64,000 bases of DNA. Source: Marinobacter psychrophilus. GTDB taxonomy: Bacteria > Pseudomonadota > Gammaproteobacteria > Pseudomonadales > Oleiphilaceae. Below the pieces are notes generated by a model, which saw only the letters and a list, made by a program, of their open reading frames with translations, was not told where the DNA came from and ran no database searches. The position numbers and the translations under genes are program-made. Position 1 is the stretch's first letter. Each line of letters starts with the position of its first letter. The stretch spans positions 1,984,001 through 2,048,000 of the forward strand of contig NZ_CP011494.1 of NCBI RefSeq assembly GCF_001043175.1, read 5' to 3'. Below are positions 1-64,000 of the stretch, in pieces.

Positions 1-75
1 CCTGATTATCATCAACTTGAGCTAGATACCCGTTTGTGGCTGCACTGGCGTGAACAACAATCTATCCGTTTCTGA
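1..75 (+). CDS. 3' end of an unidentified ORF (partial)
   Basis: Frame 1 is open from the window edge to a TGA at 73-75 and gives a 24-residue tail ending in REQQSIRF. It could be the C-terminus of a gene starting outside the window, but 24 residues are too few to assign a family or exclude chance. The following 180 bases to the end of umuC hold no convincing gene. Confidence 0.2.
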   Translation, partial: PDYHQLELDTRLWLHWREQQSIRF

Positions 76-259
76 ACTTATAACAATCACAAAAGGAGCT
101 GTCTCCAGGACAATGCGGAATTTTTCTTCGCTACTCCATTTGTCAAGAATGGCTGAATTGGTTGGCAGAACGGGTGGTGTTCTAGCTTGTTAGTAGATAC
201 TACTCTCGACATTCGGAATAACTCGACCTAAATCCTCAAGCAAGGCCTCTTTATAAGTT

Positions 260-1537
260 TCAAGTTACCCCGGGTAACTGCCTCCAATCTGTCGTGTAAG
301 CCGGCGACAAATGCTCTTTTCGCATTGCATAAGCCGCGGGGCCTGCTTGCCTGGCACTGCACACCTTTGTCCGTGATCTTCGGTTGATCTCGTCCATCAC
401 GGACATCAACCGGGCGGCTCTGTCATCCTGATCAGGTGACGGGTTGGCAAAAAAATCCTCTTGGATGATCGCCTTGTTAACTAAGTCACTCAACATCACG
501 CCGGCTTTCGCATAGCCGTAACCCGGCCGATACATAGGCCTGAGTAAACTTAGAACCTGCTGAACGATGACTCTCGAGTCTTGTGTGGGTGTGATCAGCC
601 CTACGGATGCGCTATTGGAATACTGAGGCAGCTCCGTTCGGAACGAGTTGGTTCGAAAAAACACCATCAGTGTGCCGGCGTACTGTCCCCCTTTCCGGAG
701 TTTTTCTGTCGCTCTCGATGCAAACTGGACAACGGCTTCTTCCAGGTCGGGTAAGGCTTTTACCGGGGAACCAAACGAACGGGAGCACATAATCTGCTTT
801 TTCGGCTGAGGGGCATCCTCCCAGGGTATGCAGGCAATGCCATTCAGTTCACGAATTGTGCGTTCCAGTATCACGGAAAACTGTTTACGCAACGTTGCAG
901 GGTCAGCGTCAGCGAGTTTGAGTGCGGTAGTGATCCCCATTGCCTGGAGCTTGGCTGATATTTTCCGGCCAACACCCCAAACTTCATCCACGGGCGCCAG
1001 AGCCATTAATCGTCGCTGCCGTCCAGTATCGGTCAAATCTACAACACCCTCAGTTGCCCGGTATTTTTTAGCCGCATAGTTGGCGAGTTTCGCTAGAGTT
1101 CGAGTGGGCGCGATGCCAACACAGACTGGCAGGCCGGTATTCTGAACAACGATGTCTTTCACCTGGTGCCCAAAATCTCTCAGGGGCACAACCCGCTCAA
1201 CGCCTGAAAGATCCAGGAAAGCTTCATCAATGGAGTACACATCTACCCGCGGCGCCAAAGCTTCCAGGGTCGTCATTACACGCCGGCTCAGGTCACCGTA
1301 AAGAGTGTAATTGGACGAAAACAAGTGAATGCCATGCAGTCGAATTTCCGACCGTATGTGGTGTACCGGAACGCCCATTTTAATGCCAAGCGCTTTAGCC
1401 TCCCGTGAGCGGGCAACCACGCAGCCGTCATTGTTGGACAGTACGATCACTGGGGTATCCCGCAAATCTGGTCGAAATAGCTTTTCACAGCTGGCGTAGA
1501 AGTTGTTGCAGTCAACAAGGGCGAACACCGTTTTCAT
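260..1537 (-). CDS. umuC: UmuC-like DNA polymerase V catalytic subunit
   Basis: A Y-family translesion polymerase of 425 residues, close to the usual UmuC length of about 422. The N-terminus holds the palm motif VDCNNFYASCE and the catalytic YSIDEAFLDL motif, followed by the thumb and helix-hairpin-helix region (VWGVGRKISAKL) and the little-finger domain; the C-terminus has the family-typical SPAYTTDW. The ATG at 1537 is chosen because the protein then begins MKTVFALVDCNN; the open frame extends 25 codons further but into sequence without similarity. It lies 22 bp downstream of umuD and is presumably co-transcribed from the LexA-controlled promoter. With processed UmuD it would form error-prone Pol V during the SOS response. 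Confidence 0.95.
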   Translation of the reverse strand: MKTVFALVDCNNFYASCEKLFRPDLRDTPVIVLSNNDGCVVARSREAKALGIKMGVPVHHIRSEIRLHGIHLFSSNYTLYGDLSRRVMTTLEALAPRVDVYSIDEAFLDLSGVERVVPLRDFGHQVKDIVVQNTGLPVCVGIAPTRTLAKLANYAAKKYRATEGVVDLTDTGRQRRLMALAPVDEVWGVGRKISAKLQAMGITTALKLADADPATLRKQFSVILERTIRELNGIACIPWEDAPQPKKQIMCSRSFGSPVKALPDLEEAVVQFASRATEKLRKGGQYAGTLMVFFRTNSFRTELPQYSNSASVGLITPTQDSRVIVQQVLSLLRPMYRPGYGYAKAGVMLSDLVNKAIIQEDFFANPSPDQDDRAARLMSVMDEINRRSRTKVCSARQAGPAAYAMRKEHLSPAYTTDWRQLPGVT

Positions 1538-1559
1538 GCAGTTGTCTCGGTGGACGTCA

Positions 1560-2003
1560 TTATGACTTCCGTCCTCGCTTAAGCGATCGGACGACATTGG
1601 TGACCACACCAAACACTTCTAACACCATGCCGTCTTCGATAAAGATTGGCTGATAAGCCGGGTTTCTTGGAAGCAGGCACACTGGTGGAGGTGTGAGATG
1701 TAGCTCCTTAACCGTCATTTCTGACTCCAGGCTGGCGATAATGATGTCACCGTGTTGTGCTCGCAGAGATCGGTCAACCACCAGGACATCGTCAGGAAAA
1801 ATGCCGACACCGATCATGGACTCCCCTTGCACACGCACAAAAAAAGTCGCTGCAGGGTGTTGAATGCACAACTCATTTAAATCGAGAGTCTTCTCAATGT
1901 AGTCCTCTGCGGGTGAGGGAAAGCCAGCGGATACTCGCTCCAGAAAGAGCGGGATGCGCAAGCGGAGGAAGGTTTGGGCGTCACCAAGCAAGATGCAGGA
2001 CAT
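1560..2003 (-). CDS. umuD: UmuD-like self-cleaving SOS mutagenesis protein
   Basis: A 147-residue member of the LexA/UmuD S24 peptidase family. The Ala-Gly cleavage site is at about residues 26-27 (SAGFPSPA), the nucleophilic serine in GESM at about residue 62, and the general-base lysine in TVKEL at about residue 99, so the Ser-Lys dyad is complete. Unlike LexA it has no N-terminal DNA-binding domain. RecA-stimulated cleavage would yield UmuD', the accessory subunit of Pol V. The start lies 13 bp from a LexA box, and the gene leads the umuDC operon. Confidence 0.93.
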   Translation of the reverse strand: MSCILLGDAQTFLRLRIPLFLERVSAGFPSPAEDYIEKTLDLNELCIQHPAATFFVRVQGESMIGVGIFPDDVLVVDRSLRAQHGDIIIASLESEMTVKELHLTPPPVCLLPRNPAYQPIFIEDGMVLEVFGVVTNVVRSLKRGRKS

Positions 2004-2016
2004 GATTTACACCAGA

Positions 2017-2036
2017 TACTGTTTATTTATACAGTA
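2017..2036. promoter_or_regulatory. LexA box (SOS operator) upstream of umuDC
   Basis: The sequence TACTGTTTATTTATACAGTA is a near-perfect LexA operator: CTG, ten A/T bases, CAG, flanked by TA on both sides. It sits 13 bp before the umuD start codon, where bound LexA would block transcription. Confidence 0.92.
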
Positions 2037-2039
2037 GTC

Positions 2040-2421
2040 TGATGGGATTCGATCGCCAGGTCAAACGAGTTTAGAAACAATTTGGCTACAAAAACACCAA
2101 AGTCCGGATTGCTTGGTTCGCGAGGCCCGCCTCAATCTCTGGGCCTCGCCACAGGATATCGATTACCAGCACACGCGTAATCTCAAGAGCGCGCCGGTGG
2201 TGCAAATGGCTTAAAACGCAGAAAAAAGGGGCAGGGCGGCCGAGCAAGCGTAGCCTCCAGTTTTCACCCAAACGCTTTATTCCGATCAAATACTGAATTC
2301 GTCGGCTAGATTCAGAAACAGGCGGTAACGGTCTTTGCCTTGTGTGTCAGTCAACCTCAGTCCATACACCCGGTCTATGAGTTAACATAGATTTTAGGAC
2401 GCGGATTGAGGAGTGTAAGCA
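2040..2421. other. Intergenic stretch without a supported gene
   Basis: I see no supportable gene between the umuDC control region and the IS3 remnant. The only structure is the 47-bp repeat at 2291-2337. On the minus strand that repeat lies at the end of a short open stretch (…RYRLFLNLADEFSI, stop) that looks like the tail of a lost coding sequence. Confidence 0.5.
2291..2337. repeat. 47-bp repeat, copy 1
   Basis: Identical over 47 bp to 15520-15566. Read on the minus strand both copies encode KDRYRLFLNLADEF in frame. In this copy the frame ends three residues later; in the other it runs into the iteron-like array. The two probably derive from one mobile or plasmid-like segment. Confidence 0.8.
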
Positions 2422-3096
2422 ATGCCAAAACCTGAGTCACAAATACCCGATAATCACATTCTGCCAGACAGTTAGTTGGAGAAGCGGACCGTCGTCGGCT
2501 TTCTACGAAGTACAAGCTGAGAATACTGGCAGAAGCAGATCAATGCGGCCACGGGGAACTCGGCCCTTTATTGCGCCGTGAAAACCTCTACAGCAACCAA
2601 TTGTGGAATTGGCGTAAGCAGCTGAAAGCCGGGGACGAGGCTGCTTTATCCAAGTCTGCACCGGGGCCTAAAGCATCAAAAAAACCGGATCAGAAACGCA
2701 TTGAGCAGTTAGGGAAAGAGCTGGCCAAGACGCAGCACCGTTTGCGGGTGACGGAGGACTGTGTGGATCTCCAAAAAAAGCCTTGTCGATGCTCGATCTG
2801 TCGAACAATGGAAGCGATCCATCATGACGGTCTTTGAGGCGCGCCCGGCGCACATTCCGTTCCGCTTTGCCTGTGAGGCTTTGGGGCTGAACCGAAGCAC
2901 CGTATACGCATGGCGACGACGTCAGAGCACCGCTCCAGACCCGGCCAGGCGCTCTCGTAAAACGACGCCGCAACAGGAAGCTGTCCACATCAACCCGATC
3001 ACTTCGGAAGCGCTCGAAGGTGAGACAAGTACCACTGTGAACTTCTCAACGTTACCGGCAGCACGAAAGACGCTGGAGCGGGCAAGTAGAGGTTAA
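2422..3096 (+). pseudogene. Degenerate IS3-family transposase (orfA/orfB remnant)
   Basis: The start MPKPESQIPDNHILPD at 2422 is followed by a frameshift near 2472. The similarity then continues in another frame as RRRLSTKYKLRILAEAD and the helix-turn-helix region NLYSNQLWNWRKQL, typical of IS3-type OrfA. From about 2790 a third frame resembles the start of OrfB (RPAHIPFRFACEALGLNRSTVYAW). The DDE catalytic core is missing; recognisable similarity stops near 3000. The element cannot be active. Confidence 0.8.
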
Positions 3097-3245
3097 CGTT
3101 TTAAAGAGTTGTCCATATGAGGTTGACATGTTCCGCAGTCTTTAGAGGGAAATGTAGTGAAAAGCCAGAAAAAGTGTAACTAGCCCAATATGCAATTTAT
3201 TCAATCAGTTATGATTTTTTCACATGTAACGAGGGGACTTGAGGG

Positions 3246-4025
3246 ATGAACAACTCCATCATCAAAGTGGCCGACACATTCTGGAATATTCGCGGGTCGT
3301 TCAAGCTCGGGAGGCGTATTGATATCGGAACGCAGGCCTCCCTGGTACAGCTTGCCAGTGGCAACTTCGTGTTCCTGGACGCTTACGCTTTCGATGCTTA
3401 TCAGCAGGAGACGATCAACTCGATTGTTGGCGGTGCCAGGGTAGAGGCCATTCTCAATGTACACCCCTTCCACACCGTTAATGTCGAGAGAATGCACGAG
3501 CTTTACCCTCATGCGAAACTCTACGGCACAGCCCGGCATCGTAACCGGTTCCCGAATTTACCCTGGGAATCCGAATGCACCGAGCACGATGCCCTTCATG
3601 AAAAGTACCGTGATGACCTGGAGTTTTCGGTGCCCCGGGGCGTTGTGTTCATTTCCGACAACGAAAATGTGCACTTCTCATCCGTGCTGGTGTTTCATCC
3701 CGAATCGGGTGCGATCCACGTGGACGATACCTTTGGGTACGCAGAGCTGCCGGGTTGGCTCCCAAGGCTGGGCGCGAAAGGCCTTGTGAGTCTGCATCCC
3801 ACGCTGCCGCTTGCGCTGGAAAAACGTGCGGGAGCGGCGAGGGAATTCCGGGAATGGGCACAGACCCTGTTTTCCGACTGGGGTGCGGCAACAACGCTGT
3901 GTGCCGCGCATTCGGCACTACTGCAGGTGGAGGCTGGTGCGCCATCCCTTCAAACACGACTCAAACGGGCGCTAATGGTTAATGAACCCATCCTGCGAGC
4001 CCATCAAATGCTGTATGGCAAATAA
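3246..4025 (+). CDS. MBL-fold-like hypothetical protein
   Basis: A 259-residue protein with a strong ribosome site directly before its ATG. Its layout resembles a metallo-beta-lactamase fold: an N-terminal WNIRGSF strand, a degenerate metal motif (NVHPFHTVNVERM where HxHxDH would be expected), a GTARHRNRF segment typical of DUF4336-like proteins, and a later HVDDTF that could supply an aspartate ligand. The substrate is unknown. Because several metal ligands differ from classical enzymes, hydrolase activity is not assured. It stands alone between mobile-element debris and a gene-poor stretch. Confidence 0.65.
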   Translation: MNNSIIKVADTFWNIRGSFKLGRRIDIGTQASLVQLASGNFVFLDAYAFDAYQQETINSIVGGARVEAILNVHPFHTVNVERMHELYPHAKLYGTARHRNRFPNLPWESECTEHDALHEKYRDDLEFSVPRGVVFISDNENVHFSSVLVFHPESGAIHVDDTFGYAELPGWLPRLGAKGLVSLHPTLPLALEKRAGAAREFREWAQTLFSDWGAATTLCAAHSALLQVEAGAPSLQTRLKRALMVNEPILRAHQMLYGK

Positions 4026-4538
4026 GAGGTTTTACCCCGTTACTGCTGGCATTTCTAAAAGGAGGCTCTATCAGGCCCTGCTTATGCAGGCGTTGGAGCA
4101 CCTATCCAGGCCACCTTAAATAGCCCGTTTGGGCGCGGCAAAAAGGTCCACTTTTTAATGGTCGCAACGCCTGTCGAAGAGGTTGGCCGCGACCATGATT
4201 CTAACTGGGCTGTTATCGAACCTTTCAGTGCTGCTTAAATCGTTCAGATGTCTGACCGAGTAAACCGCCATCGGAAGGCTTCACTGAATAGTGAAGTCTG
4301 GCCCTTCTGGATCGTAATTTACGCTCACTCAAAGGCAAAACCGCCCGTTTCATGTGCCCCGGTACTGACCTGAACTACCCAATAGAACAGCAACCATCGT
4401 CGGAGATACTTCGAGACCTTCCAGTGAAGTACTCTAACGGAACATTCCCGACCAATTCCATACTTCCATTTGGTTACCAAGGCGTGAAGCTACGTTTAGC
4501 TGCCGACGCCGAGAATTGCTGTTGGGAGAACAAAGCCT

Positions 4539-4569
4539 CGGCGACTGCACCGGTCTCTAACAACAGACT
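4539..4569. repeat. 31-bp direct repeat, copy 1
   Basis: Matches 6262-6292 with two mismatches, including the core GTCTCTAACAAC. The pair brackets the quinone oxidoreductase gene and the SDR fragment. Confidence 0.75.
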
Positions 4570-4609
4570 GACCTCAGCTCGTATCTTAAACGGCACGAAA
4601 AGAGATTCC

Positions 4610-4640
4610 GGCTGCTGGAGTCAGTCTGACTCCAGCAGCC
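4610..4640 (-). terminator. Hairpin downstream of the quinone oxidoreductase gene
   Basis: A perfect 14-bp stem (GGCTGCTGGAGTCA) with a 3-base loop lies 30 bp beyond the stop of the minus-strand gene at 4671. On that strand it is followed by a short T-rich stretch (CTCTTTT), so it is a plausible, though not textbook, intrinsic terminator. Confidence 0.55.
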
Positions 4641-4670
4641 TAGGATGGCCTTGCGGCCAAAGATCAAACG

Positions 4671-5798
4671 TTAGCTCTGTGGTTTGATTAGGAACTTCTC
4701 TCCGGTAGCCTGTTTGCCGTAAACCGCGATCGCATCCAGTTGTAAAGCATCGGCCAGGGATACTTCGTGAGTGTAGCGGCTGGCGAACGTGGTTTTGATC
4801 TCGGCGGCTATGCGTTTGCGCATGGCGATGGTGGTTTCCTTGCCCAGTTTTCCTAACGCATTAAACAGTAAAAAGCCGTTCACACCCCAGGCAAAACCAA
4901 AGCTGCGGTTTAGCGTGATGGGACCGCGATCAAGCCCGCCATAAATATAAACCTGTTTATAGATGTCAGATCCATACACGCTGTATTCAGTGATGTTGCG
5001 AGCGACGGCGGCTTCCATGCAGGTGAGAATATTACTAGCCAATTTACCGCCACCGATAGGGTCGAACGCGATAGTCGCGCCGGTTTCGATCAGTGCTTGG
5101 GTCAGGTCTGCCATAAAGCTGTCGCTACTGGAGTTAACCACGTATTTGGCACCCAATTCGCGCAGCAATGCTTCCTGTTCTGGCTTGCGGACGATATTGA
5201 CTAGGTCGATGCCGTCGGCGATGCAGATCCGGTTGAGCATTTGTCCGAGGTTAGAGGCGGCGGCAGCGTGAACGATAGCCTTGTGACCTTCAGCGCGCAT
5301 GGTTTCTACCATGACCAATGCCGTCAGCGGGTTAACAAAGCTTGAAGCGCCTTCGGCTGCAGTCGTACCCGGCCCTAGTTCCAGACAGCTTTGCACATTG
5401 GCACAGAGATATTTGCGGTAGCTACCACCGCCAATTACCGCAACGGTTTTGCCCATCAAGCTTTGCGCAGCGGCTGATGAGCCCGCAGCGACGACTGTAC
5501 CGGCCCCTTCGTTGCCTACGGGTATAGGCTTGCCAACCCGCTTTCTAACGGCACCCATGAACTTGGCCGGGACATCGGCACTGATGACTGGGCGATCGGC
5601 GCTACCGGATTGGCTCGCAGTCGTCATATCGGCCGCGCTGAACATCACTCCCAGATCAGATGGGTTAATAGGGGCGGCTTCGATGCGGATGACCACTTCG
5701 TTTTCGCCGGGCTGGGGGATCTCGATCTCGCGCAGGGCAAGTTCCAGTTTGTTGTCTTCGCTAATGGTGGAAATAAGTTCGATGTTGGTGTCCGACAT
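4671..5798 (-). CDS. Zinc-free MDR-family NADPH:quinone oxidoreductase / alcohol dehydrogenase-like protein
   Basis: A 375-residue medium-chain dehydrogenase/reductase. The N-terminal GroES-like domain contains EAAPINPSDLGVM and VGNEGAGTVVAAG. The C-terminal Rossmann domain carries HAAAASNLGQMLNRI and AFDPIGGG, the usual arrangement of NADPH-dependent quinone or enone reductases. The structural-zinc cysteine cluster of alcohol dehydrogenases is absent. The protein is longer than typical Qor (about 325 residues) because of an insertion around residues 60-85. A clear AGGAG precedes the ATG. The physiological substrate is not evident. Confidence 0.85.
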   Translation of the reverse strand: MSDTNIELISTISEDNKLELALREIEIPQPGENEVVIRIEAAPINPSDLGVMFSAADMTTASQSGSADRPVISADVPAKFMGAVRKRVGKPIPVGNEGAGTVVAAGSSAAAQSLMGKTVAVIGGGSYRKYLCANVQSCLELGPGTTAAEGASSFVNPLTALVMVETMRAEGHKAIVHAAAASNLGQMLNRICIADGIDLVNIVRKPEQEALLRELGAKYVVNSSSDSFMADLTQALIETGATIAFDPIGGGKLASNILTCMEAAVARNITEYSVYGSDIYKQVYIYGGLDRGPITLNRSFGFAWGVNGFLLFNALGKLGKETTIAMRKRIAAEIKTTFASRYTHEVSLADALQLDAIAVYGKQATGEKFLIKPQS

Positions 5799-5925
5799 TT
5801 TTTTCTCCTGAAAAAGTTAGGTGGCCTGGCACTTCACTAACCGGTCTTACCTCATAAAATGAGGGACAAGCCCTTAGCGCCTGCGTGACCCGGGTCGCTG
5901 GACTGTCTGATCGTAGCGGAAAACT

Positions 5926-5971
5926 GGGGTCAGATGAGCATTTCACCAAGCAATAATGTTCATCTGACCCC
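5926..5971. repeat. REP-like imperfect hairpin element
   Basis: The 12-bp arms GGGGTCAGATGA and TCATCTGACCCC are exactly complementary and separated by 22 bases. This resembles the ends of REP-type sequences mobilised by Y1 (IS200-like) transposases; no such transposase is nearby. Confidence 0.6.
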
Positions 5972-5984
5972 CAATTACACCGAT

Positions 5985-6243
5985 AATGAGCCGGCCGCTG
6001 AATATTTGCGGACCCAAATTGGGCCACATGACGGTTTTGTTGAAGGGATGGCATTGCGGCCCAACGGTTTGATTGATGAAGCTGAAGTATCTGAGTACGG
6101 AGTGCATGCATCGCCGACACGAAGCGTAATATTTGATGCTGGCAAGGCCAGCCGAATAAACGTGGGTTATTTCACGACCGAGTTGATCACTGATGACGTT
6201 ACTTGGAGCAGATGGGTGGGACAGATGCCGGTGATTTATAGTG
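5985..6243 (+). pseudogene. 3' fragment of an NmrA/SDR-type NAD(P)-binding protein
   Basis: About 86 codons read EPAAEYLRTQIG through GQMPVIYS. The segment resembles the C-terminal part of atypical short-chain dehydrogenases of the NmrA/YwnB kind (RPNGLIDEAEVSEY, SPTRSVIFDAGKASRINV). The N-terminal Rossmann half with the GxxGxxG nucleotide site is missing, and the REP-like hairpin at 5926-5971 lies just before the fragment. The frame then runs on into unrelated sequence and the 31-bp repeat. Confidence 0.7.
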
Positions 6244-6261
6244 TTTTATCAAGTGCAGGCA

Positions 6262-6292
6262 CGGCGACTGCACCAGTCTCTAACAACGGACT
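6262..6292. repeat. 31-bp direct repeat, copy 2
   Basis: Second copy of the sequence at 4539-4569, two mismatches. Beyond it, to about 6600, I see only non-coding sequence that probably contains the promoter of the following sensor gene. Confidence 0.75.
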
Positions 6293-6633
6293 TTCCGAAT
6301 TTTTGCGTACCTTTCCTGCTGTAATCGAGCTATGGCCTAAGCCCCTAACGATTCAGGGACTTTAAGTGTAGTTTACGCCGGTGATGGGCGCTACTTACCC
6401 CCTTTTGACCTTTGCACATAGTTCGGGCACTGGTTTTGCCAGTTCTGAACTTGAGCTGAAATAGCTTGGCACAGTTATATTTCCGAACGATGATGCACAT
6501 CGGTGTAAAATCCAACTCTACCAGTGTTCAACGGGAAGCCCCCCGCTGCGCTTTGATTTATCCTGATATAGGCCTGAGGTCAGGCTCATAATCGATCTCC
6601 AAGGACGTCGTTATCTATCCAATACTGCGTACA

Positions 6634-9600
6634 TTGATTTTCTGCTCAGCACTGTTCTTTTTGACATGGATGTCTCCTGCCGTTGCAGCACCCGCAGGGC
6701 AAGAGGATATTGTTGATCTGCAATTGCGCTGGCATCACCAGTTCCAGTTTGCCGGCTACTATGCTGCCGTTGAAAAAGGTTTCTACAAGGAGGAAGGGTT
6801 ACAGGTTCGCCTCCATGCCGGAGATCCTGAGCATCAGCCGGTGTCTGAAGTTCTATCCGGGCGAGCCCAATATGCAGAGGGTAATAGTGAAGTCCTTTAC
6901 CAGCGCCTACAGGGGCAGCCACTCGTCGCTCTCGCCGTGATATTTCAGCACTCTCCCTCTGTTCTACTCACTCTCAAGAGTTCCGAGATCAGTTCTGTAC
7001 ACGACCTCATCGGCAAAAACGTCATGCTGGCGAACTCAGATGAAGACGCCGATTTTTTGACCATGCTGCTCAACGAAGGTATCTCGTTCTCGCAGCTCAA
7101 CATCATTCCGAGTAGCTATCAGCTTGATGACCTCATCTCTGGCAAGGTCGCTGCGTTCAACTCCTACACCACTAACGAGCCGTACTTTCTAAAACTGCAA
7201 AACATTGCGTACAACATTATCGATCCGGGTAGTTATCGAGTTGATTTCTACAGTGATATTTTGTTTACGTCCGAGGCTGAACTGCGCGACCATCCAAAAC
7301 GGGTCGAGGCGCTACGCCGCGCGACGCTGAAGGGCTGGCGTTATGCGATGGACAACCCGGAAGAGATTATCGATCTGTTGATCACTAAGTATCAGGTCGA
7401 TAAGACCCGCGATCATCTGCGCTTTGAAGCCGCTGAAATGCGCAAGTTGATTTTTCCCGACCTGATCGAAATCGGCCATATGAATCCGCAACGCTGGCAA
7501 CATATGGCCGAAACCTTCGTTAAAGCCGGGCTAGTCTCGGAATCCAACTCTCTTGATGGTTTCATCTACAACACCAACCCCAGTCGTTTGCCCGGTTGGG
7601 TACTCCCGGCACTCTTCGCAGCACTTTTATTGCTAGCCGCGACTGGGTCCATCACCTATTACCTGCACCGCTTTAATCGCCGCATGGCTCATGCTCAAGA
7701 CACGCTAAGAGAGAGTGAAAGGCGCTTCAAAGCACTCAGTGAGGCCTCTTATGGCGGCATCGTCATTCACAACAAAGGACTGATTCTCGAGTGCAACCAG
7801 GGCTTATCCGATATCACTGGTTTCAGCTATCAGGAGCTCGTCGGCATGAACGGTCTCGGGCTCATCGCGCCAGAATCTCTCGAGACCGTTCTGGGCAATA
7901 TACACAGCGGCTATGACCATAGTTACGAAGTTGTCGGCGTGCGCAAGGATGGCTCGAAGTACCCCCTAGCCATTAAGGGAAAGAATATCGTGTACAAGGA
8001 CTACGATGCACGGGTCATCGAGTTTATTGATATCACCGAACGTAAAGTCGCCGAAGAGCAACTCAGACTAGCGGCCAGCGTGTTTACCCATGCACGTGAA
8101 GGCATAATGATCACCGACAGCAGCGGTAACATCGTCGAAATCAACGACACCTTCAGCCACATCACGGGCTATAGCCGCAGCGAAGTACTCGGCAAAAACC
8201 CACGATTACTCAAATCAGATCGCCAGAAAAAAGAGTTTTATACCGACATGTGGGCCTCATTGCTCAGCAAAAAACACTGGTATGGAGAGCTGTGGAATCG
8301 GCGTAAAAACGGTGAGCTATTCGCCGAGCTGATGACGATCAGCGCAGTCTCAGATGCCGATGGACAGACCAAGAATTATGTGGCTTTGTTCTCTGATATC
8401 ACGCTGATGAAGCAGTACCAGCAACAGCTCGAACATATTGTCCATTACGATACTCTCACTAATCTACCCAATCGTGTGCTGCTGGCAGACCGCCTTCTTC
8501 ACGCCATGAGCCAGAGTGAGCGACGAGGGCAATCGGTGGCCGTCGTTTACCTTGATCTGGACGGCTTTAAAGCCGTCAATGATGCCCATGGACACGAAGT
8601 GGGTGATAAATTGTTGATTATGCTTTCACAGCGTATGAATGAGGCTCTACGTGAAGGAGACACGCTGTCACGCATCGGCGGTGATGAGTTTGTCGCTGTC
8701 CTGGGTGATTTGGAGATGATTCAACATTGTGAGCCATCGTTGAAGCGGCTGCTTCTTGCGGCGGCTAGCCCTGTCACCGTAGGGCGCGTAACGTTACAAG
8801 TATCCGCCAGTATCGGGGTCACGCTCTACCCGCAGGACGGTGCCGATGCCGATCAGCTCATGCGTCATGCCGACCAGGCGATGTATGTTGCCAAGCAGAT
8901 GGGCAAGAACCGTTACCACCTGTTCGACGTCCATCACGACGAATCGGTCAAAACCCAGCGCGAGAGTATCGAACATATCCACCGAGCCCTCGATGACGAT
9001 GAGTTCGTGTTGTATTACCAGCCCAAAGTGAACATGAAGACCGGTGCGGTGATCGGCGCCGAAGCCTTGATCCGTTGGCAGCATCCTGAACGTGGCTTAG
9101 TCCCGCCCGGAGACTTTCTGCCTATCATTGAGGACCACCCAATAAGCCTGGATATAGGGGCATGGGTGATCGATACCGCCTTGTCGCAAATGGCCGAATG
9201 GCTCGCTATGGGACTGAATATCCCCGTCAGCGTCAATGTGGATGCCCTGCAGTTACAGCAGCGAGACTTCGCCGCCAAACTGTCAGAGGCACTGGCCAGG
9301 CACCCGGAAATAAAACCCTGTTGGTTGGAGCTGGAGATACTGGAGACCAGCGCTCTGGGTGACATGGCCGACGTTTCAGCCATCATGCACGCCTGCCGCG
9401 AAATTGGTGTGAGCTTTGCGCTGGATGACTTCGGTACGGGTTTCTCCTCGCTGACATATCTCAAACGCTTGCCCGCCGATCTGCTGAAGATCGATCTGAG
9501 TTTCGTCAAGGACATGCTAGAGGACCCGGATGACCGTGCGATCGTGATGGGTATCATTGGCTTGGCTGCGGCCTTCGATCGTCAGGTCATTGCCGAAGGA

Positions 9601-9744
9601 GTGGAGACTACGGCCCACGGAACTCAGTTGCTAGCGATGGGCTGCGAGCAAGCTCAGGGTTATGGAATTGCACGGCCGATGCCAGCAGCTGAGATCCCCG
9701 CATGGGTAGCTCAGTGGAAGCCAGATGCCGCTTGGAATGGATGA
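6634..9744 (+). CDS. Membrane sensor with NMT1, two PAS, GGDEF and EAL domains (c-di-GMP metabolism)
   Basis: A 1036-residue multidomain protein. Residues about 1-22 form a signal sequence, and about 25-300 form an NMT1/THI5-like periplasmic binding domain (LRWHHQFQFAGYYAA). A transmembrane helix follows at about 325-345, then two PAS domains (about 360-600), a GGDEF domain (about 605-770) and an EAL domain (about 780-1030). RIGGDEF is intact, and an RxxD inhibitory site (REGD) stands five residues before it. The EAL domain keeps EALIRW and DDFGTGFSSL. Both cyclase and phosphodiesterase activities are therefore possible. It probably senses a thiamine-precursor-like, nitrate, taurate or aromatic ligand. 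The start is uncertain: a TTG at 6634 gives the signal peptide, but the AAGGA at 6601 is far from it. Confidence 0.9.
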   Translation: MIFCSALFFLTWMSPAVAAPAGQEDIVDLQLRWHHQFQFAGYYAAVEKGFYKEEGLQVRLHAGDPEHQPVSEVLSGRAQYAEGNSEVLYQRLQGQPLVALAVIFQHSPSVLLTLKSSEISSVHDLIGKNVMLANSDEDADFLTMLLNEGISFSQLNIIPSSYQLDDLISGKVAAFNSYTTNEPYFLKLQNIAYNIIDPGSYRVDFYSDILFTSEAELRDHPKRVEALRRATLKGWRYAMDNPEEIIDLLITKYQVDKTRDHLRFEAAEMRKLIFPDLIEIGHMNPQRWQHMAETFVKAGLVSESNSLDGFIYNTNPSRLPGWVLPALFAALLLLAATGSITYYLHRFNRRMAHAQDTLRESERRFKALSEASYGGIVIHNKGLILECNQGLSDITGFSYQELVGMNGLGLIAPESLETVLGNIHSGYDHSYEVVGVRKDGSKYPLAIKGKNIVYKDYDARVIEFIDITERKVAEEQLRLAASVFTHAREGIMITDSSGNIVEINDTFSHITGYSRSEVLGKNPRLLKSDRQKKEFYTDMWASLLSKKHWYGELWNRRKNGELFAELMTISAVSDADGQTKNYVALFSDITLMKQYQQQLEHIVHYDTLTNLPNRVLLADRLLHAMSQSERRGQSVAVVYLDLDGFKAVNDAHGHEVGDKLLIMLSQRMNEALREGDTLSRIGGDEFVAVLGDLEMIQHCEPSLKRLLLAAASPVTVGRVTLQVSASIGVTLYPQDGADADQLMRHADQAMYVAKQMGKNRYHLFDVHHDESVKTQRESIEHIHRALDDDEFVLYYQPKVNMKTGAVIGAEALIRWQHPERGLVPPGDFLPIIEDHPISLDIGAWVIDTALSQMAEWLAMGLNIPVSVNVDALQLQQRDFAAKLSEALARHPEIKPCWLELEILETSALGDMADVSAIMHACREIGVSFALDDFGTGFSSLTYLKRLPADLLKIDLSFVKDMLEDPDDRAIVMGIIGLAAAFDRQVIAEGVETTAHGTQLLAMGCEQAQGYGIARPMPAAEIPAWVAQWKPDAAWNG

Positions 9745-10283
9745 AGGCTCATTCGTCGAGCAGGCAGTCTCAGAGAGGACACTCAAAGGACGTATACGGC
9801 TAGTTTATTGAGTACTGCAGAGTTATTCGCAATTCATCCCCTATGGCTTTGCCGTGAACGGCCATTAGCTGACGGCTAAAGACTCAGGGCTCTTAATGAC
9901 CGGTTTGTTCTCAAAGCGGACCTTTCTTACGGTGCCGCGACTGACCGTGTTGACCACAAAGCGGACCTTTTGCGCTGCCCAAGATCCCCATGACACTATT
10001 TCTAACCGCTCGTGTTTTGCTGCAGATTTCCATATGTGGTCTTATTAAGGTGCAGATAAGTCGCAGCGCATTTTTACGCAGAGGAAAGTCGCTGCTTCAG
10101 AAATGGAGAATTTGGCAGATCACTTTTGCCTTTACGAATTTACTTGCCAGAAAGGGTCACATTTCAGCGATAGCAAGTAACCAAATAACAAGACGCTTAG
10201 ATTTGCTCCCGGCCTAGCGGCCGTCCACCAGACGCCCCTATCGGGCCGCTGCTTATTTCAGCATGTGTTTCAAGGAGGTAGTT
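9745..10283. other. Intergenic region with a short direct repeat
   Basis: I find no gene here. The 14-bp sequence CAAAGCGGACCTTT occurs at 9912-9925 and again at 9957-9970. A GC-rich inverted repeat (AGCGGCC/GGCCGCT) near 10210-10250 precedes the next gene. A 75-codon ORF at 9990-10217 has no supporting features. Confidence 0.45.
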
Positions 10284-10913
10284 TTGCGATCACCACAATC
10301 TGTGAAGGCGCTTGAGGAACTGGGTCGAGTGCGCTTATCTAACTCGTTCTTCATGAGAGATTTTTTATACTCGGAAATCTCTCAAATCGAGCGGATCCCG
10401 AATATTCCAGAATATCCTGATAGAGCAATTGAGGCGGGACGCGGCCTTTGCCGGGAAGTCCTTGAGCCAATTCAAAGAGCTTTAGGCCGCATTTCAATCA
10501 GATCTGGATACCGCTCTCCCGCTGTGAACGGAAAAGGGGCCGAAAATAAAAATCAATATAACTGCTCCAGCAATGAGTCGACCTATGCTAATCACATTTG
10601 GGATTACCGAGACAAGAATGGCGAGATTGGAGCAACTGCATGTATTGTCGTTAATTCGTTTGTTGACTACTACGAAAAGACGGGGAATTGGCAAGCGCTA
10701 GCGTGGTGGATTCATGACAACGTACCAGCGTACTCATCACTATACTTCTTTCCCAAGCTTGCAGCGGTAAATGTTAGTTGGAGCCCGACGCCTAAGAAAT
10801 GGATAAAAAGCTACGTTCCACCGAAAGGAACTCTGACAAAGCCAGGAGAGAGAACCCACAATGAAGGGCATGAGGCGCTTTACATAGATTTCCTGCACAG
10901 CATCAAAACATAG
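10284..10913 (+). CDS. M15-like peptidase domain protein
   Basis: About 209 residues. The region SIRSGYRSPAVNG followed by YANHIWDYRDKNGEIGATACIVV resembles the M15 D,D-carboxypeptidase fold. In that family RSGYRSP precedes a metal-binding SxHxxGxAxD segment; here a His-Asp pair and a GATACIVV strand stand in its place, so activity is unproven. An ideal AAGGAGG at 10272-10278 sits five bases before a TTG at 10284, which I prefer as start over the ATG at 10263 that precedes this ribosome site. Such genes commonly travel in accessory DNA; here it lies with another accessory gene upstream of an integron-integrase remnant. Confidence 0.65.
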   Translation: MRSPQSVKALEELGRVRLSNSFFMRDFLYSEISQIERIPNIPEYPDRAIEAGRGLCREVLEPIQRALGRISIRSGYRSPAVNGKGAENKNQYNCSSNESTYANHIWDYRDKNGEIGATACIVVNSFVDYYEKTGNWQALAWWIHDNVPAYSSLYFFPKLAAVNVSWSPTPKKWIKSYVPPKGTLTKPGERTHNEGHEALYIDFLHSIKT

Positions 10914-10977
10914 GCAAGGGATGCTCCTGACGTTGCGCCCCTGCTGTTCGCATTAACAATACAAGTGGAGAGAGCTC

Positions 10978-11352
10978 GTGATAGCAACCAAGGAAGAATT
11001 TCAGCAAGCCCTTTTAAAACTGCGGGATAAAAGTCGCTTCCGTAACACCAAGTATCTCGACCTACTGAAGGCTCAGTATTCATCTCCGAACCACACAATT
11101 ACGGCAACCAAGTTGGCCCAGGCAGTTGGCTACGAGAACTATAATGCAGCCAACCTGCAATATGGTTCGCTAGGCCATGAGCTGGCAGAAGTTTTGGGCT
11201 ATAAGCCTCCCGAGAGAAATAACGGAGAGCCGATGTGGTTCTGGACAATTTCGACAGGCAGCGAGGCAGAATCTGATTCGGCTGGGCATTATGAATTTGC
11301 GATGCGTCTAGAGCTCGTTCAGGCATTGGAAGGAATGAAGTGGGTCAAGTGA
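10978..11352 (+). CDS. Conserved hypothetical protein of accessory regions
   Basis: A 124-residue soluble protein starting with GTG after a GAGAG ribosome site. The middle part (TITATKLAQAVGYENYNAANLQYGSLGHELAEVLGY) looks like a small DNA-binding or HNH-associated N-terminal domain that recurs in defence and restriction-related hypothetical proteins. The C-terminal RLELVQALEGMKWV is also typical of that group. No catalytic motif is visible. I recognise the family pattern but not a function. Confidence 0.65.
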   Translation: MIATKEEFQQALLKLRDKSRFRNTKYLDLLKAQYSSPNHTITATKLAQAVGYENYNAANLQYGSLGHELAEVLGYKPPERNNGEPMWFWTISTGSEAESDSAGHYEFAMRLELVQALEGMKWVK

Positions 11353-11588
11353 TCGTTACGAGTCGCAGCTTCGGCATTGGGGCTGTTCGAAAAATAGAAA
11401 CTCCCATTGATCAGTGTGCTGTTTGTAGCATCATCCAGGCCTTCCTAATAGTCCTTTCGGCACTGCAACAGGTCCGCTTTTATCAGAATCAAGCCAGAGT
11501 AAAAGATCCGCTCCTAAACAAAAGCGAACATTCGCGACGATCAAAAATGATGGCTTTTTTCCCACCAAAACGATCGAAATGAAGCGCA
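11353..11588. other. Non-coding stretch between accessory genes and the integrase remnant
   Basis: The plus strand carries an 80-codon open frame from 11340 that overlaps the preceding gene and has no recognisable composition or ribosome site. I see nothing else. Confidence 0.4.
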
Positions 11589-11802
11589 TTATGAACCTGG
11601 CAATCGATCAAAAGGACTCACGGTTCCCGCCCGTCGATCGCCCAATATATGCGTGTAGATTTCAGTTGTTCTGATATCGCTGTGCCCGAGTATTTCCTGC
11701 ACCGTTCGAATATCACTTCCAGATCTTAATAACTCTGTCGCAAAGGCATGCCGAAAGGTATGTGCCGTGACTCGTTTATTAATGCCACTGGCTATAACTG
11801 CC
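11589..11802 (-). pseudogene. intI: C-terminal fragment of an integron-type tyrosine recombinase (IntI-like)
   Basis: About 70 codons read [20 protein letters not shown], then the [19 protein letters not shown] block, ending at a TAA. This is the catalytic end of an integron integrase with the HxxR box, second histidine and nucleophilic tyrosine intact. A stop codon lies just upstream in the same frame and the N-terminal two thirds are gone. It is a relic, and I could not identify an attI site or an array of attC sites nearby. Confidence 0.85.
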
Positions 11803-12035
11803 TATCTTAATTGCCGCGAATAGGTTGAATGGTGAAGATGATGTCGGCACACATAACCGGCTATTGGATGAACGCATCGGGTTGATGAAGGAAACAAATA
11901 TTGCCATGCGAGGTCTTTCATTACGGGCCCCTACTTTTTGTGCAGAGAGGCAGGAACTGAAGTGAGCCCAAATCCATCGGCCAGATCAGATTCATGAACT
12001 GCCCTGACATAGGTTTGCAAGATAAAGACCTTTAG
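11803..12035. other. Intergenic stretch
   Basis: There is nothing recognisable between the integrase relic and the AFG1-like gene; this must contain one boundary of the eukaryote-like segment. Confidence 0.4.
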
Positions 12036-13580
12036 TCATTGCCGTCCCCATTCATTTCCTCCCATTTCAACCAACCGAGAAGCGGCTCGTCGAAAGGAAA
12101 AGGCGAGATCATTGGCAGACGATAATTGTGCCAGCGACACGCCAATTCGACCCGTCGCCGACCACTCATAATATTCTCCCTCTTTGGTGCGAATCATGGT
12201 GGTCGCAAAGGAACTTGAGTTTCCTCCCTTTTCATTGACGATCAATTCTTCATCTCCGTCGCTGCTTTCGGCTTGCGCTTCAAAATCAACAAACAACTCG
12301 TCGAGCGGGACTTGTGCCGCCAGCACCAAGCGGGTGCGAGATTCATAACACGCGTCAATGAGGGTCACGAATCGTCGTGCTTCGTTGAGGTGATTGGCGT
12401 CCAGTTGGGGGACGCGCTCCATGATGATGACCGGAAATCGGCGGCAGAGAGAAATATAATCGGCCGCCCCGAGCGGTTGGTAGCACAACTCGGAAAAGTC
12501 AAACCAGGCGCACCGGTCATTCAATCGGGTCACCTGGACGGTGCGACCAAAGAGGACGGGAATGATCTCGGCCTCAGTTCCGGATGCAGTGCTACCAAAT
12601 ATTTTTTCCAACTGCGCTTGCATGTTGTTTTTATTATTATTATCACTATGAACTTTCTTGTTTGACCAAAAATAGGATTGACCATCCGCTCGATTTTCAA
12701 GTCGATAATCCTTGCTGGAATCCTCCATGGAAATAATGTCGAATGTGTGTTTTAAAATGTCTATGAAAGGCAAAAAGAGGGAGCGGTTAATGCCTCCCTC
12801 ATACAAGGCATCGGGAGAGCGATTCGAGGTAGCCACTACCACCACATTTAAATCCAATAATAATGAAAAAAGTCGCTTCAAAATCATGGCATCGGCAACG
12901 TCTGTCACTTGAAATTCATCGAAACACAGGAGTTGGGCTTCTTGTGCCAATTGTTGCGCGATGATGGGAATCGCATCACCTCGTGGGTACTCCTGTTTGT
13001 AGGCAAAGATGCGATGATGGACGTCTAGCATGAACTCATGAAAGTGGACGCGGCGTTTGGTTATGTTTATGTGTTTGTGGCTGTCATTAGTACAGCAAGA
13101 ATTATCATCAGGAACAGAAACCGATGCGTAAAAGATATCCATTAGAAAGCTCTTGCCGACCCCGACCGGTCCATGAATGTACATGCCTCGCGGTGGTGGA
13201 CCAAAAGACCACAAATGGAACTTCTTTCGAAGAAAAGACTGAGCGTGTGCCAAGGATCGCGCCAGTAACCGTAACAGTGGACTGCTGTTTTTAAAGCTGC
13301 TCTCTGTCGGTTCGTCGCTGCGTACTGATACTGGTGGGAGCGAGGTAAGAGACTCGTGCAGGGCATCGAATTTTGCCGCCAGAGCGACCTGCGCGTCATC
13401 TCGTCGCACCTCCCCCGAATCCACCATGCGTTTATACGCTGCTGTCACGGGGCCTGGCGGGAAGGACCGCCAAGCGACGCGATGTTGTGCTGTCATATTA
13501 TTGATCACAGTCTTCATATTGGAACTGATGAGTTTATTAACATGGTGGTATGGTACGCTAGGTCTCTGTATGGGTATCAA
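12036..13580 (-). CDS. AFG1/ZapE-family ATPase with eukaryotic character
   Basis: An AAA-type P-loop ATPase of up to 514 residues (bacterial ZapE is about 375). Walker A is GPVGVGKS and Walker B is LLCFDEFQVTDVADAMIL; VVVATSNRSPDALYEGGINR and PFIDILK follow. HFHEFMLDVHHRIF and FQVTD match mitochondrial AFG1, not the bacterial HFHRFM/FFVSD forms. There are low-complexity insertions, including an Asn/Lys-rich stretch near residue 315. Mitochondrial AFG1 works in inner-membrane protein quality control; bacterial ZapE acts at the division ring. No ribosome site fits the first possible start (TTG at 13580); the ATG at 13517 is the alternative. The frame is uninterrupted and intron-free. Recent transfer from a eukaryote (stramenopile-like by eye) or a chimeric assembly would both explain it. 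Confidence 0.8.
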   Translation of the reverse strand: MIPIQRPSVPYHHVNKLISSNMKTVINNMTAQHRVAWRSFPPGPVTAAYKRMVDSGEVRRDDAQVALAAKFDALHESLTSLPPVSVRSDEPTESSFKNSSPLLRLLARSLAHAQSFLRKKFHLWSFGPPPRGMYIHGPVGVGKSFLMDIFYASVSVPDDNSCCTNDSHKHINITKRRVHFHEFMLDVHHRIFAYKQEYPRGDAIPIIAQQLAQEAQLLCFDEFQVTDVADAMILKRLFSLLLDLNVVVVATSNRSPDALYEGGINRSLFLPFIDILKHTFDIISMEDSSKDYRLENRADGQSYFWSNKKVHSDNNNKNNMQAQLEKIFGSTASGTEAEIIPVLFGRTVQVTRLNDRCAWFDFSELCYQPLGAADYISLCRRFPVIIMERVPQLDANHLNEARRFVTLIDACYESRTRLVLAAQVPLDELFVDFEAQAESSDGDEELIVNEKGGNSSSFATTMIRTKEGEYYEWSATGRIGVSLAQLSSANDLAFSFRRAASRLVEMGGNEWGRQ

Positions 13581-13706
13581 ATTAACCCTGACACACCTCC
13601 TCTATTCGTGAATTCAGATAATAACTGCAGCATTTTGGCGTAACCAGGTAGAGGCGGGAGGGCTGTCGCCGGTACCCTCACGGGCTTTACCGACCAAAGT
13701 GAAGCA

Positions 13707-14351
13707 GTGATGAAGTACCGACAACTGACCCAAACACAACGATACCAGGTTTCGGCCCTGCGTGTGGCCGGCAAAAGCCAACGACAGATCGCAGCAATGC
13801 TTGGCTGCCACAACAGCACGATCAGCCTCGAGTTGCGACGGAACAGCATTCGAGGCTACGAGCCCGAGAGGGCTCAACATCAGGCAAACACCCGGCGTAG
13901 AACCGCCTTCAAGCGTCACAAACGGGTGCAGTGGCTGACGGACTGGGTAACTGAACGACTGAAGGAGCATTGGAGTCCGGAACAGATTGCAGGCTTTATG
14001 CGCCGCAAGAACATTCCAGTGCAAGTCAGTCACCAGTGGGTCTATGACTTGATCCATCGGGATCGTCTCCTGGGTGGTCGCCTCTGGAGCTTCTGTCGGC
14101 ACCGGAATAACCGTGGTCGAAAACGCAGAGCGAAGGAAGCGGGCCTTGGTAAAATCCCGAATCGGGTCGGAATAGATTGCCGCCCCAAAGAGATTGAGCA
14201 TCGTGCCGCGCTTGGCCACTGGGAAAACGACACAGTACTCCAGGGCCACAAACAATCCGGCTTGGTGACGCTGAGTGGTTACCTACTCGCAGGTCGCCTG
14301 AAGCGGTTTACGGCCAACCAGACAACGCGCACTGTGATCAGCGTCGTCTGA
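13707..14351 (+). pseudogene. IS30-family transposase, 3'-truncated
   Basis: The frame (GTG at 13707, ATG at 13710) encodes the N-terminal helix-turn-helix of IS30 transposases (YRQLTQTQRYQVSALRVAGK, QIAAMLGCHNSTISLELRRN) and reaches the first catalytic aspartate in GHWENDTV. It then departs from the family after about residue 205. The second Asp and Glu of the DDE triad are missing, against a normal length of about 320-340, so it is inactive. It adjoins the eukaryote-like ATPase gene. Confidence 0.85.
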
Positions 14352-14400
14352 ATGTCCGCTTTGCGACCTCAGCGTGCCTTGTTTCCGAGTAGCGGACCGG

Positions 14401-14455
14401 GAAAACGACCGTTTTCTGAAAAAAGGTCTGCTTTTATCAGAAAACGGTCGTTTTC
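14401..14455. repeat. Inverted repeat with self-palindromic arms
   Basis: Arms GAAAACGACCGTTTTCTGA (14401-14419) and its exact complement (14437-14455) surround a 17-base loop, and each arm is itself nearly palindromic. The structure resembles a paired REP (REPIN-like) element or a protein-binding cruciform. Confidence 0.65.
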
Positions 14456-14649
14456 TGAGCGCTAATTTTGCACTCTTAAAAACTAACTTTTCTTGTAGTT
14501 TTTTGATAAACAATTGCGTCTAAAAATCTACGACTAGAAAACGGTAGGGCAGCTTGGCAGTCGGCACACTACCTGTAGCGACGAAAAAGTTACTTTAAGA
14601 AAGCTTATGCCTGTAAAAACTGACCGTGAAGGGTGGGTGTCGCCAGTAG

Positions 14650-14796
14650 CGGTCAAATTTGACCGAAGAGCGCAGGGATTGGGAGGCAAAAAGTGGTAGC
14701 CGGCAGGGCGAAAGCAATTGGTGTGCGCGCACACAGAATGCGGTGAATGGAGAATCGGCAGTTGGAAGCGGGGCATGGCGCGGTCAAATTTGACCG
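14650..14796. repeat. Two copies of the perfect palindrome CGGTCAAATTTGACCG
   Basis: The 16-bp perfect palindrome occurs at 14650-14665 and 14781-14796, 131 bp apart centre to centre. No gene lies between them. It could be a repressor operator left from a lost gene or a REP-type repeat. Confidence 0.75.
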
Positions 14797-14879
14797 TCAC
14801 CCTAGTTGGAAGTTATGTATAAAGGCCAATGTTCTATATATGTCGGCACGAATATGTATAGAAAATTGAGAAAAGTATA

Positions 14880-15352
14880 CAGGCGTGACCACGCGTGCTT
14901 GGCCGATTTTGCTCATCAGAAAGGCTCCGAGTATGCCGCAGAGATAAAAGGAGAGGGCGAAAACAAAATCCGTAATAATGTTCTTTTAACGGATTTTTGG
15001 TCAAAGAGCGGTAATAACGTAGACCACGGTTGGGGTTTTATCTTGCAGAGTCACAAACAAAGCTTATTAACCAATGCATTTCGGATATTCAAACTCGGTA
15101 ACGTCTCCAATATTGGCTCGATTTGCCTTTAGGTTATGATTCGTGTTCCAAGAGTGCAATCAGCGTCCTAAGCCAATCAATCCCATCGCGAGTTTCTAAA
15201 CACTCCGCAGGAGTTTTATGACCGGGCCTAGAAAAGGGCTACGCAACCAACCAACTCGGATAGCTTTCGGTTGTGAGACGGTAGTACGCCAGATTAAGTA
15301 CTTTGCGTGGAAATTAAGTACTTTGTGTTGAAAAATTAAGTACTTTGTGTGG
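14880..15352. repeat. Long direct repeat, copy 1 (integrase upstream region)
   Basis: This roughly 470-bp segment is highly similar (by eye above 90 percent over most of its length) to 33526-33996. At its left end the minus strand begins MSKIGQARVVTP, a degenerate version of the integrase start in copy 2. The rest corresponds to sequence upstream of that integrase and ends in the iteron-like array. A 108-codon plus-strand frame (14806-15132) runs through it, but its only support is that the same frame survives in the other copy. Confidence 0.85.
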
Positions 15353-15523
15353 TCGTCCATGTTGAAAAATTAAGTACTTTGTGTGGTTAGATGACCACAC
15401 AAAGTACTTATTTTCTGGGACTACAAATCAATAACTTAGGGTCATAATTCCACGCAAAGTACTAAAGAAACTTAATGTAAATTCTAGTATACGGGGTCCG
15501 GTTAAATTTCCACACAAAGTACT
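15294..15523. repeat. Iteron-like array, TTAAGTACTTTGTGTGG
   Basis: Four direct copies start at 15294, 15314, 15336 and 15370. Three inverted, partly shortened copies start at 15395, 15450 and 15510, so the direct and inverted groups face each other. Spacing of the first three is about 20-22 bp, roughly two helical turns, as in replication-origin iterons or multi-site recombinase binding regions. No replication protein gene is intact nearby. Confidence 0.85.
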
Positions 15524-15566
15524 GAATTCGTCGGCTAGATTCAGAAACAGGCGGTAACGGTCTTTG
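15520..15566. repeat. 47-bp repeat, copy 2
   Basis: Identical to 2291-2337, and abutting the last inverted iteron. The minus-strand reading frame of the repeat continues into the array. Confidence 0.8.
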
Positions 15567-15678
15567 TGGAAACGAAACTAATTTAACTCTACTTGGATAC
15601 AGTTTCCTTTCCTGGGTAGTCCATTGCCACATTGGGACTCAGAATAGGATAACTGCATTACTTGGGATGGAAGCAACG

Positions 15679-15725
15679 GCAGATGACAGGATTCGAACCT
15701 GTGACCACTGCCTTCGGAGGGCGGT
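15679..15725 (-). pseudogene. 3' fragment of a tRNA-Arg(CCG) gene
   Basis: On the minus strand the sequence contains an anticodon arm with loop CTCCGAA (anticodon CCG), a variable region and a perfect T-arm ACAGG-TTCGAAT-CCTGT. The 5' half with the D-arm is absent, and the acceptor strand is not followed by CCA. Such 3' tRNA fragments are typical scars of integrative elements that insert at tRNA genes. The anticodon stem has one change relative to a functional tRNA (GGGCGG on the plus strand). Confidence 0.75.
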
Positions 15726-16141
15726 AATCTTAAACGGTGAGATGAGATTTTAGTCGGCATAAATTTTGTTTTTCAACAGCTTATGGCCGCTGGGCTAAAA
15801 AGTTTAAAACCTCTTTAAAACCGATATTTACACGTTTTGCGCCACTTGTGGGCACACGATTGTCCGGTTTCTGGTGTCGAGCTTTGCCCAATTTGAGTTC
15901 TGCCTAAATCAATACTTCTCGATGAATTTGCCGAAATGCAGGGCTCAGCGACTCTAAAAATTGTCTGGTCTCAAGTATCGCATTTTCGCCGAGGGTTCTG
16001 GCCACTGATTCCAGGCGCAGCCTGCTACTCATTCCACGCGAAAGCTGCCATCCCGGCAGGCTGCCTGACTCACCCCATCGAAGCCGTTCGGCACGGAATA
16101 ACTTAACGGTACTCTGAGTCTTTTCATCCGGAGGAGACCAA
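15726..16141. other. Intergenic stretch between tRNA fragment and IS21 remnant
   Basis: I found no supported gene. A minus-strand frame at 15904-16215 is antisense to the IS21 remnant and has no family features. Confidence 0.4.
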
Positions 16142-16345
16142 ATGTCTGCGGAGCGGTTATCCAAGCGCAAGATCAAAGCAGTTCTTCGCCTGAAATGGGA
16201 GCGAGGGCTGAGCAACCGACAGATTGCGGCGCCAGTCGTCCCACGGTAAGCGAGTATCTTCGGCGTTTAGCCGAGGCCGGTCTGAGCTGGCCATTGCCGG
16301 AAGATATGGGTGAGCCTCGCCTAGAGCTGCTTTTGTTCCCGCCTA
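16142..16345 (+). pseudogene. istA: IS21-family IstA transposase, N-terminal remnant
   Basis: The start MSAERLSKRKIKAVLRLKWE followed by RGLSNRQIAA is the N-terminal helix-turn-helix of IstA. A frameshift near 16235 moves the continuing similarity (SRPTVSEYLRRLAEAGLSWP) to another frame, and it ends at about LLFPPKST. The catalytic core and IstB are absent. Confidence 0.85.
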
Positions 16346-16760
16346 AGTCAACAGTGACAGTTTTAAACGGTTGGAAGAAGGCCGCAACTTGGTTTTGTCC
16401 TATTCAAGGTTGGCTAACACGGAGAGTCAACGCTTCCAAGCCGCGCTTGAATCAGCCGACCGTGTGCATCATTTTGAGCCCTCAAATCAGCAATGCGCAC
16501 TAGTTTGGCCCGCCATATAGCATGCAAACCCCTTTATTTTCAGCTAACTCTATAAAAGTAAGCCAGTAATTTATTTGGCATGCATCGTGCATTCTTTCTT
16601 ATCAGGACTAATTTATTCATAAGCTGCAAGTTTTTGGTCCATGCCCGAAAAATCTCTCCCGTCGTTAAGTCAAAACGATGGTCTGTATGGTTTTTCAGGA
16701 TATGAGTTGATTCTCTGAATATCACTGAGTTATTCAATTTACGAGCTAGAGGGTTACAAC
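16346..16760. other. Leader region upstream of the urea transporter operon
   Basis: This stretch holds no gene. It contains the sigma-54-type site at 16576-16591 and about 170 bp of untranslated leader before urtA. Confidence 0.5.
16576..16591 (+). promoter_or_regulatory. Putative sigma-54 promoter of the urt-ure locus
   Basis: TGGCATGCATCGTGCA has the GG-N10-GC spacing of RpoN promoters and matches TGGCAcG-N4-tTGCW at most positions. It stands about 170 bp before urtA on the coding strand. RpoN/NtrC control would suit a urea-scavenging locus; I did not identify enhancer sites. Confidence 0.55.
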
Positions 16761-18005
16761 ATGAAGTTTACAAATAGAATCAGCTGCAAACTCAAGCTTG
16801 GCGCTTTTTTAGGTGCTGTCAGTCTTTTAACGTCCGGGTTAACGCATGCTGCCAAGGAAATTGAGGTGGGGGTTCTTTTCTCTCAGACAGGTGGCCTATC
16901 AATCGTAGAGAAGTCTCTTGCCAGTGCGACTCTTATGGCTATTGAAGAAATAAACGCGAAAGGCGGTGTAAACGGAATGGTGATCAAGCCACTAGTTGAG
17001 GACGGCGCTAGTGATCCAAAGACGTTTAACGAGAAGGTGAGCAAGCTGGTGATTCGTGACAAGGTAGCCACGATTTTTGGCGGTTACACCTCGGCGAGCA
17101 GAAAAGCGATGCTACCAGTGGTCGAAAAACGCAATAGTTTGTTGTTTTACCCTACTTTTTATGAAGGGTTTGAATGCTCAAAAAATGTAGTCTACACCGG
17201 CGCTGCTCCCAACCAGCAGCTAAACAATTATATTCCGTGGCTAGTCAAAAATTTGGGGAAGAAAAAATTCTTCATTGTTGGTTCTAATTATCTGTATCCC
17301 AAAGAAATGGCAAAAGTTGCCAAAACGTTAATTGAAGAGAACGGTGCCGAATGGGTGGGCGACGAATATCTAGCTCTCGGGCATTCTGAGTGGAGCTCCA
17401 TGGTCAAAAAGATTAAAGATAGCGGTGCTGACATTGTACTTTCCAATGTCGTTGGTGGTTCGATAATTTCGTTTTATCGTGAATATGCCAACCAGGGCAT
17501 CTCGCAAAAGGATATTCCGATTGCTTCAACCGTAACATCCGAAATCGAAGTGGCGGCTATGGGCGGCAAGTTTGCTGCGGGTAGTTACACATCGTTTCCT
17601 TACTTTCAGGCGGTCGATACCGAAGCCAACAAAGCATTCATCGAGCGCTACCGCGCTTATACCAAGGATGAAACTGCAGTCACGCACCATGCGATGGAGT
17701 CGGCATATTCAGGAGTTTATCTCTGGGCCAAAGCCGTTTCTAAAGCAGATGGTATTAAACCAAATGAAATAATGGAAGCGACTAAAGGCGTAAGTTTTGA
17801 CGCTGCCAGTGGAACAATGACAGTCAGTGCGGATAATCTCCACACATCAATGACACCGCGTATTGTGCAATGGAATGAGGATGCTCGGGGCACAATCGTT
17901 GACGAATTCAGCGCTCCAGTAATTCCACTTCCATATGCAGCTTACGGCGAAACTGCTGGCAATCTGTTTTGTAGCGAATCTGGTTTGGATAGCTCCAAAT
18001 TGTAA
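16761..18005 (+). CDS. urtA: Urea (or short-chain amide) ABC transporter substrate-binding protein
   Basis: A 414-residue periplasmic binding protein of the Leu/Ile/Val-type fold. The signal peptide ends around THA-AKE (residue 31). The mature protein contains VGVLFSQTGGLSIVEKSL, VEDGASDPKTFNEK, FGGYTSASRKAMLPV and YPTFYEGFECSKNVVYTGA, all typical of UrtA/FmdD. The permease, ATPase and complete urease genes downstream make urea the best-supported ligand; formamide or other amides remain possible because FmdD proteins are close relatives. A hairpin terminator follows the gene, which should leave more binding protein than permease. Confidence 0.93.
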   Translation: MKFTNRISCKLKLGAFLGAVSLLTSGLTHAAKEIEVGVLFSQTGGLSIVEKSLASATLMAIEEINAKGGVNGMVIKPLVEDGASDPKTFNEKVSKLVIRDKVATIFGGYTSASRKAMLPVVEKRNSLLFYPTFYEGFECSKNVVYTGAAPNQQLNNYIPWLVKNLGKKKFFIVGSNYLYPKEMAKVAKTLIEENGAEWVGDEYLALGHSEWSSMVKKIKDSGADIVLSNVVGGSIISFYREYANQGISQKDIPIASTVTSEIEVAAMGGKFAAGSYTSFPYFQAVDTEANKAFIERYRAYTKDETAVTHHAMESAYSGVYLWAKAVSKADGIKPNEIMEATKGVSFDAASGTMTVSADNLHTSMTPRIVQWNEDARGTIVDEFSAPVIPLPYAAYGETAGNLFCSESGLDSSKL

Positions 18006-18019
18006 AGAGGATCCAGGAA

Positions 18020-18052
18020 GACATGCGTTTAAAAAGACGCATGTCATTTTTT
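18020..18052 (+). terminator. Intrinsic terminator/attenuator between urtA and urtB
   Basis: The perfect 9-bp stem GACATGCGT/ACGCATGTC with an 8-base loop is directly followed by ATTTTTT. Read-through must supply the rest of the operon unless a second promoter exists, so it probably sets the ratio of binding protein to membrane components. Confidence 0.82.
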
Positions 18053-18064
18053 CAGGGGATTAAA

Positions 18065-18958
18065 ATGTTGGATACGATTTTAATTGGTCTAAGTCTCGGA
18101 TCAATACTGTTGTTGGTCGCTCTTGGGCTGTCCATTATCTACGGCTCGATGGGCGTTATTAATATGGCTCATGGTGAGTTAGTGATGATCGGGGCGTACT
18201 CTACTGTATTGGCTCAGATCCATATGGGATTAAGTCTTTTCGCGGCCATACCCCTTGCATTTGTTGTCTGTTTCGCCCTTGGTCTGCTGATAGAAAAGTT
18301 CGTGGTTCGCAGGCTTTACGGTCGACTGTTCGATACGCTACTCGCAACTTGGGGTGTTGCAATACTTTTGCAACAAGCCATTCGGCTTGAATTCGGACTG
18401 TCTTTTTTCGGCATTCATATAGCTGGTCTTGGGCCAGGCTTGCAGTCAGTCAAGGTTCCAGATTTGTTGTCTGAACCCATTTTTATTGGTGAGTTTTTGA
18501 TTCAGCCATATCGCGCATTTATTATTATTATTTCCATTCTTCTGGCTGTCATTACGTGGTTACTGATGTACAAAACCAGGATGGGCCAGCAGATTCGAGC
18601 AATTATGCGAAACAAGGATATGGCCGCTGCATGCGGTATCAATGTCAGAAAAGTGAACGCATTGACTTTTGCCTATGGCGCAGGATTGGCTGGAGTTGCT
18701 GGAGTCATGATGTCCGGGTTCAAAACAGTGATGCCCGATATGGGCAGTTCACTGGTGGTCGATGGTTTTCTTGTTGTTGTGGTAGGTGGGGTTGGTAGCC
18801 TTGTCGGGACTATCGTTGCGTCAGGTCTTCTTGGGCAGGTCAACGGCATCTTCGCCGCACTGAGTAACGATATTATTGCGCGAGCAATTGTTTTCGGAGT
18901 CGTTATAGCAATTATCATCTGGCGCCCTCAGGGGCTGCTTAACTACAAGGGGCGATAA
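18065..18958 (+). CDS. urtB: Urea ABC transporter permease UrtB
   Basis: A polytopic inner-membrane protein of about 297 residues, LivH-like. It carries GLSIIYGSMGVINMAHGE at the N-terminus, RAIMRNKDMAAACGINV (the ATPase-coupling loop) and FLVVVVGGVGSLVGTIVASG near the C-terminus. The ATG at 18065 follows CAGGGG; upstream in-frame starts lie inside the urtA terminator. Its stop overlaps the start of urtC (TAATG), which suggests coupled translation. Confidence 0.93.
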   Translation: MLDTILIGLSLGSILLLVALGLSIIYGSMGVINMAHGELVMIGAYSTVLAQIHMGLSLFAAIPLAFVVCFALGLLIEKFVVRRLYGRLFDTLLATWGVAILLQQAIRLEFGLSFFGIHIAGLGPGLQSVKVPDLLSEPIFIGEFLIQPYRAFIIIISILLAVITWLLMYKTRMGQQIRAIMRNKDMAAACGINVRKVNALTFAYGAGLAGVAGVMMSGFKTVMPDMGSSLVVDGFLVVVVGGVGSLVGTIVASGLLGQVNGIFAALSNDIIARAIVFGVVIAIIIWRPQGLLNYKGR

Positions 18959-20079
18959 TGTTGAAACACGATCATTTGAGGATTGCTGCTTACGCTATTT
19001 TTATTGTGACTGTTTTGTCGCTACCGGTTTTTTTCGATGAATTCTGGCTGAATAGGGCGTCCAAATATTTGGTTTACGGCATGCTAGGTATTGCAATTTC
19101 GTTGTGCTGGGGTTATGCGGGCATTCTCAACCTGGGTCAAGGTCTATTCTTTGGTGCTGGTGCCTACATGCTGGGTATGTCATTGAAATTGGCAAGTCCA
19201 ACTAGCTTGCAGCAGGGAGGCGCAGGTCCTGTCCCGGACTTTATGTTGTGGAACGCTGAACCTGGCGCTGTCACCGACCTATGCTGTATCAACAGTGGTT
19301 CCTATCTGTGGCTTCCGTTTCAGTCGCAAGCATTTGGTTTTATTATGGCTATTGTGTTGCCCGTATTGCTGGCCTTCATCTTGGGTTCCGTCATGTTTCG
19401 CAAGGGAGTGTCAGGTGTCTTCATCTCTATTATCACACTTGCCTTGGTACTCTTGGTGCGGCTCCTGGTTGTTGATGCTCAGGCACTTACCGGTGGCTTC
19501 AATGGCTTAACGGATTTGGGAGGGTTGACTTTTGGAGGTTACGAATTTGATCCATACAGTGTCGCCACATATTACTTGGCTGCCGTATCACTCATTTTGA
19601 TCCTGCTAGGTACCCGTCTTTTAGTCAACTCGCGGGCGGGTCTTGTGATGCAGGGTATCCGTGATGACGAGAATCGTGCCAAATACTTAGGATTTGACGC
19701 TGCAGCTTATCAGACATTTTTCTTTTGCGTGTCAGCTGCTATTTCCGGTTTTGCTGGCCTTTTATACGTCGTTACCTCTGAATTCGTATCGCCTACATTC
19801 ATGGATCTGGCTTTCAGTATTTCGATGGTTATTTGGGCTGCGGTAGGTGGGCGTGGCTCGCTGCTCGGTGCCTGTATCGGAGCGATCGTTATCAATATGC
19901 TGGGGGCGACGATTAGTGAAAGCGAAGTATTTGTCGAATCTTGGCAGGCTATTGTTGGGTTGTTTTTTGTGTTGGTAGTTCTGTTTATGCCTAACGGCAT
20001 GGCAGGTGTCGTCCATGGATGGTGCCGACGTTTGACTACGAAATCTTCTAAATCAGAGATTGGAGGGCAGCTTCAATGA
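18958..20079 (+). CDS. urtC: Urea ABC transporter permease UrtC
   Basis: A LivM-like permease of 373 residues with many membrane segments. CWGYAGILNLGQGLFFGAGAYM and GIRDDENRAKYLGFD are characteristic; the latter is the cytoplasmic coupling loop. An insertion after residue 80 (LASPTSLQQGGAGPVPDFM) is also typical of UrtC. It overlaps urtB and urtD by one and four bases, so the permeases and ATPase are translationally linked. Confidence 0.93.
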   Translation: MLKHDHLRIAAYAIFIVTVLSLPVFFDEFWLNRASKYLVYGMLGIAISLCWGYAGILNLGQGLFFGAGAYMLGMSLKLASPTSLQQGGAGPVPDFMLWNAEPGAVTDLCCINSGSYLWLPFQSQAFGFIMAIVLPVLLAFILGSVMFRKGVSGVFISIITLALVLLVRLLVVDAQALTGGFNGLTDLGGLTFGGYEFDPYSVATYYLAAVSLILILLGTRLLVNSRAGLVMQGIRDDENRAKYLGFDAAAYQTFFFCVSAAISGFAGLLYVVTSEFVSPTFMDLAFSISMVIWAAVGGRGSLLGACIGAIVINMLGATISESEVFVESWQAIVGLFFVLVVLFMPNGMAGVVHGWCRRLTTKSSKSEIGGQLQ

Positions 20080-20831
20080 CTGAAAGTAACTATGATTTGG
20101 TAATTGATGGTGTTGGGGTTAACTTCAGTGGTTTTCAGGCCGTAAGTAATTTCAGTATGGTCGTAAAGCAGGGCGAAATGCGGGTGTTGCTAGGCGCAAA
20201 TGGTGCCGGAAAGACTACGCTTATGGATATGATATGCGGAAAAACAGAGTCTACCGAAGGGCGCATTTTTATTGGCGATACTGAAATTACCAATAAGCCT
20301 CCACATACCATTGCCCGTATGGGTGTGGGTCGAAAATTTCAGATTCCAAGTGTGTTCAAGAAACTGACGGTTCGGCAAAACCTATCGGTTGCTGCGATGA
20401 AGAACACATCGGTATTTGCAAATTTGGGAAGCCTCAAGCGATGCATTCATCTCGATAAGCTTGAAGAAACTCTGGAGCTGATTAATTTAACTCGGCGGGC
20501 TGACGAATTAGCCGGAAATCTTTCTCATGGCGAGACTCAGTGGTTGGAACTTGGGCTGCTAGTTATCCTTAATCCGAAAATAATTTTGCTCGACGAACCA
20601 ACTGCGGGCATGACGGCCGATGAAACGCTAAAGACCTCCCGTATCGTGAATGACCTCAAAGGGAGGCACACTATTGTTGCTGTAGAGCACGATATGGCGT
20701 TTGTACGTGAGATTGCAGACAAAATAACTGTTATGCATCAGGGAAAGTTCCTCGCAGAAGGACGAATCGGCGATATCGAGAAGAGTCAGGCAGTGAAAGA
20801 TGCGTACCTGGGTAGTGGAGGAATTGCCTGA
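20076..20831 (+). CDS. urtD: Urea ABC transporter ATPase UrtD
   Basis: A LivG-like ATPase of 251 residues. Walker A is GANGAGKTTL, the signature region is LSHGETQWLELG, Walker B is IILLDEPTAGM, and the switch histidine lies in VAVEHDM. The signature LSHGE in place of LSGGQ is usual for UrtD. It energises urea uptake at the inner membrane with UrtE. Its TGA overlaps the urtE start. Confidence 0.94.
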   Translation: MTESNYDLVIDGVGVNFSGFQAVSNFSMVVKQGEMRVLLGANGAGKTTLMDMICGKTESTEGRIFIGDTEITNKPPHTIARMGVGRKFQIPSVFKKLTVRQNLSVAAMKNTSVFANLGSLKRCIHLDKLEETLELINLTRRADELAGNLSHGETQWLELGLLVILNPKIILLDEPTAGMTADETLKTSRIVNDLKGRHTIVAVEHDMAFVREIADKITVMHQGKFLAEGRIGDIEKSQAVKDAYLGSGGIA

Positions 20832-21526
20832 TGCTTGAGCTTCATTCGATAAACAGCTATTACGGCGGCAGTCATATACTTCATGATATCAATCTCAAGA
20901 TTAAAAAAGGGGCAATCTTTTCTGTTCTGGGTCGTAACGGGGTAGGTAAGAGCACGTTGCTGAAAACCCTCGTTGGCCTAACCAGTTCAACGGAAGGCAA
21001 GTTATTACTCAACGACGAGGATTTAAGTAGACAACCAACTTTTGCCAGGGCGCGTGCCGGGATAGGTTACGTCCCGCAGGGCCGAGAAATCATTCCGGAT
21101 TTCTCAGTGCGAGAGAATATTCTAATGGGATGCTTTGCTGATCCGAAAAGTAAACCTGTGATTCCAGACCTGGTGTCCGAACTGTTTCCATATTTAATGG
21201 AAAATCTGGGCCGAGCAGGGGGACTGTTATCTGGCGGGCAGCAACAACAGCTAGCGATTGCAAGAGCTATAGCTACTAATCCACAAATTTTACTTCTAGA
21301 CGAACCTACTGAAGGTATTCAACCCAATATTGTTGAACAAATCGAAGAGTGTATCTTGACCCTGAACAAGGAACTTGGCTTGACGATCATACTTGTAGAG
21401 CAGAATGTTCGTTTTGCACAACGCGTTTCTGATCAATTTTTAATACTCGATAACGGCCGAGTGGTAGCAGCAGGTATGGGTAAAACGCTCACTGATGAGT
21501 TAGTTCAAAAACATCTGACAATCTGA
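20831..21526 (+). CDS. urtE: Urea ABC transporter ATPase UrtE
   Basis: A LivF-like ATPase of 231 residues, the partner of UrtD. Walker A is GRNGVGKSTLL, the signature LLSGGQQQQLAIARA, Walker B ILLLDEPTEGIQPNIV and the switch histidine position is replaced by LVEQNV, as usual for LivF/UrtE. The GYVPQGREIIPDFSV Q-loop is present. It is the last transporter gene, and only 21 bp separate it from ureE. Confidence 0.94.
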   Translation: MLELHSINSYYGGSHILHDINLKIKKGAIFSVLGRNGVGKSTLLKTLVGLTSSTEGKLLLNDEDLSRQPTFARARAGIGYVPQGREIIPDFSVRENILMGCFADPKSKPVIPDLVSELFPYLMENLGRAGGLLSGGQQQQLAIARAIATNPQILLLDEPTEGIQPNIVEQIEECILTLNKELGLTIILVEQNVRFAQRVSDQFLILDNGRVVAAGMGKTLTDELVQKHLTI

Positions 21527-21547
21527 ATCGGCCCAAAGGTGCTAATA

Positions 21548-22003
21548 ATGTTAGTAATAAGTAATATCGTTGGTAGCGCCAATGACATTGAATTGTCCGA
21601 GCGTCTACACCAGCTCAGCCACCATGGAGTCATTGAAACTATCCGTATTTCTGCGGCGGACACTTCTCGAAGCCGACAGCGCGTAACAACAGACCACGGT
21701 ACCAGTTGTGGTATCGCTTTACCCCGCCAGGTAAAACTCTACAACGGAGCAGTGCTGCATATTGATGAAGAGCGCGCTGTCGTATTGCGTGTTAATGAAG
21801 AGCATTGGTTGCGCTTAAGCCCGACTAGTAATAGCTGTGCACTCGTTCTGGGCTACAACGCTGGTAACCTTCACTGGCGAGTTCGATTCGATGGCACGGA
21901 TCTTTTGGTGGCGCTGGAAGGGCCGGCCCAAAATTATCTGGATCGAATACTGCCTCTGATCGAAAGTGGCGAGGTGAAAGTGGAGCTTCCAGATGGTATT
22001 TAG
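21548..22003 (+). CDS. ureE: Urease accessory protein UreE
   Basis: A nickel metallochaperone of about 151 residues. The N-terminal domain shows RQRVTTDHGTSCGIALPR, close to the usual RGRxRTDxGxEVGLxLPR pattern; the C-terminal domain contains ALVLGYNAGNLHWRV. The conserved nickel-binding histidine would be in NLHW. The C-terminal His-rich tail of some UreE proteins is missing, as in many species. ATG at 21548 lies eight bases after AAAGG and is preferred to the GTG at 21539. It overlaps ureF by 11 bp. Confidence 0.88.
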   Translation: MLVISNIVGSANDIELSERLHQLSHHGVIETIRISAADTSRSRQRVTTDHGTSCGIALPRQVKLYNGAVLHIDEERAVVLRVNEEHWLRLSPTSNSCALVLGYNAGNLHWRVRFDGTDLLVALEGPAQNYLDRILPLIESGEVKVELPDGI

Positions 22004-22721
22004 GAACAATGAGTCAGCACTCGACTCTATGGAGAAAGAGCAAGCTTTGTTGCTGAGTACCTTGAGTTTGCTTCAATTTGGAGATAGTCAGTTTCCTTCT
22101 GGCAGCTTTGCTTTTTCTGGCGGACTGGAGGCGCTATTCAATGATCAAAAAATACGAACTCCCGCTGAAGTGATGGACTTTATTTCGGCACAGCTTCAAC
22201 AGCGCTGGGACAGCCTTGATCGTGTGGCGCTGTGTCGCTGTTATCGTCTTGGGGATGATTTGGATGCAATTTCAGCGATCGACCACGAAGTTGATGCAAT
22301 GACGCTAGCTGCAGGGCTCCGTGTCGGTTCTTGTCGCAATGGTGCAGCATTATTGAGCACTCACGCGCGGCTAGAAACCCGTAACAGCGCTGAATACAGG
22401 CGCCGAATTCAAAGCGGCCAAAGCCCCGGCCATATCGCAGTAATACAGGGACTGTTGTGGGCGCATTGTGGGCTCAGTGAAATTCAGTCACAAGCAGCAT
22501 CTGCACATGCTATCTGCTCTGATTTACTGGGCGCAGCTATGCGATTGGGCAAGCTTGGGCATTTGCACGCTCAGCTCATTCGGCAACAGCTTACGCCGGT
22601 TATTGCCACGCTGCTGGAAGTCCCAGTATCTGATCACACTGAAATGCACAGCTATTTACCTGCGACAGAAATTGCAGCGATGCGACATGAAAGCAGTAAG
22701 TTACGGCTATTTTCGAACTGA
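21993..22721 (+). CDS. ureF: Urease accessory protein UreF
   Basis: A 242-residue all-helical protein that, with UreD and UreG, forms the complex activating apo-urease and is thought to act as the gatekeeper of UreG GTPase. The motif [18 protein letters not shown] near residue 30 and [21 protein letters not shown] near the C-terminus identify it. The first ATG overlaps ureE; the ATG at 22029 is an alternative giving 230 residues. Confidence 0.92.
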
Positions 22722-22759
22722 ATCAAAAACACGAACGGAGCTATCTACAGGGGATTGCG

Positions 22760-23458
22760 ATGTACTTGACGCCGACAGAACTGGAACGACTAACTATCTA
22801 CACTGCCGCCAAACTTTCCCAGGAGCGTCGGGAGAGAGGGTTGAAATTGAGTTACCCAGAAGCTACCGCAATTATAGCCAATGAGATTCTTGAAGGGGCT
22901 AGAGATGGACGTTCCGTGGCTGATCTTATCAGTCATGGTAGCACAATCCTGAACACAGATGATGTTCAACTTGGCGTGAGCCAAATGATGAACATGCTAC
23001 AGGTCGAGGGAGTGTTTCCAGACGGTACCAAACTAGTCACAGTTCACGATCCTATCAGGCCGGGTAAAGAGGCCATTCCTGAGAATAGTGTTTTCCCAGG
23101 TGAGCTATTCCCTGCAGAGGGGAGGATCGAGATAAATGCCGGTCGCAAAACAATAACCATGAGCGCACTGAACACCGCTGACAGACCTATACAAATTGGC
23201 AGTCACTATCACTTTTTTGAAGCCAATAAGGCACTGCAGTTTGACCGAGAGAGTGCCTTTGGTATGAGGCTGGATATCCCTGCTGGAACGGCAGTACGCT
23301 TTGAACCTGGCCAAGATAAAGAGGTTACGCTGTGTGAGTTCGGAGGAAATAAGGAGATTTACGGTCTCAACAACCTCACAAATGGCAAGATCAGTGATAA
23401 ATCAGTACGCGTAGCTGCTTTGAAAAAAGCAAAAGATAACAGTTTTTTAGGAGCATAA
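22760..23458 (+). CDS. ureAB: Fused urease gamma-beta subunit
   Basis: 232 residues combine UreA (gamma, about 1-100: [28 protein letters not shown]) and UreB (beta, about 105-232: [49 protein letters not shown]). Most proteobacteria encode the two separately. The fused two-subunit form has almost the length of Helicobacter UreA (about 238 residues) and pairs with a 570-residue catalytic subunit next door. A good ribosome site (AGGGGA) precedes the ATG. Confidence 0.95.
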
Positions 23459-23461
23459 ACC

Positions 23462-25174
23462 ATGGCCACGATGTCTCGAAGAGAGTACGCAGAAATGTAC
23501 GGCCCTACTACTGGCGACGGCATCCGCCTCGGCGATACGAGCCTGATAGCTGAAGTGGAACATGATTTCACAGTATATGGCGATGAGTGTCTTCACGGTG
23601 GAGGCAAGACTCTACGGGATGGCATGGGCATGACTTCGGGTCTCAATAGCGAGGATGGCACTCTCGATATGCTCATTTGCAATGCACTGGTGATAGATCC
23701 GGTGGTTGGTATCGTCAAAGGGGATATTGGTATCAAGGACGGCAAAATTGTCGCCATTGGTAAAGCTGGCAACCCTGCTGTGATGGATGGCGTCGACCCT
23801 AGACTATTGGTTGGCCAGGCAACAGCGGTTCGTGATGCGGAAGGGCTGATTGCAACTCCTGGTGGTATTGACGTCCACGTACATTTCGACAGTGCGCAAA
23901 TATGCGATCATGCTATAGCCTCAGGCATTACCACCTTGTTTGGCGGATCGCTGGGACCGATTACCGTTGGAATCGACTGTGGTGGCGTTTTCAACGTGGG
24001 TAAAATGTTGCAGGCTGCAGAAGCGTTTCCGGTCAATTTTGGGTTTTTAGGTCGAGGTAACTCGTGCAAACCACGTGCATTGTATGACCAGATCGAAGGC
24101 GGCTGTGTTGGCTTGAAAATTCATGAAGATTGGGGTGCGACGCCGGCTACGATCGATACCTGCTTGACTGTTGCAGACGAACTGGATTTTCAGGTTCAGC
24201 TGCACACCGATACCCTGAACGAAAGTGGCTTCGTAGAGAATACGCTGGCTGCGATCAAGGGCAGAACTATTCATATGTACCATACTGAGGGTGCAGGTGG
24301 TGGACATGCGCCTGATATTATTTCCGTAGTCCAGCACACGAACTGCCTGCCGTCATCGACCAACCCCACTAATCCGTTCACGGTCAATACCTTCGATGAA
24401 CATCTGGACATGACCATGGTCTGTCATCACCTGAACCCTGCCATTCCTGAGGATGTGGCTTTTGCCGAAAGTCGGATCCGCGCCCAGACCATAGCCGCTG
24501 AAGATGTTCTCCACGACATTGGAGCTATTTCCATGCTGGGTTCCGACAGCCAGGGTATGGGTCGTATCAACGAAGTCATTACTCGGACATGGCAGCTGGC
24601 GAGTAAGATGAAGGATCAGCGCGGGCGTCTGGAAACTGAAACCTCACGCATTGGTGATAATGAAAGAATCAAGCGCTACATCGCCAAGTACACCATTAAC
24701 GCCGCAAAGAGTTTTGGAGTCGATGCACATGTCGGGTCGCTTGAACCGGGAAAAATGGCAGATGTGGTGTTATGGAAGCCGGCAATGTTCGGGGTTAAGC
24801 CGGAGCTGATTGTTAAAGGAGGTTTTATTGCTTTCGGCGCAATGGGAGATAGCGCTGCGTCTCTGATGACCTGTGAACCAATCATGTTGCGCCCTCAGTG
24901 GGGAGCTTTCGGTATTGCCAGCCAAAACTTGAGTGCAAATTTCGTTAACCCACTGGCGATCGAAAAAGGCTTGGCAGAAAAACTCAATCTTAAAAAAAAG
25001 CTGCTGCCTGCGACCGGCACACGCAATCTGCAGAAAAGCGATATGTTGCATAATGACCTGTGCCCAGAGATGCGTGTTGATCCCCAGACTTTCGACGTAT
25101 TTGTTAACGGTGAGCTTGCAACCTGCGAGCCGGCTACTGAGCTGCCACTGACACAAAGGTATATGCTGCGATGA
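23462..25174 (+). CDS. ureC: Urease alpha (catalytic) subunit
   Basis: The 570-residue cytoplasmic nickel enzyme that hydrolyses urea to ammonia and carbamate. All expected ligands are visible: HVHF (two His), the carbamylated lysine in GLKIHEDWG, His in QLHTDTLNE and [15 protein letters not shown], and Asp in GSDSQGMGR; the mobile flap reads MVCHHLNP. One region is unusual: after HVHF the chain reads [13 protein letters not shown] where most ureases have I-x-P-Q-Q, and the next loop is shortened. The start ([15 protein letters not shown]) follows TTAGGAG. It overlaps ureG by 4 bp. Confidence 0.96.
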
Positions 25175-25842
25175 AAAATTTGGAGTTGTCACCATTGACG
25201 GGTCCGGCGAGAGTAGGTATCGGTGGGCCCGTAGGGTCTGGCAAGACCGCGCTTTTAGAAAGGCTGATTCCTGCTTTTCAGAAGCGGGGTATTGAGGTCG
25301 GCGTCATTACCAATGATCTGGTCACCACTGAGGATGCTGATAGATTGCGCAAAAGCGGCCTGATAGCCCCGGAGCGCGTGATGGCTGTGGAGGCCGGTGC
25401 ATGCCCGCATACGGTGATTCGAGAGGATCCTACGCTTAATATCGAAGCGGCAGAAAGAATGGCAATCCAGTTTCCGGAACTGGAGATGATTATGATCGAA
25501 AGTGGTGGTGACAATCTAGCTTCTACCTTTTCGCTTGATTTGGTCGATCTGTGGATGTTCGTGATTGATGTTGCAGGCGGGGATGATATTCCACGAAAAC
25601 GAGGGCCAGGAGTTTTGCAGAGTGACCTGCTGGTTATAAACAAAACCGATTTGGCACCCTACGTGGGTGTCAATTTGGACGCGATGTTAATAGAGGCGAA
25701 ACGGGTTCGCCAGCAGCGGCCTGTTGTGTCCATTAATTGTAGAGCTGGAGAGGGTATTGACTATATCGTCGATTACCTCATCAGGAATCTGCTGTTCAAA
25801 AGTTCTGCAGCCTCAACTCAGGCTGCAAATTCTGACGAGTAA
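25171..25842 (+). CDS. ureG: Urease accessory GTPase UreG
   Basis: A 223-residue SIMIBI-class GTPase that delivers nickel to urease. P-loop [15 protein letters not shown], the metal-binding CPH motif in [26 protein letters not shown] and the base-specificity motif [10 protein letters not shown] are all intact. It begins inside the ureC stop (ATGA) and is followed after 3 bp by ureD. Confidence 0.96.
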
Positions 25843-25845
25843 CTC

Positions 25846-26778
25846 ATGAATAGTCCTGTTGCATCGACAAATAAAACAGACCTTCCGCAAGTTGGAGAGA
25901 GACTGAAAACAGCGTCACTAACTCAATCCAGATGCGCTCGAGCGGCTCTAGAGTTCAAAGTCGATCCACGTGGCAAGACTTTCCTCGGCAGGCAACGAGC
26001 GGAGCACCCATTTCACCTGACGCGGCCCTTCGTGCTAGAGGGTGATCCTGACGGGATGATAACCCTGTATTTGCAATCTTCCTCAGGAGGGTTGTATCGA
26101 GGGGATGACCTCACGATGAACGTTGAGCTTAACTCACGTGCTCAGGTACATCTGACGACTCAGGCCAGTACAATTGTTCACCATACCCGAGGAGGAGAGG
26201 CGAAACAGTCCCTCGTTTTGAGTCTGGCGACGGGCAGTTACTGTGAATATATCCCAGACTCGACCATTCTATTTAGCGGCGCTTCTTTTTACTCTCGTAT
26301 TCGCGCTAACCTTTCTCCAGGTGCACGTCTGCTTTTGGCTGACAGCTTTAGCTGGCATGACCCTCAGCTGACCGCAGCGTCTACATGTGGCGGCGAGCCT
26401 GACCTGGTATTTACTAGATACCATAGTGATATTGAAATTTACGACTCTGGTGGAAACGCTTTGGTTTTGGATCGGCTACGACTCGATGGTGAAACCGTTC
26501 TGGCAAAAAATTGTGGTATTCATGACAGGTACAAAGCTCAAGGATCACTGATCCTTATCCAGCCTGATTCACATGAGCCAATTCTGCATGCACTGAGAGA
26601 GCTGTTGTGCGAATTTCCGGGAAGTTACGCAGGTGCTTCAGTGTTGCCGCAGAGCTGCGGCATTTTGATCCGTTTTCTGGCTGAGGACGGAGTTGTTTTG
26701 AGGCGGCTGATTACGCAATGCTGGATTGTGCTTCGGCAAATTTTATTTAGCGGCATGCCGTCAATACGCAGGAAGTAG
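25846..26778 (+). CDS. ureD: Urease accessory protein UreD (UreH)
   Basis: A 310-residue scaffold that binds urease and UreF. Recognised by HLTTQASTIVHHTRGGEA, CEYIPDSTILFSGASFYSRI, LLLADSFSWHDPQLTA and RYHSDIEIYD near residues 95-200. Placing ureD last in the locus, after ureG, is less usual than the ureDABCEFG order. All seven urease functions are thus covered by six genes. No intrinsic terminator is evident behind it. Confidence 0.92.
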   Translation: MNSPVASTNKTDLPQVGERLKTASLTQSRCARAALEFKVDPRGKTFLGRQRAEHPFHLTRPFVLEGDPDGMITLYLQSSSGGLYRGDDLTMNVELNSRAQVHLTTQASTIVHHTRGGEAKQSLVLSLATGSYCEYIPDSTILFSGASFYSRIRANLSPGARLLLADSFSWHDPQLTAASTCGGEPDLVFTRYHSDIEIYDSGGNALVLDRLRLDGETVLAKNCGIHDRYKAQGSLILIQPDSHEPILHALRELLCEFPGSYAGASVLPQSCGILIRFLAEDGVVLRRLITQCWIVLRQILFSGMPSIRRK

Positions 26779-26938
26779 ATGTCATCTTTTCCCAATCTTG
26801 ACTCCTGAGTATTCAAGTAAACCTTCTTTTTTTGCTCCAGGACATTTTGGTAGCTTGCGAATGGCTGGCCGGATTTCCTAGCGTGTTTAACTCCGGATAG
26901 ACTGACACGGAAGGGTTTTCGCCATAAGCGTCCGGCCA

Positions 26939-28464
26939 TCACACCTTGCTAATGATCGCCGGAGTCCAGTTGTGCGGTAGCGACTCATCAATGGCGCTAT
27001 TCTTTTGTGTCGGCAGTCTCGCCAGCACGTCTTTCAGGTAAGCATACGGTTCGTGCCCGTTGAGCTTGGCTGACTAGATTAATGTCATCACCGCAGCATT
27101 CCGCTGGCAACTTCTGAGTGAACCTGCGAACAGCCAGTTTGAACGTCCCAGCGCCCACGGACGTATCTGGTTTCCCATCCAGTTATTGTCGATAGGTACA
27201 GCGCCATCGTCTAGATAGCGCGTCAGCGCTTTCCAGCGTTTAAGATTGTAATCCAGGGCGTTGGCTGTGCCGGAGCCCTCCGGCAATTTCTGTCGGTGAG
27301 CCACCATCCATTGGTGCAATGCATCAGCAATGGGTCGGGCTTTTTCATTTCTGATGGATTGTCGCTTATCCGGTGGCAGGTCTTTGGTTTCTTGCTCGAT
27401 CATATACAGTTGGCCGATGTATTCGAGAGCTTTTGCGGCCAACTCGCTTTTGTTGGCCTGGTGCAGATCGTAGAACTTACGCCGGGCATGGGCCATGCAT
27501 CCGATTTCGTTGCCGAAGCCCGCTTTATAACCTGAGTAATCGTCGCAGACCAGCTTACCTTGCCAGTCTCCCAGCAAGGTGCGAGCGTGCTCGCCGGCGC
27601 GGCTTGGAGCGAACTTGTAAACCACCTCGCGGAGATCTGAGAATGGTGTCGTGCAGTAAGCCCAGACATAGGCTCGGTGGGTTTTCTTCTTGCCCGGGGC
27701 CGGCATGCTGAACGGTGTTTCGTCAGCGTGAAGGACGTAGTGTTGTAGTGAAACGTTTCTCAGTGCCCCCACCAAGGGCTGTAACTGCTCGCCGCAGGTT
27801 CCCACCCAGGCGGCCAGCGCGGGATCGTAAGACCGGCGCGACCGAAGATGCGTTCTTGGTGGTACAGAGGTAAATGATCGGATTACTTGGCCACTAGCAC
27901 TTGGGCAAGTAATCCGGCGGTAGGGATGCCTTTATTAATGACCTGGGGTGGTACGGGAGCCTGGGTGAGGGTTTCGCATTGTTCGCAGGCCCACTTGCCC
28001 CGGATGTGGCGTTCCACCGTGAACTCGCCAGGTACGTAATCCAGCTTTTCACTGATGTTTTCACCGACACGCTTGAGCTGGAAGTCGCAGCGGCATTGAG
28101 TGTTCTCAGGCTCATGATGGATCAGGGTGCGGGGCAGTTCTGGCGGCAGCTGAGCCCGCTTGGGCTGTTTCTTAGGTGGGGTCGGTGCTTCATCGGCTGT
28201 TAGCTTACCGAGTTCGGCATCGATGGCGGCAAGGTCGCTATCGATAAGCTCATCCAGCAAGTTGCTCTGAACTGCGTCTAGTTGTTCGCTGCGTTGAGCG
28301 AATTTGTGACGTTTCAGGATCGCCACTTCGTGGGTCAGCTTTTCGATGACCGCATCACGGTGGATCAACGCCCGATCTTTGTTCTCCATGCAATCGAACA
28401 GATCCGCCGTCAAGGCGCGGAGTTGTTCGTTAGAGAGTTGATTAAGATCGGGGCGATGTGACAT
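26939..28464 (-). pseudogene. tnpC: IS66 TnpC transposase, frameshifted
   Basis: The N-terminal part (MSHRPDLNQLSNEQLRALTA, leucine-rich helix, Cys-rich zinc finger ENTQCRCDF … CEQCETLTQ) ends at about 27883. The catalytic domain continues in another frame from about 27805 to 27074 with HADETPF, VCDDYSGYK and MAHARRKF. The family NNWVENQIRP motif reads NNWMGNQIRP, so the catalytic glutamate has become glycine. A stop then interrupts before the last segment (AKLNGHEPYAYLKDVL). Confidence 0.88.
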
Positions 28465-28539
28465 ACCGAATAGTATGCCAAGCCCCGGCAACCATGACGA
28501 TTCGCCATTCTGATGATGGTCTGGGTGGCCAGCTTGTGG

Positions 28540-28877
28540 TTACAGAACCGAGATGACGCCGGCGACACCCAGCCGCTGCCAGCGGTAGACCCTGAACCAA
28601 GGCAGATAAATGCTCATCGGTTAAACGCAACTGATCGCTGCGCCAGCGATTCACCCCAGTGGAACTTGCCACGATTCAGTCGGCGGGCGCAGAGCCAGAT
28701 GCCTAAACCAACGGAGATCAACACTTTCATGCGATTACCTCGTTTGTTAGTAAACAGATAAGCGCAGTGGGGCCTGGCCGAGCCGAACACCTGAACGACA
28801 CGCGCCAGCGCCGTATCTGGCCCGGCTCGCATGTCTAACGGTTCTGTGGCTAACCAGATTTTATCAATGCGGATCAT
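28540..28877 (-). pseudogene. tnpB: IS66 TnpB, frameshifted
   Basis: Starts MIRIDKIWLATEPLDMRAGPD, typical of TnpB, including the KRGNRMKVL segment. The frame slips near 28650 (LTDEHLSALVQGLP continues in a second frame) and again before the end (WQRLGVAGVISVL). The function of TnpB is unclear even in active IS66 elements, though it is needed for transposition. Confidence 0.82.
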
Positions 28878-29227
28878 TACAACAGACTGCGCAGAAGCGC
28901 CACGCACTGATGAGCCTGATCGACGGGCCATTCCACTACAATCGGGTCGCTGGCTCGGGGAATTTCGATGCAGCTGGAGCTACTCTTTTTTTCGACTGGA
29001 GTCGCTGCCGGCAAACTGATGGGCACAAAGGCTGGCGATTGGCCTTTACCTGTTTGCTTCGACTCGCCGATCCAGCGCCGCAGCAAGTTGGGGTTCAGGT
29101 CATTATCCAAAGCAACGCGGGAAACAGACGCACCAGGGATCTGGCTTTCAGCCACCAATTGGGCCTTGAATTCTGATGTGTATTGACGGCGTTTTCGGTA
29201 CGGGCGGGTTACGCTTACGTTGTTCAT
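28877..29227 (-). CDS. tnpA: IS66 TnpA, intact
   Basis: A 116-residue helix-turn-helix protein (RRQYTSEFKAQLVAESQIPG, VALDNDLNPNLLRRWIGES). It is the first gene of the IS66 element, and its stop overlaps the start of tnpB. The right terminal repeat lies about 65 bp upstream. Confidence 0.88.
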   Translation of the reverse strand: MNNVSVTRPYRKRRQYTSEFKAQLVAESQIPGASVSRVALDNDLNPNLLRRWIGESKQTGKGQSPAFVPISLPAATPVEKKSSSSCIEIPRASDPIVVEWPVDQAHQCVALLRSLL

Positions 29228-29509
29228 GACAAGTGTCCGCTAAGGAATAAATGGACACTATCTTGACGGCTGGGGCATCGGGTTCAAGGTGGGTTTACCG
29301 GACGCCTACGGTTATACGGCTAATCTGTTAGTTGAGCAGAATCCCCCGGTAACCCCCCCACTGTGGGCGTTAGCACTAGTGAACACGACAAGCTGCGGGC
29401 TTTTGATCTGAAAGGAAACTGGGTTAGCGAGCGCTCCAAGGTCAGAGCTAGCTGTCAGGCGTCTAGGATGTCGGGGGTTTACCAAATATTGTTCAATATC
29501 ATCATATTG

Positions 29510-30181
29510 CTAATCATCATAGTGAATAATCGAGAGTAACTTTACGGGAACCTTCTTGAGTGCTTCTGGGCCATGGGGAATGGCCGCATCGAAGGACAGG
29601 GTGTCGCCGGGTTCCATTTCATAAAGGTGATTGCCGTGACGGTAGAGTATCTCTCCCTCTAAGAGATAAATGAACTCCAGCCCGGGGTGAAAAAAGGTTG
29701 GAAAAACCTCAGACGCATCGTCCATTGTGATCAGAAACGGCTCATAGTTTTTTTGACTATCGCGATGGTAGTTGAGTAATTGATAGGTATGACCCTTGTC
29801 CGTGCCTCTGCGGACGACCTCCATGCCTTGCCCAGCCTTCGTCAGTTGTGCTTCGCCGTCAGGGCGGTCGTAGTCACTGAAGAGCTGTGATATTGGTAAA
29901 CCAATCGCATCACATAGTCGGCCCAGAGTCTCCAAGCTTGTGGAAACCTGAGCATTCTCAATCTTACTCACCATACCTTGGCTGAGCTCTGCTATCCGAG
30001 CCACGTCTGTAATCTTTAACCCTTGTTCGTGCCGCTTACGCTTAACCCGCATCGCGATATATTGCCGGATCTTCAGGCGAGGGTTGTATAGCTCGTTGCT
30101 GAAACTGATGGAACCCTCTTCCAGCGCTGCTATATGCCGGGAAGGTGGAAGGGGTATGGGCATTGGATTCTCCTGAGTCAT
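29510..30181 (-). CDS. XRE-family regulator with C-terminal cupin
   Basis: 223 residues. A helix-turn-helix domain (about 40-100: RLKIRQYIAMRVKRKRHEQG, SQGMVSKIENAQVSTSLETL) is joined to a cupin (about 145-220: HPGLEFIYLLEGEILYRHG, MEPGDTLSFDAAIPHGPE). Regulators of this layout usually control small-molecule catabolism, with the cupin binding an effector or metal. It is divergent from the purU remnant and the amidase gene, which suggests amide or C1 metabolism as its original target, but this is inference. Confidence 0.88.
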   Translation of the reverse strand: MTQENPMPIPLPPSRHIAALEEGSISFSNELYNPRLKIRQYIAMRVKRKRHEQGLKITDVARIAELSQGMVSKIENAQVSTSLETLGRLCDAIGLPISQLFSDYDRPDGEAQLTKAGQGMEVVRRGTDKGHTYQLLNYHRDSQKNYEPFLITMDDASEVFPTFFHPGLEFIYLLEGEILYRHGNHLYEMEPGDTLSFDAAIPHGPEALKKVPVKLLSIIHYDD

Positions 30182-30496
30182 CGACTTAGTTTAGCGGGAT
30201 TATGCCTATTAGGAGAATACCATTCGTTTCTCGTTTGCTGTCGAGTCATACATTGCTGCGTGATTTTTGATGTTTATTGGTGCAAAGGCGCTCTGGTTTG
30301 GCACAAATTGGTGCGGAGCTTTTGGAGTTAAAGTAACGACCAACCCCTTGCCTATTTCCGAAGAAGGGGCATAGATTCTTGATTTTTTTGGAAACTGTCA
30401 TTCATTATCAAATTCCCGGCCCAGAGCGTTCGAATTGGCAAGCATTGTGCTTTATTTAGAGGAAACATATTTTCCCGCAGGAAAAGTCGAAAAAAT
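30182..30496. other. Divergent promoter region of the XRE regulator
   Basis: An AT-rich intergenic stretch between the regulator and the purU remnant. It must hold promoters for both directions; I see no palindrome strong enough to name as an operator. Confidence 0.4.
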
Positions 30497-31270
30497 GATA
30501 CTTAATCCAGAAACATCCGCCGCTACCGATTTATCAGCTCCTGTCCGGATGCCGTGGGCATTGTTGCGGAGGTATTGAATCTCATTACTGACCACAAAGC
30601 TTGCATTAGTAAAGCTCTTCAGTTCGGTGAACTTGAAATCTGCCTGTTTTTCATGCGATACGAGGCGGTTGTGGACTCTGCCCCCTTTGACCTCGAGGAA
30701 CTGAAAGAGAAATCTGTTGATGTGGCGGAGAAGCACGAAATGCACTGGATGATTACCGGCGCTAACACAAAGAAGCGGTTTGTGATGATGGTCTCCCAGA
30801 AAGATCACTATCTCTCGGATCTGCTTTACAGATGGCGGGCAGGGGCGATCAGTATTGAAATCCCGTGTTTGATTCCCAATCACGATACGCTCCGGTCTTA
30901 CGTTGAATGGCACGGTATTCCCCTCTTTCATGTGCCGGTGCATAAATCCAACAAAGTAGAGCACATTCAGACCGTTGAAGAACAGATCGCGGCGGCGAAG
31001 TCAGACAGTACTATTCTTGCCAAGCACATGCATATCATTCGTGAATCCCCCTGCGAGTTGTATTCCGGCCGCATTATCAATATTCATCACAGCATTCTGC
31101 CTTCATTTATTAGCGCTCGGCTTTATCGCCAGTTGGCGGCGCGAGGCGCCAAGCAACTTGGCAATAACTGCCATCACGTAACACCGGATCTCGACGCCGG
31201 AAGAAATTGCGAGGGCGGTGTTGCTGGTCATCTCCGCATCTTGCCTTACCAGCGTCACCAATCTGATGAT
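30497..31270 (+). pseudogene. purU: Decayed formyltetrahydrofolate deformylase
   Basis: The first ATG frame (30497) shifts near 30530 into the frame encoding an ACT-like segment (CPDAVGIVAEVLNLITDHKA). This continues with NHDTLRSYVEWHGIPL and the catalytic-domain strand IINIHHSILPSFISARLY. After HVTPDLDAG the frame is lost again. PurU releases formate from 10-formyl-THF; this copy lacks the C-terminal catalytic aspartate region in frame and should be dead. Confidence 0.82.
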
Positions 31271-31335
31271 CGACGGCGCATTGTCAAAAGGTGTCCAGCT
31301 TTAGGAACACCACCAAAAACGCTACAGGAGAGACC

Positions 31336-32892
31336 ATGAAAAGCGATTTACTAAAGACTGCTGCAGCCCCCGCAAACTTGCCAGATTTGGGAACGCTGAC
31401 CATCACGATCGTCCGCGATGGTTTAGCCGCAGGGGTGTTTACTACCGAGGAACTTACTCGCGCGTGTTTGGCGCAAATTGACGCCTTAAATGCGCGGTAC
31501 AACGCCATCATTTTTATGAATGAGGAGGCACTTGATACAGCGCGTAGTATCGATCGGCGGCGTGCGGCCGGCGAGACATTGGGACCGTTGGCGGGCGTGC
31601 CTGTCGTAATCAAGGATCCGATGGATATGGTTGGCTTTCCCACGACGGCTGGGTGGAAACTGCTGTATTCCAAAACCGGTGGCGTCGATTTGATGCCGGG
31701 AACGGATGCGCCGGTTGTTGCACGGATGCGAGCAGCCGATGCGGTAATACTTGGTAAAACGAATGTCCCTGTCCTGAGCCATACCGGCAGTCATGCAAAT
31801 GACAGCTGGGCAGGACCGACCCTTAACGTCGTGCTTGAAGATCGCGTGCCCGGTGGCTCCAGCGCGGGAACGGCTGCAGCGGTGGCCGCAAACATGTGCG
31901 TTGTGGGCCTTGCAGAAGAAACGGGCGGATCAATCCAAAATCCTGCCTCGGCTCATGGGTTGGTCGGTATCAAACCCACAGTAGGGCTGGTGCCGAATGC
32001 CGGTGTGGTGCCGCTGTCTGGCAACCGAGATGTGGTTGGACCGATAGCTCGCAATGTGACTGATGCCGCGCTTTGTCTAGATGTTCTGGCCGGTTACAGC
32101 GGCGAAGACCCTAAGACGCTGGCAAGCGTCGGCAAAATCCCTGCGAAGGGATATGCAGCGCATCTGTCGAAGGAAGGGTTAAAGGGCAAACGGATTGGTT
32201 TGTACGGCCCCGGCTGGCGTGAACAGCCCCTATCGGCCGAGACCGCCGCGCTTTATGAACGAGCGCAATCGGAGCTGATTGATGCGGGCGCAATCCTTAT
32301 TCCCGATCCATTCGAGGGGACTAATTTCGCAAGTTTGCGTGAGCCAACATCGCCACTGCCGAACTTCGATGCACGGGGTTTGGAATCTGTTGCCTATGAC
32401 CTTGGTGTATATCTCCGACGTCTCGGCCCAGACGCAGCACTTCAAACCTTCGAGGACTTCGCGGCTGCTACTCGCGCCGAGGATCCGTTCGGCCCAGGCG
32501 GAGTGCTTTCATTTCTACCAAACCTGCCTGATTTCCGCCTTGCCATATTGGATCCGACAAAGGCACCTGCGCTTCCTGCGTTTATTGCCGCCAAAGCAGC
32601 TTATCTGGCCTTGTTTAACGCTATTTTTGAGCACAACGCGTTAGATTCGCTAGTGTTTCCGCAGATGCGTGAGGAACTACCTGGTCTTCACTCTGGCGAA
32701 ACAATTCAGGAAACGACTGTGGGTGAGTTGAACATCGCAGGGTTGCCTGCCGTTACAACGCCTGCCGGTTACTACGCTTCGGGAGCCCCGTTCGAGATCA
32801 TTTTTCTTGGTAAGCTTTGGTCTGAACGCGAACTGATTGAACAGGCATTTGCCTATGAGCAGGCAACGTTGCATCGCAATCCCGCAGTTTAA
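31336..32892 (+). CDS. Amidase-signature family hydrolase
   Basis: 518 residues from the ATG at 31336, eight bases after CAGGAG. The Ser-cisSer-Lys triad is present: Lys in PVVIKDPMD (about residue 95), Ser in GGSSAGTAAAVAA and the nucleophile in ETGGSIQNPAS. Family-wide HGLVGIKPTVGLV and VGPIARNVTDA follow. Such enzymes hydrolyse carboxamides, releasing ammonia. The substrate cannot be read from sequence. The neighbouring urea/amide transporter makes a nitrogen-scavenging role attractive. Confidence 0.9.
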   Translation: MKSDLLKTAAAPANLPDLGTLTITIVRDGLAAGVFTTEELTRACLAQIDALNARYNAIIFMNEEALDTARSIDRRRAAGETLGPLAGVPVVIKDPMDMVGFPTTAGWKLLYSKTGGVDLMPGTDAPVVARMRAADAVILGKTNVPVLSHTGSHANDSWAGPTLNVVLEDRVPGGSSAGTAAAVAANMCVVGLAEETGGSIQNPASAHGLVGIKPTVGLVPNAGVVPLSGNRDVVGPIARNVTDAALCLDVLAGYSGEDPKTLASVGKIPAKGYAAHLSKEGLKGKRIGLYGPGWREQPLSAETAALYERAQSELIDAGAILIPDPFEGTNFASLREPTSPLPNFDARGLESVAYDLGVYLRRLGPDAALQTFEDFAAATRAEDPFGPGGVLSFLPNLPDFRLAILDPTKAPALPAFIAAKAAYLALFNAIFEHNALDSLVFPQMREELPGLHSGETIQETTVGELNIAGLPAVTTPAGYYASGAPFEIIFLGKLWSERELIEQAFAYEQATLHRNPAV

Positions 32893-33299
32893 GGGGGTCA
32901 GTCAGAATATTTCGCATGTAGCTAGACTATATTGAAACGATAGTGCTTTTGTTACTTCGTCTTCAATTTCAAGATGAATTCAGTGTGATTCGTTGCTTTA
33001 GGATTAAGCGTTGACGACTTTTTTTTGTTTTAACCTACTAGCAGAGGATCACACTGTTCGAGCTCGCATTTGCTGTGCCCGACAGGAGGGTTTTGAATTC
33101 ATGGCAGAGCTCTTGTCCATTGAAGAAACTGGACAGAAAATTCAATGTCAGATGGTGCCTCAGAAAAGCAAAGACCTTGTTCTCAGCGACGGAATCATTG
33201 GATATTTGAAGCAAGCTCGCTTACCAAAAGCCCAAAATATCAACGTGGATAACTGAGAATTACCAGTGCTGGACAGTTTAAAGGAGCGATCATAGACGG
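32893..33299. other. Intergenic region with one weak small ORF
   Basis: An ATG at 33101 follows AGGAGGG and opens 51 codons (MAELLSIEETGQKIQCQM…) to 33256, inside a longer 81-codon frame from 33011. Composition is protein-like, but I recognise no family, so I do not call it a gene. Confidence 0.35.
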
Positions 33300-33561
33300 T
33301 AGGTCTCTTCGATAGGTTGACTTGGATCGCTTCAACGCATCAGCACCCTTAGTGTAGGCCGCAGGCAACGCTAGAATCTCTTTGAGCTTGAACGATCGCT
33401 GAGCAGAAGTTTCGGGGCTAAGCTCGTGGACTCGAAGCCCGAGCTTAAAGCTAATTTCAACCAGCGCTGTGTTCTTTTTCTGGTATCGGTGTTTGGATGA
33501 CGCACAGGAGGTGAGAGAACTGATCGGGCGTAAGTACGCGAGCCTGGACGGTTTTGCTCAT
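33300..33561 (-). pseudogene. Site-specific tyrosine integrase, N-terminal remnant
   Basis: ATG at 33561 opens MSKTVQARVLTPDQFSHLL, the N-terminus of a tyrosine recombinase. After a frameshift the similarity resumes as NTALVEISFKLGLRVHEL and later LPAAYTKGADALKRSKSTYRR, with an internal deletion between. The catalytic C-terminal domain is missing. Its upstream region is the duplicated, iteron-bearing segment. Confidence 0.75.
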
Positions 33562-33996
33562 CGGAAAGGCTCCTGGTAAAGGATTAGATGAAAGGTCAGG
33601 GCGAAAACAGAATCCGTAATAATGTTCTTTTAACGGATTTTTGGTCAAAGAGTGGTAATAACGTAGACCACGGTTGGGGTTTTATCTTGCAGAGTCACAA
33701 ACAAAGCTTATTAACCAATGTATTTCGGATATTCAAACTCGGTAACGTCTCCAATATTGGCTCGATTTGCCTTTAGGTTATGATGCCGTGTTCCAAGAGT
33801 GCAACCAGCGTCCTAAGCCAATCAATCCCATCGCGAGTTTTTAAACACTCCGCAGGAGTTTGTGACCGGGCCTAGAAAAGGGCTACGCAACCAACCAACT
33901 CAGATAGCTTTCGGTTGTGAGACGGTAGTACGCCAGATTAAGTACTTTGCGTGGAAATTAAGTACTTTGTGTTGAAAAATTAAGTACTTTGTGTGG
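33526..33996. repeat. Long direct repeat, copy 2 (integrase upstream region)
   Basis: Highly similar to 14880-15352 and in the same orientation. It starts within the 5' end of the integrase remnant and ends with three iterons. Immediately beyond them the two copies diverge. The copies lie 18.6 kb apart and enclose the tRNA fragment, the urea locus, IS66 and the amidase. Confidence 0.85.
33938..33996. repeat. Iteron-like array, second copy (three units)
   Basis: TTAAGTACTTTGCGTGG, TTAAGTACTTTGTGTTG and TTAAGTACTTTGTGTGG start at 33938, 33958 and 33980, the same order and variants as the first three units at 15294. The fourth direct and the inverted units of the other copy are missing. Confidence 0.85.
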
Positions 33997-34154
33997 TCGT
34001 CCATCCAGCAAGTGGGCGAGCAGAGTGTACAGGTACGCCCATTTTGTCCAATACTCCTAAATATTGGACATTTCATAGTGAGTGCTAAAGAGGGGTTTGG
34101 TTCGCAACCTTTGACGCCTTTCCTCAAATCTGGCTGGGCTTGACGTTGCCGACA
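33997..34154. other. Boundary region with an inverted repeat
   Basis: Contains GTCCAATA (34046-34053) and its exact complement (34062-34069) around an 8-base loop, close to the point where the two long repeats diverge. It may be a recombination-site relic or the terminator of the flanking lipoprotein gene; no T-run follows. Confidence 0.4.
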
Positions 34155-34604
34155 TCAGTTAATGGCAATGCCACGTTCTATAAGACGGCTCCTCAGCAAC
34201 TCGACCCTGCGTCGATTCACTCCCAGATCGTAGAATCCGATAAGCGATTGCGACCTCACGTCCAGATGTTGTTTGTCGGAATCAACCAGCAGTTCGAGAT
34301 AATCCGGGTAGCCAAGCAAGTCGCTGCGACAAGTGATATCCGCATACCCAAATCGAGCACTGTTGAGCGAAGCGCCAGGCAGTTCGATCGCCACGGCTCT
34401 GATCAGCGCCCAGGACGACTGACTCAGTGGTTCAGCCAAACGGATAGGCTCCACAAAATAAAGACCATTAGTGGACGTGCTCGATACGCAGTTTAAAAAT
34501 GGCGCACAGCCATCAAGGCTGAACTGGACGCCTGCAGGAGGCACTTTACCCGTAGAGGCGCATCCTGCAAGCAGGAGTATTGAGATGGCCAAGAAATGAC
34601 GCAT
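34155..34604 (-). CDS. DUF1499-type lipoprotein
   Basis: A 149-residue protein with a short signal peptide and lipobox LLAGC (cysteine at about residue 15), so it should be lipid-anchored. CAPFLNCVSSTSTNG followed by a pattern of beta strands matches DUF1499 proteins. Their function is unknown. Confidence 0.78.
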   Translation of the reverse strand: MRHFLAISILLLAGCASTGKVPPAGVQFSLDGCAPFLNCVSSTSTNGLYFVEPIRLAEPLSQSSWALIRAVAIELPGASLNSARFGYADITCRSDLLGYPDYLELLVDSDKQHLDVRSQSLIGFYDLGVNRRRVELLRSRLIERGIAIN

Positions 34605-34977
34605 AGCGATGAGGTGCCCCTGACAAGTGTCCCGATGGGAACAAGAGAAGTTAATTCAGTGCATCTTGCACTGCTGACCCATGAATAAACAAATCCTTAC
34701 TCCGAGCCTGTACTGCGCATAATGTATATTATGTTAAATTAACTATAGTGACGGGATGTTTAGGCAAGTTAAAACGATCAGAAAATAGCTGGCCGCCGGC
34801 CTGCATAACCTTGCGAGAGTTGAAATGGCTGAGAGGCCGTTTGGCCGCTGCCCTGCCCGGCCTTCGTCAATCCGAGGCGCACCCATACGTGCCCCCGGTG
34901 ATCTACGAAAGACCAAAAATTAAATTTGGTGCTCGATGTCGGCAATACCAAACGTGTGCCTTACGCTCTATACCCCA
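34605..34977. other. Intergenic stretch between lipoprotein and aconitase genes
   Basis: No supported gene. An AT-rich block near 34715-34745 probably holds the lipoprotein promoter; the remainder is GC-rich without recognisable coding similarity in either strand. Confidence 0.4.
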
Positions 34978-36939
34978 TCACGTGTCGCTAGACTCGGGTA
35001 ATGCGGAGAGGCGCTCTTTCATCCAGCTGATCAACCCCCCGCGAAGCAAGAACCGTACTTGTCGCGGCGACATGGCGTGACGCATCTCGAATTTGTACTG
35101 GCGCGTAACGTTTTCGACCACCAGCTCGCCGCCCTCTGTCAGCACTTGACGCAGATTGCTCAGGCGCAACACGTCTTCGGTTTGAATGCCGTCGTAGTCC
35201 TCAGGATCAACGAAGGTCAGCGGTAGCACGCCAAAATTGATCAGATTCTGCGCGTGGATCCGCGCAAAACCCTTGGCTAGAACCGCGCGCAGCCCAAGAT
35301 ACTGAGGGCCTAATGCCGCGTGCTCTCGACTTGACCCTTGCCCATAATTGCTGCCGCCCACCACCACGTGGCCGGGCAACTGCTTGGCTCGCGTGGCGTA
35401 GGTGGGATCGAGTCGGTCGAAGGAAAACTCGGCGATCTTGGGGATGTTGCTGCGAAACGGCAGCACCCGCAAGCCCGGTGGCATGATCTCATCGGTGGAA
35501 ACATCATCCGCCACTTTGAGCAAAACCCGCACTTCGATCTCATCAGGCAGCGGCTCGAAGTTCGGCAGCGAAGCAATGTTCGGGCCCTTCACAAGGTCCA
35601 CGTGCAGCGCCTCCTCAAGCGGTAACGGCGGCATGAACATCGCGCGGTTGATAATTGGGTGGTCTGGGTCCGCGATGCGTGGATAGGAGATGCCAAGCGT
35701 GCGCGGGTCGGTAATCACGCCGGTGAGTGCGGACGCCGTGGCTGTCTCCGGACTGACCAGGCACACCTTGTCTTCACGGGTGCCTGAACGGCCAGGAAAG
35801 TTGCGCGGCACCGTGCGCAGAGAAATCTCGTTTGTGGCTGGCGCTTGACCCATGCCGATGCAGCCGTTGCAGCCAGCCTGGTGCAAGCGCGCGCCAGCGT
35901 GCAACAAGTGGGCTACGTGGCCGTCGCGTACCAAGGTTTCGAGCTGAGCTCGGGAAGTGGGGTTAATGTCGAACGACACGCGGTCGTTGACTTTGCGATC
36001 CTGAACCATCAGCGCCGAAACGGCGAAATCACGGTAGCCCGGATTGGCCGACGATCCAATGTAGGTCTGGTAGATCCGCTCGCCGGCAACCTCGCTGACC
36101 GGGCGCACGTTCCCGGGGCTGGACGGCATGGCGATCAGCGGCACCAGGCTGGACAAATCAATCTCTTCGTTCACATCGTAGGTTGCGTCTGCATCCGCGG
36201 CCAGCTCGACCCAATCCTCTTCCCGCTGCCAGGCGCGCAGAAAGCGGCGCACCTCCAGATCGGAAGGGAAAACGGTGCTGGTCGCGCCAAGCTCGGCGCC
36301 CATGTTGGCGATCACGTGTCGATCCATCGCACTCAGTGTGGCCAGCCCCGGCCCGTAGTACTCGACGATCCGGCCCACACCGCCGTCGACGCCATGACGG
36401 CGCAACATCTCCAGGATCACGTCCTTGGCGCTCACCCAGTCCGGCAAACTGCCGGTGAGCTTCACGCCCCAGATCAGCGGCATACGGGTGAAGAACGGTT
36501 CGCCCGCCATTGCCAGCGCCACTTCCAACCCACCAGCACCGATGGCCAGCATGCCAATTGCGCCGGCGGCCGGCGTGTGGCTGTCAGAGCCAAGCAACGT
36601 CTTACCCGGTTTACCGAAATTTTCCTGGTGGCAAGGATGACTCACCCCGTTACCAGGTCGCGAATACCACACGCCGAAGCGCTGACAGGCGCTGCGCAGA
36701 AAAAGATGATCGTCGGGGTTTTTGAAGTCTTCCTGAATGATGTTGTGGTCAACGTACTGGACGCTCACTTCAGTCTTCACCCGGTCCAGGCCCATCGCCT
36801 CCAGCTCCAGCATCACCAGCGTACCGGTGGCGTCTTGAGTGAGCGTCTGGTCAATGCGGATCCCGATCTCCTCGCCGGGTTTCATGTCGCCATGCAACAG
36901 ATGCGACTGAATCAACTTCTGCGTAACGTTCATGCTCAT
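34978..36939 (-). CDS. acn: Aconitate hydratase (Aquifex/mitochondrial type)
   Basis: A 653-residue [4Fe-4S] isomerase that converts citrate to isocitrate in the TCA and glyoxylate cycles. The cluster cysteines lie in SHPCHQENFG-type context (about residue 102) and GCNGCIGMG; substrate-binding LLGSDSHTPAAGA and the swivel-domain GGSNYGQGSSREHAAL are intact. At 653 residues it belongs to the short aconitase group rather than AcnA (about 890) or AcnB (about 865). It lies 63 bp behind gltD in the same orientation, and the pair may share a transcript, linking 2-oxoglutarate supply to glutamate synthesis. Confidence 0.93.
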   Translation of the reverse strand: MSMNVTQKLIQSHLLHGDMKPGEEIGIRIDQTLTQDATGTLVMLELEAMGLDRVKTEVSVQYVDHNIIQEDFKNPDDHLFLRSACQRFGVWYSRPGNGVSHPCHQENFGKPGKTLLGSDSHTPAAGAIGMLAIGAGGLEVALAMAGEPFFTRMPLIWGVKLTGSLPDWVSAKDVILEMLRRHGVDGGVGRIVEYYGPGLATLSAMDRHVIANMGAELGATSTVFPSDLEVRRFLRAWQREEDWVELAADADATYDVNEEIDLSSLVPLIAMPSSPGNVRPVSEVAGERIYQTYIGSSANPGYRDFAVSALMVQDRKVNDRVSFDINPTSRAQLETLVRDGHVAHLLHAGARLHQAGCNGCIGMGQAPATNEISLRTVPRNFPGRSGTREDKVCLVSPETATASALTGVITDPRTLGISYPRIADPDHPIINRAMFMPPLPLEEALHVDLVKGPNIASLPNFEPLPDEIEVRVLLKVADDVSTDEIMPPGLRVLPFRSNIPKIAEFSFDRLDPTYATRAKQLPGHVVVGGSNYGQGSSREHAALGPQYLGLRAVLAKGFARIHAQNLINFGVLPLTFVDPEDYDGIQTEDVLRLSNLRQVLTEGGELVVENVTRQYKFEMRHAMSPRQVRFLLRGGLISWMKERLSALPESSDT

Positions 36940-37002
36940 GATCTTTCTCCCAACTTTGATAAGATTACGGAATCACACAAAGTTAATGTAGCAATCCTAT
37001 TT

Positions 37003-38466
37003 TCATCGCGGCAAATTAGAGGCACCCATCAAAAACTCATCCGCCGCACGCGCGGCCTGACGACCCTCACGGATTGCCCACACCACCAGCGATTGGCCGC
37101 GCCGCATGTCCCCCGCGGCAAATACTTTGTCGATCGAGGTCTGGTAGCAACCGTCGCCATCGGTGGTTGCTTTAACATTGCCGCGCCCATCTTTGTCGAC
37201 AGCGAATGCTTCCAGCACTTGGGTCACTGGCGACACAAAACCCATCGCAAGTAAAACCAAATCCGCTTTCATTTCGAATTCAGAATTTGGCACCTCCTGC
37301 ATCTTGCCGTCTATCCATTCAACGCGGGCTGCAATCAGCTTCTCGACCTTGCCGCCCTTCCCTTCGAAACGCTTGGTTGCAACCGCCCAATCCCGGTCGC
37401 AACCTTCTTCTTGTGACGAGGAGGTACGCAACTTGATCGGCCAGTACGGCCATACCAACGGCTTATCCTCTTGTTCCGGCGGTTGCGGCATCAGCTCAAA
37501 TTGCGCCAGGCTGGCTGCGCTATGACGGTTGCATGTGCCTACGCAGTCTGAACCGGTATCGCCACCACCGATAACAACGACGTGCTTACCGCTAGCCATG
37601 ATCTGTTTGTTGAGTTTGTCACCTGCATCCACCTGATTTTGCTGTGGCAGGAATTCCATCGCAAAATGGACGCCTTCCAGCTCACGACCAGGCACTGGCA
37701 GATCGCGCGGCAATTCGGCACCGCCCGCAAGGATGATGGCATCGAAATTTTGATCGAGTTGCTTTGGCGAGATGGCTTCTTTGGTCCAGTTGATGATGTT
37801 TGACGGAAAATCTTCGCCGATCAACACACTGGTGCGGAACTGCACGCCTTCGGCTTGCATCTGCTCAATGCGGCGGTCGATATGCGACTTTTCCATCTTG
37901 AAGCCCGGAATGCCGTAACGCAGCAAACCACCAATTCGATCGTTTTTTTCGAACACAGTCACATCGTGACCAACACGCGCGAGTTGCTGGGCTGCAGCCA
38001 GACCAGCAGGGCCGGATCCAACCACGGCAATTTTTTTACCTGTTTTGAAGGCTGCTGGTTGCGGCATAACCCAACCGTTTTTCCAGCCCTTGTCGATGAT
38101 GAAATGCTCGATTGATTTGATGCCAACCGCATCGTTGTTGATGGCAAGCACACAGGCAGATTCGCACGGTGCGGGGCAGATGCGGCCGGTGAATTCGGGG
38201 AAGTTGTTAGTTGAATGAAGTGTCTCTAACGCTTCGCGATAATTGCCGCTATAAACCAGCTGATTCCAGTCGGGGATGATGTTGTTAACCGGGCAACCGG
38301 TCATGCAAAACGGGGTACCGCAGTCCATACAGCGCGCACCCTCCGTTTTCGCTTGTACATCTTTCAACGGCAGGATGAACTCTTTATAGTTCTTGACGCG
38401 TGAATCGGCTGGTAAATACGATTCTTTCTGACGCTGAAATTCCATAAAGCCGGTTATTTTACCCAT
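37003..38466 (-). CDS. gltD: Glutamate synthase (NADPH) small subunit
   Basis: 487 residues. Two N-terminal [4Fe-4S] cysteine clusters ([17 protein letters not shown] and [10 protein letters not shown]) precede the FAD site ([16 protein letters not shown], about residue 150) and the NADPH site ([15 protein letters not shown], about residue 290); a C-terminal [16 protein letters not shown] closes the fold. It passes NADPH electrons to GltB. By eye its sequence resembles betaproteobacterial GltD. It follows gltB after 104 bp. Confidence 0.96.
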
Positions 38467-38570
38467 TGCCTACCTCTGTCTTATCTAACTCTCCTTGCCA
38501 GGGAGAGGGTTCGGGGTCGAATCCCCATCCTGACCTTCCCCCGCAGGAGGAAGGTACTGGCGTAGCAAAC

Positions 38571-41500
38571 TTACACTGCGTTTTTTTCTTTCTGCCGAAT
38601 AGGCACTCGCGCCACATTCATCTCACTCAGTGCGCGTTTGTACTCGTTCGGGAACACTTTGATAAATTTGTTGCGGCCATTGGACCAGTCATCCAGCAAA
38701 TTGCGTGCATGCGTGCTGCCGGTGTACTTGAAATGGCGCTCAATCAGGCACTTTAGAATCGCCTCGTCAGTCTCACTTTGATCGCCACGCAGCAGGCTAT
38801 GCCATATCGAGCGATCGACTTTCGCTTCTTGCTCGGCGTGGGCGAGGACAGGTTCCAGCGTGACCATCGCCATATTGCATTTTTTGGCAAAATCACCGTC
38901 AGGGTCCCACACGTAAGCAATACCGCCAGACATACCGGCGGCAAAGTTGCGGCCGGTATGTCCGAAAACCACCACTGTGCCGCCCGTCATATATTCGCAT
39001 CCATGATCGCCGACACCTTCAACCACTGTAATGGCGCCGGAATTACGCACTGCGAAACGCTCGCCGGAGACGCCGTTGAAAAATGCCTCGCCGGCGATCG
39101 CGCCGTATAAAACGGTGTTACCGATGATAATATTGTCGTCTGCCAAACCGGGAAACTCTGTATTCGGACGGACAATAATGCGTCCGCCCGATAAACCTTT
39201 GCCGACGTAATCATTACCTTCGCCGACTAGATCTAGCGTAATGCCGTGCGCCAGAAACGCGCCGGCCGATTGACCTGCAGTCCCTAGTAACTGGATGTGA
39301 ATGGTATCGTCGGGCAAGCCTTCGTGACCGTATTTTTTGGCAACGACGCCAGACAGCATGGTGCCAACCGTGCGGTTAACGTTCCTGACCGGCAAAGTGA
39401 ACGAGACTTTTTCACCTTTTTCGAGCGCTGCTTTCGCTTGCGCGATCAGCTGATGGTCAAGCGCTTTTTCCAAGCCGTGGTCCTGCTCCTCCGTGTGATA
39501 GCGAGGTACCGAAGCAGGTACTTCCGGCTGATAGAAAATCTTGCTGAAATCAAGCCCCTTGGCCTTCCAATGCGTAATCGCTTTTGACTTGTCGAGCAAG
39601 TCGACGCGACCGATCAATTCATCAAATGTGCGTATACCGAGTTGCGCCATCAACTGCCGCGCTTCCTCGGCTACAAAGAAGAAATAGTTGACTACATGTT
39701 CTGGCTTGCCGGAGAACTTGGCGCGTAGCAGCGGGTCTTGTGTCGCGATGCCGACCGAGCAGGTATTGAGGTGGCATTTACGCAACATAATGCAGCCCTC
39801 AACCACTAGCGGGGCGGTTGCAAAACCGATTTCGTCCGCGCCCAGCATGGCCGCAATGACGATATCTCGGCCGGTTTTCATTTGGCCATCGGCTTGTACC
39901 CGAATGCGGCTGCGCAATCCGTTCAGCACCAGCGTTTGCTGGGTTTCCGCCAAGCCCAGTTCCCAAGGTGTTCCCGCATGTTTGAGTGAAGACAACGGCG
40001 TGGCGCCGGTGCCGCCATCATGACCGGCAATCACCACGTGATCGGCCTTGGCCTTGGTGACGCCGACCGCGACCGTGCCAACCCCGACTTCGGACACCAA
40101 CTTAATGGAGATCGACGCGCTAGGGTTTACATTTTTCAAATCGTGAATCAGCTGCGCCAAGTCTTCGATCGAATAAATATCATGATGCGGCGGCGGCGAA
40201 ATCAAGCCCACGCCCGGCACCGAGAAACGCAATTTTGCGATATATTCAGACACTTTGTAGCCCGGCAACTGCCCACCTTCTCCCGGCTTGGCGCCTTGTG
40301 CCATCTTGACCTGGATTTGATCAGCGGAATCCAAATACGCGGCTGTCACGCCAAAGCGACCCGCCGCGACCTGCTTGATCCTGGAGCGCACCGAATCGCC
40401 ATCTTGCAAGACAATATCGGCTTCAATCTGGTCATGGCCGATAACAGATGCCATGGTCTCGCCCTGCTTGACCGGGATGCCTTTCATCTCTTGGCGATAA
40501 CGGCTCGGATCTTCACCGCCTTCGCCGGTGTTGGACTTGCCGCCGATACGGTTCATTGCGACCGCCAACGTGGCGTGCGCTTCGGTGCTGATCGAGCCAA
40601 GCGACATTGCGCCAGTGGCGAAGCGCTTGACGATTTCTTTCGCCGGCTCGACGTCATCCAGCGCAATCGCCTTAGACGGGTCCAGCTTGAATTCAAACAA
40701 ACCGCGCAGGGTCATATGCCGCTTGCTTTGGTCATTGATGATCTGTGCATATTCTTGGTAAGTGCTAAAACTGTTGGATCGGGTCGAATGCTGCAGCTTG
40801 GCAATCGCATCCGGCGTCCACATGTGCTCTTCGCCGCGCACGCGAAACGCGTATTCACCGCCGGCATCGAGCGCATGCGCCAAAACCGGATCGCTGCCGT
40901 AAGCTTGCTGATGCAGACGTAACGCCTCTTCTGCTACTTCGACGACGCCGATACCTTCAATATTGGATGCAGTGCCTTTGAAATATTTGTCGATAAGCGA
41001 CTTATTCAAGCCGATCGCTTCGAAAACTTGCGCGCCGCAGTACGACATATAAGTCGATATGCCCATTTTCGACATCACCTTCAACAAACCCTTGGCGAGC
41101 GCTTTCTGGAAATTCTGGATGGCTTTTTCCGGCGATAAGTCACCGGACAATCTGTTGGCCATTTCCGCTAGCGTATCCATTGCCAGATACGGGTGGATGG
41201 CTTCTGCGCCAAAACCGGCCAGCAGCGCGAAATGATGCGTTTCGCGGGCAGAACCGGTTTCCACCACCAGGCCGGTTGACGTGCGAAAACCCGTGCTAAC
41301 CAGGTGCAAATGGATTGCCGACGTCGCGAGCAAGGCCGGGATCGCTACTTGCTCGGCGTTCACCTTGCGGTCGGACACGATCAGGACATTATGGCCCGAT
41401 TTGATTGCATCCACCGCTTGCGCGCACACCGATGCCAGGCGCACTTCCATGCCGTCTTTACCCGAGGCCACCGGATAGCAAATGTTCAGTTCGTAGGATT

Positions 41501-43427
41501 TGAAATTACCGCTGGTGTGGGCGCTGATGTTGCGCAGCTTGGCGATGTCTGAATAGTCCAGAATCGGTTTCGATACTTCCAAGCGCATCGGCGGATTGTT
41601 GTTATTGACGTCGAGCAGGTTTGGCCTGGGGCCTATAAAGGATACCAGTGACATTACCATCGCCTCGCGGATCGGATCGATCGGCGGATTCGTCACTTGC
41701 GCAAACATCTGCTTGAAGTAGTGATACAGCGGTTTGAGCTTGTCAGACATCACAGCCGGCGGCGAGTCGTTGCCCATTGAGCCCGTCGCTTCTTCGGCAT
41801 TCAGCGCCATCGGCGACATCAATACCCTGACGTCTTCCTGGGTGTAGCCAAATGCCTGCTGACGGTCAAGCAAGGATGCGCGGGTATTTTCTGCCGATGT
41901 TTGCGTCTTGATGTCGTTGAGCGTGGTTTCGTGAAGCTTAATGTCGTCCAGATTGATACGCACCGAATTGATCCACGACTCGTAAGGCTTGGCGTTGGCG
42001 TAGGTATCTTTAATTTCCTGGTCATCGATGATGCGCCCAGCTTCGAGGTCGATCAGGAACATCTTGCCAGGCTGCAGGCGCCATTTCTTGATAATTCTGG
42101 ATTCGGGAATCGGCAGCACGCCGGATTCGGATGCCATCACCACCAGGTCGTCGTCCGTTACGATATAGCGCGCGGGACGCAAACCGTTGCGATCCAGCGT
42201 GCCACCGATGTAACGACCATCGGTGAACGCTATCGCGGCAGGGCCATCCCACGGTTCCATCATCGCGGCGTGGTATTCGTAAAAGGCGCGGCGGTTGTCG
42301 TCCATCAACGTGTGATTTTCCCAGGCTTCGGGGATCATCATCATCATCGCTTGCGCGATCGGATAGCCTGCCATCAGCAGCAGTTCAAGCGCGTCATCGA
42401 AGCACGCGGTGTCAGACTGCACGTCGTCAATCAGCGGGAACAATTTTTGCAAATCGTCGCCCAGCACGGTGGATTTCATCACGCCTTCACGCGCGCGCAT
42501 CCAGTTGACATTGCCCTTGACGGTATTGATCTCGCCATTGTGGGCAATCAGACGAAAAGGGTGGGCCAGCGGCCATTCCGGAAAGGTATTGGTTGAAAAA
42601 CGTTGATGCACCAGTGCCAGTGCGGAAACGCAGCGCTCATCCTGTAAGTCTTTGTAATAAAGACCGACTTGAGCTGCCAGCAGTAAACCCTTGTAAACAA
42701 TGGTACGGGCCGACATCGAGGGTACGAAAAACTCTTTGCCGTGGGGCAAATCCAGCGCCTGGATCGCGTGACTGGAAGACTTACGAATCACGTACAGTTT
42801 ACGTTCCAGCGCGTCGCTCACCGTGATGTCTGGCCCGCGACCTATGAAGATCTGGCGGATCACCGGCTCTTTTTCACGCACGGTAGGCGACATCGGCATC
42901 TCGGTGTCGACTGGCACGTTGCGCCAACCCAGCACGACCTGCCCTTCGGCGCGCACCACACTTTCTATCTCTTGCTCGCATGCGATACGGGATGTCGTTT
43001 CTTTCGGCAAGAAAATCATGCCTACGCCATATTCTTCGGGCGGCGGCAGTTCGACACCCTGCTTGGCCATCTCGTCGCGATAGTACTGATCCGGCAGTTG
43101 AATCAGAACGCCCGCGCCGTCGCCCATCAACTTGTCGGCACCGACCGCGCCGCGATGGGCGAGATTCTTCAGGATGAGCAAGCCTTGCTTAACGATGGAA
43201 TGGCTTTTATGGCCTTTGATATGGGCGATAAAACCGATGCCGCAGGCATCATGCTCGTTGGCAGGGTTGTAAAGGCCGTATTGCTGGGCGTGTTTGATTT
43301 TGGCTTCGATGTCGTGCTTGTGTTCCAAAGCGCACTCCTCATGGATGTTGCGGGAATCGGGCAGCGGCAAAATGGCGCGTTTATCCACCGTGGCGATGGC
43401 GGACAAGAATGACGATTTGGACTTCAT
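38571..43427 (-). CDS. gltB: Glutamate synthase (NADPH) large subunit
   Basis: A 1618-residue enzyme. The N-terminal class II amidotransferase nucleophile is the cysteine in HDACGIGF (about residue 62 from the first ATG), implying a removable propeptide. The central FMN-binding synthase domain contains GAMSLGSIS and the cluster cysteines around [13 protein letters not shown], and the C-terminal beta-helix domain ends the protein. The propeptide region seems longer than usual, so translation may start at a later codon. GltB makes two glutamates from glutamine and 2-oxoglutarate and would assimilate ammonia together with glutamine synthetase. Confidence 0.95.
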
Positions 43428-43509
43428 TATATTCCTTAACGGGCTTCAGTGAAGCTATATCAGTCATGACACAGTCCTGAAGAGAGCAAACGCTGATGCC
43501 GAACAGGGC

Positions 43510-44118
43510 TCATCGCGGTTCAGCTCCGGTGACAGAGCCTTTCACCGTTACCGGTTTGCCCTGGATAAAGTTGATGCAGACTCCGTCGAGTTCTTCCAAA
43601 AACAGGGGCGCGCTCATGAAACCGCACGTATAGGGCGCCTGCCCGTCCCGACTGCAGCCGTCGCTTTCCAGATGTTGACACGACGTGCAGACGCCGAAGT
43701 GAGGCTTGCCTCTTTCTTGCGTCACCTGGCCGAGCAAGCGTTGCAAGGCACTGGCAAAATGACTTTGGACACTGGGAGGTAGTGATTCCGCAGCACGGAC
43801 CAGAGATTCGAAGGGGTCGTTCGCAAGAATGCCCCGGGCTTTCTCGGTCAGAACGAGCCGGACACTGCGCCTGTCGTCCTCTGACCGCATGCGTGTCAGA
43901 TAGCCTTGGGTTTCGAGGCTTTTGATTGTCTGTGACGCCGTACCCCGCGTTGTAGCATGAAATGCGGCGAAGGCGGACGGCGTTTGCGAGAAACGGTTGG
44001 CCTGTGCGAAGTATCTAAGCGCAGCCCATTGGGCTGCTGTCAGCCCCTCTGCGAGACCCTCGCCGGACGCTATGCGTCCCAAGTGAAAGACCAATTCCGC
44101 GTTAGCGCGACCGTTCAT
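43510..44118 (-). CDS. MarR-family regulator with a cysteine-rich C-terminal domain
   Basis: About 202 residues. The winged helix (LTAAQWAALRYFAQ, GTASQTIKSLETQGYLTR, DDRRSVRLVLTEKA) occupies about 15-110. The C-terminal domain carries C-x2-C-x7-C-x9-C (about residues 144, 147, 155 and 165) and another cysteine at 181, suited to an Fe-S cluster or zinc. An AAGGAG six bases before the ATG at 44118 decides the start; the frame extends to a TTG at 44163. It diverges from selO-suf across a gap with two strong palindromes. I infer a cluster- or metal-sensing autoregulator of the flanking Fe-S genes; this is not demonstrated. Confidence 0.85.
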   Translation of the reverse strand: MNGRANAELVFHLGRIASGEGLAEGLTAAQWAALRYFAQANRFSQTPSAFAAFHATTRGTASQTIKSLETQGYLTRMRSEDDRRSVRLVLTEKARGILANDPFESLVRAAESLPPSVQSHFASALQRLLGQVTQERGKPHFGVCTSCQHLESDGCSRDGQAPYTCGFMSAPLFLEELDGVCINFIQGKPVTVKGSVTGAEPR

Positions 44119-44183
44119 TTCCAGCTCCTTGATCATACTCAATTTGGTGACGTCTAATTTCAAGCCCCCTCGGTAATTTTTTT

Positions 44184-44212
44184 ATAATAGCGATTAACAA
44201 CTAATTTAACAA
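44184..44212 (-). promoter_or_regulatory. Predicted marR promoter
   Basis: On the minus strand TTGTTA (-35, 44207-44212) and TATTAT (-10, 44184-44189) are separated by exactly 17 bp, about 65 bp before the marR start. Operator A lies six bases upstream of the -35. Confidence 0.55.
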
Positions 44213-44217
44213 GATTG

Positions 44218-44236
44218 TAGTTTCGGAGCGATACCA
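44218..44236. promoter_or_regulatory. Operator A, TAGTTTCG-GAG-CGATACCA
   Basis: An imperfect palindrome matching TAGTWTCG-N3-CGAWACTA at 15 of 16 arm positions. It adjoins the predicted marR promoter, and together with operators C and D it defines a shared motif. Confidence 0.7.
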
Positions 44237-44330
44237 TAATATGGCCGTATTCGTGAAGGGTGTGAGGCCATAAAAATCGTTGATAGCTCACCTTTTCACT
44301 ATTCAGACCATAACCAGATAATGTCCAATG

Positions 44331-44349
44331 CGATAGCGTTTCGATACTA
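44331..44349. promoter_or_regulatory. Weak operator B (one good half-site)
   Basis: The right half CGATACTA is perfect; the left half matches at only four of eight positions. It ends just before the -35 of the selO promoter. Confidence 0.35.
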
Positions 44350-44351
44350 TA

Positions 44352-44380
44352 TTGACAAGTTAGCCATGCTTACTTAGTAT
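44352..44380 (+). promoter_or_regulatory. Predicted selO-suf promoter
   Basis: TTGACA (44352-44357), a 17-bp spacer and TAGTAT (44375-44380) form a near-consensus sigma-70 promoter 31 bp before selO. The -10 is the left half of operator C, so a bound protein should repress. Confidence 0.72.
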
Positions 44381-44393
44381 CGTTACGACACTA
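44375..44393. promoter_or_regulatory. Operator C, TAGTATCG-TTA-CGACACTA
   Basis: A palindrome with 15 of 16 arm positions matching the motif, overlapping the -10 of the selO promoter and the likely transcription start. Confidence 0.75.
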
Positions 44394-44411
44394 ATTAAGG
44401 AAAAAAGCGAT

Positions 44412-45932
44412 ATGGGCGCGCTTACCAGCCATCAGCAAGAAAGCCGAGGCCCGTCACGAATGATGACGGGAATGTGCTTCGATAACAGCTATGCCCGCCT
44501 GCCCGCCACCTTTTATCAACACTGTGAGCCTCTCCCAGTAGCGGCACCAGAATTGCTCGTACTGAACAAACCTCTGGCCGGGGAACTGGGGATGGATGAT
44601 TCAGACTTGATGGCAAATAGCGATCACTTAACGCAACTGTTTGCCGGTAACCGGTTGCCGATGAATGCACAGCCACTGGCCATGGCCTATGCCGGGCACC
44701 AGTTTGGCCAATTTATGCCGCAACTGGGAGACGACCGGGCGATTCTTCTGGGTGAGGTTATCGACGGCTGCCAACAGCGCCGTGACCTGCAACTGAATGG
44801 CGCAGGCCGGACACCGTTTGCAGGGAGTGGAGATGGCCGTTCGCCGCTCGGACCGGCAATACGTGAATATCTGGTGAGTGAGGCGATGCATGCGCTGGGT
44901 GTTCCCACTACCCGAGCACTGGCGTTGACGACAACCGGCGAAAAAATATACCGCCAGGGAGCGGAGGCGGCAGCTGTTCTGGCAAGAGTGGCCAGCTGCC
45001 ATATTCGGGTAGGTACCTTTGAGTATTTCGCCCGGCGTCAACAGTGGCAGCCATTGCGGCAGCTGGCTGATTACAGCATTGCCCGCATAGCCCCTGAATT
45101 GATGATCGACCCCGATCCGTATCTCGCGCTGTTGCGCCTGATGGTAGCGCGGCAGGCAAAGCTGGTCGCACACTGGATGAGTTTGGGGTTTGTTCATGGG
45201 GTGATGAACACCGACAACATGTCTCTGGCCGGCGAAACCCTGGATTATAGCTCCTGCGCCTTCCTTGATCATTACGACCCCGATGCGGTGTTCAGTCCGA
45301 TCGACATTACCGGCCGGTATGCATACAACAGCCAGGGTTTCGCGGCGCAATGGAACCTTGCTCGTCTGGCTGAGGCCCTGCTTGCACTTTTTGATGGGTC
45401 AGAATCCCAAGCCGTGGCCCAGACCTCGCGGGCGGTGCAGGAGTTCTGGCCAATGTACGAAGAACATCTGCTAGACCTGATGCGGGCCCGCCTTGGCCTG
45501 GAGGCTGTGATGCCGGAGGACCGCCAGTTGATTCAGGATCTGCGGCAGCTGTTGGCCCTGCAGAAAGTGGATTACCACACTTTTTTCCTGAGCCTGGCAG
45601 AGGATGTGGAGGGCGGCGGCATCACGGCAGGGCTTTTCGGTGCTGATGCCGGTGATTATCTGAACTGGTACCGACGTTGGCATCTCAGGCTGACACTGAC
45701 CGGCCGCAGCCCTTGCCAGTGTGCGCATGCAATGGCTACGGCAAACCCTGTGGTTATACCGCGCAATCATCTGGTAGAACACGCCATTCGGCGGGCCCAA
45801 GAGGGAGATTTCAGTGAGTTTCACCAACTTCTGGAGGCTGTCACCCGGCCGTTCGAGAAGCCGGCAAACGCTCGATATCTGCAGCCACCGAAGCCGGAGG
45901 ATGTCTTGCGCAGCACGCTTTATGGCACTTGA
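44412..45932 (+). CDS. selO: SelO-type protein adenylyltransferase (pseudokinase), short form
   Basis: 506 residues of the YdiU/SelO fold, which AMPylates proteins and is linked to redox stress. AYAGHQFGQF, RDLQLNGAGRTPF, SGDGRSPLGPAIREYLVSEAM and the metal-binding GVMNTDNMS are present. The usual DYGPxxF motif reads DYSSCAF, and the C-terminal end reads LYGT where many short SelO proteins have CGT, so the redox-active cysteine may be lost. ATG at 44412 follows AAGGA; 44463 is an alternative start. It heads the plus-strand gene train with sufB 138 bp behind. A second, long-form selO lies at 56984-58732. Confidence 0.9.
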   Translation: MGALTSHQQESRGPSRMMTGMCFDNSYARLPATFYQHCEPLPVAAPELLVLNKPLAGELGMDDSDLMANSDHLTQLFAGNRLPMNAQPLAMAYAGHQFGQFMPQLGDDRAILLGEVIDGCQQRRDLQLNGAGRTPFAGSGDGRSPLGPAIREYLVSEAMHALGVPTTRALALTTTGEKIYRQGAEAAAVLARVASCHIRVGTFEYFARRQQWQPLRQLADYSIARIAPELMIDPDPYLALLRLMVARQAKLVAHWMSLGFVHGVMNTDNMSLAGETLDYSSCAFLDHYDPDAVFSPIDITGRYAYNSQGFAAQWNLARLAEALLALFDGSESQAVAQTSRAVQEFWPMYEEHLLDLMRARLGLEAVMPEDRQLIQDLRQLLALQKVDYHTFFLSLAEDVEGGGITAGLFGADAGDYLNWYRRWHLRLTLTGRSPCQCAHAMATANPVVIPRNHLVEHAIRRAQEGDFSEFHQLLEAVTRPFEKPANARYLQPPKPEDVLRSTLYGT

Positions 45933-46028
45933 GACGGTTTGTTCGTGGGTCCGAGAGGGAGTGTAGTCTCCGGTTTATAGGGTTACAGCGATGGTGACCT
46001 TAGGTGTTGAATCAAAACCGCAAAAACC

Positions 46029-46045
46029 AAGGCTCTTGGAGCCTT
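46029..46045 (+). promoter_or_regulatory. Small stem-loop in the sufB leader
   Basis: AAGGCTC-TTG-GAGCCTT is a perfect 7-bp stem with a 3-base loop, 25 bp before sufB and without a T-run. It may be a processing or mRNA-stability element between selO and sufB. Confidence 0.4.
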
Positions 46046-46070
46046 CAATGAAAGATAAGGAGTGACGATC

Positions 46071-47519
46071 ATGGCGACCACTGATAAAGAAGTGAACGAG
46101 CTGGTCAAGCGGGAATACGAACACGGTTTCGTGACTGAGATTGAATCCGACACTTTCGAACCTGGATTGAACGAGGACGTGATTGCCCGCCTTTCCGGCC
46201 TTAAGAAAGAGCCGGAATGGATGCTGGAGTGGCGGCTAAAGGCCTATCGTCGTTGGCTGGAAATGGATGAGCCGAACTGGGCGCACGTGGGTTACCCAAA
46301 AATTGACTACAACTCAATTTCCTATTATTCCGCGCCCAAGCGCAAAGAAGACATGCTCCAGAGCCTGGACGAAGTCGACCCGGAGCTACTCAGAACCTAC
46401 GAAAAACTGGGCATCCCCCTGCACGAGCGTGAACAGCTGGCAGGCGTGGCGGTCGATGCCGTGTTTGACTCAGTTTCAGTAGCGACAACGTTCAAAGAAC
46501 CACTCGCCAAAGCAGGCGTGATTTTCTGCTCCATGTCCGAAGCCATTCAGGAACACCCGGAGCTGGTCAAAAAATATCTGGGTTCTGTCGTTCCGGCGGG
46601 TGACAACTTCTTTGCTGGCCTGAACTCTGCGGTCTTCTCCGACGGCACCTTCGTGTACATACCGAAAGGCGTGCGTTGCCCCATGGAACTGTCTACCTAT
46701 TTCCGCATTAACGCAGCCAACACTGGGCAGTTCGAACGCACCCTGATCATCGCCGAAGACAGCAGCTACGTCAGCTATTTGGAAGGCTGCACCGCGCCTA
46801 TGCGGGATGAAAATCAGCTCCACGCAGCTGTGGTCGAACTGGTGGCCCTGGACGACGCCCAGATCAAGTACTCCACCGTTCAGAACTGGTATCCAGGCGA
46901 TGAAAACGGCAAGGGCGGCATCTTCAACTTCGTTACCAAACGTGGCGCTGCCATCGGTAAAAACTCCAAGATTTCCTGGACTCAGGTAGAAACCGGCTCT
47001 GCCGTTACCTGGAAGTATCCGAGCTGCATCCTTCGGGGCGAAAACAGCGTTGGCGAATTCTACTCCGTGGCGCTGACCAACAATTACCAGCAGGCCGACA
47101 CTGGCACCAAGATGATCCACCTCGGCAAGAATACGTCCAGCACTATCATCGCCAAAGGGATTTCTGCCAGTAACAGCTCGAACGCCTATCGTGGCCTGGT
47201 GAAGTTTGGCCCAGGCGCAGAGGGTGCGCGCAACTTTACCCAGTGCGATTCACTGCTGATTGGCGACCGCTGCGGTGCGCATACCTTTCCGTACATCGAG
47301 AGCAAAAATAAATCGGGCATTATCGAGCATGAAGCCACGACCTCCAAGGTCAGCGACGAACAAATGTTCCTTTGTCGTCAGCGCGGAATCAACCCTGAAC
47401 AGGCCGTTTCGATGATTGTGAACGGCTTCTGTAAAGAGGTGTTCAAGGAACTGCCGATGGAGTTCGCCGTTGAAGCTGGCAAATTGCTTGAGGTGAGCCT
47501 TGAAGGCTCTGTCGGTTAA
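46071..47519 (+). CDS. sufB: Fe-S cluster assembly scaffold subunit SufB
   Basis: 482 residues; with SufC and SufD it forms the cytosolic SufBC2D scaffold on which Fe-S clusters are built under iron or oxidative stress. [36 protein letters not shown] (with a conserved cysteine), [18 protein letters not shown] and [21 protein letters not shown] are typical. AAGGAGTG ends seven bases before the ATG at 46071, which is preferred to the GTG at 46062. It begins a tight sufBCD cluster. Confidence 0.96.
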
Positions 47520-47554
47520 AAACAGAATTTGAGATTACAGAGAGAAGCCAATAC

Positions 47555-48319
47555 ATGCTGAACATCAAAAATCTACACGCGTCCGTTGAAGGTGAAGAAA
47601 TCCTCAAGGGCATCAACCTGGAAATTAAAGCCGGGGAAATTCACGCCATTATGGGTCCCAATGGCTCAGGTAAAAGCACCTTGTCACAGGTGCTGGCAGG
47701 CAGTGAAAACTTTGAAGTCACCGAGGGTGAAGTCACCTTCAACGGTGAAAATCTGCTGGACCTAAAAACCGAAGAACGGGCCCGCGAAGGCATTTTCCTG
47801 GCGTTTCAGTACCCGGTAGAGATTCCAGGCGTCAGCAACCTGCAGTTCCTGCGCACCGCCGTCAATTCCATGCGCGGCCACCGTGGCGAGCCGGAGATGA
47901 ATGCGGCTGAGTTTATGAAACATGCGAGGGAAGTATCCATGCAAGTTGATCTGGATCCGGCCTTCCTTAAGCGCGGCGTAAACGAGGGCTTTTCCGGCGG
48001 CGAGAAAAAGCGCAACGAGATTTTGCAGGCGCTGCTGCTTCAACCCAAGCTGGCCATTCTGGACGAAACCGATTCCGGGTTGGACATTGATGCGCTGCAC
48101 GTGGTTTCGGACGGTGTTAACGCCCTGCGCGCTAAAGATCGAGCCATCTTGATGGTGACTCACTACCAGCGCCTGCTGAACCACATTGTGCCGGACTATG
48201 TTCACGTGCTGGCCGATGGAAAAATTGTCAAATCTGGCGGGCGCGAGCTGGCCTATGAGCTTGAAGAGCGCGGCTACGGCTGGCTCAACGTGAAAGACAA
48301 AGAAGCCACAGACAGCTAA
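47555..48319 (+). CDS. sufC: Fe-S cluster assembly ATPase SufC
   Basis: 254 residues of ABC-type ATPase. Walker A GPNGSGKSTLSQVLAG, signature FSGGEKKRNEILQ, Walker B LAILDETDSGLDIDAL and the switch histidine in MVTHYQRLL are intact. The ETDSGLD form is specific to SufC. ATP binding drives rearrangement of the SufBCD complex. Confidence 0.97.
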   Translation: MLNIKNLHASVEGEEILKGINLEIKAGEIHAIMGPNGSGKSTLSQVLAGSENFEVTEGEVTFNGENLLDLKTEERAREGIFLAFQYPVEIPGVSNLQFLRTAVNSMRGHRGEPEMNAAEFMKHAREVSMQVDLDPAFLKRGVNEGFSGGEKKRNEILQALLLQPKLAILDETDSGLDIDALHVVSDGVNALRAKDRAILMVTHYQRLLNHIVPDYVHVLADGKIVKSGGRELAYELEERGYGWLNVKDKEATDS

Positions 48320-48331
48320 GGAGGACACCGA

Positions 48332-49618
48332 ATGAAGTCAGCACCCACGCTTTCTCGCGTCTTTCTTGAGCCAGCCGGCAACTACCTGCCCGAGCCTTTG
48401 CTCGAATTGCGCAAAAAAAAGGGTATGGCTCTGGTGGATATGCCATTGCCGACCCGTAAAACCGAGAACTGGAAGTATTCCGTCCGCCACCTAAAGCTGT
48501 CGGATGAGCTTGCCGTTGCCCTCCCCTCTCGTGGCAAGGAAGGCACCAGCCTGTCCACGGCTGGATACCACGTAGTTTTTCGCAACGGCGTAATGGTTCC
48601 GGAAGCCAGCGACTTTCCGGATCTTGACGGCATTCGTATTCAGCGGTTCTGCGACCTTGACGACCAAACTGTCGCTGCGCTGGCAGAACGCCTGGACAAC
48701 ACGTTGGACAGCCAAACCGTGCAGATGGCCAGGCTGAACTCCGCCCGGTTTGAGGATGGCCTGTTTATCCAGCTGGACAAAGAAGCCGTTCTCGACCAGC
48801 CGCTGTTTATCATCCATGAAGTCACCGCTTCGTCGGTAGGTTCCGCCTATCCGCGGATTTACGTCGATGCGGCAAGGCACAGCCAGATGACGCTGGTAGA
48901 AGAGTACATTTCCAGCGGTAGTGAGCCGGTGATGGTTAACACGGTCACTGAATTTGTTCTGGCGGAAGGTGCCCGAATAACCAGCGTGAGGCTTACTCTG
49001 GAAGGCGAAAGCGTTCAGCACATCGGTGCAACGGGTGTTCGCCAGGCGGCTGCCTCGCGTTTTGAAAGCCACTGCGTTGGCTTTGGCGGCCCGCTGCGTC
49101 GGCACGATCTGCAGTTGCGCCTTGAAGGTGAAGGGGCCGAGTGCAAACTGAACGGTGTCGTGGTCACGCAGGGCAAGCAGCATTATGACAACCACACGTC
49201 AATCGAGCACATAGCAGCCCATTGCAACAGCGAAGAAACCTATCGCAACATCGCTGCGGGCCAATCTCATGCGATTTTCAATGGGCGTATCCATATTCAT
49301 CAGGATGCCCAGAAATCCAACGCCAATATGAGCAACAAGAATCTGTTGCTCTCAACCGGTGCGGAAATCGACACCAAGCCCGAGCTGGAAATTTACGCCG
49401 ACGACGTAAAATGCGCCCACGGCGCCACCATTGGCCAGCTCAATAAAACCTCGTTGTTTTACCTGGTTTCCCGTGGTGTCGGTCGTCGCGAAGCCAACAC
49501 GCTGTTGACCATCGCATTTATCAACGAACTGGTTGAACAGATTCCTGTTGAAGCGGTTCGAGAAGCCGTGCAGTTTCGGCTGAATGACTTTTTCACTCAA
49601 ACGTTTCAGGAGGCGTGA
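48332..49618 (+). CDS. sufD: Fe-S cluster assembly scaffold subunit SufD
   Basis: 428 residues, a paralogue of SufB with the same beta-helix core. RKTENWKYS near the N-terminus, DNHTSIEHIAAHCNSEETYRN-type sequence near residue 290, HQDAQKSNANMSNKNLLLS and KCAHGATIGQL near the C-terminus identify it; the CAHGAT histidine/cysteine region is thought to take part in iron delivery. sufC ends 12 bp before it. No sufS or sufE follows. Confidence 0.95.
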   Translation: MKSAPTLSRVFLEPAGNYLPEPLLELRKKKGMALVDMPLPTRKTENWKYSVRHLKLSDELAVALPSRGKEGTSLSTAGYHVVFRNGVMVPEASDFPDLDGIRIQRFCDLDDQTVAALAERLDNTLDSQTVQMARLNSARFEDGLFIQLDKEAVLDQPLFIIHEVTASSVGSAYPRIYVDAARHSQMTLVEEYISSGSEPVMVNTVTEFVLAEGARITSVRLTLEGESVQHIGATGVRQAAASRFESHCVGFGGPLRRHDLQLRLEGEGAECKLNGVVVTQGKQHYDNHTSIEHIAAHCNSEETYRNIAAGQSHAIFNGRIHIHQDAQKSNANMSNKNLLLSTGAEIDTKPELEIYADDVKCAHGATIGQLNKTSLFYLVSRGVGRREANTLLTIAFINELVEQIPVEAVREAVQFRLNDFFTQTFQEA

Positions 49619-49677
49619 GCCGTTATTCACGACCCTGCAGAAAATCCAGCGTCTTTTTGCCTGATGGAGGTGGAACC

Positions 49678-50031
49678 ATGACAACCGCAGTATTCACACC
49701 AACCGTTGCCGTCACCATGACGCCAAGCGCGGTCAAACACGTGCTTAAACAAGTGAACAGGCAAGCGCAAGCCAAAGGCATTCGCCTGGCCATTCGGAAG
49801 AGCGGTTGCTCCGGGTTCAAGTATGAAACCCAATGGGCCGAGGATGTCGCAGCGGACGACAAAATCTTCCATATTGACGGTGTCGATGTTTACGTCAAAG
49901 AAGAGCACCTGGCGCTGGTCAACGGTATTGAAATCGATTTCGTGACGGAAGGCGTGAACTCCGTGTTCCTGTTCCGCAATCCGAATGCCACCGCTGAGTG
50001 CGGTTGCGGGGAAAGTTTCACCGTCTCTTGA
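49678..50031 (+). CDS. sufA: A-type Fe-S carrier (SufA/IscA-like)
   Basis: 117 residues. The three invariant cysteines are in KSGCSGFKY and AECGCGESF. The N-terminus MTPSAVKHVLKQV is usual for the family. The start at 49678 follows GGAGG; the longer frame begins inside sufD. It should receive clusters from SufBCD and pass them to target proteins. A second A-type protein of ErpA kind lies at 56255-56608. Confidence 0.93.
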   Translation: MTTAVFTPTVAVTMTPSAVKHVLKQVNRQAQAKGIRLAIRKSGCSGFKYETQWAEDVAADDKIFHIDGVDVYVKEEHLALVNGIEIDFVTEGVNSVFLFRNPNATAECGCGESFTVS

Positions 50032-50058
50032 TTGATATCAAACAAGACCCGATAAGGC

Positions 50059-50163
50059 ATGCAAGAACGTGAAGTGGTCCTGACCAAACTCGAGGTAGAC
50101 GCCCGACCGGTGCTGACAGTATGTCAAGAGTTTCCCTCATTTCCAAAGGGCCAGAGGAGGTAA
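50059..50163 (+). CDS. Possible 34-residue peptide in the suf operon
   Basis: ATG at 50059 follows GATAAGG and opens 34 codons (MQEREVVLTKLEVDARPVL…) that end in the ribosome-binding site of the next small ORF, leaving 2 bp to its ATG. This arrangement suggests translational coupling, but the frame is short, and I recognise no family. Confidence 0.4.
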   Translation: MQEREVVLTKLEVDARPVLTVCQEFPSFPKGQRR

Positions 50164-50165
50164 CG

Positions 50166-50300
50166 ATGACTTGTAACAAGCCTGAGCAAAGTAAAGATGA
50201 GAGCTGGGATCAACACTTGGCGTGGATGGATCCTGTAAGCAACGAGTGTAAAACCAACCAGCTCAAGCGCCGGCGTGAAAACGCAGAACAGGGGGTATAG
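50166..50300 (+). CDS. Small hydrophilic protein in the suf operon (44 residues)
   Basis: The ATG is preceded at ideal distance by AGAGGAGG and the frame stops 3 bp before the SufT fusion gene. The product has two cysteines (MTCNKPEQ and SNECKTN), two acidic/tryptophan segments (ESWDQHLAWMD) and a basic tail (QLKRRREN). It has no known-family match that I recognise. The strong ribosome site and operon position support a real gene. Confidence 0.6.
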   Translation: MTCNKPEQSKDESWDQHLAWMDPVSNECKTNQLKRRRENAEQGV

Positions 50301-50303
50301 CTC

Positions 50304-51146
50304 GTGAACATTAATGCGGAAGTAACACCAGAAGCCCATGGTTTCCTGATGTCCTTGCTTGCAAAGCAGGCAGTGCCTGGAATGACGGTGCGTGTTTACA
50401 TGGAGAATGGTGGCACTCAGAAGGCCGAGACCTGCCTGGCCTTCTGCCCGCCCGGCGAAGAATCAGCCAAGGATTTCAGGAAAGAGTTTGGTGACCTGAT
50501 CCTCTATTTCGACGCGGCGAGCGTGCCTTATCTACAAGACATGCAGATCGGCCTTGATGAAGAGGATGGTCTTCAGACCCCGACGATCAAGGCACCGAAC
50601 TCGAAAAAACTGGCAAAGCAGCCCAAGACATTTGTTTTGTCAGAAGACTGTCCTGCGTTAAAGGTGCCCTCCGGTGAGTCTGTCACGCTAACGCAGGGAG
50701 CTTCTGTCTTGATAACCCAAGCGCTTGGCGGCAGCTTCACTGTTAACTACCAGGGCAATCTGTATCGACTGTCCCCAGAAGTTACCCGGAAACTGGGCTT
50801 TCAGTCAGACGCCATCGTGTTTGAACCCCCTGAGGATGGGAAAATCAGTGATCAGCAATGCTGGGATGCGATGCGACTGGTCTACGACCCGGAAATTCCG
50901 GTGAATGTTGTAGGTCTGGGTCTCATCTACAAACTGGATATTGACCAGGACAAACACTTTGTATTTGTTGAAATGACCCTGACGTCGGCGGGTTGTGGAA
51001 TGGGCGCCATTATTGCCGGCGACGTAAAAGACAAGCTATTGCAGGTCCCGAATGTTAAAGACGGCAAGGTGGATGTGGTGTTTGATCCGCCCTGGAGCTA
51101 CGACAACCTGGAGGAGGAAGCGCGGCTGGAACTAGGGCTAATCTGA
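50304..51146 (+). CDS. sufT: Fusion of an NfuA-type A-domain with the Fe-S factor SufT
   Basis: 280 residues starting with GTG after GGGGGT. Residues about 1-110 resemble the N-terminal degenerate A-type domain of NfuA (GMTVRVYMENGGT, ETCLAFCPPGEE, PYLQDMQIG, TIKAPNSKK). Residues about 115-280 are SufT: VLSEDCPALKVPSGE, ITQALGGSFTVNYQGNLYRL, then the DUF59/MIP18 domain with VYDPEIPVNVVGLGLIYKL and MTLTSAGCGMG. SufT helps mature Fe-S proteins; the NfuA N-domain normally guides clusters to targets. I know SufT and NfuA as separate proteins, so this join is unusual. Confidence 0.85.
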   Translation: MNINAEVTPEAHGFLMSLLAKQAVPGMTVRVYMENGGTQKAETCLAFCPPGEESAKDFRKEFGDLILYFDAASVPYLQDMQIGLDEEDGLQTPTIKAPNSKKLAKQPKTFVLSEDCPALKVPSGESVTLTQGASVLITQALGGSFTVNYQGNLYRLSPEVTRKLGFQSDAIVFEPPEDGKISDQQCWDAMRLVYDPEIPVNVVGLGLIYKLDIDQDKHFVFVEMTLTSAGCGMGAIIAGDVKDKLLQVPNVKDGKVDVVFDPPWSYDNLEEEARLELGLI

Positions 51147-51237
51147 GCCAGCATCGTGACCAGTACTGGCAAGGGAAGCGACCATCAGAAACAAGTGGAA
51201 TTTCTGGCCTACTTAGGTCCTGCCCTGGAGCACCAAC

Positions 51238-52329
51238 ATGCTGACCGATGAAGCTGAACGGATGCGGACCGCCAGAAATGACCGTATCAGCCACGAACGA
51301 GACGGATCTGTCGCGACTCTAATGAACACCGAATACTCGCCGGGTCGAGCCCGGGCCATCGCTTACGCCAATGTTGCCCTTGTCAAGTACTGGGGCAAAC
51401 GTGATGCGGACTTGAACCTGCCGGACGTCGGCTCGATCTCGATCGCGCTGGACGCGCTGTGGACCCGCACCCGGGTAGAACTGGATCCGGCGCTGGAGCA
51501 GGATAGCTTCGAGCTCAATGGTCAGATTGAGGCCTACGGTTCAGGGCGCGTGACGGCACTGCTGAAGCGCATGCGCTCCATCGGTGGAAGTGAAACCCGG
51601 TCTCGGGTTTTCAGCCAAAACAACTTTCCTACCGGTGCTGGTCTGGCCTCGTCGGCGTCGGGTTTCGCCGCGCTGGTGACTGCGGCGGATCGCGCCTACG
51701 GGTTGGATCTTTCTCCCTCCAGGCTTTCGGAGCTTGCGCGAATCGGGTCCGGCTCCGCCGCGCGCTCGATTTTTGGTGGATACGTGGAGATGCACCGCGG
51801 CGAACTCCCCGACGGCAGCGACAGCGTCGCCGAACCCTTGGCCGCGGCGGCGGACTGGCCGTTGGCGATCGTAATCGCGGTTAGCGAGCGCGGTCGAAAG
51901 TCGGTGGGATCCACTGAAGGCATGCAGCGGACCGCACAAACGTCACCGTTCTATTCAGCTTGGGTGAACAATCAACCCAACGACCTCGCGCTGGCGCGAA
52001 CGGCTATCGCGACTCGTGATTTCGATGCGCTGGCGCACGTTTCTGAAGCGAGCGCACTGGCCTTGCACGGCCTGGCCATGTCGGCCCGGCCGGGTCTTCT
52101 GTATTTCAATGCAACGACCATGGAATGCCTGCATCGCATACGTCGTTTGCGCGGCCGGGGCGTTGCGGTGTTTTTTACCGTCGATGCCGGCCCTCAGGTT
52201 AAAGCGATATGTGCACCGGAAGCGGCAGATACGGTGGCCGCAGCGCTCGAGGATGTGCCCGGCGTGACTGAAATTCTGCGTGCTGGGCTGGGCAGTGGTG
52301 CGGTGAGCATGGACGACGGTCAGACGTGA
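51238..52329 (+). CDS. mvaD: Diphosphomevalonate decarboxylase
   Basis: 363 residues of the GHMP superfamily; converts mevalonate 5-diphosphate to isopentenyl diphosphate. ANVALVKYWGKRDADLNLPDVGSIS is the family N-terminal signature; NFPTGAGLASSASGFAALV is the phosphate loop; GSGSAARSIFGGYVEM, and DAGPQVKAIC with the conserved Asp, follow. ATG at 51238 has a weak GGAG; 51322 (MNTEYSP) is the alternative. It overlaps the next gene by 4 bp and lies 91 bp behind sufT. Confidence 0.95.
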   Translation: MLTDEAERMRTARNDRISHERDGSVATLMNTEYSPGRARAIAYANVALVKYWGKRDADLNLPDVGSISIALDALWTRTRVELDPALEQDSFELNGQIEAYGSGRVTALLKRMRSIGGSETRSRVFSQNNFPTGAGLASSASGFAALVTAADRAYGLDLSPSRLSELARIGSGSAARSIFGGYVEMHRGELPDGSDSVAEPLAAAADWPLAIVIAVSERGRKSVGSTEGMQRTAQTSPFYSAWVNNQPNDLALARTAIATRDFDALAHVSEASALALHGLAMSARPGLLYFNATTMECLHRIRRLRGRGVAVFFTVDAGPQVKAICAPEAADTVAAALEDVPGVTEILRAGLGSGAVSMDDGQT

Positions 52330-53411
52330 ATGTGAACTGCGTCCAGGCCTCTGCGCCGGGCAAACTGCTTTTAATTGGTGAATATGCCGTGCTCGACGGG
52401 GCACCGGCGCTGGTGATGGCGGTGGACCGGAGGGTGAAAGTCCGGTTGCAGCGGGCATCTAGCGGTACGGGCTGGTTGAGTGCCGTTCAGCTCGGATTTG
52501 AGCGGGCAGCCATGCGGGTCGAGGGCGATGTGTTGCGCTGCGATGGCGCAGATTCCTCCGTGCTGGGCCTAACCGGTCGGTTGATACCGGGCATCATGCG
52601 GGTGCTGGGCCGGTCACCCGGCGAGATCACGACAATGAACGTCGAGATCGACTCTGGGGCCCTTTTCGAATCCGACCGCAGACGATTGATAAAGCTAGGC
52701 TTGGGCTCGAGTGCGGCCGTCTGCGCGGCACTGGCGGTGGCGTTGACCGAGTGGTTCGCAGAGACGGCAGGTCCGGCGGATCCGCGCGCGCGCCTGCGTC
52801 GATGGTTGCCGGTTTATCGCGAATCACTGGGCGCCCGTGCCAGTGGCGCAGACCTGGCCGCGGCGTTTTGCGGTGGTATCAGCGAATTTCGATCCACCGA
52901 CGAATTCGCGATCTGCACACCGACGAACTGGCCAAAGGATCTACATTGGCGCGCAATATGGACCCGTCAGGCTGCCCAGACCACGGATTTCGTCGGTGCG
53001 TTCGATACCTGGAAGCTGGCGGATCCTGTTAGTGCAGGCCGGATTCGGTCCCGCTTGGACGAGATTGCGCGCCACGCCGCCGCCAACGCGCACGACGGGG
53101 CTGTCCTGTTCGATGCTTGCGCCGCCTACGCCGCTGAGATGGTCGCGCTGGGCGATGCCATGGGCAAGGAGGTCATGACCGCCCCCCATCGACGGCTGGC
53201 CAAACATGGACACGAGTGCGGGGTGGTCTACAAGAGTTGTGGCGCCGGTGGTGGCGACCTTGGAATTGCCCTGGCGCGTGATGCAGAGAAACTCCGGGCA
53301 TTCGAGCTCGGCGTCTCAGATTGCGGTGGGGTTCCCTTAAACTTGGCAATATCGGAATTTGGCGCAGAAGCTGCGTGGCGCCCGGAGCCCGAATCGGGCA
53401 GAAAACTTTAA
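52326..53411 (+). CDS. Phosphomevalonate kinase-like GHMP kinase
   Basis: 361 residues, GTG start overlapping the mvaD stop. ASAPGKLLLIGEYAVLDGAPAL is the GHMP N-terminal motif, KLGLGSSAAVCAALA the ATP loop, and YKSCGAGGGDLGIAL the C-terminal motif. By elimination in this operon (decarboxylase and mevalonate kinase are accounted for) it should phosphorylate phosphomevalonate. It is 12 bp from the HMG-CoA reductase fusion. Confidence 0.85.
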   Translation: MNVNCVQASAPGKLLLIGEYAVLDGAPALVMAVDRRVKVRLQRASSGTGWLSAVQLGFERAAMRVEGDVLRCDGADSSVLGLTGRLIPGIMRVLGRSPGEITTMNVEIDSGALFESDRRRLIKLGLGSSAAVCAALAVALTEWFAETAGPADPRARLRRWLPVYRESLGARASGADLAAAFCGGISEFRSTDEFAICTPTNWPKDLHWRAIWTRQAAQTTDFVGAFDTWKLADPVSAGRIRSRLDEIARHAAANAHDGAVLFDACAAYAAEMVALGDAMGKEVMTAPHRRLAKHGHECGVVYKSCGAGGGDLGIALARDAEKLRAFELGVSDCGGVPLNLAISEFGAEAAWRPEPESGRKL

Positions 53412-53423
53412 CAAGGAACAAGC

Positions 53424-55703
53424 ATGGCAAGAATTCCCGAGTTCTACAAACTTTCGGTTTCGCAGCGGGTTCGCGAAGTTCGCAAGCAGGGCCTGCTTTC
53501 GAACCAGGATTACCAAGCGCTGGCTAGCGGCAATCACACGCTCTCGATCCAGTCGGCCGACAAGATGATCGAAAACGTCATCGGCGTCATGGGGCTGCCG
53601 TTGGCGCTGGGCCTGAATTTCCTGATCAACGACAAGGCATACGCCATTCCACTGGTCGTGGAGGAGCCTTCGATCGTTGCGGCGCTGAGCTCTGCGGCCA
53701 AGATCGCACGGGCCGGCGGCGGCTTCCGGGTCGAAAGCTCCGAGCCGATTTTGATTGGCCAGATCCAAGTCGTTGACGTACCGCATCCGCAGCGCGCCAA
53801 GGCGGCACTGTTGCAGCGTAAAAGCGAAATCCTGAACCTTGCCAACAGCCTGCACCCAAACATGGTGGCTCGCGGCGGCGGGGCCAAGGATCTCCAAGTG
53901 CTGATTCACCCATCATCGGGCCAGCGCGGTGACATGGTCGTCGCCCACCTGCTGGTGGATACGTGCGACGCGATGGGCGCGAACCTGGTCAACACAATGT
54001 GCGAAGGCGTTGCCTCACTGGTCGAGAATATCGCCGAAGGCAAGGTGTTCCTGCGGATTCTTTCAAATCTGACCGATCGAGCCCTGGTCAAGGCCCGGGT
54101 CTCGATTCCGCTGGACGCGCTGGCCGGCCGCGGTTTCGATGGTGAGCAGGTGCGCGACGGAATCATCCTGGCCAACGAATTTGCCTCGATCGACCCCTAC
54201 CGTGCGGCGACCCATAACAAGGGCATCATGAACGGAATCGATGCCGTGGCGCTGGCCACAGGCAATGACTGGCGCGCCCTTGAGACGGGCGCCCATGCCT
54301 GGGCTGCGCGCGGATCCCACTATACGTCGCTGACCCAGTGGACGCGGGGCGAAGACGGCTCGTTGGAAGGCGAGCTCGAGATTCCGATCAAGGTCGGTAT
54401 TGTCGGGGGTGCGCTGCAGTCCAATCCCACGGCGGCAATGAACCTCAGGCTTCTGGGCGTGAGTTCGGCGCGCGAGCTGGCCGAAGTGATGGGCGCGGTG
54501 GGTCTTGCGCAGAACTTTTCGGCAATCCGCGCGCTTGCGACCGAAGGCATCCAGCAAGGCCACATGACGCTGCACGCCCGAAGCGTGGCAGCCGCGGCCG
54601 GTGCAACACCAAAAATCTTCGAAACCGTCGTCGACCGGCTGATCGAATCCGGCGAGATCAAGATCTGGAAGGCGCGAGAGTTAATCGAGCAAGCCGTCAG
54701 CCCTCGCGTGAAGGCCGCTAAGGAGAAGCCGCAGTCTGAAACCGCTACCGAGGAACGCAACGTATCCAGCGGACACGGCAAGATCATCCTGTTAGGCGAG
54801 CACGCAGTTGTTTACGGGCGGCATGCGATCGCGACGCCGATACCGTTGGCCATACAGGCGCACGTGCAGCGCGGCGGGGACGGCGTGGAACTGATCATTC
54901 CGCGCTGGGGCGTAGAGCAGCGATTGCACCGAAGCGCAGAAAAACAGCATGCTTATGAGAAATCCTTGGCGATTATTTTCAAGACGCTCGGACTCGAACG
55001 CGAAAGCATGCGTTTGGAAATTTTCCCCAACGTACCGCGAGCCATGGGACTGGGCGGATCGGCGGCGATCGCGGTGGCCACCATTCGCGCACTGGACCGT
55101 TGTTTTGAACTCGGCCTGGATGACGAGCGCGTCAACGAGCTGGCGTTCGAGTGCGAAAAGATCGCACACGGGACGCCATCGGGTATCGATAACACGCTCT
55201 CGACCTATGGCCAGACCATGCTCTTCCGTTCCGGTGAATCGCCGCTGCGCAAGGTGATCGAGATCGATCAGGCCGTGCAGTTGGTCGTCGGTATCAGCGG
55301 TGTCGAGAGCCTGACCGCGGCGACAGTCTCGCGTGTTCGCAAGGCACGCGAAGCGCACCCCGAGCTGTACGAAACTATCTTCAACCAGATTGATTCGCTG
55401 GTGATCGAGGGCGTGGATGCGCTGGTCGGGCACAAGCTCGAGACGCTGGGAGAGCTGATGAACATTTGCCATGGCCTGCTGAACGCGATGCAGGTGTCGA
55501 GCTGGGAACTGGAGGAAATGATCCAGATTGCCCGCCGCCACGGTGCTCTCGGGGCAAAGCTCACCGGTGGCGGTGGTGGTGGTTCCATCATTGCCCTGTG
55601 TCCGCCGGAACCCGGCGCTGCCGATCGAATAGAATCGGGTATCCGTGAAGCCGGCTATCAGACGATTCAGGTTACAATGGGCGGTAAGCCGAAAAATAGG
55701 TGA
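53424..55703 (+). CDS. HMG-CoA reductase (class II) fused to mevalonate kinase
   Basis: 759 residues. Residues 1 to about 430 are a class II HMG-CoA reductase: SADKMIENVIG, catalytic Glu in LVVEEPS (about 81), Lys in THNKGIMNG (266), Asp in ATGNDWRA (282) and His in GHMTLH (380). A linker of about 15 residues leads to a GHMP mevalonate kinase (about 447-759): SSGHGKIILLGEHAVVYG, PRAMGLGGSAAIAVA, HGTPSGIDNTLS and LTGGGGGGSIIAL. Two non-consecutive halves of the canonical chain normally on separate proteins are thus one polypeptide: HMG-CoA to mevalonate to mevalonate 5-phosphate. Both domains keep their catalytic residues. A possible ribosome site AAGGA precedes the ATG. Confidence 0.95.
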   Translation: MARIPEFYKLSVSQRVREVRKQGLLSNQDYQALASGNHTLSIQSADKMIENVIGVMGLPLALGLNFLINDKAYAIPLVVEEPSIVAALSSAAKIARAGGGFRVESSEPILIGQIQVVDVPHPQRAKAALLQRKSEILNLANSLHPNMVARGGGAKDLQVLIHPSSGQRGDMVVAHLLVDTCDAMGANLVNTMCEGVASLVENIAEGKVFLRILSNLTDRALVKARVSIPLDALAGRGFDGEQVRDGIILANEFASIDPYRAATHNKGIMNGIDAVALATGNDWRALETGAHAWAARGSHYTSLTQWTRGEDGSLEGELEIPIKVGIVGGALQSNPTAAMNLRLLGVSSARELAEVMGAVGLAQNFSAIRALATEGIQQGHMTLHARSVAAAAGATPKIFETVVDRLIESGEIKIWKARELIEQAVSPRVKAAKEKPQSETATEERNVSSGHGKIILLGEHAVVYGRHAIATPIPLAIQAHVQRGGDGVELIIPRWGVEQRLHRSAEKQHAYEKSLAIIFKTLGLERESMRLEIFPNVPRAMGLGGSAAIAVATIRALDRCFELGLDDERVNELAFECEKIAHGTPSGIDNTLSTYGQTMLFRSGESPLRKVIEIDQAVQLVVGISGVESLTAATVSRVRKAREAHPELYETIFNQIDSLVIEGVDALVGHKLETLGELMNICHGLLNAMQVSSWELEEMIQIARRHGALGAKLTGGGGGGSIIALCPPEPGAADRIESGIREAGYQTIQVTMGGKPKNR

Positions 55704-55707
55704 GGAT

Positions 55708-56262
55708 ATGCGCGAAAAAGTATCGTTCGATGACGAGCCCCTTATACTCGTTGATGAAGATGACAACGAAGTAGGCTATCGCTCAAAAAGCGACTGCCAC
55801 GAGGGCCATGGAACCCTGCACAGGGCGTTCTCGATTTTCCTGTTCGACGAACAGGGCCGAGTGTTGCTGCAGCAGCGTGCTGCGGGCAAACCGCTCTGGC
55901 CGCTGTACTGGTCCAACAGCTGCTGTTCGCATCCCCGACGCGGTGAGACAATGGACCAAGCGCTTCACCGCCGTCTACGGGAAGAACTGGGGCTGGAAGC
56001 GTCGCTGACATTCGTTTACAAGTTCATCTACCAAGCCGATTTCGGTGATCGCGGTGCTGAGCACGAATTGTGCCACGTATACATCGGCTCATCGGGCGGC
56101 GAAGCCCGGGTGCACCCGGCTGAAATTGCCGACTGGCGCTGGGTGCCCATCGAAGAAGTGACTCGCGAGCTCGAAGACGCGCCATCCGAGTACACACCCT
56201 GGTTCAAGATGGAATGGAAGGCACTGATGGACCAGGGGCGCAACCATATCGACACTAGATAG
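55708..56262 (+). CDS. idi: Isopentenyl-diphosphate isomerase, type I
   Basis: 184 residues with a Nudix fold. [11 protein letters not shown], the catalytic cysteine in [13 protein letters not shown], Nudix-like [13 protein letters not shown] and the catalytic glutamate in EHELCHVY are present. GAGG lies just before the ATG at 55708, 4 bp behind the fusion gene. The type I enzyme needs a divalent metal and no flavin or Fe-S cluster. Its 3' end overlaps the convergent erpA-like gene by 8 bp. Confidence 0.95.
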
Positions 56263-56608
56263 TGAACGAACTGCCGCAACCACAGGTTGAGCTGGCGTTC
56301 GGGTTCTGCACGACAAACTGTGCTCCTTGCAGCCCCTCCTGATAATCGACCATTGCGCCTACAAGATACTGATAGCTCATGGGGTCGACCAGAAGACTCA
56401 TGCCGTCTTTTTGAATCACCGCGTCTTCATCATCTTGCACCTTATCGAACGAGAAGCCGTACTGAAATCCAGAGCAGCCGCCGCCGGTTACGAACACCCG
56501 AAGCTTCAGGTTCTCGTTGCCTTCTTCTTCGACCAATTCACGTACTTTGGACACCGCACTTTCACTGAGAAACAGCGGGGTTATGGTGTGTTCCTGGACT
56601 ATGCTCAA
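56255..56608 (-). CDS. erpA: ErpA-like A-type Fe-S carrier
   Basis: 117 residues. [11 protein letters not shown] and STCGCGSSF supply the three cluster cysteines; [21 protein letters not shown] and [12 protein letters not shown] are typical of ErpA. ErpA passes clusters to essential enzymes, in E. coli including the isoprenoid enzymes IspG and IspH, which makes its position next to a mevalonate pathway notable. It ends the minus-strand gene train, 40 bp after the Sel1 gene. Confidence 0.93.
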
Positions 56609-56648
56609 AATTGCCTCCGGGTACTTTGGTATTTGACTGTTTTTTGCA

Positions 56649-56987
56649 TCACGTATTTGGCTGTGCTAAACGTTGCAAATGTTTTTTAGCGATGGGATCG
56701 CCCTGCTCTGCTGCAAGACGATACCAATGGCCCGCCAGGGTCATGTTCAGCGCGATACCTGAGCCATTTTCGTAAAGCTCGCCCAGACTGCGGTGTGCTA
56801 AAGCAAAATTTTGTTGTGCGGCGAGCTGCATCCAATAAAAAGCGATGGTCTCATCTTTAGGCACTCCACGGCCCCGCAAGTATCGCATTGCCAATAAACG
56901 TTGCGCACGGGCGGAGCCTTGCTCAGCATCGGTTTGTAAACCCACCACCGATTCTTCCCAGGTCAAAAATGCTTTTTTTTCGGTCAT
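56649..56987 (-). CDS. Sel1-repeat protein
   Basis: 112 residues with about two to three Sel1-like helical repeats: [38 protein letters not shown] and [13 protein letters not shown]. There is no signal peptide, so it should be a cytosolic scaffold. It overlaps the stop of the second selO by 4 bp, so the two are probably co-translated and may interact. Confidence 0.85.
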
Positions 56988-58732
56988 GACGAGCAGCTGT
57001 AGTGCGACGATCCGCCAACTTCGAAGAGCTCCAGTGGCTTCAGTCGATAGTATTTCTTCTCTACGTCTTGCGATTGCTCGGCGTATGGCTGGGTCATGAC
57101 GTCCTGCAGTTCTCGTACTAGAGAGTAGTTACCGGCTGCTGCTTGCTGATACGCAGGCACAACGAACCACTCCCGCAAACTGTATTTTGGGTTGACGAGT
57201 TTCATCTCTTGAGAGAGCTCCTCATGAGCGCGAGGCGGAGTTGCCGTTGCGTCGGTTGTACTGATAATGCCGGCAAGCGTTTTCCATTTTGTGAGCCACT
57301 CCTCCCAACGCTTGTCCATGCCTTCGAGGTCTGTTTTCAAAGTTGAGCCTTTATAAAAGCTTTTTTTGAGCACGCCAATGTCGTCGGGCACCGTTGAGAG
57401 TTGGCGAAAGAAAACGGTGTAATCAACAGATGTTTGCATCATCAACGTTGTGAGTTCACTGAATAAGGCTTGGTGAAAGGCGGCGAGCCCAAGTTTGGCA
57501 GCCCACATCTTCTTCATTTGCGTTTGCATCGCTTTTGGAAAATCACCTTGGATCTCGTCGAGCTCAATTAGACGGTCCTGATGCGCCGTCAGCAACGGGC
57601 GTAACGCCGAACAAAACGTGTGGAAGTTACGTTCGGCGGCTTCTGGCTGATTCAGGAACGAGAAGTGGTGTCCGCCGCCCGTCCATGGCTGGTACTGCGG
57701 ATCAAATGCATCGCAGAATCCGAAAGGGCCGTAGTCGAGGGTGAAACCGCCGGCCGCACAGTTGTCACTGTTAAAGTTTCCCTGGCAATAGCCGACACGA
57801 ATCCAGTTCGCTACAAGCGATGTGAGTCGACCGCGAAACTCCCGCGCAAGCAACACCACTTTTTCGCTGGTTGCCAGGTTCTGATCGATGACGTCACCAT
57901 ATTCACGGTCGATCAGGTGCAACACAATCTGCTCAAGCTCTTCCATCGCTTGCGGGTGTTCTTTCTTGCGTGCACGGCGACCGAAGAGCTCCAGTTGACC
58001 AACCCGAATAAACGAAGGTGCAACCCGCGTCGAGATGGCGACAGCGTCCGATACCAGCGTGTCCGGATCTCTTGAATGCGAGCCTTCCGAATACCAGGGC
58101 CTCCTGACCTTCTCTGTTTTCGACACGTACAAACTCAGCGAACGCGATGTTGGCACCCCAAGCGCGTGCATGTGCTCCTGCGCCAGAAACTCCCGAACAC
58201 TCGACCGTAGAACGGCCCGGCCGTCCGCGCCGCGGCAGTATGGCGTGCGGCCGCCACCCTTAAGCTGCATTTCCCAGCGCTGACCGTTGATGACGGCTTC
58301 AAGCACCGAGATGGCGCGCCCGTCGCCGTACCCGTTGCCAGTTTGGAACGGGCACTGTTGAATGTACTCGGTGCCATAGATAGAAAGCGCGTAGCCACAT
58401 GCCCAACCGACCTTGCGCATCGGCTCTGGAACGAATGCGATGTCGCCGGAGAATACACGAACAAAGTCGGCCGACTGCGCCATGCTGTCGGCGAAGCCCA
58501 ATTCGCGAAACAGGTTTTTGCTATGCGCGACGTACTCCGGGTTTTCGATTGGCGTGGGAGTGACGGGAACATAGTGGCCCGTGAAAACTTGTCGTGGGGC
58601 GTGGTCGTGTCCATTTACTGTCGCGTCAGGGTCGCAGTTGAGGGAATCCATAAGCGAATAATTTGCCAACGTTGCAAGATCGTTGAGCGTCGAGATATTA
58701 GGGGCGGTTTTCTGGGGCGGTCGCTTTATCAC
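56984..58732 (-). CDS. selO: SelO-type protein adenylyltransferase, long form
   Basis: 582 residues, a second SelO paralogue distinct from that at 44412. Near the N-terminus it has [20 protein letters not shown]-site motifs are [35 protein letters not shown] sequence, [11 protein letters not shown] (catalytic and metal Asp) and [14 protein letters not shown]. It ends in CSS, matching the position of the redox-active Sec/Cys in SelO proteins. It overlaps nfu upstream by 4 bp and the Sel1 gene downstream by 4 bp. Confidence 0.9.
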
Positions 58733-59364
58733 AATGACTCCTTATGGCGCGGGTAGAAAGGTTGCGTTCCTGCTGCGTGGTCGGTCACATCAATAATCTC
58801 CTCGATTTCCGGAGCGACTCTTTTGAGCATGACTTCGAATCCCTGCCTCAGCGTTACCTGAGAGGACGCGCATCCCTGGCAGCCTCCGCTCATGGTGATA
58901 GAAAGCTTCCCTTGCCGTACCCCCACAATAGAAATCTTCCCGCCGTGGTTAGCGATTGAACGATTGACCTCTTTATCGAGCAGTTCCTGAACAGCCGTCG
59001 TGAGCTCTGCATCGGTTTTTCCTTGCCTGCTGTTAGCAACAGGCATCTCTAGGATCGCCGGAACGCCGCTGCGCAGTTGCGTACGGATGGCCATTCCGAT
59101 ATCTGCTTTCAACCCTGACCAAGAGGCAGTCGGTTCTTTGCAGACGGTCACCACGCTATCGGCAATCAGCACGTTAGCCACGCCAGTAAGCGCGAACAGT
59201 TGCTCTCCGAGCGGCGAACCCACGGCTCGTTCTTTGTTGCCAAAAAAGAACGGGCCGCCAGGATGCAAGGTACGGCTGACGATGAACTTGCACGTGTCAG
59301 GATCGGCGAGCGAAGATTCGGCGCGAATACTGACCGGTTGATCTGCAAGCAGAAAATTAGACAT
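58729..59364 (-). CDS. Nfu-type Fe-S scaffold/carrier
   Basis: About 211 residues from the ATG at 59364. The N-terminal Nfu_N domain includes [13 protein letters not shown] and [18 protein letters not shown]; the C-terminal NifU-like domain (about 125-200) holds the cluster-binding CxxC in GGCQGCASS. This is the mitochondrial/alphaproteobacterial NFU1 layout rather than gammaproteobacterial NfuA, whose A-type N-domain is instead fused to SufT in this locus. Start overlaps the mrp stop. Confidence 0.92.
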
Positions 59365-60604
59365 TTTCAACATCGCCCGCTGCAGCGCTCGCACCCAAGG
59401 CGCGTAGGTTGTTAAATGAATATATTCCGCTGTTATGGCCGTCGTTCCAATCGAATTTGACCGCGTAGTTACCGATGCTCACGATCTGTTGCGGAGTCAC
59501 ATCAGGTCGTATCGTCTTTGGATCGAGCAGCTTGCGTCCGCTCATCTCCTCGACACAAAGGGCGCAATGACATGCCAGGCGCAGATCGCGGACGTCAAAG
59601 TCATCGCGATGACCATCCTCCCAGAGAACGGATAAAGTGCGCGGATCGCGACGCAGTAAACCGATCGGGGTGTTTTGTGATCCAGCCGGCCGCGCCGCAT
59701 CTTCCGCCCAGTCCGGAGCCCCGTCGTTGCTGTCCCATGTCCAGACAAAGGGTTTTAGTACGGTGATCGACGCGTGAAGTTGCTCTACAAGCGCCGTAGC
59801 GATGGATGCATACACCTTGGAGCTAACCGATGTTGGCTGTCCCGCCACGATCGGGAGACCTTCATCACCGCTGGTAACGACATCGACATCGAGAGGTAAG
59901 GCACCCAGAAACGGGACATTAAGCTCTTCGCTCATCTGCTCACCGCCACCGTGACGAAAGATATCCGTGTTCTCGCCGCAGTGAGGACAGGTGAAGGTGC
60001 GCATGTTCTCGACTAGTCCAAGAATCTTGACCTGCACTTTCTCGAACATCCGCAAGCCTCGGCGAGCGATCTTGAGGCTCACAGTCTGTGGCGTCGTTAC
60101 GATCACTACGCCCGACAGTGGCATACTCTGTGCCAGCGTCAACTGGACATCGCCCGTGCCGGGTGGCAGGTCAAGAATCAGGTAGTCCAGCGATCCCCAT
60201 TGCACGCCGTCGACGAACATTTTGAGGTATTTTCCAACCATTGGCCCGCGTAAAACAGCCGGCTCGTCATCTCCGGTGAGCATGCCCATCGACACCACCT
60301 TCAGGCCGTGCTGTTCCGCCGGGATCATCTTTCCCTCCGGGGTCGTCGCTGGCCGCTCACAGGTTGGGATGCCGAGCATGCCGGGGATACTGGGGCCAAG
60401 AATGTCGGCGTCTACGATTCCGACGCGCGACCCTAGCCGCTGCAGTGCTAGGGCTAAATTTACACTCACCGTGGATTTTCCGACGCCGCCCTTGCCACTT
60501 CCGACGGCGATGATGTGACGTATCCCCGGCAGCTTATCGGTGCTAACGGCCGACCTAGGTGATGCGTCAGGCGCGTGAGATTGATTACGGTCAGTGTTCT
60601 GCAT
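59357..60604 (-). CDS. mrp: Mrp/NBP35-family P-loop ATPase with C-terminal DUF971
   Basis: 415 residues from the ATG at 60604 (AAGGA upstream). The deviant Walker A GSGKGGVGKS, VDADILGPSIPGMLG, LDLPPGTGDVQLT and the cluster-binding CPHCG identify an Fe-S carrier ATPase. The last ~90 residues are a DUF971 domain (SVLWEDGHRDDFDVRDLRLA, VSIGNYAVKFDWNDGHNSGIY). The P-loop plus DUF971 layout resembles plant HCF101, whose third domain, DUF59, is here found in the SufT fusion of the partner operon. The N-terminal DUF59 of most Mrp proteins is absent. Confidence 0.93.
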   Translation of the reverse strand: MQNTDRNQSHAPDASPRSAVSTDKLPGIRHIIAVGSGKGGVGKSTVSVNLALALQRLGSRVGIVDADILGPSIPGMLGIPTCERPATTPEGKMIPAEQHGLKVVSMGMLTGDDEPAVLRGPMVGKYLKMFVDGVQWGSLDYLILDLPPGTGDVQLTLAQSMPLSGVVIVTTPQTVSLKIARRGLRMFEKVQVKILGLVENMRTFTCPHCGENTDIFRHGGGEQMSEELNVPFLGALPLDVDVVTSGDEGLPIVAGQPTSVSSKVYASIATALVEQLHASITVLKPFVWTWDSNDGAPDWAEDAARPAGSQNTPIGLLRRDPRTLSVLWEDGHRDDFDVRDLRLACHCALCVEEMSGRKLLDPKTIRPDVTPQQIVSIGNYAVKFDWNDGHNSGIYSFNNLRALGASAAAGDVENV

Positions 60605-60735
60605 GGTTAAATTCCTTGTATTTTCAATTAACGGGGGAGAACGTGGCTTTGATCTCTGCCGCCAAAATAACAACCGATCCCAGTTCATACGCTTATTGCC
60701 TACCATCATTTTGCGAAAGTCGATAAACCTGAAAC

Positions 60736-61098
60736 TCAGTAGGTCGGCATCGTGCCGTCGATTTGCAGAGCCCAGGCGTGAACGCCACCTGTAAGGTTGC
60801 TAACGTGGTTAAAACCCTGTTTTTGTAAAAACAACCCGACTTGCATACTACGTACGCCGTGGTGGCAGATGCAGACAATTGAATGCTCCAGGTCCAGTTC
60901 GGAAAGCTTGTCATGAATGGTATTCATCGGCATCGTCAACGCACCGCTAATATGACAGATCTGGAATTCCCACGGCTCACGCACGTCGAGTAATACGGGG
61001 TTCGGGCGCGCGGCATCTACGAACCATGCTGCGAGCTCTGGTGCAGTCAAGCTCTGCATCGTTGCAAGCCCGCCTATTAATGGTTTTGAGGTCATCAA
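60736..61098 (-). CDS. Rhodanese-domain protein
   Basis: 120 residues, one rhodanese domain: [15 protein letters not shown], then the active-site loop CHHGVRS, and [17 protein letters not shown] persulfide on the catalytic cysteine could supply or relay sulfur to cluster assembly, which matters because no cysteine desulfurase is encoded in this locus. Start overlaps the glutaredoxin stop by 4 bp. Confidence 0.92.
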
Positions 61099-61412
61099 GC
61101 CAGCGCTGACTGAAGCAATTTCTGCAGTTCACCTTGCTCATACATTTCACGCACAATGTCGGCACCACCGACAAACTCACCCTTGATATAGAGCTGAGGA
61201 ATGGTCGGCCAGTCGCTGTACACCTTGATGCCATCGCGGATTTCCAGATCAGCCAGCACATCGACAGCAGCAAAATCCCGCACGCCGCAGGCATTCAATA
61301 TCTGCACCGTCGTATTCGAGAAACCACACAGTGGAGACTGGGGCTTGCCCTTCATATATAACACGACGGTATCCGTTGTGATCTGACTAAGAATTTTTTC
61401 CTGTACGTTCAT
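61095..61412 (-). CDS. grxD: Monothiol glutaredoxin (Grx4/GrxD type)
   Basis: 105 residues with the CGFS active site in [30 protein letters not shown] (glutathione-binding) and [15 protein letters not shown]. Such proteins bind a glutathione-ligated [2Fe-2S] cluster as homodimers or with BolA proteins, and a BolA gene lies directly upstream. Confidence 0.95.
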
Positions 61413-61429
61413 TCGTGATTTCTCCGACG

Positions 61430-61678
61430 TTATTGGGTGCCCGATTGCGCCCAGGTTTGGGGCGTAAAAGTGCGCATGGCCAGCGCGTGAATCTCCGAAC
61501 CCATCCGATCTCCGAGTGCCAGATAAACCAGTTGATGCTGCTGTATCTTATTTTTGCCGGCAAATTGCTGGCTCACAATGACCGCTTCGAAGTGTTGGCC
61601 GTCATCGCCCTGCACTTCTACGTGATCGCAGGTCAGGCCATTGACGATGTAGTCTCTTAGATCATTCGCTGTCAGCAC
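61430..61678 (-). CDS. BolA-family protein
   Basis: 82 residues. [19 protein letters not shown] contains the conserved histidine; [24 protein letters not shown] is the class II (IbaG/BOLA2-like) C-terminus. It is the first gene of the minus-strand train, 17 bp before grxD. Monothiol glutaredoxin-BolA heterodimers act in Fe-S trafficking and iron sensing. Confidence 0.93.
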
Positions 61679-61734
61679 TTTGTCCTCCTAAGGGTTACCA
61701 AGGCCTCGTGACCTTCACCAATACGGCAGTATTA

Positions 61735-61753
61735 TAGTATCGTTCCGAAACTA
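61735..61753. promoter_or_regulatory. Operator D, TAGTATCG-TTC-CGAAACTA, with the bolA promoter
   Basis: All 16 arm positions fit TAGTWTCG-N3-CGAWACTA, and the symmetry extends outward (ATTATAGT…ACTATAAT, 61731-61757). On the minus strand TTGACA lies at 61760-61765 and TATAAT at 61731-61736, with the operator between them; the 23-bp spacing is longer than normal, so the exact promoter is uncertain. It stands 57 bp before bolA. Confidence 0.75.
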
Positions 61754-61843
61754 TAATGTTGTCAAGATAGTTTAAAAACGCGGCGACCAAAACCTGACCA
61801 AAGGGGGATGAACTGGACAGTCATGCGAACGCCGATTGAGTCT

Positions 61844-61984
61844 TTTACCCGGGGTATGGCTTCACAGACAATAAAAAACATTGAAGCCATAAGCTATTTG
61901 ACGCGCATACGCTCAGAAAATGATGGGCGCAAGGTTCAGTTCGTTTTGACTGAAAAAACTTGGAACGATCTCCCTCGAACCTGC
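61844..61984 (+). pseudogene. Fragment of a MarR regulator paralogous to 43510-44118
   Basis: FTRGMASQTIKNIEAISYLTR and SENDGRKVQFVLTEKTWNDLP align with the recognition helix and wing of the regulator at 43510-44118 (TTRGTASQTIKSLETQGYLT, SEDDRRSVRLVLTEKA). Both ends and the cysteine-rich domain are missing. It lies divergent from bolA, across operator D, mirroring the intact regulator next to operators A and C. Confidence 0.8.
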
Positions 61985-62417
61985 GGTCGCAAAATAAACT
62001 GTATTTTGCTTTAACAGAGCTGTGCGAAGTGGTCCGCATTGGTGTTCTAGCCCCGCGTTGTATTCACGAGATTCAACTCTGATAAGAGCCACTTTGCCGA
62101 GAAGGAAAATACATGCTTTTTGTTACTGGAGAATGCGGCATTATCATCTAGACTAAGCGCTAATACGTATTTTTTAAAAGTTTGACACGTATAAACGCGA
62201 TGTAAAGTCGACAATTGTTAGGAGGGATTTCTGAATACCCATAAAGTTCTTGTAAAATGCACAATCTGCCTCTGAAGTTGCAGTTCGCGGACAGTGCACC
62301 ACCGTCCGGCCTGAACGCACCAATAAGCGGCGTTTTTGTAGGCAATAAGCACCAAGATAAACGCTCGTTTTCAGGGATGAAGTTTTATTACTATAATAAT
62401 CATAAAGTTATACAGAC
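61985..62417. other. Intergenic region upstream of aapJ
   Basis: No gene is visible. The AT-rich part around 62380-62415 would suit bending between an enhancer and the sigma-54 site that follows. Confidence 0.45.
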
Positions 62418-62433
62418 TGGCTTGCACTTTGCT
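62418..62433 (+). promoter_or_regulatory. Putative sigma-54 promoter of aapJQ
   Basis: TGGCTTGCACTTTGCT matches the RpoN consensus TGGCacG-N4-TTGCW at all but two positions, with exact GG-N10-GC spacing, 48 bp before the aapJ ATG. It implies NtrC-type nitrogen control of amino-acid uptake. Confidence 0.75.
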
Positions 62434-62481
62434 TTAGCGCAGTGGGTGTGTAACTAACTGAAACTTCGGAGATTTACGTTA

Positions 62482-63504
62482 ATGAAAAAACAACTCTTAC
62501 TGGTCGCCATTGCGACAACTCTCGGTGGCACCCTAATGGCAGGAAGTCTGCAGGCCGCAACCCTGGACGACGTTAAATCAAGAGGGCACGTGCAGTGTGG
62601 TGTTACCTCCGGTTTGCCGGGTTTCTCCCAGCCAGATGAAAACGGCGACTGGACCGGTATCGATGTGGATACCTGTCGCGCAGTAGCGGCCGCAGTCTTT
62701 GGCAGTGCGGACAAGGCACAATTTACGCCGCTGACAGCGAAAGAACGTTTTACCGCGTTACAGTCCGGTGAGATCGACGTGCTTTCCCGTAACACCACCT
62801 GGACCCTGACCCGCGATGCTTCCCTGGGCCTTAATTTTACAGGCGTCAACTACTATGACGGTCAAGGTTTTCTGGTTAGCAAAAGTTTGGGTGTAAACGA
62901 CGCTGAGCAGTTAGACGGCGCAACGATCTGTATTCAGGCGGGCACGACAACCGAACTGAACCTGGCGGACTATTTTCGCACCAAAGGCATGACTTTTAAC
63001 CCTCTGGTATTCGACACCTCCGAGCAGACTGTCAGTGGCTTCGCTGCTGGCCGTTGTGATGTTCTAACCTCTGACCGTTCACAGCTGGCCGCCTTGCGCA
63101 GCAAACTGGAAGACCCCAGCAGCGCGATCACCTTGCCGAACATCATTTCAAAGGAACCTCTTGGCCCTGTCGTTCGTCAAGGCGATGACCAATGGTTCAA
63201 TATTGTGAAATGGGCGTTGTTTGTGCAAATTAACGCGGAAGAACTGGGTGTCACCCAGGCCAACGTTGCAGAAATGAAGTCGTCTACAAACCCTGAAATC
63301 CAGCGTCTGCTCGGCACCACCGGTGACATGGGCGAGAAGCTCGGTGTACCGGCTGACTTCGGCTTCCGGATCATCCAGACCGTCGGTAATTACGGCGAAA
63401 TGTACGATCGTAACGTTGGACCAGACACCCCGCTTGGGCTCGACCGCGGTCTAAACGCCTTGTGGAATAACGGCGGTATCATGTACGCGCCACCGGTTCG
63501 TTAA
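62482..63504 (+). CDS. aapJ: General L-amino acid ABC transporter substrate-binding protein
   Basis: 340 residues with a signal peptide (MKKQLLLVAIATTLGG…LQA, cleaved near residue 26). The mature protein has VKSRGHVQCGVTSGLPGFS, NGDWTGIDVDTCRAVAAAVFG, SGEIDVLSRNTTWTLTRDASLG and TTTELNLADYF, characteristic of AapJ/BztA broad-specificity polar amino-acid binding proteins. A GGAG ribosome site is present. A stable hairpin follows it, then aapQ. Confidence 0.95.
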   Translation: MKKQLLLVAIATTLGGTLMAGSLQAATLDDVKSRGHVQCGVTSGLPGFSQPDENGDWTGIDVDTCRAVAAAVFGSADKAQFTPLTAKERFTALQSGEIDVLSRNTTWTLTRDASLGLNFTGVNYYDGQGFLVSKSLGVNDAEQLDGATICIQAGTTTELNLADYFRTKGMTFNPLVFDTSEQTVSGFAAGRCDVLTSDRSQLAALRSKLEDPSSAITLPNIISKEPLGPVVRQGDDQWFNIVKWALFVQINAEELGVTQANVAEMKSSTNPEIQRLLGTTGDMGEKLGVPADFGFRIIQTVGNYGEMYDRNVGPDTPLGLDRGLNALWNNGGIMYAPPVR

Positions 63505-63519
63505 TACCCGATAGCCATG

Positions 63520-63548
63520 ACATTCCGGTTGCTACGTGACCGGAATGT
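63520..63548 (+). terminator. Intercistronic hairpin between aapJ and aapQ
   Basis: Perfect 10-bp stem ACATTCCGGT/ACCGGAATGT with a 9-base loop and no T-run. It probably protects the aapJ mRNA 3' end or partially terminates, a common arrangement behind binding-protein genes. Confidence 0.6.
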
Positions 63549-63597
63549 TTGACGTTCAGTTGCCCCTGAAAACCAGGAGCATTTTTCGGGTTAATCT

Positions 63598-64000
63598 ATG
63601 AACGAATCCAATATGACTCCTTCAAACGGCGCGCGGCCAAAGCCCTGGAACAACCCCAAGGTACGGATGTTTGTATTCCAGACCCTCGCGCTGGCTACTG
63701 TTTTCTGGTTTGGCTGGACACTGTTCCATAACACCCTGAGCAATATGGAAAGCCGCGGTATTAGCACAGGTTTCGGCTTTTTAGACGAGACTGCGGGCTT
63801 TGGCATCATCATGACCTTGATTCCCTACGACTCCACCATGACCTATGGCCGCACTTTTTTTGTCGGTCTGCTTAATACCTTGCTTGTCTCCGCCATGGGT
63901 GTTGTAGCGGCTACGATCATCGGTTTCGTTGTGGGTATAGCACGACTTTCCAGCAATTGGCTCATTGCCAAGTTGGCGCTGATTTATATTGAAACCATTC
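63598..64000 (+). CDS. aapQ: General L-amino acid ABC transporter permease (partial)
   Basis: The first 134 codons of a HisM-like permease, cut off by the window end. A cytoplasmic N-terminus (KPWNNPKVRMFVFQ) leads to a first membrane helix (ALATVFWFGWTLF), the family motif GFGFLDETAGFGI, and the start of the permease core (TFFVGLLNTLLVSAMGVVAA, GFVVGIARLSSNWL). Partner genes aapM and aapP are expected downstream. Confidence 0.93.
   Translation, partial: MNESNMTPSNGARPKPWNNPKVRMFVFQTLALATVFWFGWTLFHNTLSNMESRGISTGFGFLDETAGFGIIMTLIPYDSTMTYGRTFFVGLLNTLLVSAMGVVAATIIGFVVGIARLSSNWLIAKLALIYIETI

Follow-up and report, generated by a model that had tools for sequence, protein, structure and literature searches.

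Why some bacteria retain both pathways of isoprenoid synthesis is an open question, and a locus of Marinobacter psychrophilus offers a concrete reason. The MEP pathway ends in two [4Fe-4S] enzymes, IspG and IspH, and the mevalonate route avoids both. The reason would be that mevalonate is an inducible detour round these two fragile enzymes, under the same switch as cluster assembly.

We analyzed a window of 64,000 nucleotides from this genome (3,998,597 bp, 4.0 Mb). A sequence-only reading of the same DNA had proposed that one regulator controls Fe-S repair together with Fe-S-independent isoprenoid synthesis. The shared operator and the presence of ispG and ispH speak for that proposal, but the gene set lacks HMG-CoA synthase and also includes Fe-S enzymes. 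The locus is probably a mobile island under MarR control that serves as a contingency against failing Fe-S cluster supply and includes a mevalonate bypass. Comparative evidence gives the proposed bypass good support; the signal, the flux and the source of HMG-CoA are inferred.

Gene content and extent of the island

The island, which appears to be horizontally mobile, covers about 27 kb, from 34.8 to 61.9 kb of the window, more than had been described. Its genes, identified from open reading frames and family scans, are as follows.

34978..36939, minus: aconitate hydratase of 653 aa, which closes the leftward train (PRK07229, TIGR01342; both over cut-off)
37003..38466, minus: gltD, glutamate synthase small subunit (TIGR01317 over cut-off)
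38571..43427, minus: gltB, glutamate synthase large subunit (PRK11750 over cut-off), 82 bp from the MarR gene
43510..44163, minus: MarR-family regulator with C-terminal Cys4 motif (PF12802, PF01047)
44412..45932, plus: SelO (protein adenylyltransferase), first copy (NF000658 over cut-off)
46062..47519, plus: SufB (PRK11814, TIGR01980 over cut-off)
47555..48319, plus: SufC (sequence, place between SufB and SufD, kept in other islands)
48332..49618, plus: SufD (sequence, position, kept in other islands)
about 49672..50031 (start picked by eye), plus: SufA/IscA-type A-type carrier (TIGR00049 over cut-off)
50304..51146, plus: SufT, N-terminal part Nfu/HesB-like (TIGR03406, 190 bits, cut-off 202.6; PF01883 over gathering score)
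about 51322..52329 (start by eye, ORF from 51238), plus: MVD, diphosphomevalonate decarboxylase (TIGR01240 over cut-off)
52326..53411, plus: PMK-like GHMP kinase, phosphomevalonate kinase (TIGR01220, 80 bits, below cut-off 165.7)
53424..55703, plus: HMGR::MVK, class II HMG-CoA reductase fused to mevalonate kinase (TIGR00532 and TIGR00549 over cut-off)
about 55705..56262 (start by eye), plus: IDI, IPP isomerase type 1 (PRK03759, TIGR02150 over cut-off)
56255..56608, minus: ErpA (PRK13623 over cut-off)
56649..56987, minus: Sel1-repeat protein (PF08238)
56984..58732, minus: SelO family, second copy (PF02696; 78% to the Polaromonas plasmid copy)
58729..59394, minus: Nfu (PF01106, PF08712)
59357..60709, minus: Mrp/ApbC P-loop carrier fused to a GBBH-like_N domain (PF10609, PF06155)
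60736..61098, minus: rhodanese (PF00581)
61095..61412, minus: GrxD, Grx4-type monothiol glutaredoxin (TIGR00365 over cut-off)
61430..61678, minus: BolA (PRK11628, 43 bits, below cut-off 137)
61838..61963, plus: decayed second MarR copy (60% identity to regulator residues 69-110, E 1.5e-8)

The two convergent trains of the sequence-only reading, their named genes and their 8-bp overlap (56255-56262) were all found as it had described. It had also placed the start of the block at 43510; however, gltB, gltD and the aconitase gene (34978-43427, minus) continue beyond the regulator on the same strand. There are three trains, with the regulator and gltB-gltD-aconitase running leftward, SelO-SUF-mevalonate running rightward, and BolA-GrxD-Mrp-Nfu-SelO-ErpA convergent to the latter. 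Since GltB, GltD and aconitase are Fe-S enzymes, the content of the regulon becomes assembly, spare parts and bypass.

SufB, SufC and SufD are all present, SufB by family cut-off and the other two by their sequence and gene order, while neither SufS nor SufE/SufU was found among the open reading frames of 42.5-63 kb. The mevalonate set had been described as the lower pathway with IPP isomerase. Those genes are there, but so is HMG-CoA reductase, fused to mevalonate kinase, and its reductase half aligns along its length with PDB 1qax. Family scans recover HMGR, MVK, PMK and MVD, with PMK below its cut-off. Between SufT and MVD there was no promoter-like or terminator-like signal on the plus strand.

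The regulator and its predicted operators

The regulator belongs to the MarR family, its winged-helix domain scoring over the gathering scores of PF12802 and PF01047, and the SufR model TIGR02702 was absent among the nine NCBIfam matches at E<=0.001. Four C-terminal cysteines were invariant in 22 of 22 sequences. Zinc binding would also be possible for these cysteines. At E<=1e-30 the family was found in 3 of 369 genomes in the class-level search, its own genome included, and in 2 of 399 genomes of a second family, one of which (G869) is just a 3-kb contig; a search of viral contigs gave no relative. Distant MarR relatives (G089, G111, G118 and Ruegeria; 28-39%) adjoin non-Fe-S genes, such as heme and MOSC genes. 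The Ruegeria relative lies 8 kb from a gene for a 'degradative' reductase, in a stretch that has no Fe-S assembly genes; we ascribe this vicinity to chance.

The predicted operator sites at the island promoters are as follows.

44218..44236: predicted operator with a single mismatch, 5' of the promoter-like site of the MarR gene
44331..44349: weaker operator-like site just 5' of the plus-train -35 (matrix score 14.2), invariant in the six-island alignment
44375..44393: predicted operator, exact; it overlaps the plus-train -10-like hexamer (44375-44380)
61735..61753: predicted operator, exact, between the -35 (TTGACA, 61765) and the -10-like element of the minus train

That the same palindrome stands at both outer ends had been noticed before, and 44375-44393 and 61735-61753 indeed match TAGTNTCGNNNCGANACTA exactly. 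These matches are not independent evidence, because the pattern was written from those two sites; the independent tests are conservation in other islands and a matrix search in other taxa. With 0-1 mismatch the palindrome has three sites in the whole genome, all at these island promoters, and one further site (C1:1775606) at two mismatches, while the pattern read backwards as a control gave 15 sites at <=2 mismatches genome-wide. Two of the predicted operators overlap sigma-70-like promoter elements.

The predicted operators are kept in five other islands of the genus, and in the six-island alignment their invariance was 1.00, 0.89 and 0.89, compared with 0.80, 0.67 and 0.67 for the flanks. 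A matrix built from eight sites of G000, G110, G111 and G118 gave 10 matches in MarR-bearing loci from other taxa (216,562 bp) and 2 in loci L003-L082 (1,367,747 bp), a background not matched for G+C. Nine of the 10 matches lay between genes, with MarR, SUF, aconitase or sigma-factor genes as neighbours. The regulator is a candidate for a new class of Fe-S-linked regulator, a Cys4 MarR with a defined predicted operator.

In the proposed mechanism, the four cysteines would hold an Fe-S cluster or a metal, and the regulator would repress all three trains. Upon cluster damage or iron shortage it would release the operators, and the derepressed cell would gain more proteins for cluster assembly and delivery, along with spare Fe-S enzymes and a way to make isoprenoids round IspG and IspH.

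The mevalonate cassette and its supply of HMG-CoA

If the MEP genes were absent, as the sequence-only reading had pointed out, mevalonate would simply be the only route. That explanation is ruled out, because ispG and ispH are both present in the genome, and the objection falls for these two genes. HMG-CoA synthase (mvaS), in contrast, was not found: neither PF01154 nor a 14-row HMG-CoA synthase alignment (A1, E<=10) had any match in the genome. As controls, A1 matched G029, which is not one of its sources, over the full length, and PF01154 gave matches in 26 of 40 other genomes that carry this family of reductase. A merely divergent HMG-CoA synthase is ruled out as far as PF01154 and A1 reach. 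A regular-expression search for its motifs in the fetched loci gave just an archaeal-type motif, in Chloroflexi-like loci.

Since the cassette starts at HMGR and HMG-CoA synthase is missing, HMG-CoA must come from elsewhere. The genome has a liu-type leucine-degradation operon with an HMG-CoA lyase over cut-off, and this operon could be the source. Because no HMG-CoA synthase was found, the most likely route would run from leucine-derived HMG-CoA through HMGR::MVK, PMK and MVD to IDI. Electrons from leucine oxidation go to ETF-QO, which is itself an Fe-S protein, and this counts against the proposal.

A quite different view is that, without HMG-CoA synthase, the cassette makes no isoprenoids from central metabolism and instead uses imported mevalonate, or runs HMGR in reverse in mevalonate catabolism. 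The missing synthase fits this view, as do the match of the reductase to the 'degradative' model TIGR00532 and the unfused reductases (44-49% identity) in 16 genomes of the genus, G102 counted. However, the fusion to MVK and the linked PMK, MVD and IDI genes argue for synthesis, the synthase lies elsewhere in the 26 of 40 genomes noted above, and a leucine route to HMG-CoA exists, so that we regard import or catabolism as improbable.

It is also unlikely, in our estimate, that the cassette is a passenger from a squalene/hopanoid cluster that merely lies behind sufT and raises isoprenoid supply (quinones, squalene, carotenoids) with no special link to Fe-S failure. Its nearest relatives outside the genus are in Wenzhouxiangellaceae (90-91%, in the best 120 of 8000 scored candidates), a squalene/phytoene synthase lies beside it in L036, L004 and L008 (with a hopene cyclase in L036), G+C is 0.61-0.63 in MVD, PMK and HMGR::MVK against 0.52-0.55 in the suf genes, and it is complete in just four of six islands. 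Its company elsewhere indicates a different older role; neither squalene synthase nor hopene cyclase was found among the open reading frames of 42.5-63 kb. Against a passenger stand an intact cassette in four species under purifying selection (dN/dS 0.10-0.23, window versus G102, G044 and G927), its independent grouping with SUF and aconitase in Cryobacterium, and the spare Fe-S enzymes of other island versions, which fit a common theme. Somewhat easier to credit, though still doubtful, is a regulon that answers another stress (metal, electrophile or NO), with the four cysteines as a zinc site or thiol sensor and with Fe-S assembly and mevalonate as secondary defences. Sensing of ligands or of thiol oxidation is common among MarR proteins, distant family members adjoin heme, MOSC or unrelated genes, and heavy-metal P-type ATPases lie nearby on the Polaromonas plasmids; yet in all three usable contexts (pE3SP1, pE10SP1 with aconitase, and G737) the closest regulator relatives are accompanied by genes for Fe-S assembly or for Fe-S enzymes.

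Related islands and known systems

Within the genus, the island occurs in at least six species. The full mevalonate cassette is missing from G110 and G948, and by gene content mevalonate is an optional part; the first SelO copy is also in G927 and G948 and not in G102, G044 or G110. The Polaromonas plasmid train additionally has FdxA, LipA and MoaA, and the Comamonadaceae chromosome G737 likewise adds these (LipA and FdxA identified by eye). Both versions have SufS with SufE or SufU, and neither has mevalonate genes in the stretches read. On an Octadecabacter plasmid FdxA, SdhB and aconitase adjoin the regulator. Plasmids of both Polaromonas and Octadecabacter thereby hold relatives of the regulator, operator, SUF genes and aconitase in the company of further spare Fe-S enzymes. 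The aconitase gene of an Azotobacter plasmid lacks Fe-S neighbours, and a Methylocystis plasmid carries aconitase close to genes for ETF-QO and for a subunit of NADH dehydrogenase; a Cupriavidus stretch compared alongside these is unannotated.

In Cryobacterium, of another phylum, L041 and L037 hold SUF, a SufR-like gene, HMG-CoA synthase, the mevalonate cassette, FdxA and the same aconitase family, and L038 holds the synthase, cassette and aconitase. Among 48 loci with the HMGR::MVK fusion, SufB occurs in two and this aconitase in three, all Cryobacterium. The MarR regulator and operator are absent from these loci, and the clustering there is a separate, independent one. The locus suggests that tolerance of damage to Fe-S clusters is passed on as a mobile unit. 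More tentatively, and with less confidence than in the island itself, we propose that bacteria may repeatedly have assembled and exchanged a cluster-failure kit in which a Cys4 MarR (SufR in Actinobacteria) governs Fe-S assembly, spare Fe-S enzymes and a mevalonate detour. Here the detour, lacking HMG-CoA synthase, would be fed by HMG-CoA from leucine breakdown, so that amino-acid catabolism would feed isoprenoids during stress in this genus.

SufR, a repressor with a winged helix and C-terminal cysteines, has its gene next to those of the SUF system. It has been described as a [4Fe-4S] regulator (PMC12343034). The island regulator shares the winged helix, the C-terminal cysteines and the SUF neighbours, but it is of the MarR family, has no SufR-model match and has a different operator, and its regulon also holds spare Fe-S enzymes and mevalonate genes. 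The Polaromonas plasmid Fe-S assembly loci (PMC6015842) resemble the island in regulator (76-79%) and aconitase (89% identical, adjoining MarR), and pE3SP1 also in SelO (78%) and a SUF train behind an operator; the stretches read contained no mevalonate genes. According to PMC6015842, the plasmid aconitases have their nearest relative in M. psychrophilus; the main text of that paper mentions aconitase separately and makes no mention of MarR, mevalonate or SelO. Titles, abstracts and selected passages of the literature gave no description of a natural SUF-mevalonate regulon.

Dual-pathway bacteria such as Listeria (PMC13001223) likewise have the genes of both pathways, MEP and mevalonate, in a single genome, but here HMG-CoA synthase is missing and the mevalonate genes lie inside an Fe-S island; 'Fe-S' and 'leucine' are not mentioned in the text of PMC13001223. 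E. coli lacking A-type carriers is rescued by an engineered mevalonate pathway (PMC2682760; PMC8593673), and the island would be the natural counterpart of this rescue. In the laboratory rescue mevalonate-derived IPP removes the need for IspG/IspH maturation (PMC2682760), as it would in the island, but the laboratory construct was fed mevalonate, whereas the genes of the island are natural and share one train system with those for ErpA and a SufA-type carrier.

Island extent and operator sites

The genes named in the sequence-only reading were found at their positions, and the 8-bp overlap of the two convergent trains was borne out (56255-56262). The left bound, which had been placed at 43510, had to be moved outward, as the MarR-type regulator gene is followed by three further genes (34978-43427):

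gltB, 82 bp from the regulator gene, leftward; same strand as the regulator
gltD, beyond gltB; same strand as the regulator
aconitase, 653 residues, beyond gltD; same strand as the regulator

In two other island carriers of the genus, homology with the window ended directly beyond the aconitase gene, at 34827 in G044 and at 34930 in G110 (784 further G110 bases covered), and a MarR remnant at 61838-61963 forms the right end. The island therefore spans about 34.8-61.9 kb. The regulator-gltB junction was contiguous in the carriers G102, G044 and G110; in G927, 4.1 kb separated the two genes, and the 2.3 kb covered in G948 showed no gltB. An Mrp carrier fused to a GBBH-like_N domain is encoded at 59357-60709. 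By visual inspection of protein starts, window 16761-26778 holds ABC-type transporter genes and, after them, urease-like genes.

The same palindrome had been claimed for both outer ends, and TAGTNTCGNNNCGANACTA indeed occurred without mismatch at 44375-44393 and 61735-61753, with a further one-mismatch site at 44218-44236. In the genome (3,998,597 bp, single contig, 99.96% complete), these were the only sites with up to one mismatch, and one more had two; when up to two mismatches were allowed, the backwards-read pattern gave 15 sites. The plus-strand promoter-like elements are a TTGACA starting at 44352 and a -10-like TAGTAT starting at 44375, the operator's first base; a fourth, weaker site (44331-44349) lies directly ahead of this -35. 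On the minus strand, the operator is located between a TTGACA starting at 61765 and -10-like elements. These promoter elements are consensus matches only (13 promoter-like hits versus 8.9 in shuffles). Across six genus islands, the fraction of invariant positions was 1.00, 0.89 and 0.89 in operators versus 0.80, 0.67 and 0.67 in flanks, a comparison somewhat biased toward operators because the sites were located by pattern.

The regulator contains a MarR domain and did not match the SufR model. Cysteines 159, 162, 180 and 196 were invariant in all 22 regulator sequences (28-89% identity). We infer repression and Fe-S sensing by this protein.

Isoprenoid routes and the mevalonate cassette

The mevalonate genes had been read as bypassing IspG and IspH; in agreement, both genes were present and open in the genome (IspG, C1:1784346; IspH, C1:846227, 316 aa). 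HMG-CoA synthase (HMGS) was not found in this genome with PF01154, which matched in 26 of 40 control genomes (drawn from 40 of 80 cassette-search loci), nor with a 14-row HMGS alignment from cassette-bearing genomes at E<=10. The alignment gave a full-length match in G029, which had contributed no row, and nothing in G000 (the own genome), G102, G044, G110, G100, G089 and G111. An operon at locus L166 (2600-9783) has the liuRABCDE gene order; its HMG-CoA lyase and biotin-carboxylase models scored over cut-offs, and the remaining genes matched families below cut-offs. This liu-type operon could be the HMG-CoA source, and leucine-derived HMG-CoA would feed the reductase.

Pairwise dN/dS between the window and G102, G044 and G927 was 0.16-0.23 for MVD, 0.14-0.18 for PMK, 0.10-0.14 for HMGR::MVK and 0.10-0.12 for IDI, and stops were absent from these genes. 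The G+C of MVD, PMK and HMGR::MVK was 0.61-0.63 versus 0.52-0.55 for the suf genes. Outside the group at 95% identity or more, the closest proteins among the matches listed were from Wenzhouxiangellaceae (90-91%). MVD was a neighbour in 42 of the 48 loci with a fused reductase-kinase (L003-L050); squalene/phytoene synthase adjoined the cassette in L036, L004 and L008, and L036 also had a hopene cyclase. The longest contig given for metagenome regulator P0002 and that given for reductase P0127 are both 119,517 bases long, and the two are probably one contig.

Distribution and related islands

Among 117 relatives, close regulator copies besides the own genome were found in G102 (99%), G044 and G110 (95%); the next best, in G100 (42%), was divergent to a SelO gene. 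With further regulator copies in G927 and G948 (95-96%), the island occurs in at least six species. Full-length HMGR::MVK (96-100%) was found in G000, G102, G044 and G927 of 124 same-genus genomes, and the cassette is complete in four island-bearing species. G110 has transposase fragments at its position. G948 (locus L207) has a deletion of window 51156-55571 that removes MVD, PMK, HMGR and most of MVK, leaving a C-terminal fragment and an intact, open IDI. G102 has a second, partial minus-train copy (L139, 5514-10439; Mrp, Nfu, SelO, Sel1). This copy has IDI but lacks ErpA and the mevalonate genes, and it resembles the first at about 84-89%. Unfused class II HMG-CoA reductases (44-49%) occur in 16 same-genus genomes including G102, perhaps for mevalonate catabolism.

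Polaromonas plasmid pE3SP1 carries the regulator (76%) and aconitase (89%) as divergent genes, with an operator-like site ahead of the train IscA-ErpA-SufBCD-SufS-SufU-BolA-GrxD-NifU-BolA-FolE-FdxA-LipA-rhodanese-Mrp-Nfu-SelO-SagB-MoaA-VIT-IlvB-IlvN. On the Comamonadaceae chromosome G737, the regulator (72%) is divergent from a similar train ending with SelO and MoaA, and on an Octadecabacter plasmid it (45%) accompanies FdxA, SdhB and aconitase. More distant relatives in G089, G111, G118 and Ruegeria have other neighbors. On a Ruegeria megaplasmid (L176, 13677-17115), one adjoins MOSC, hexameric tyrosine-coordinated heme and redoxin genes. An aconitase of the island's family is encoded on a Methylocystis plasmid (L209), in the neighbourhood of genes for ETF-QO and an NADH dehydrogenase subunit, of katG and of a DUF6522 gene; no operator match reached score 14 there.

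An operator matrix built from eight sites of G000, G110, G111 and G118 gave 10 hits at score >=14 in 216,562 bp of MarR-bearing loci (L171, L172, L174, L175, L176, L180-L182, L184; none in L174, L180 or L182) and 2 in 1,367,747 bp of comparison loci L003-L082, whose G+C was not matched to the MarR-bearing set. Nine of the 10 were intergenic, adjoining MarR, SUF, aconitase or sigma factor genes; the other was intragenic (L184, 11338). On alphaproteobacterial plasmids, the MarR relative has a nearby gene for a sigma factor of the sigma-70 or RpoH type (L184, Octadecabacter, 23626-24588; L174, 3051-3947; L175, 3055-3858), and operator-like sites accompany the pair in L184 and L175.

In Cryobacterium, SUF, mevalonate and aconitase genes form an independent assembly. 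In locus L041, one strand carries SufT, SufU, SufD, SufC, SufB, a SufR-like gene (TIGR02702, E 1e-19, below cut-off) and HMGS; MVD-PMK-HMGR::MVK is divergent from it, followed by IDI, FdxA and an aconitase 66% identical to the window's. In L037, aconitase, HMGS and the cassette are followed about 7 kb on by SufR-like, SufS, FdxA and SufB; L038 has aconitase, HMGS and the cassette, and L044 lacks aconitase and SUF.

Overall reading and precedent

At the level of sequence, the comparisons establish the island's gene content, operators and mobility and the maintenance of its mevalonate genes; the trains would be induced jointly. The best explanation is the central idea of the sequence-only reading, that cluster damage or iron shortage derepresses Fe-S repair together with an isoprenoid supply free of IspG and IspH, widened to assembly, spare parts and bypass. 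In the open-licence literature, we found no natural gene cluster of the SUF-mevalonate kind. E. coli iscA sufA and erpA mutants stayed alive via a foreign mevalonate pathway when given mevalonate, because IspG/H are not matured in them (PMC2682760), and a review states the same rescue for Fe-S biosynthesis as a whole (PMC8593673).
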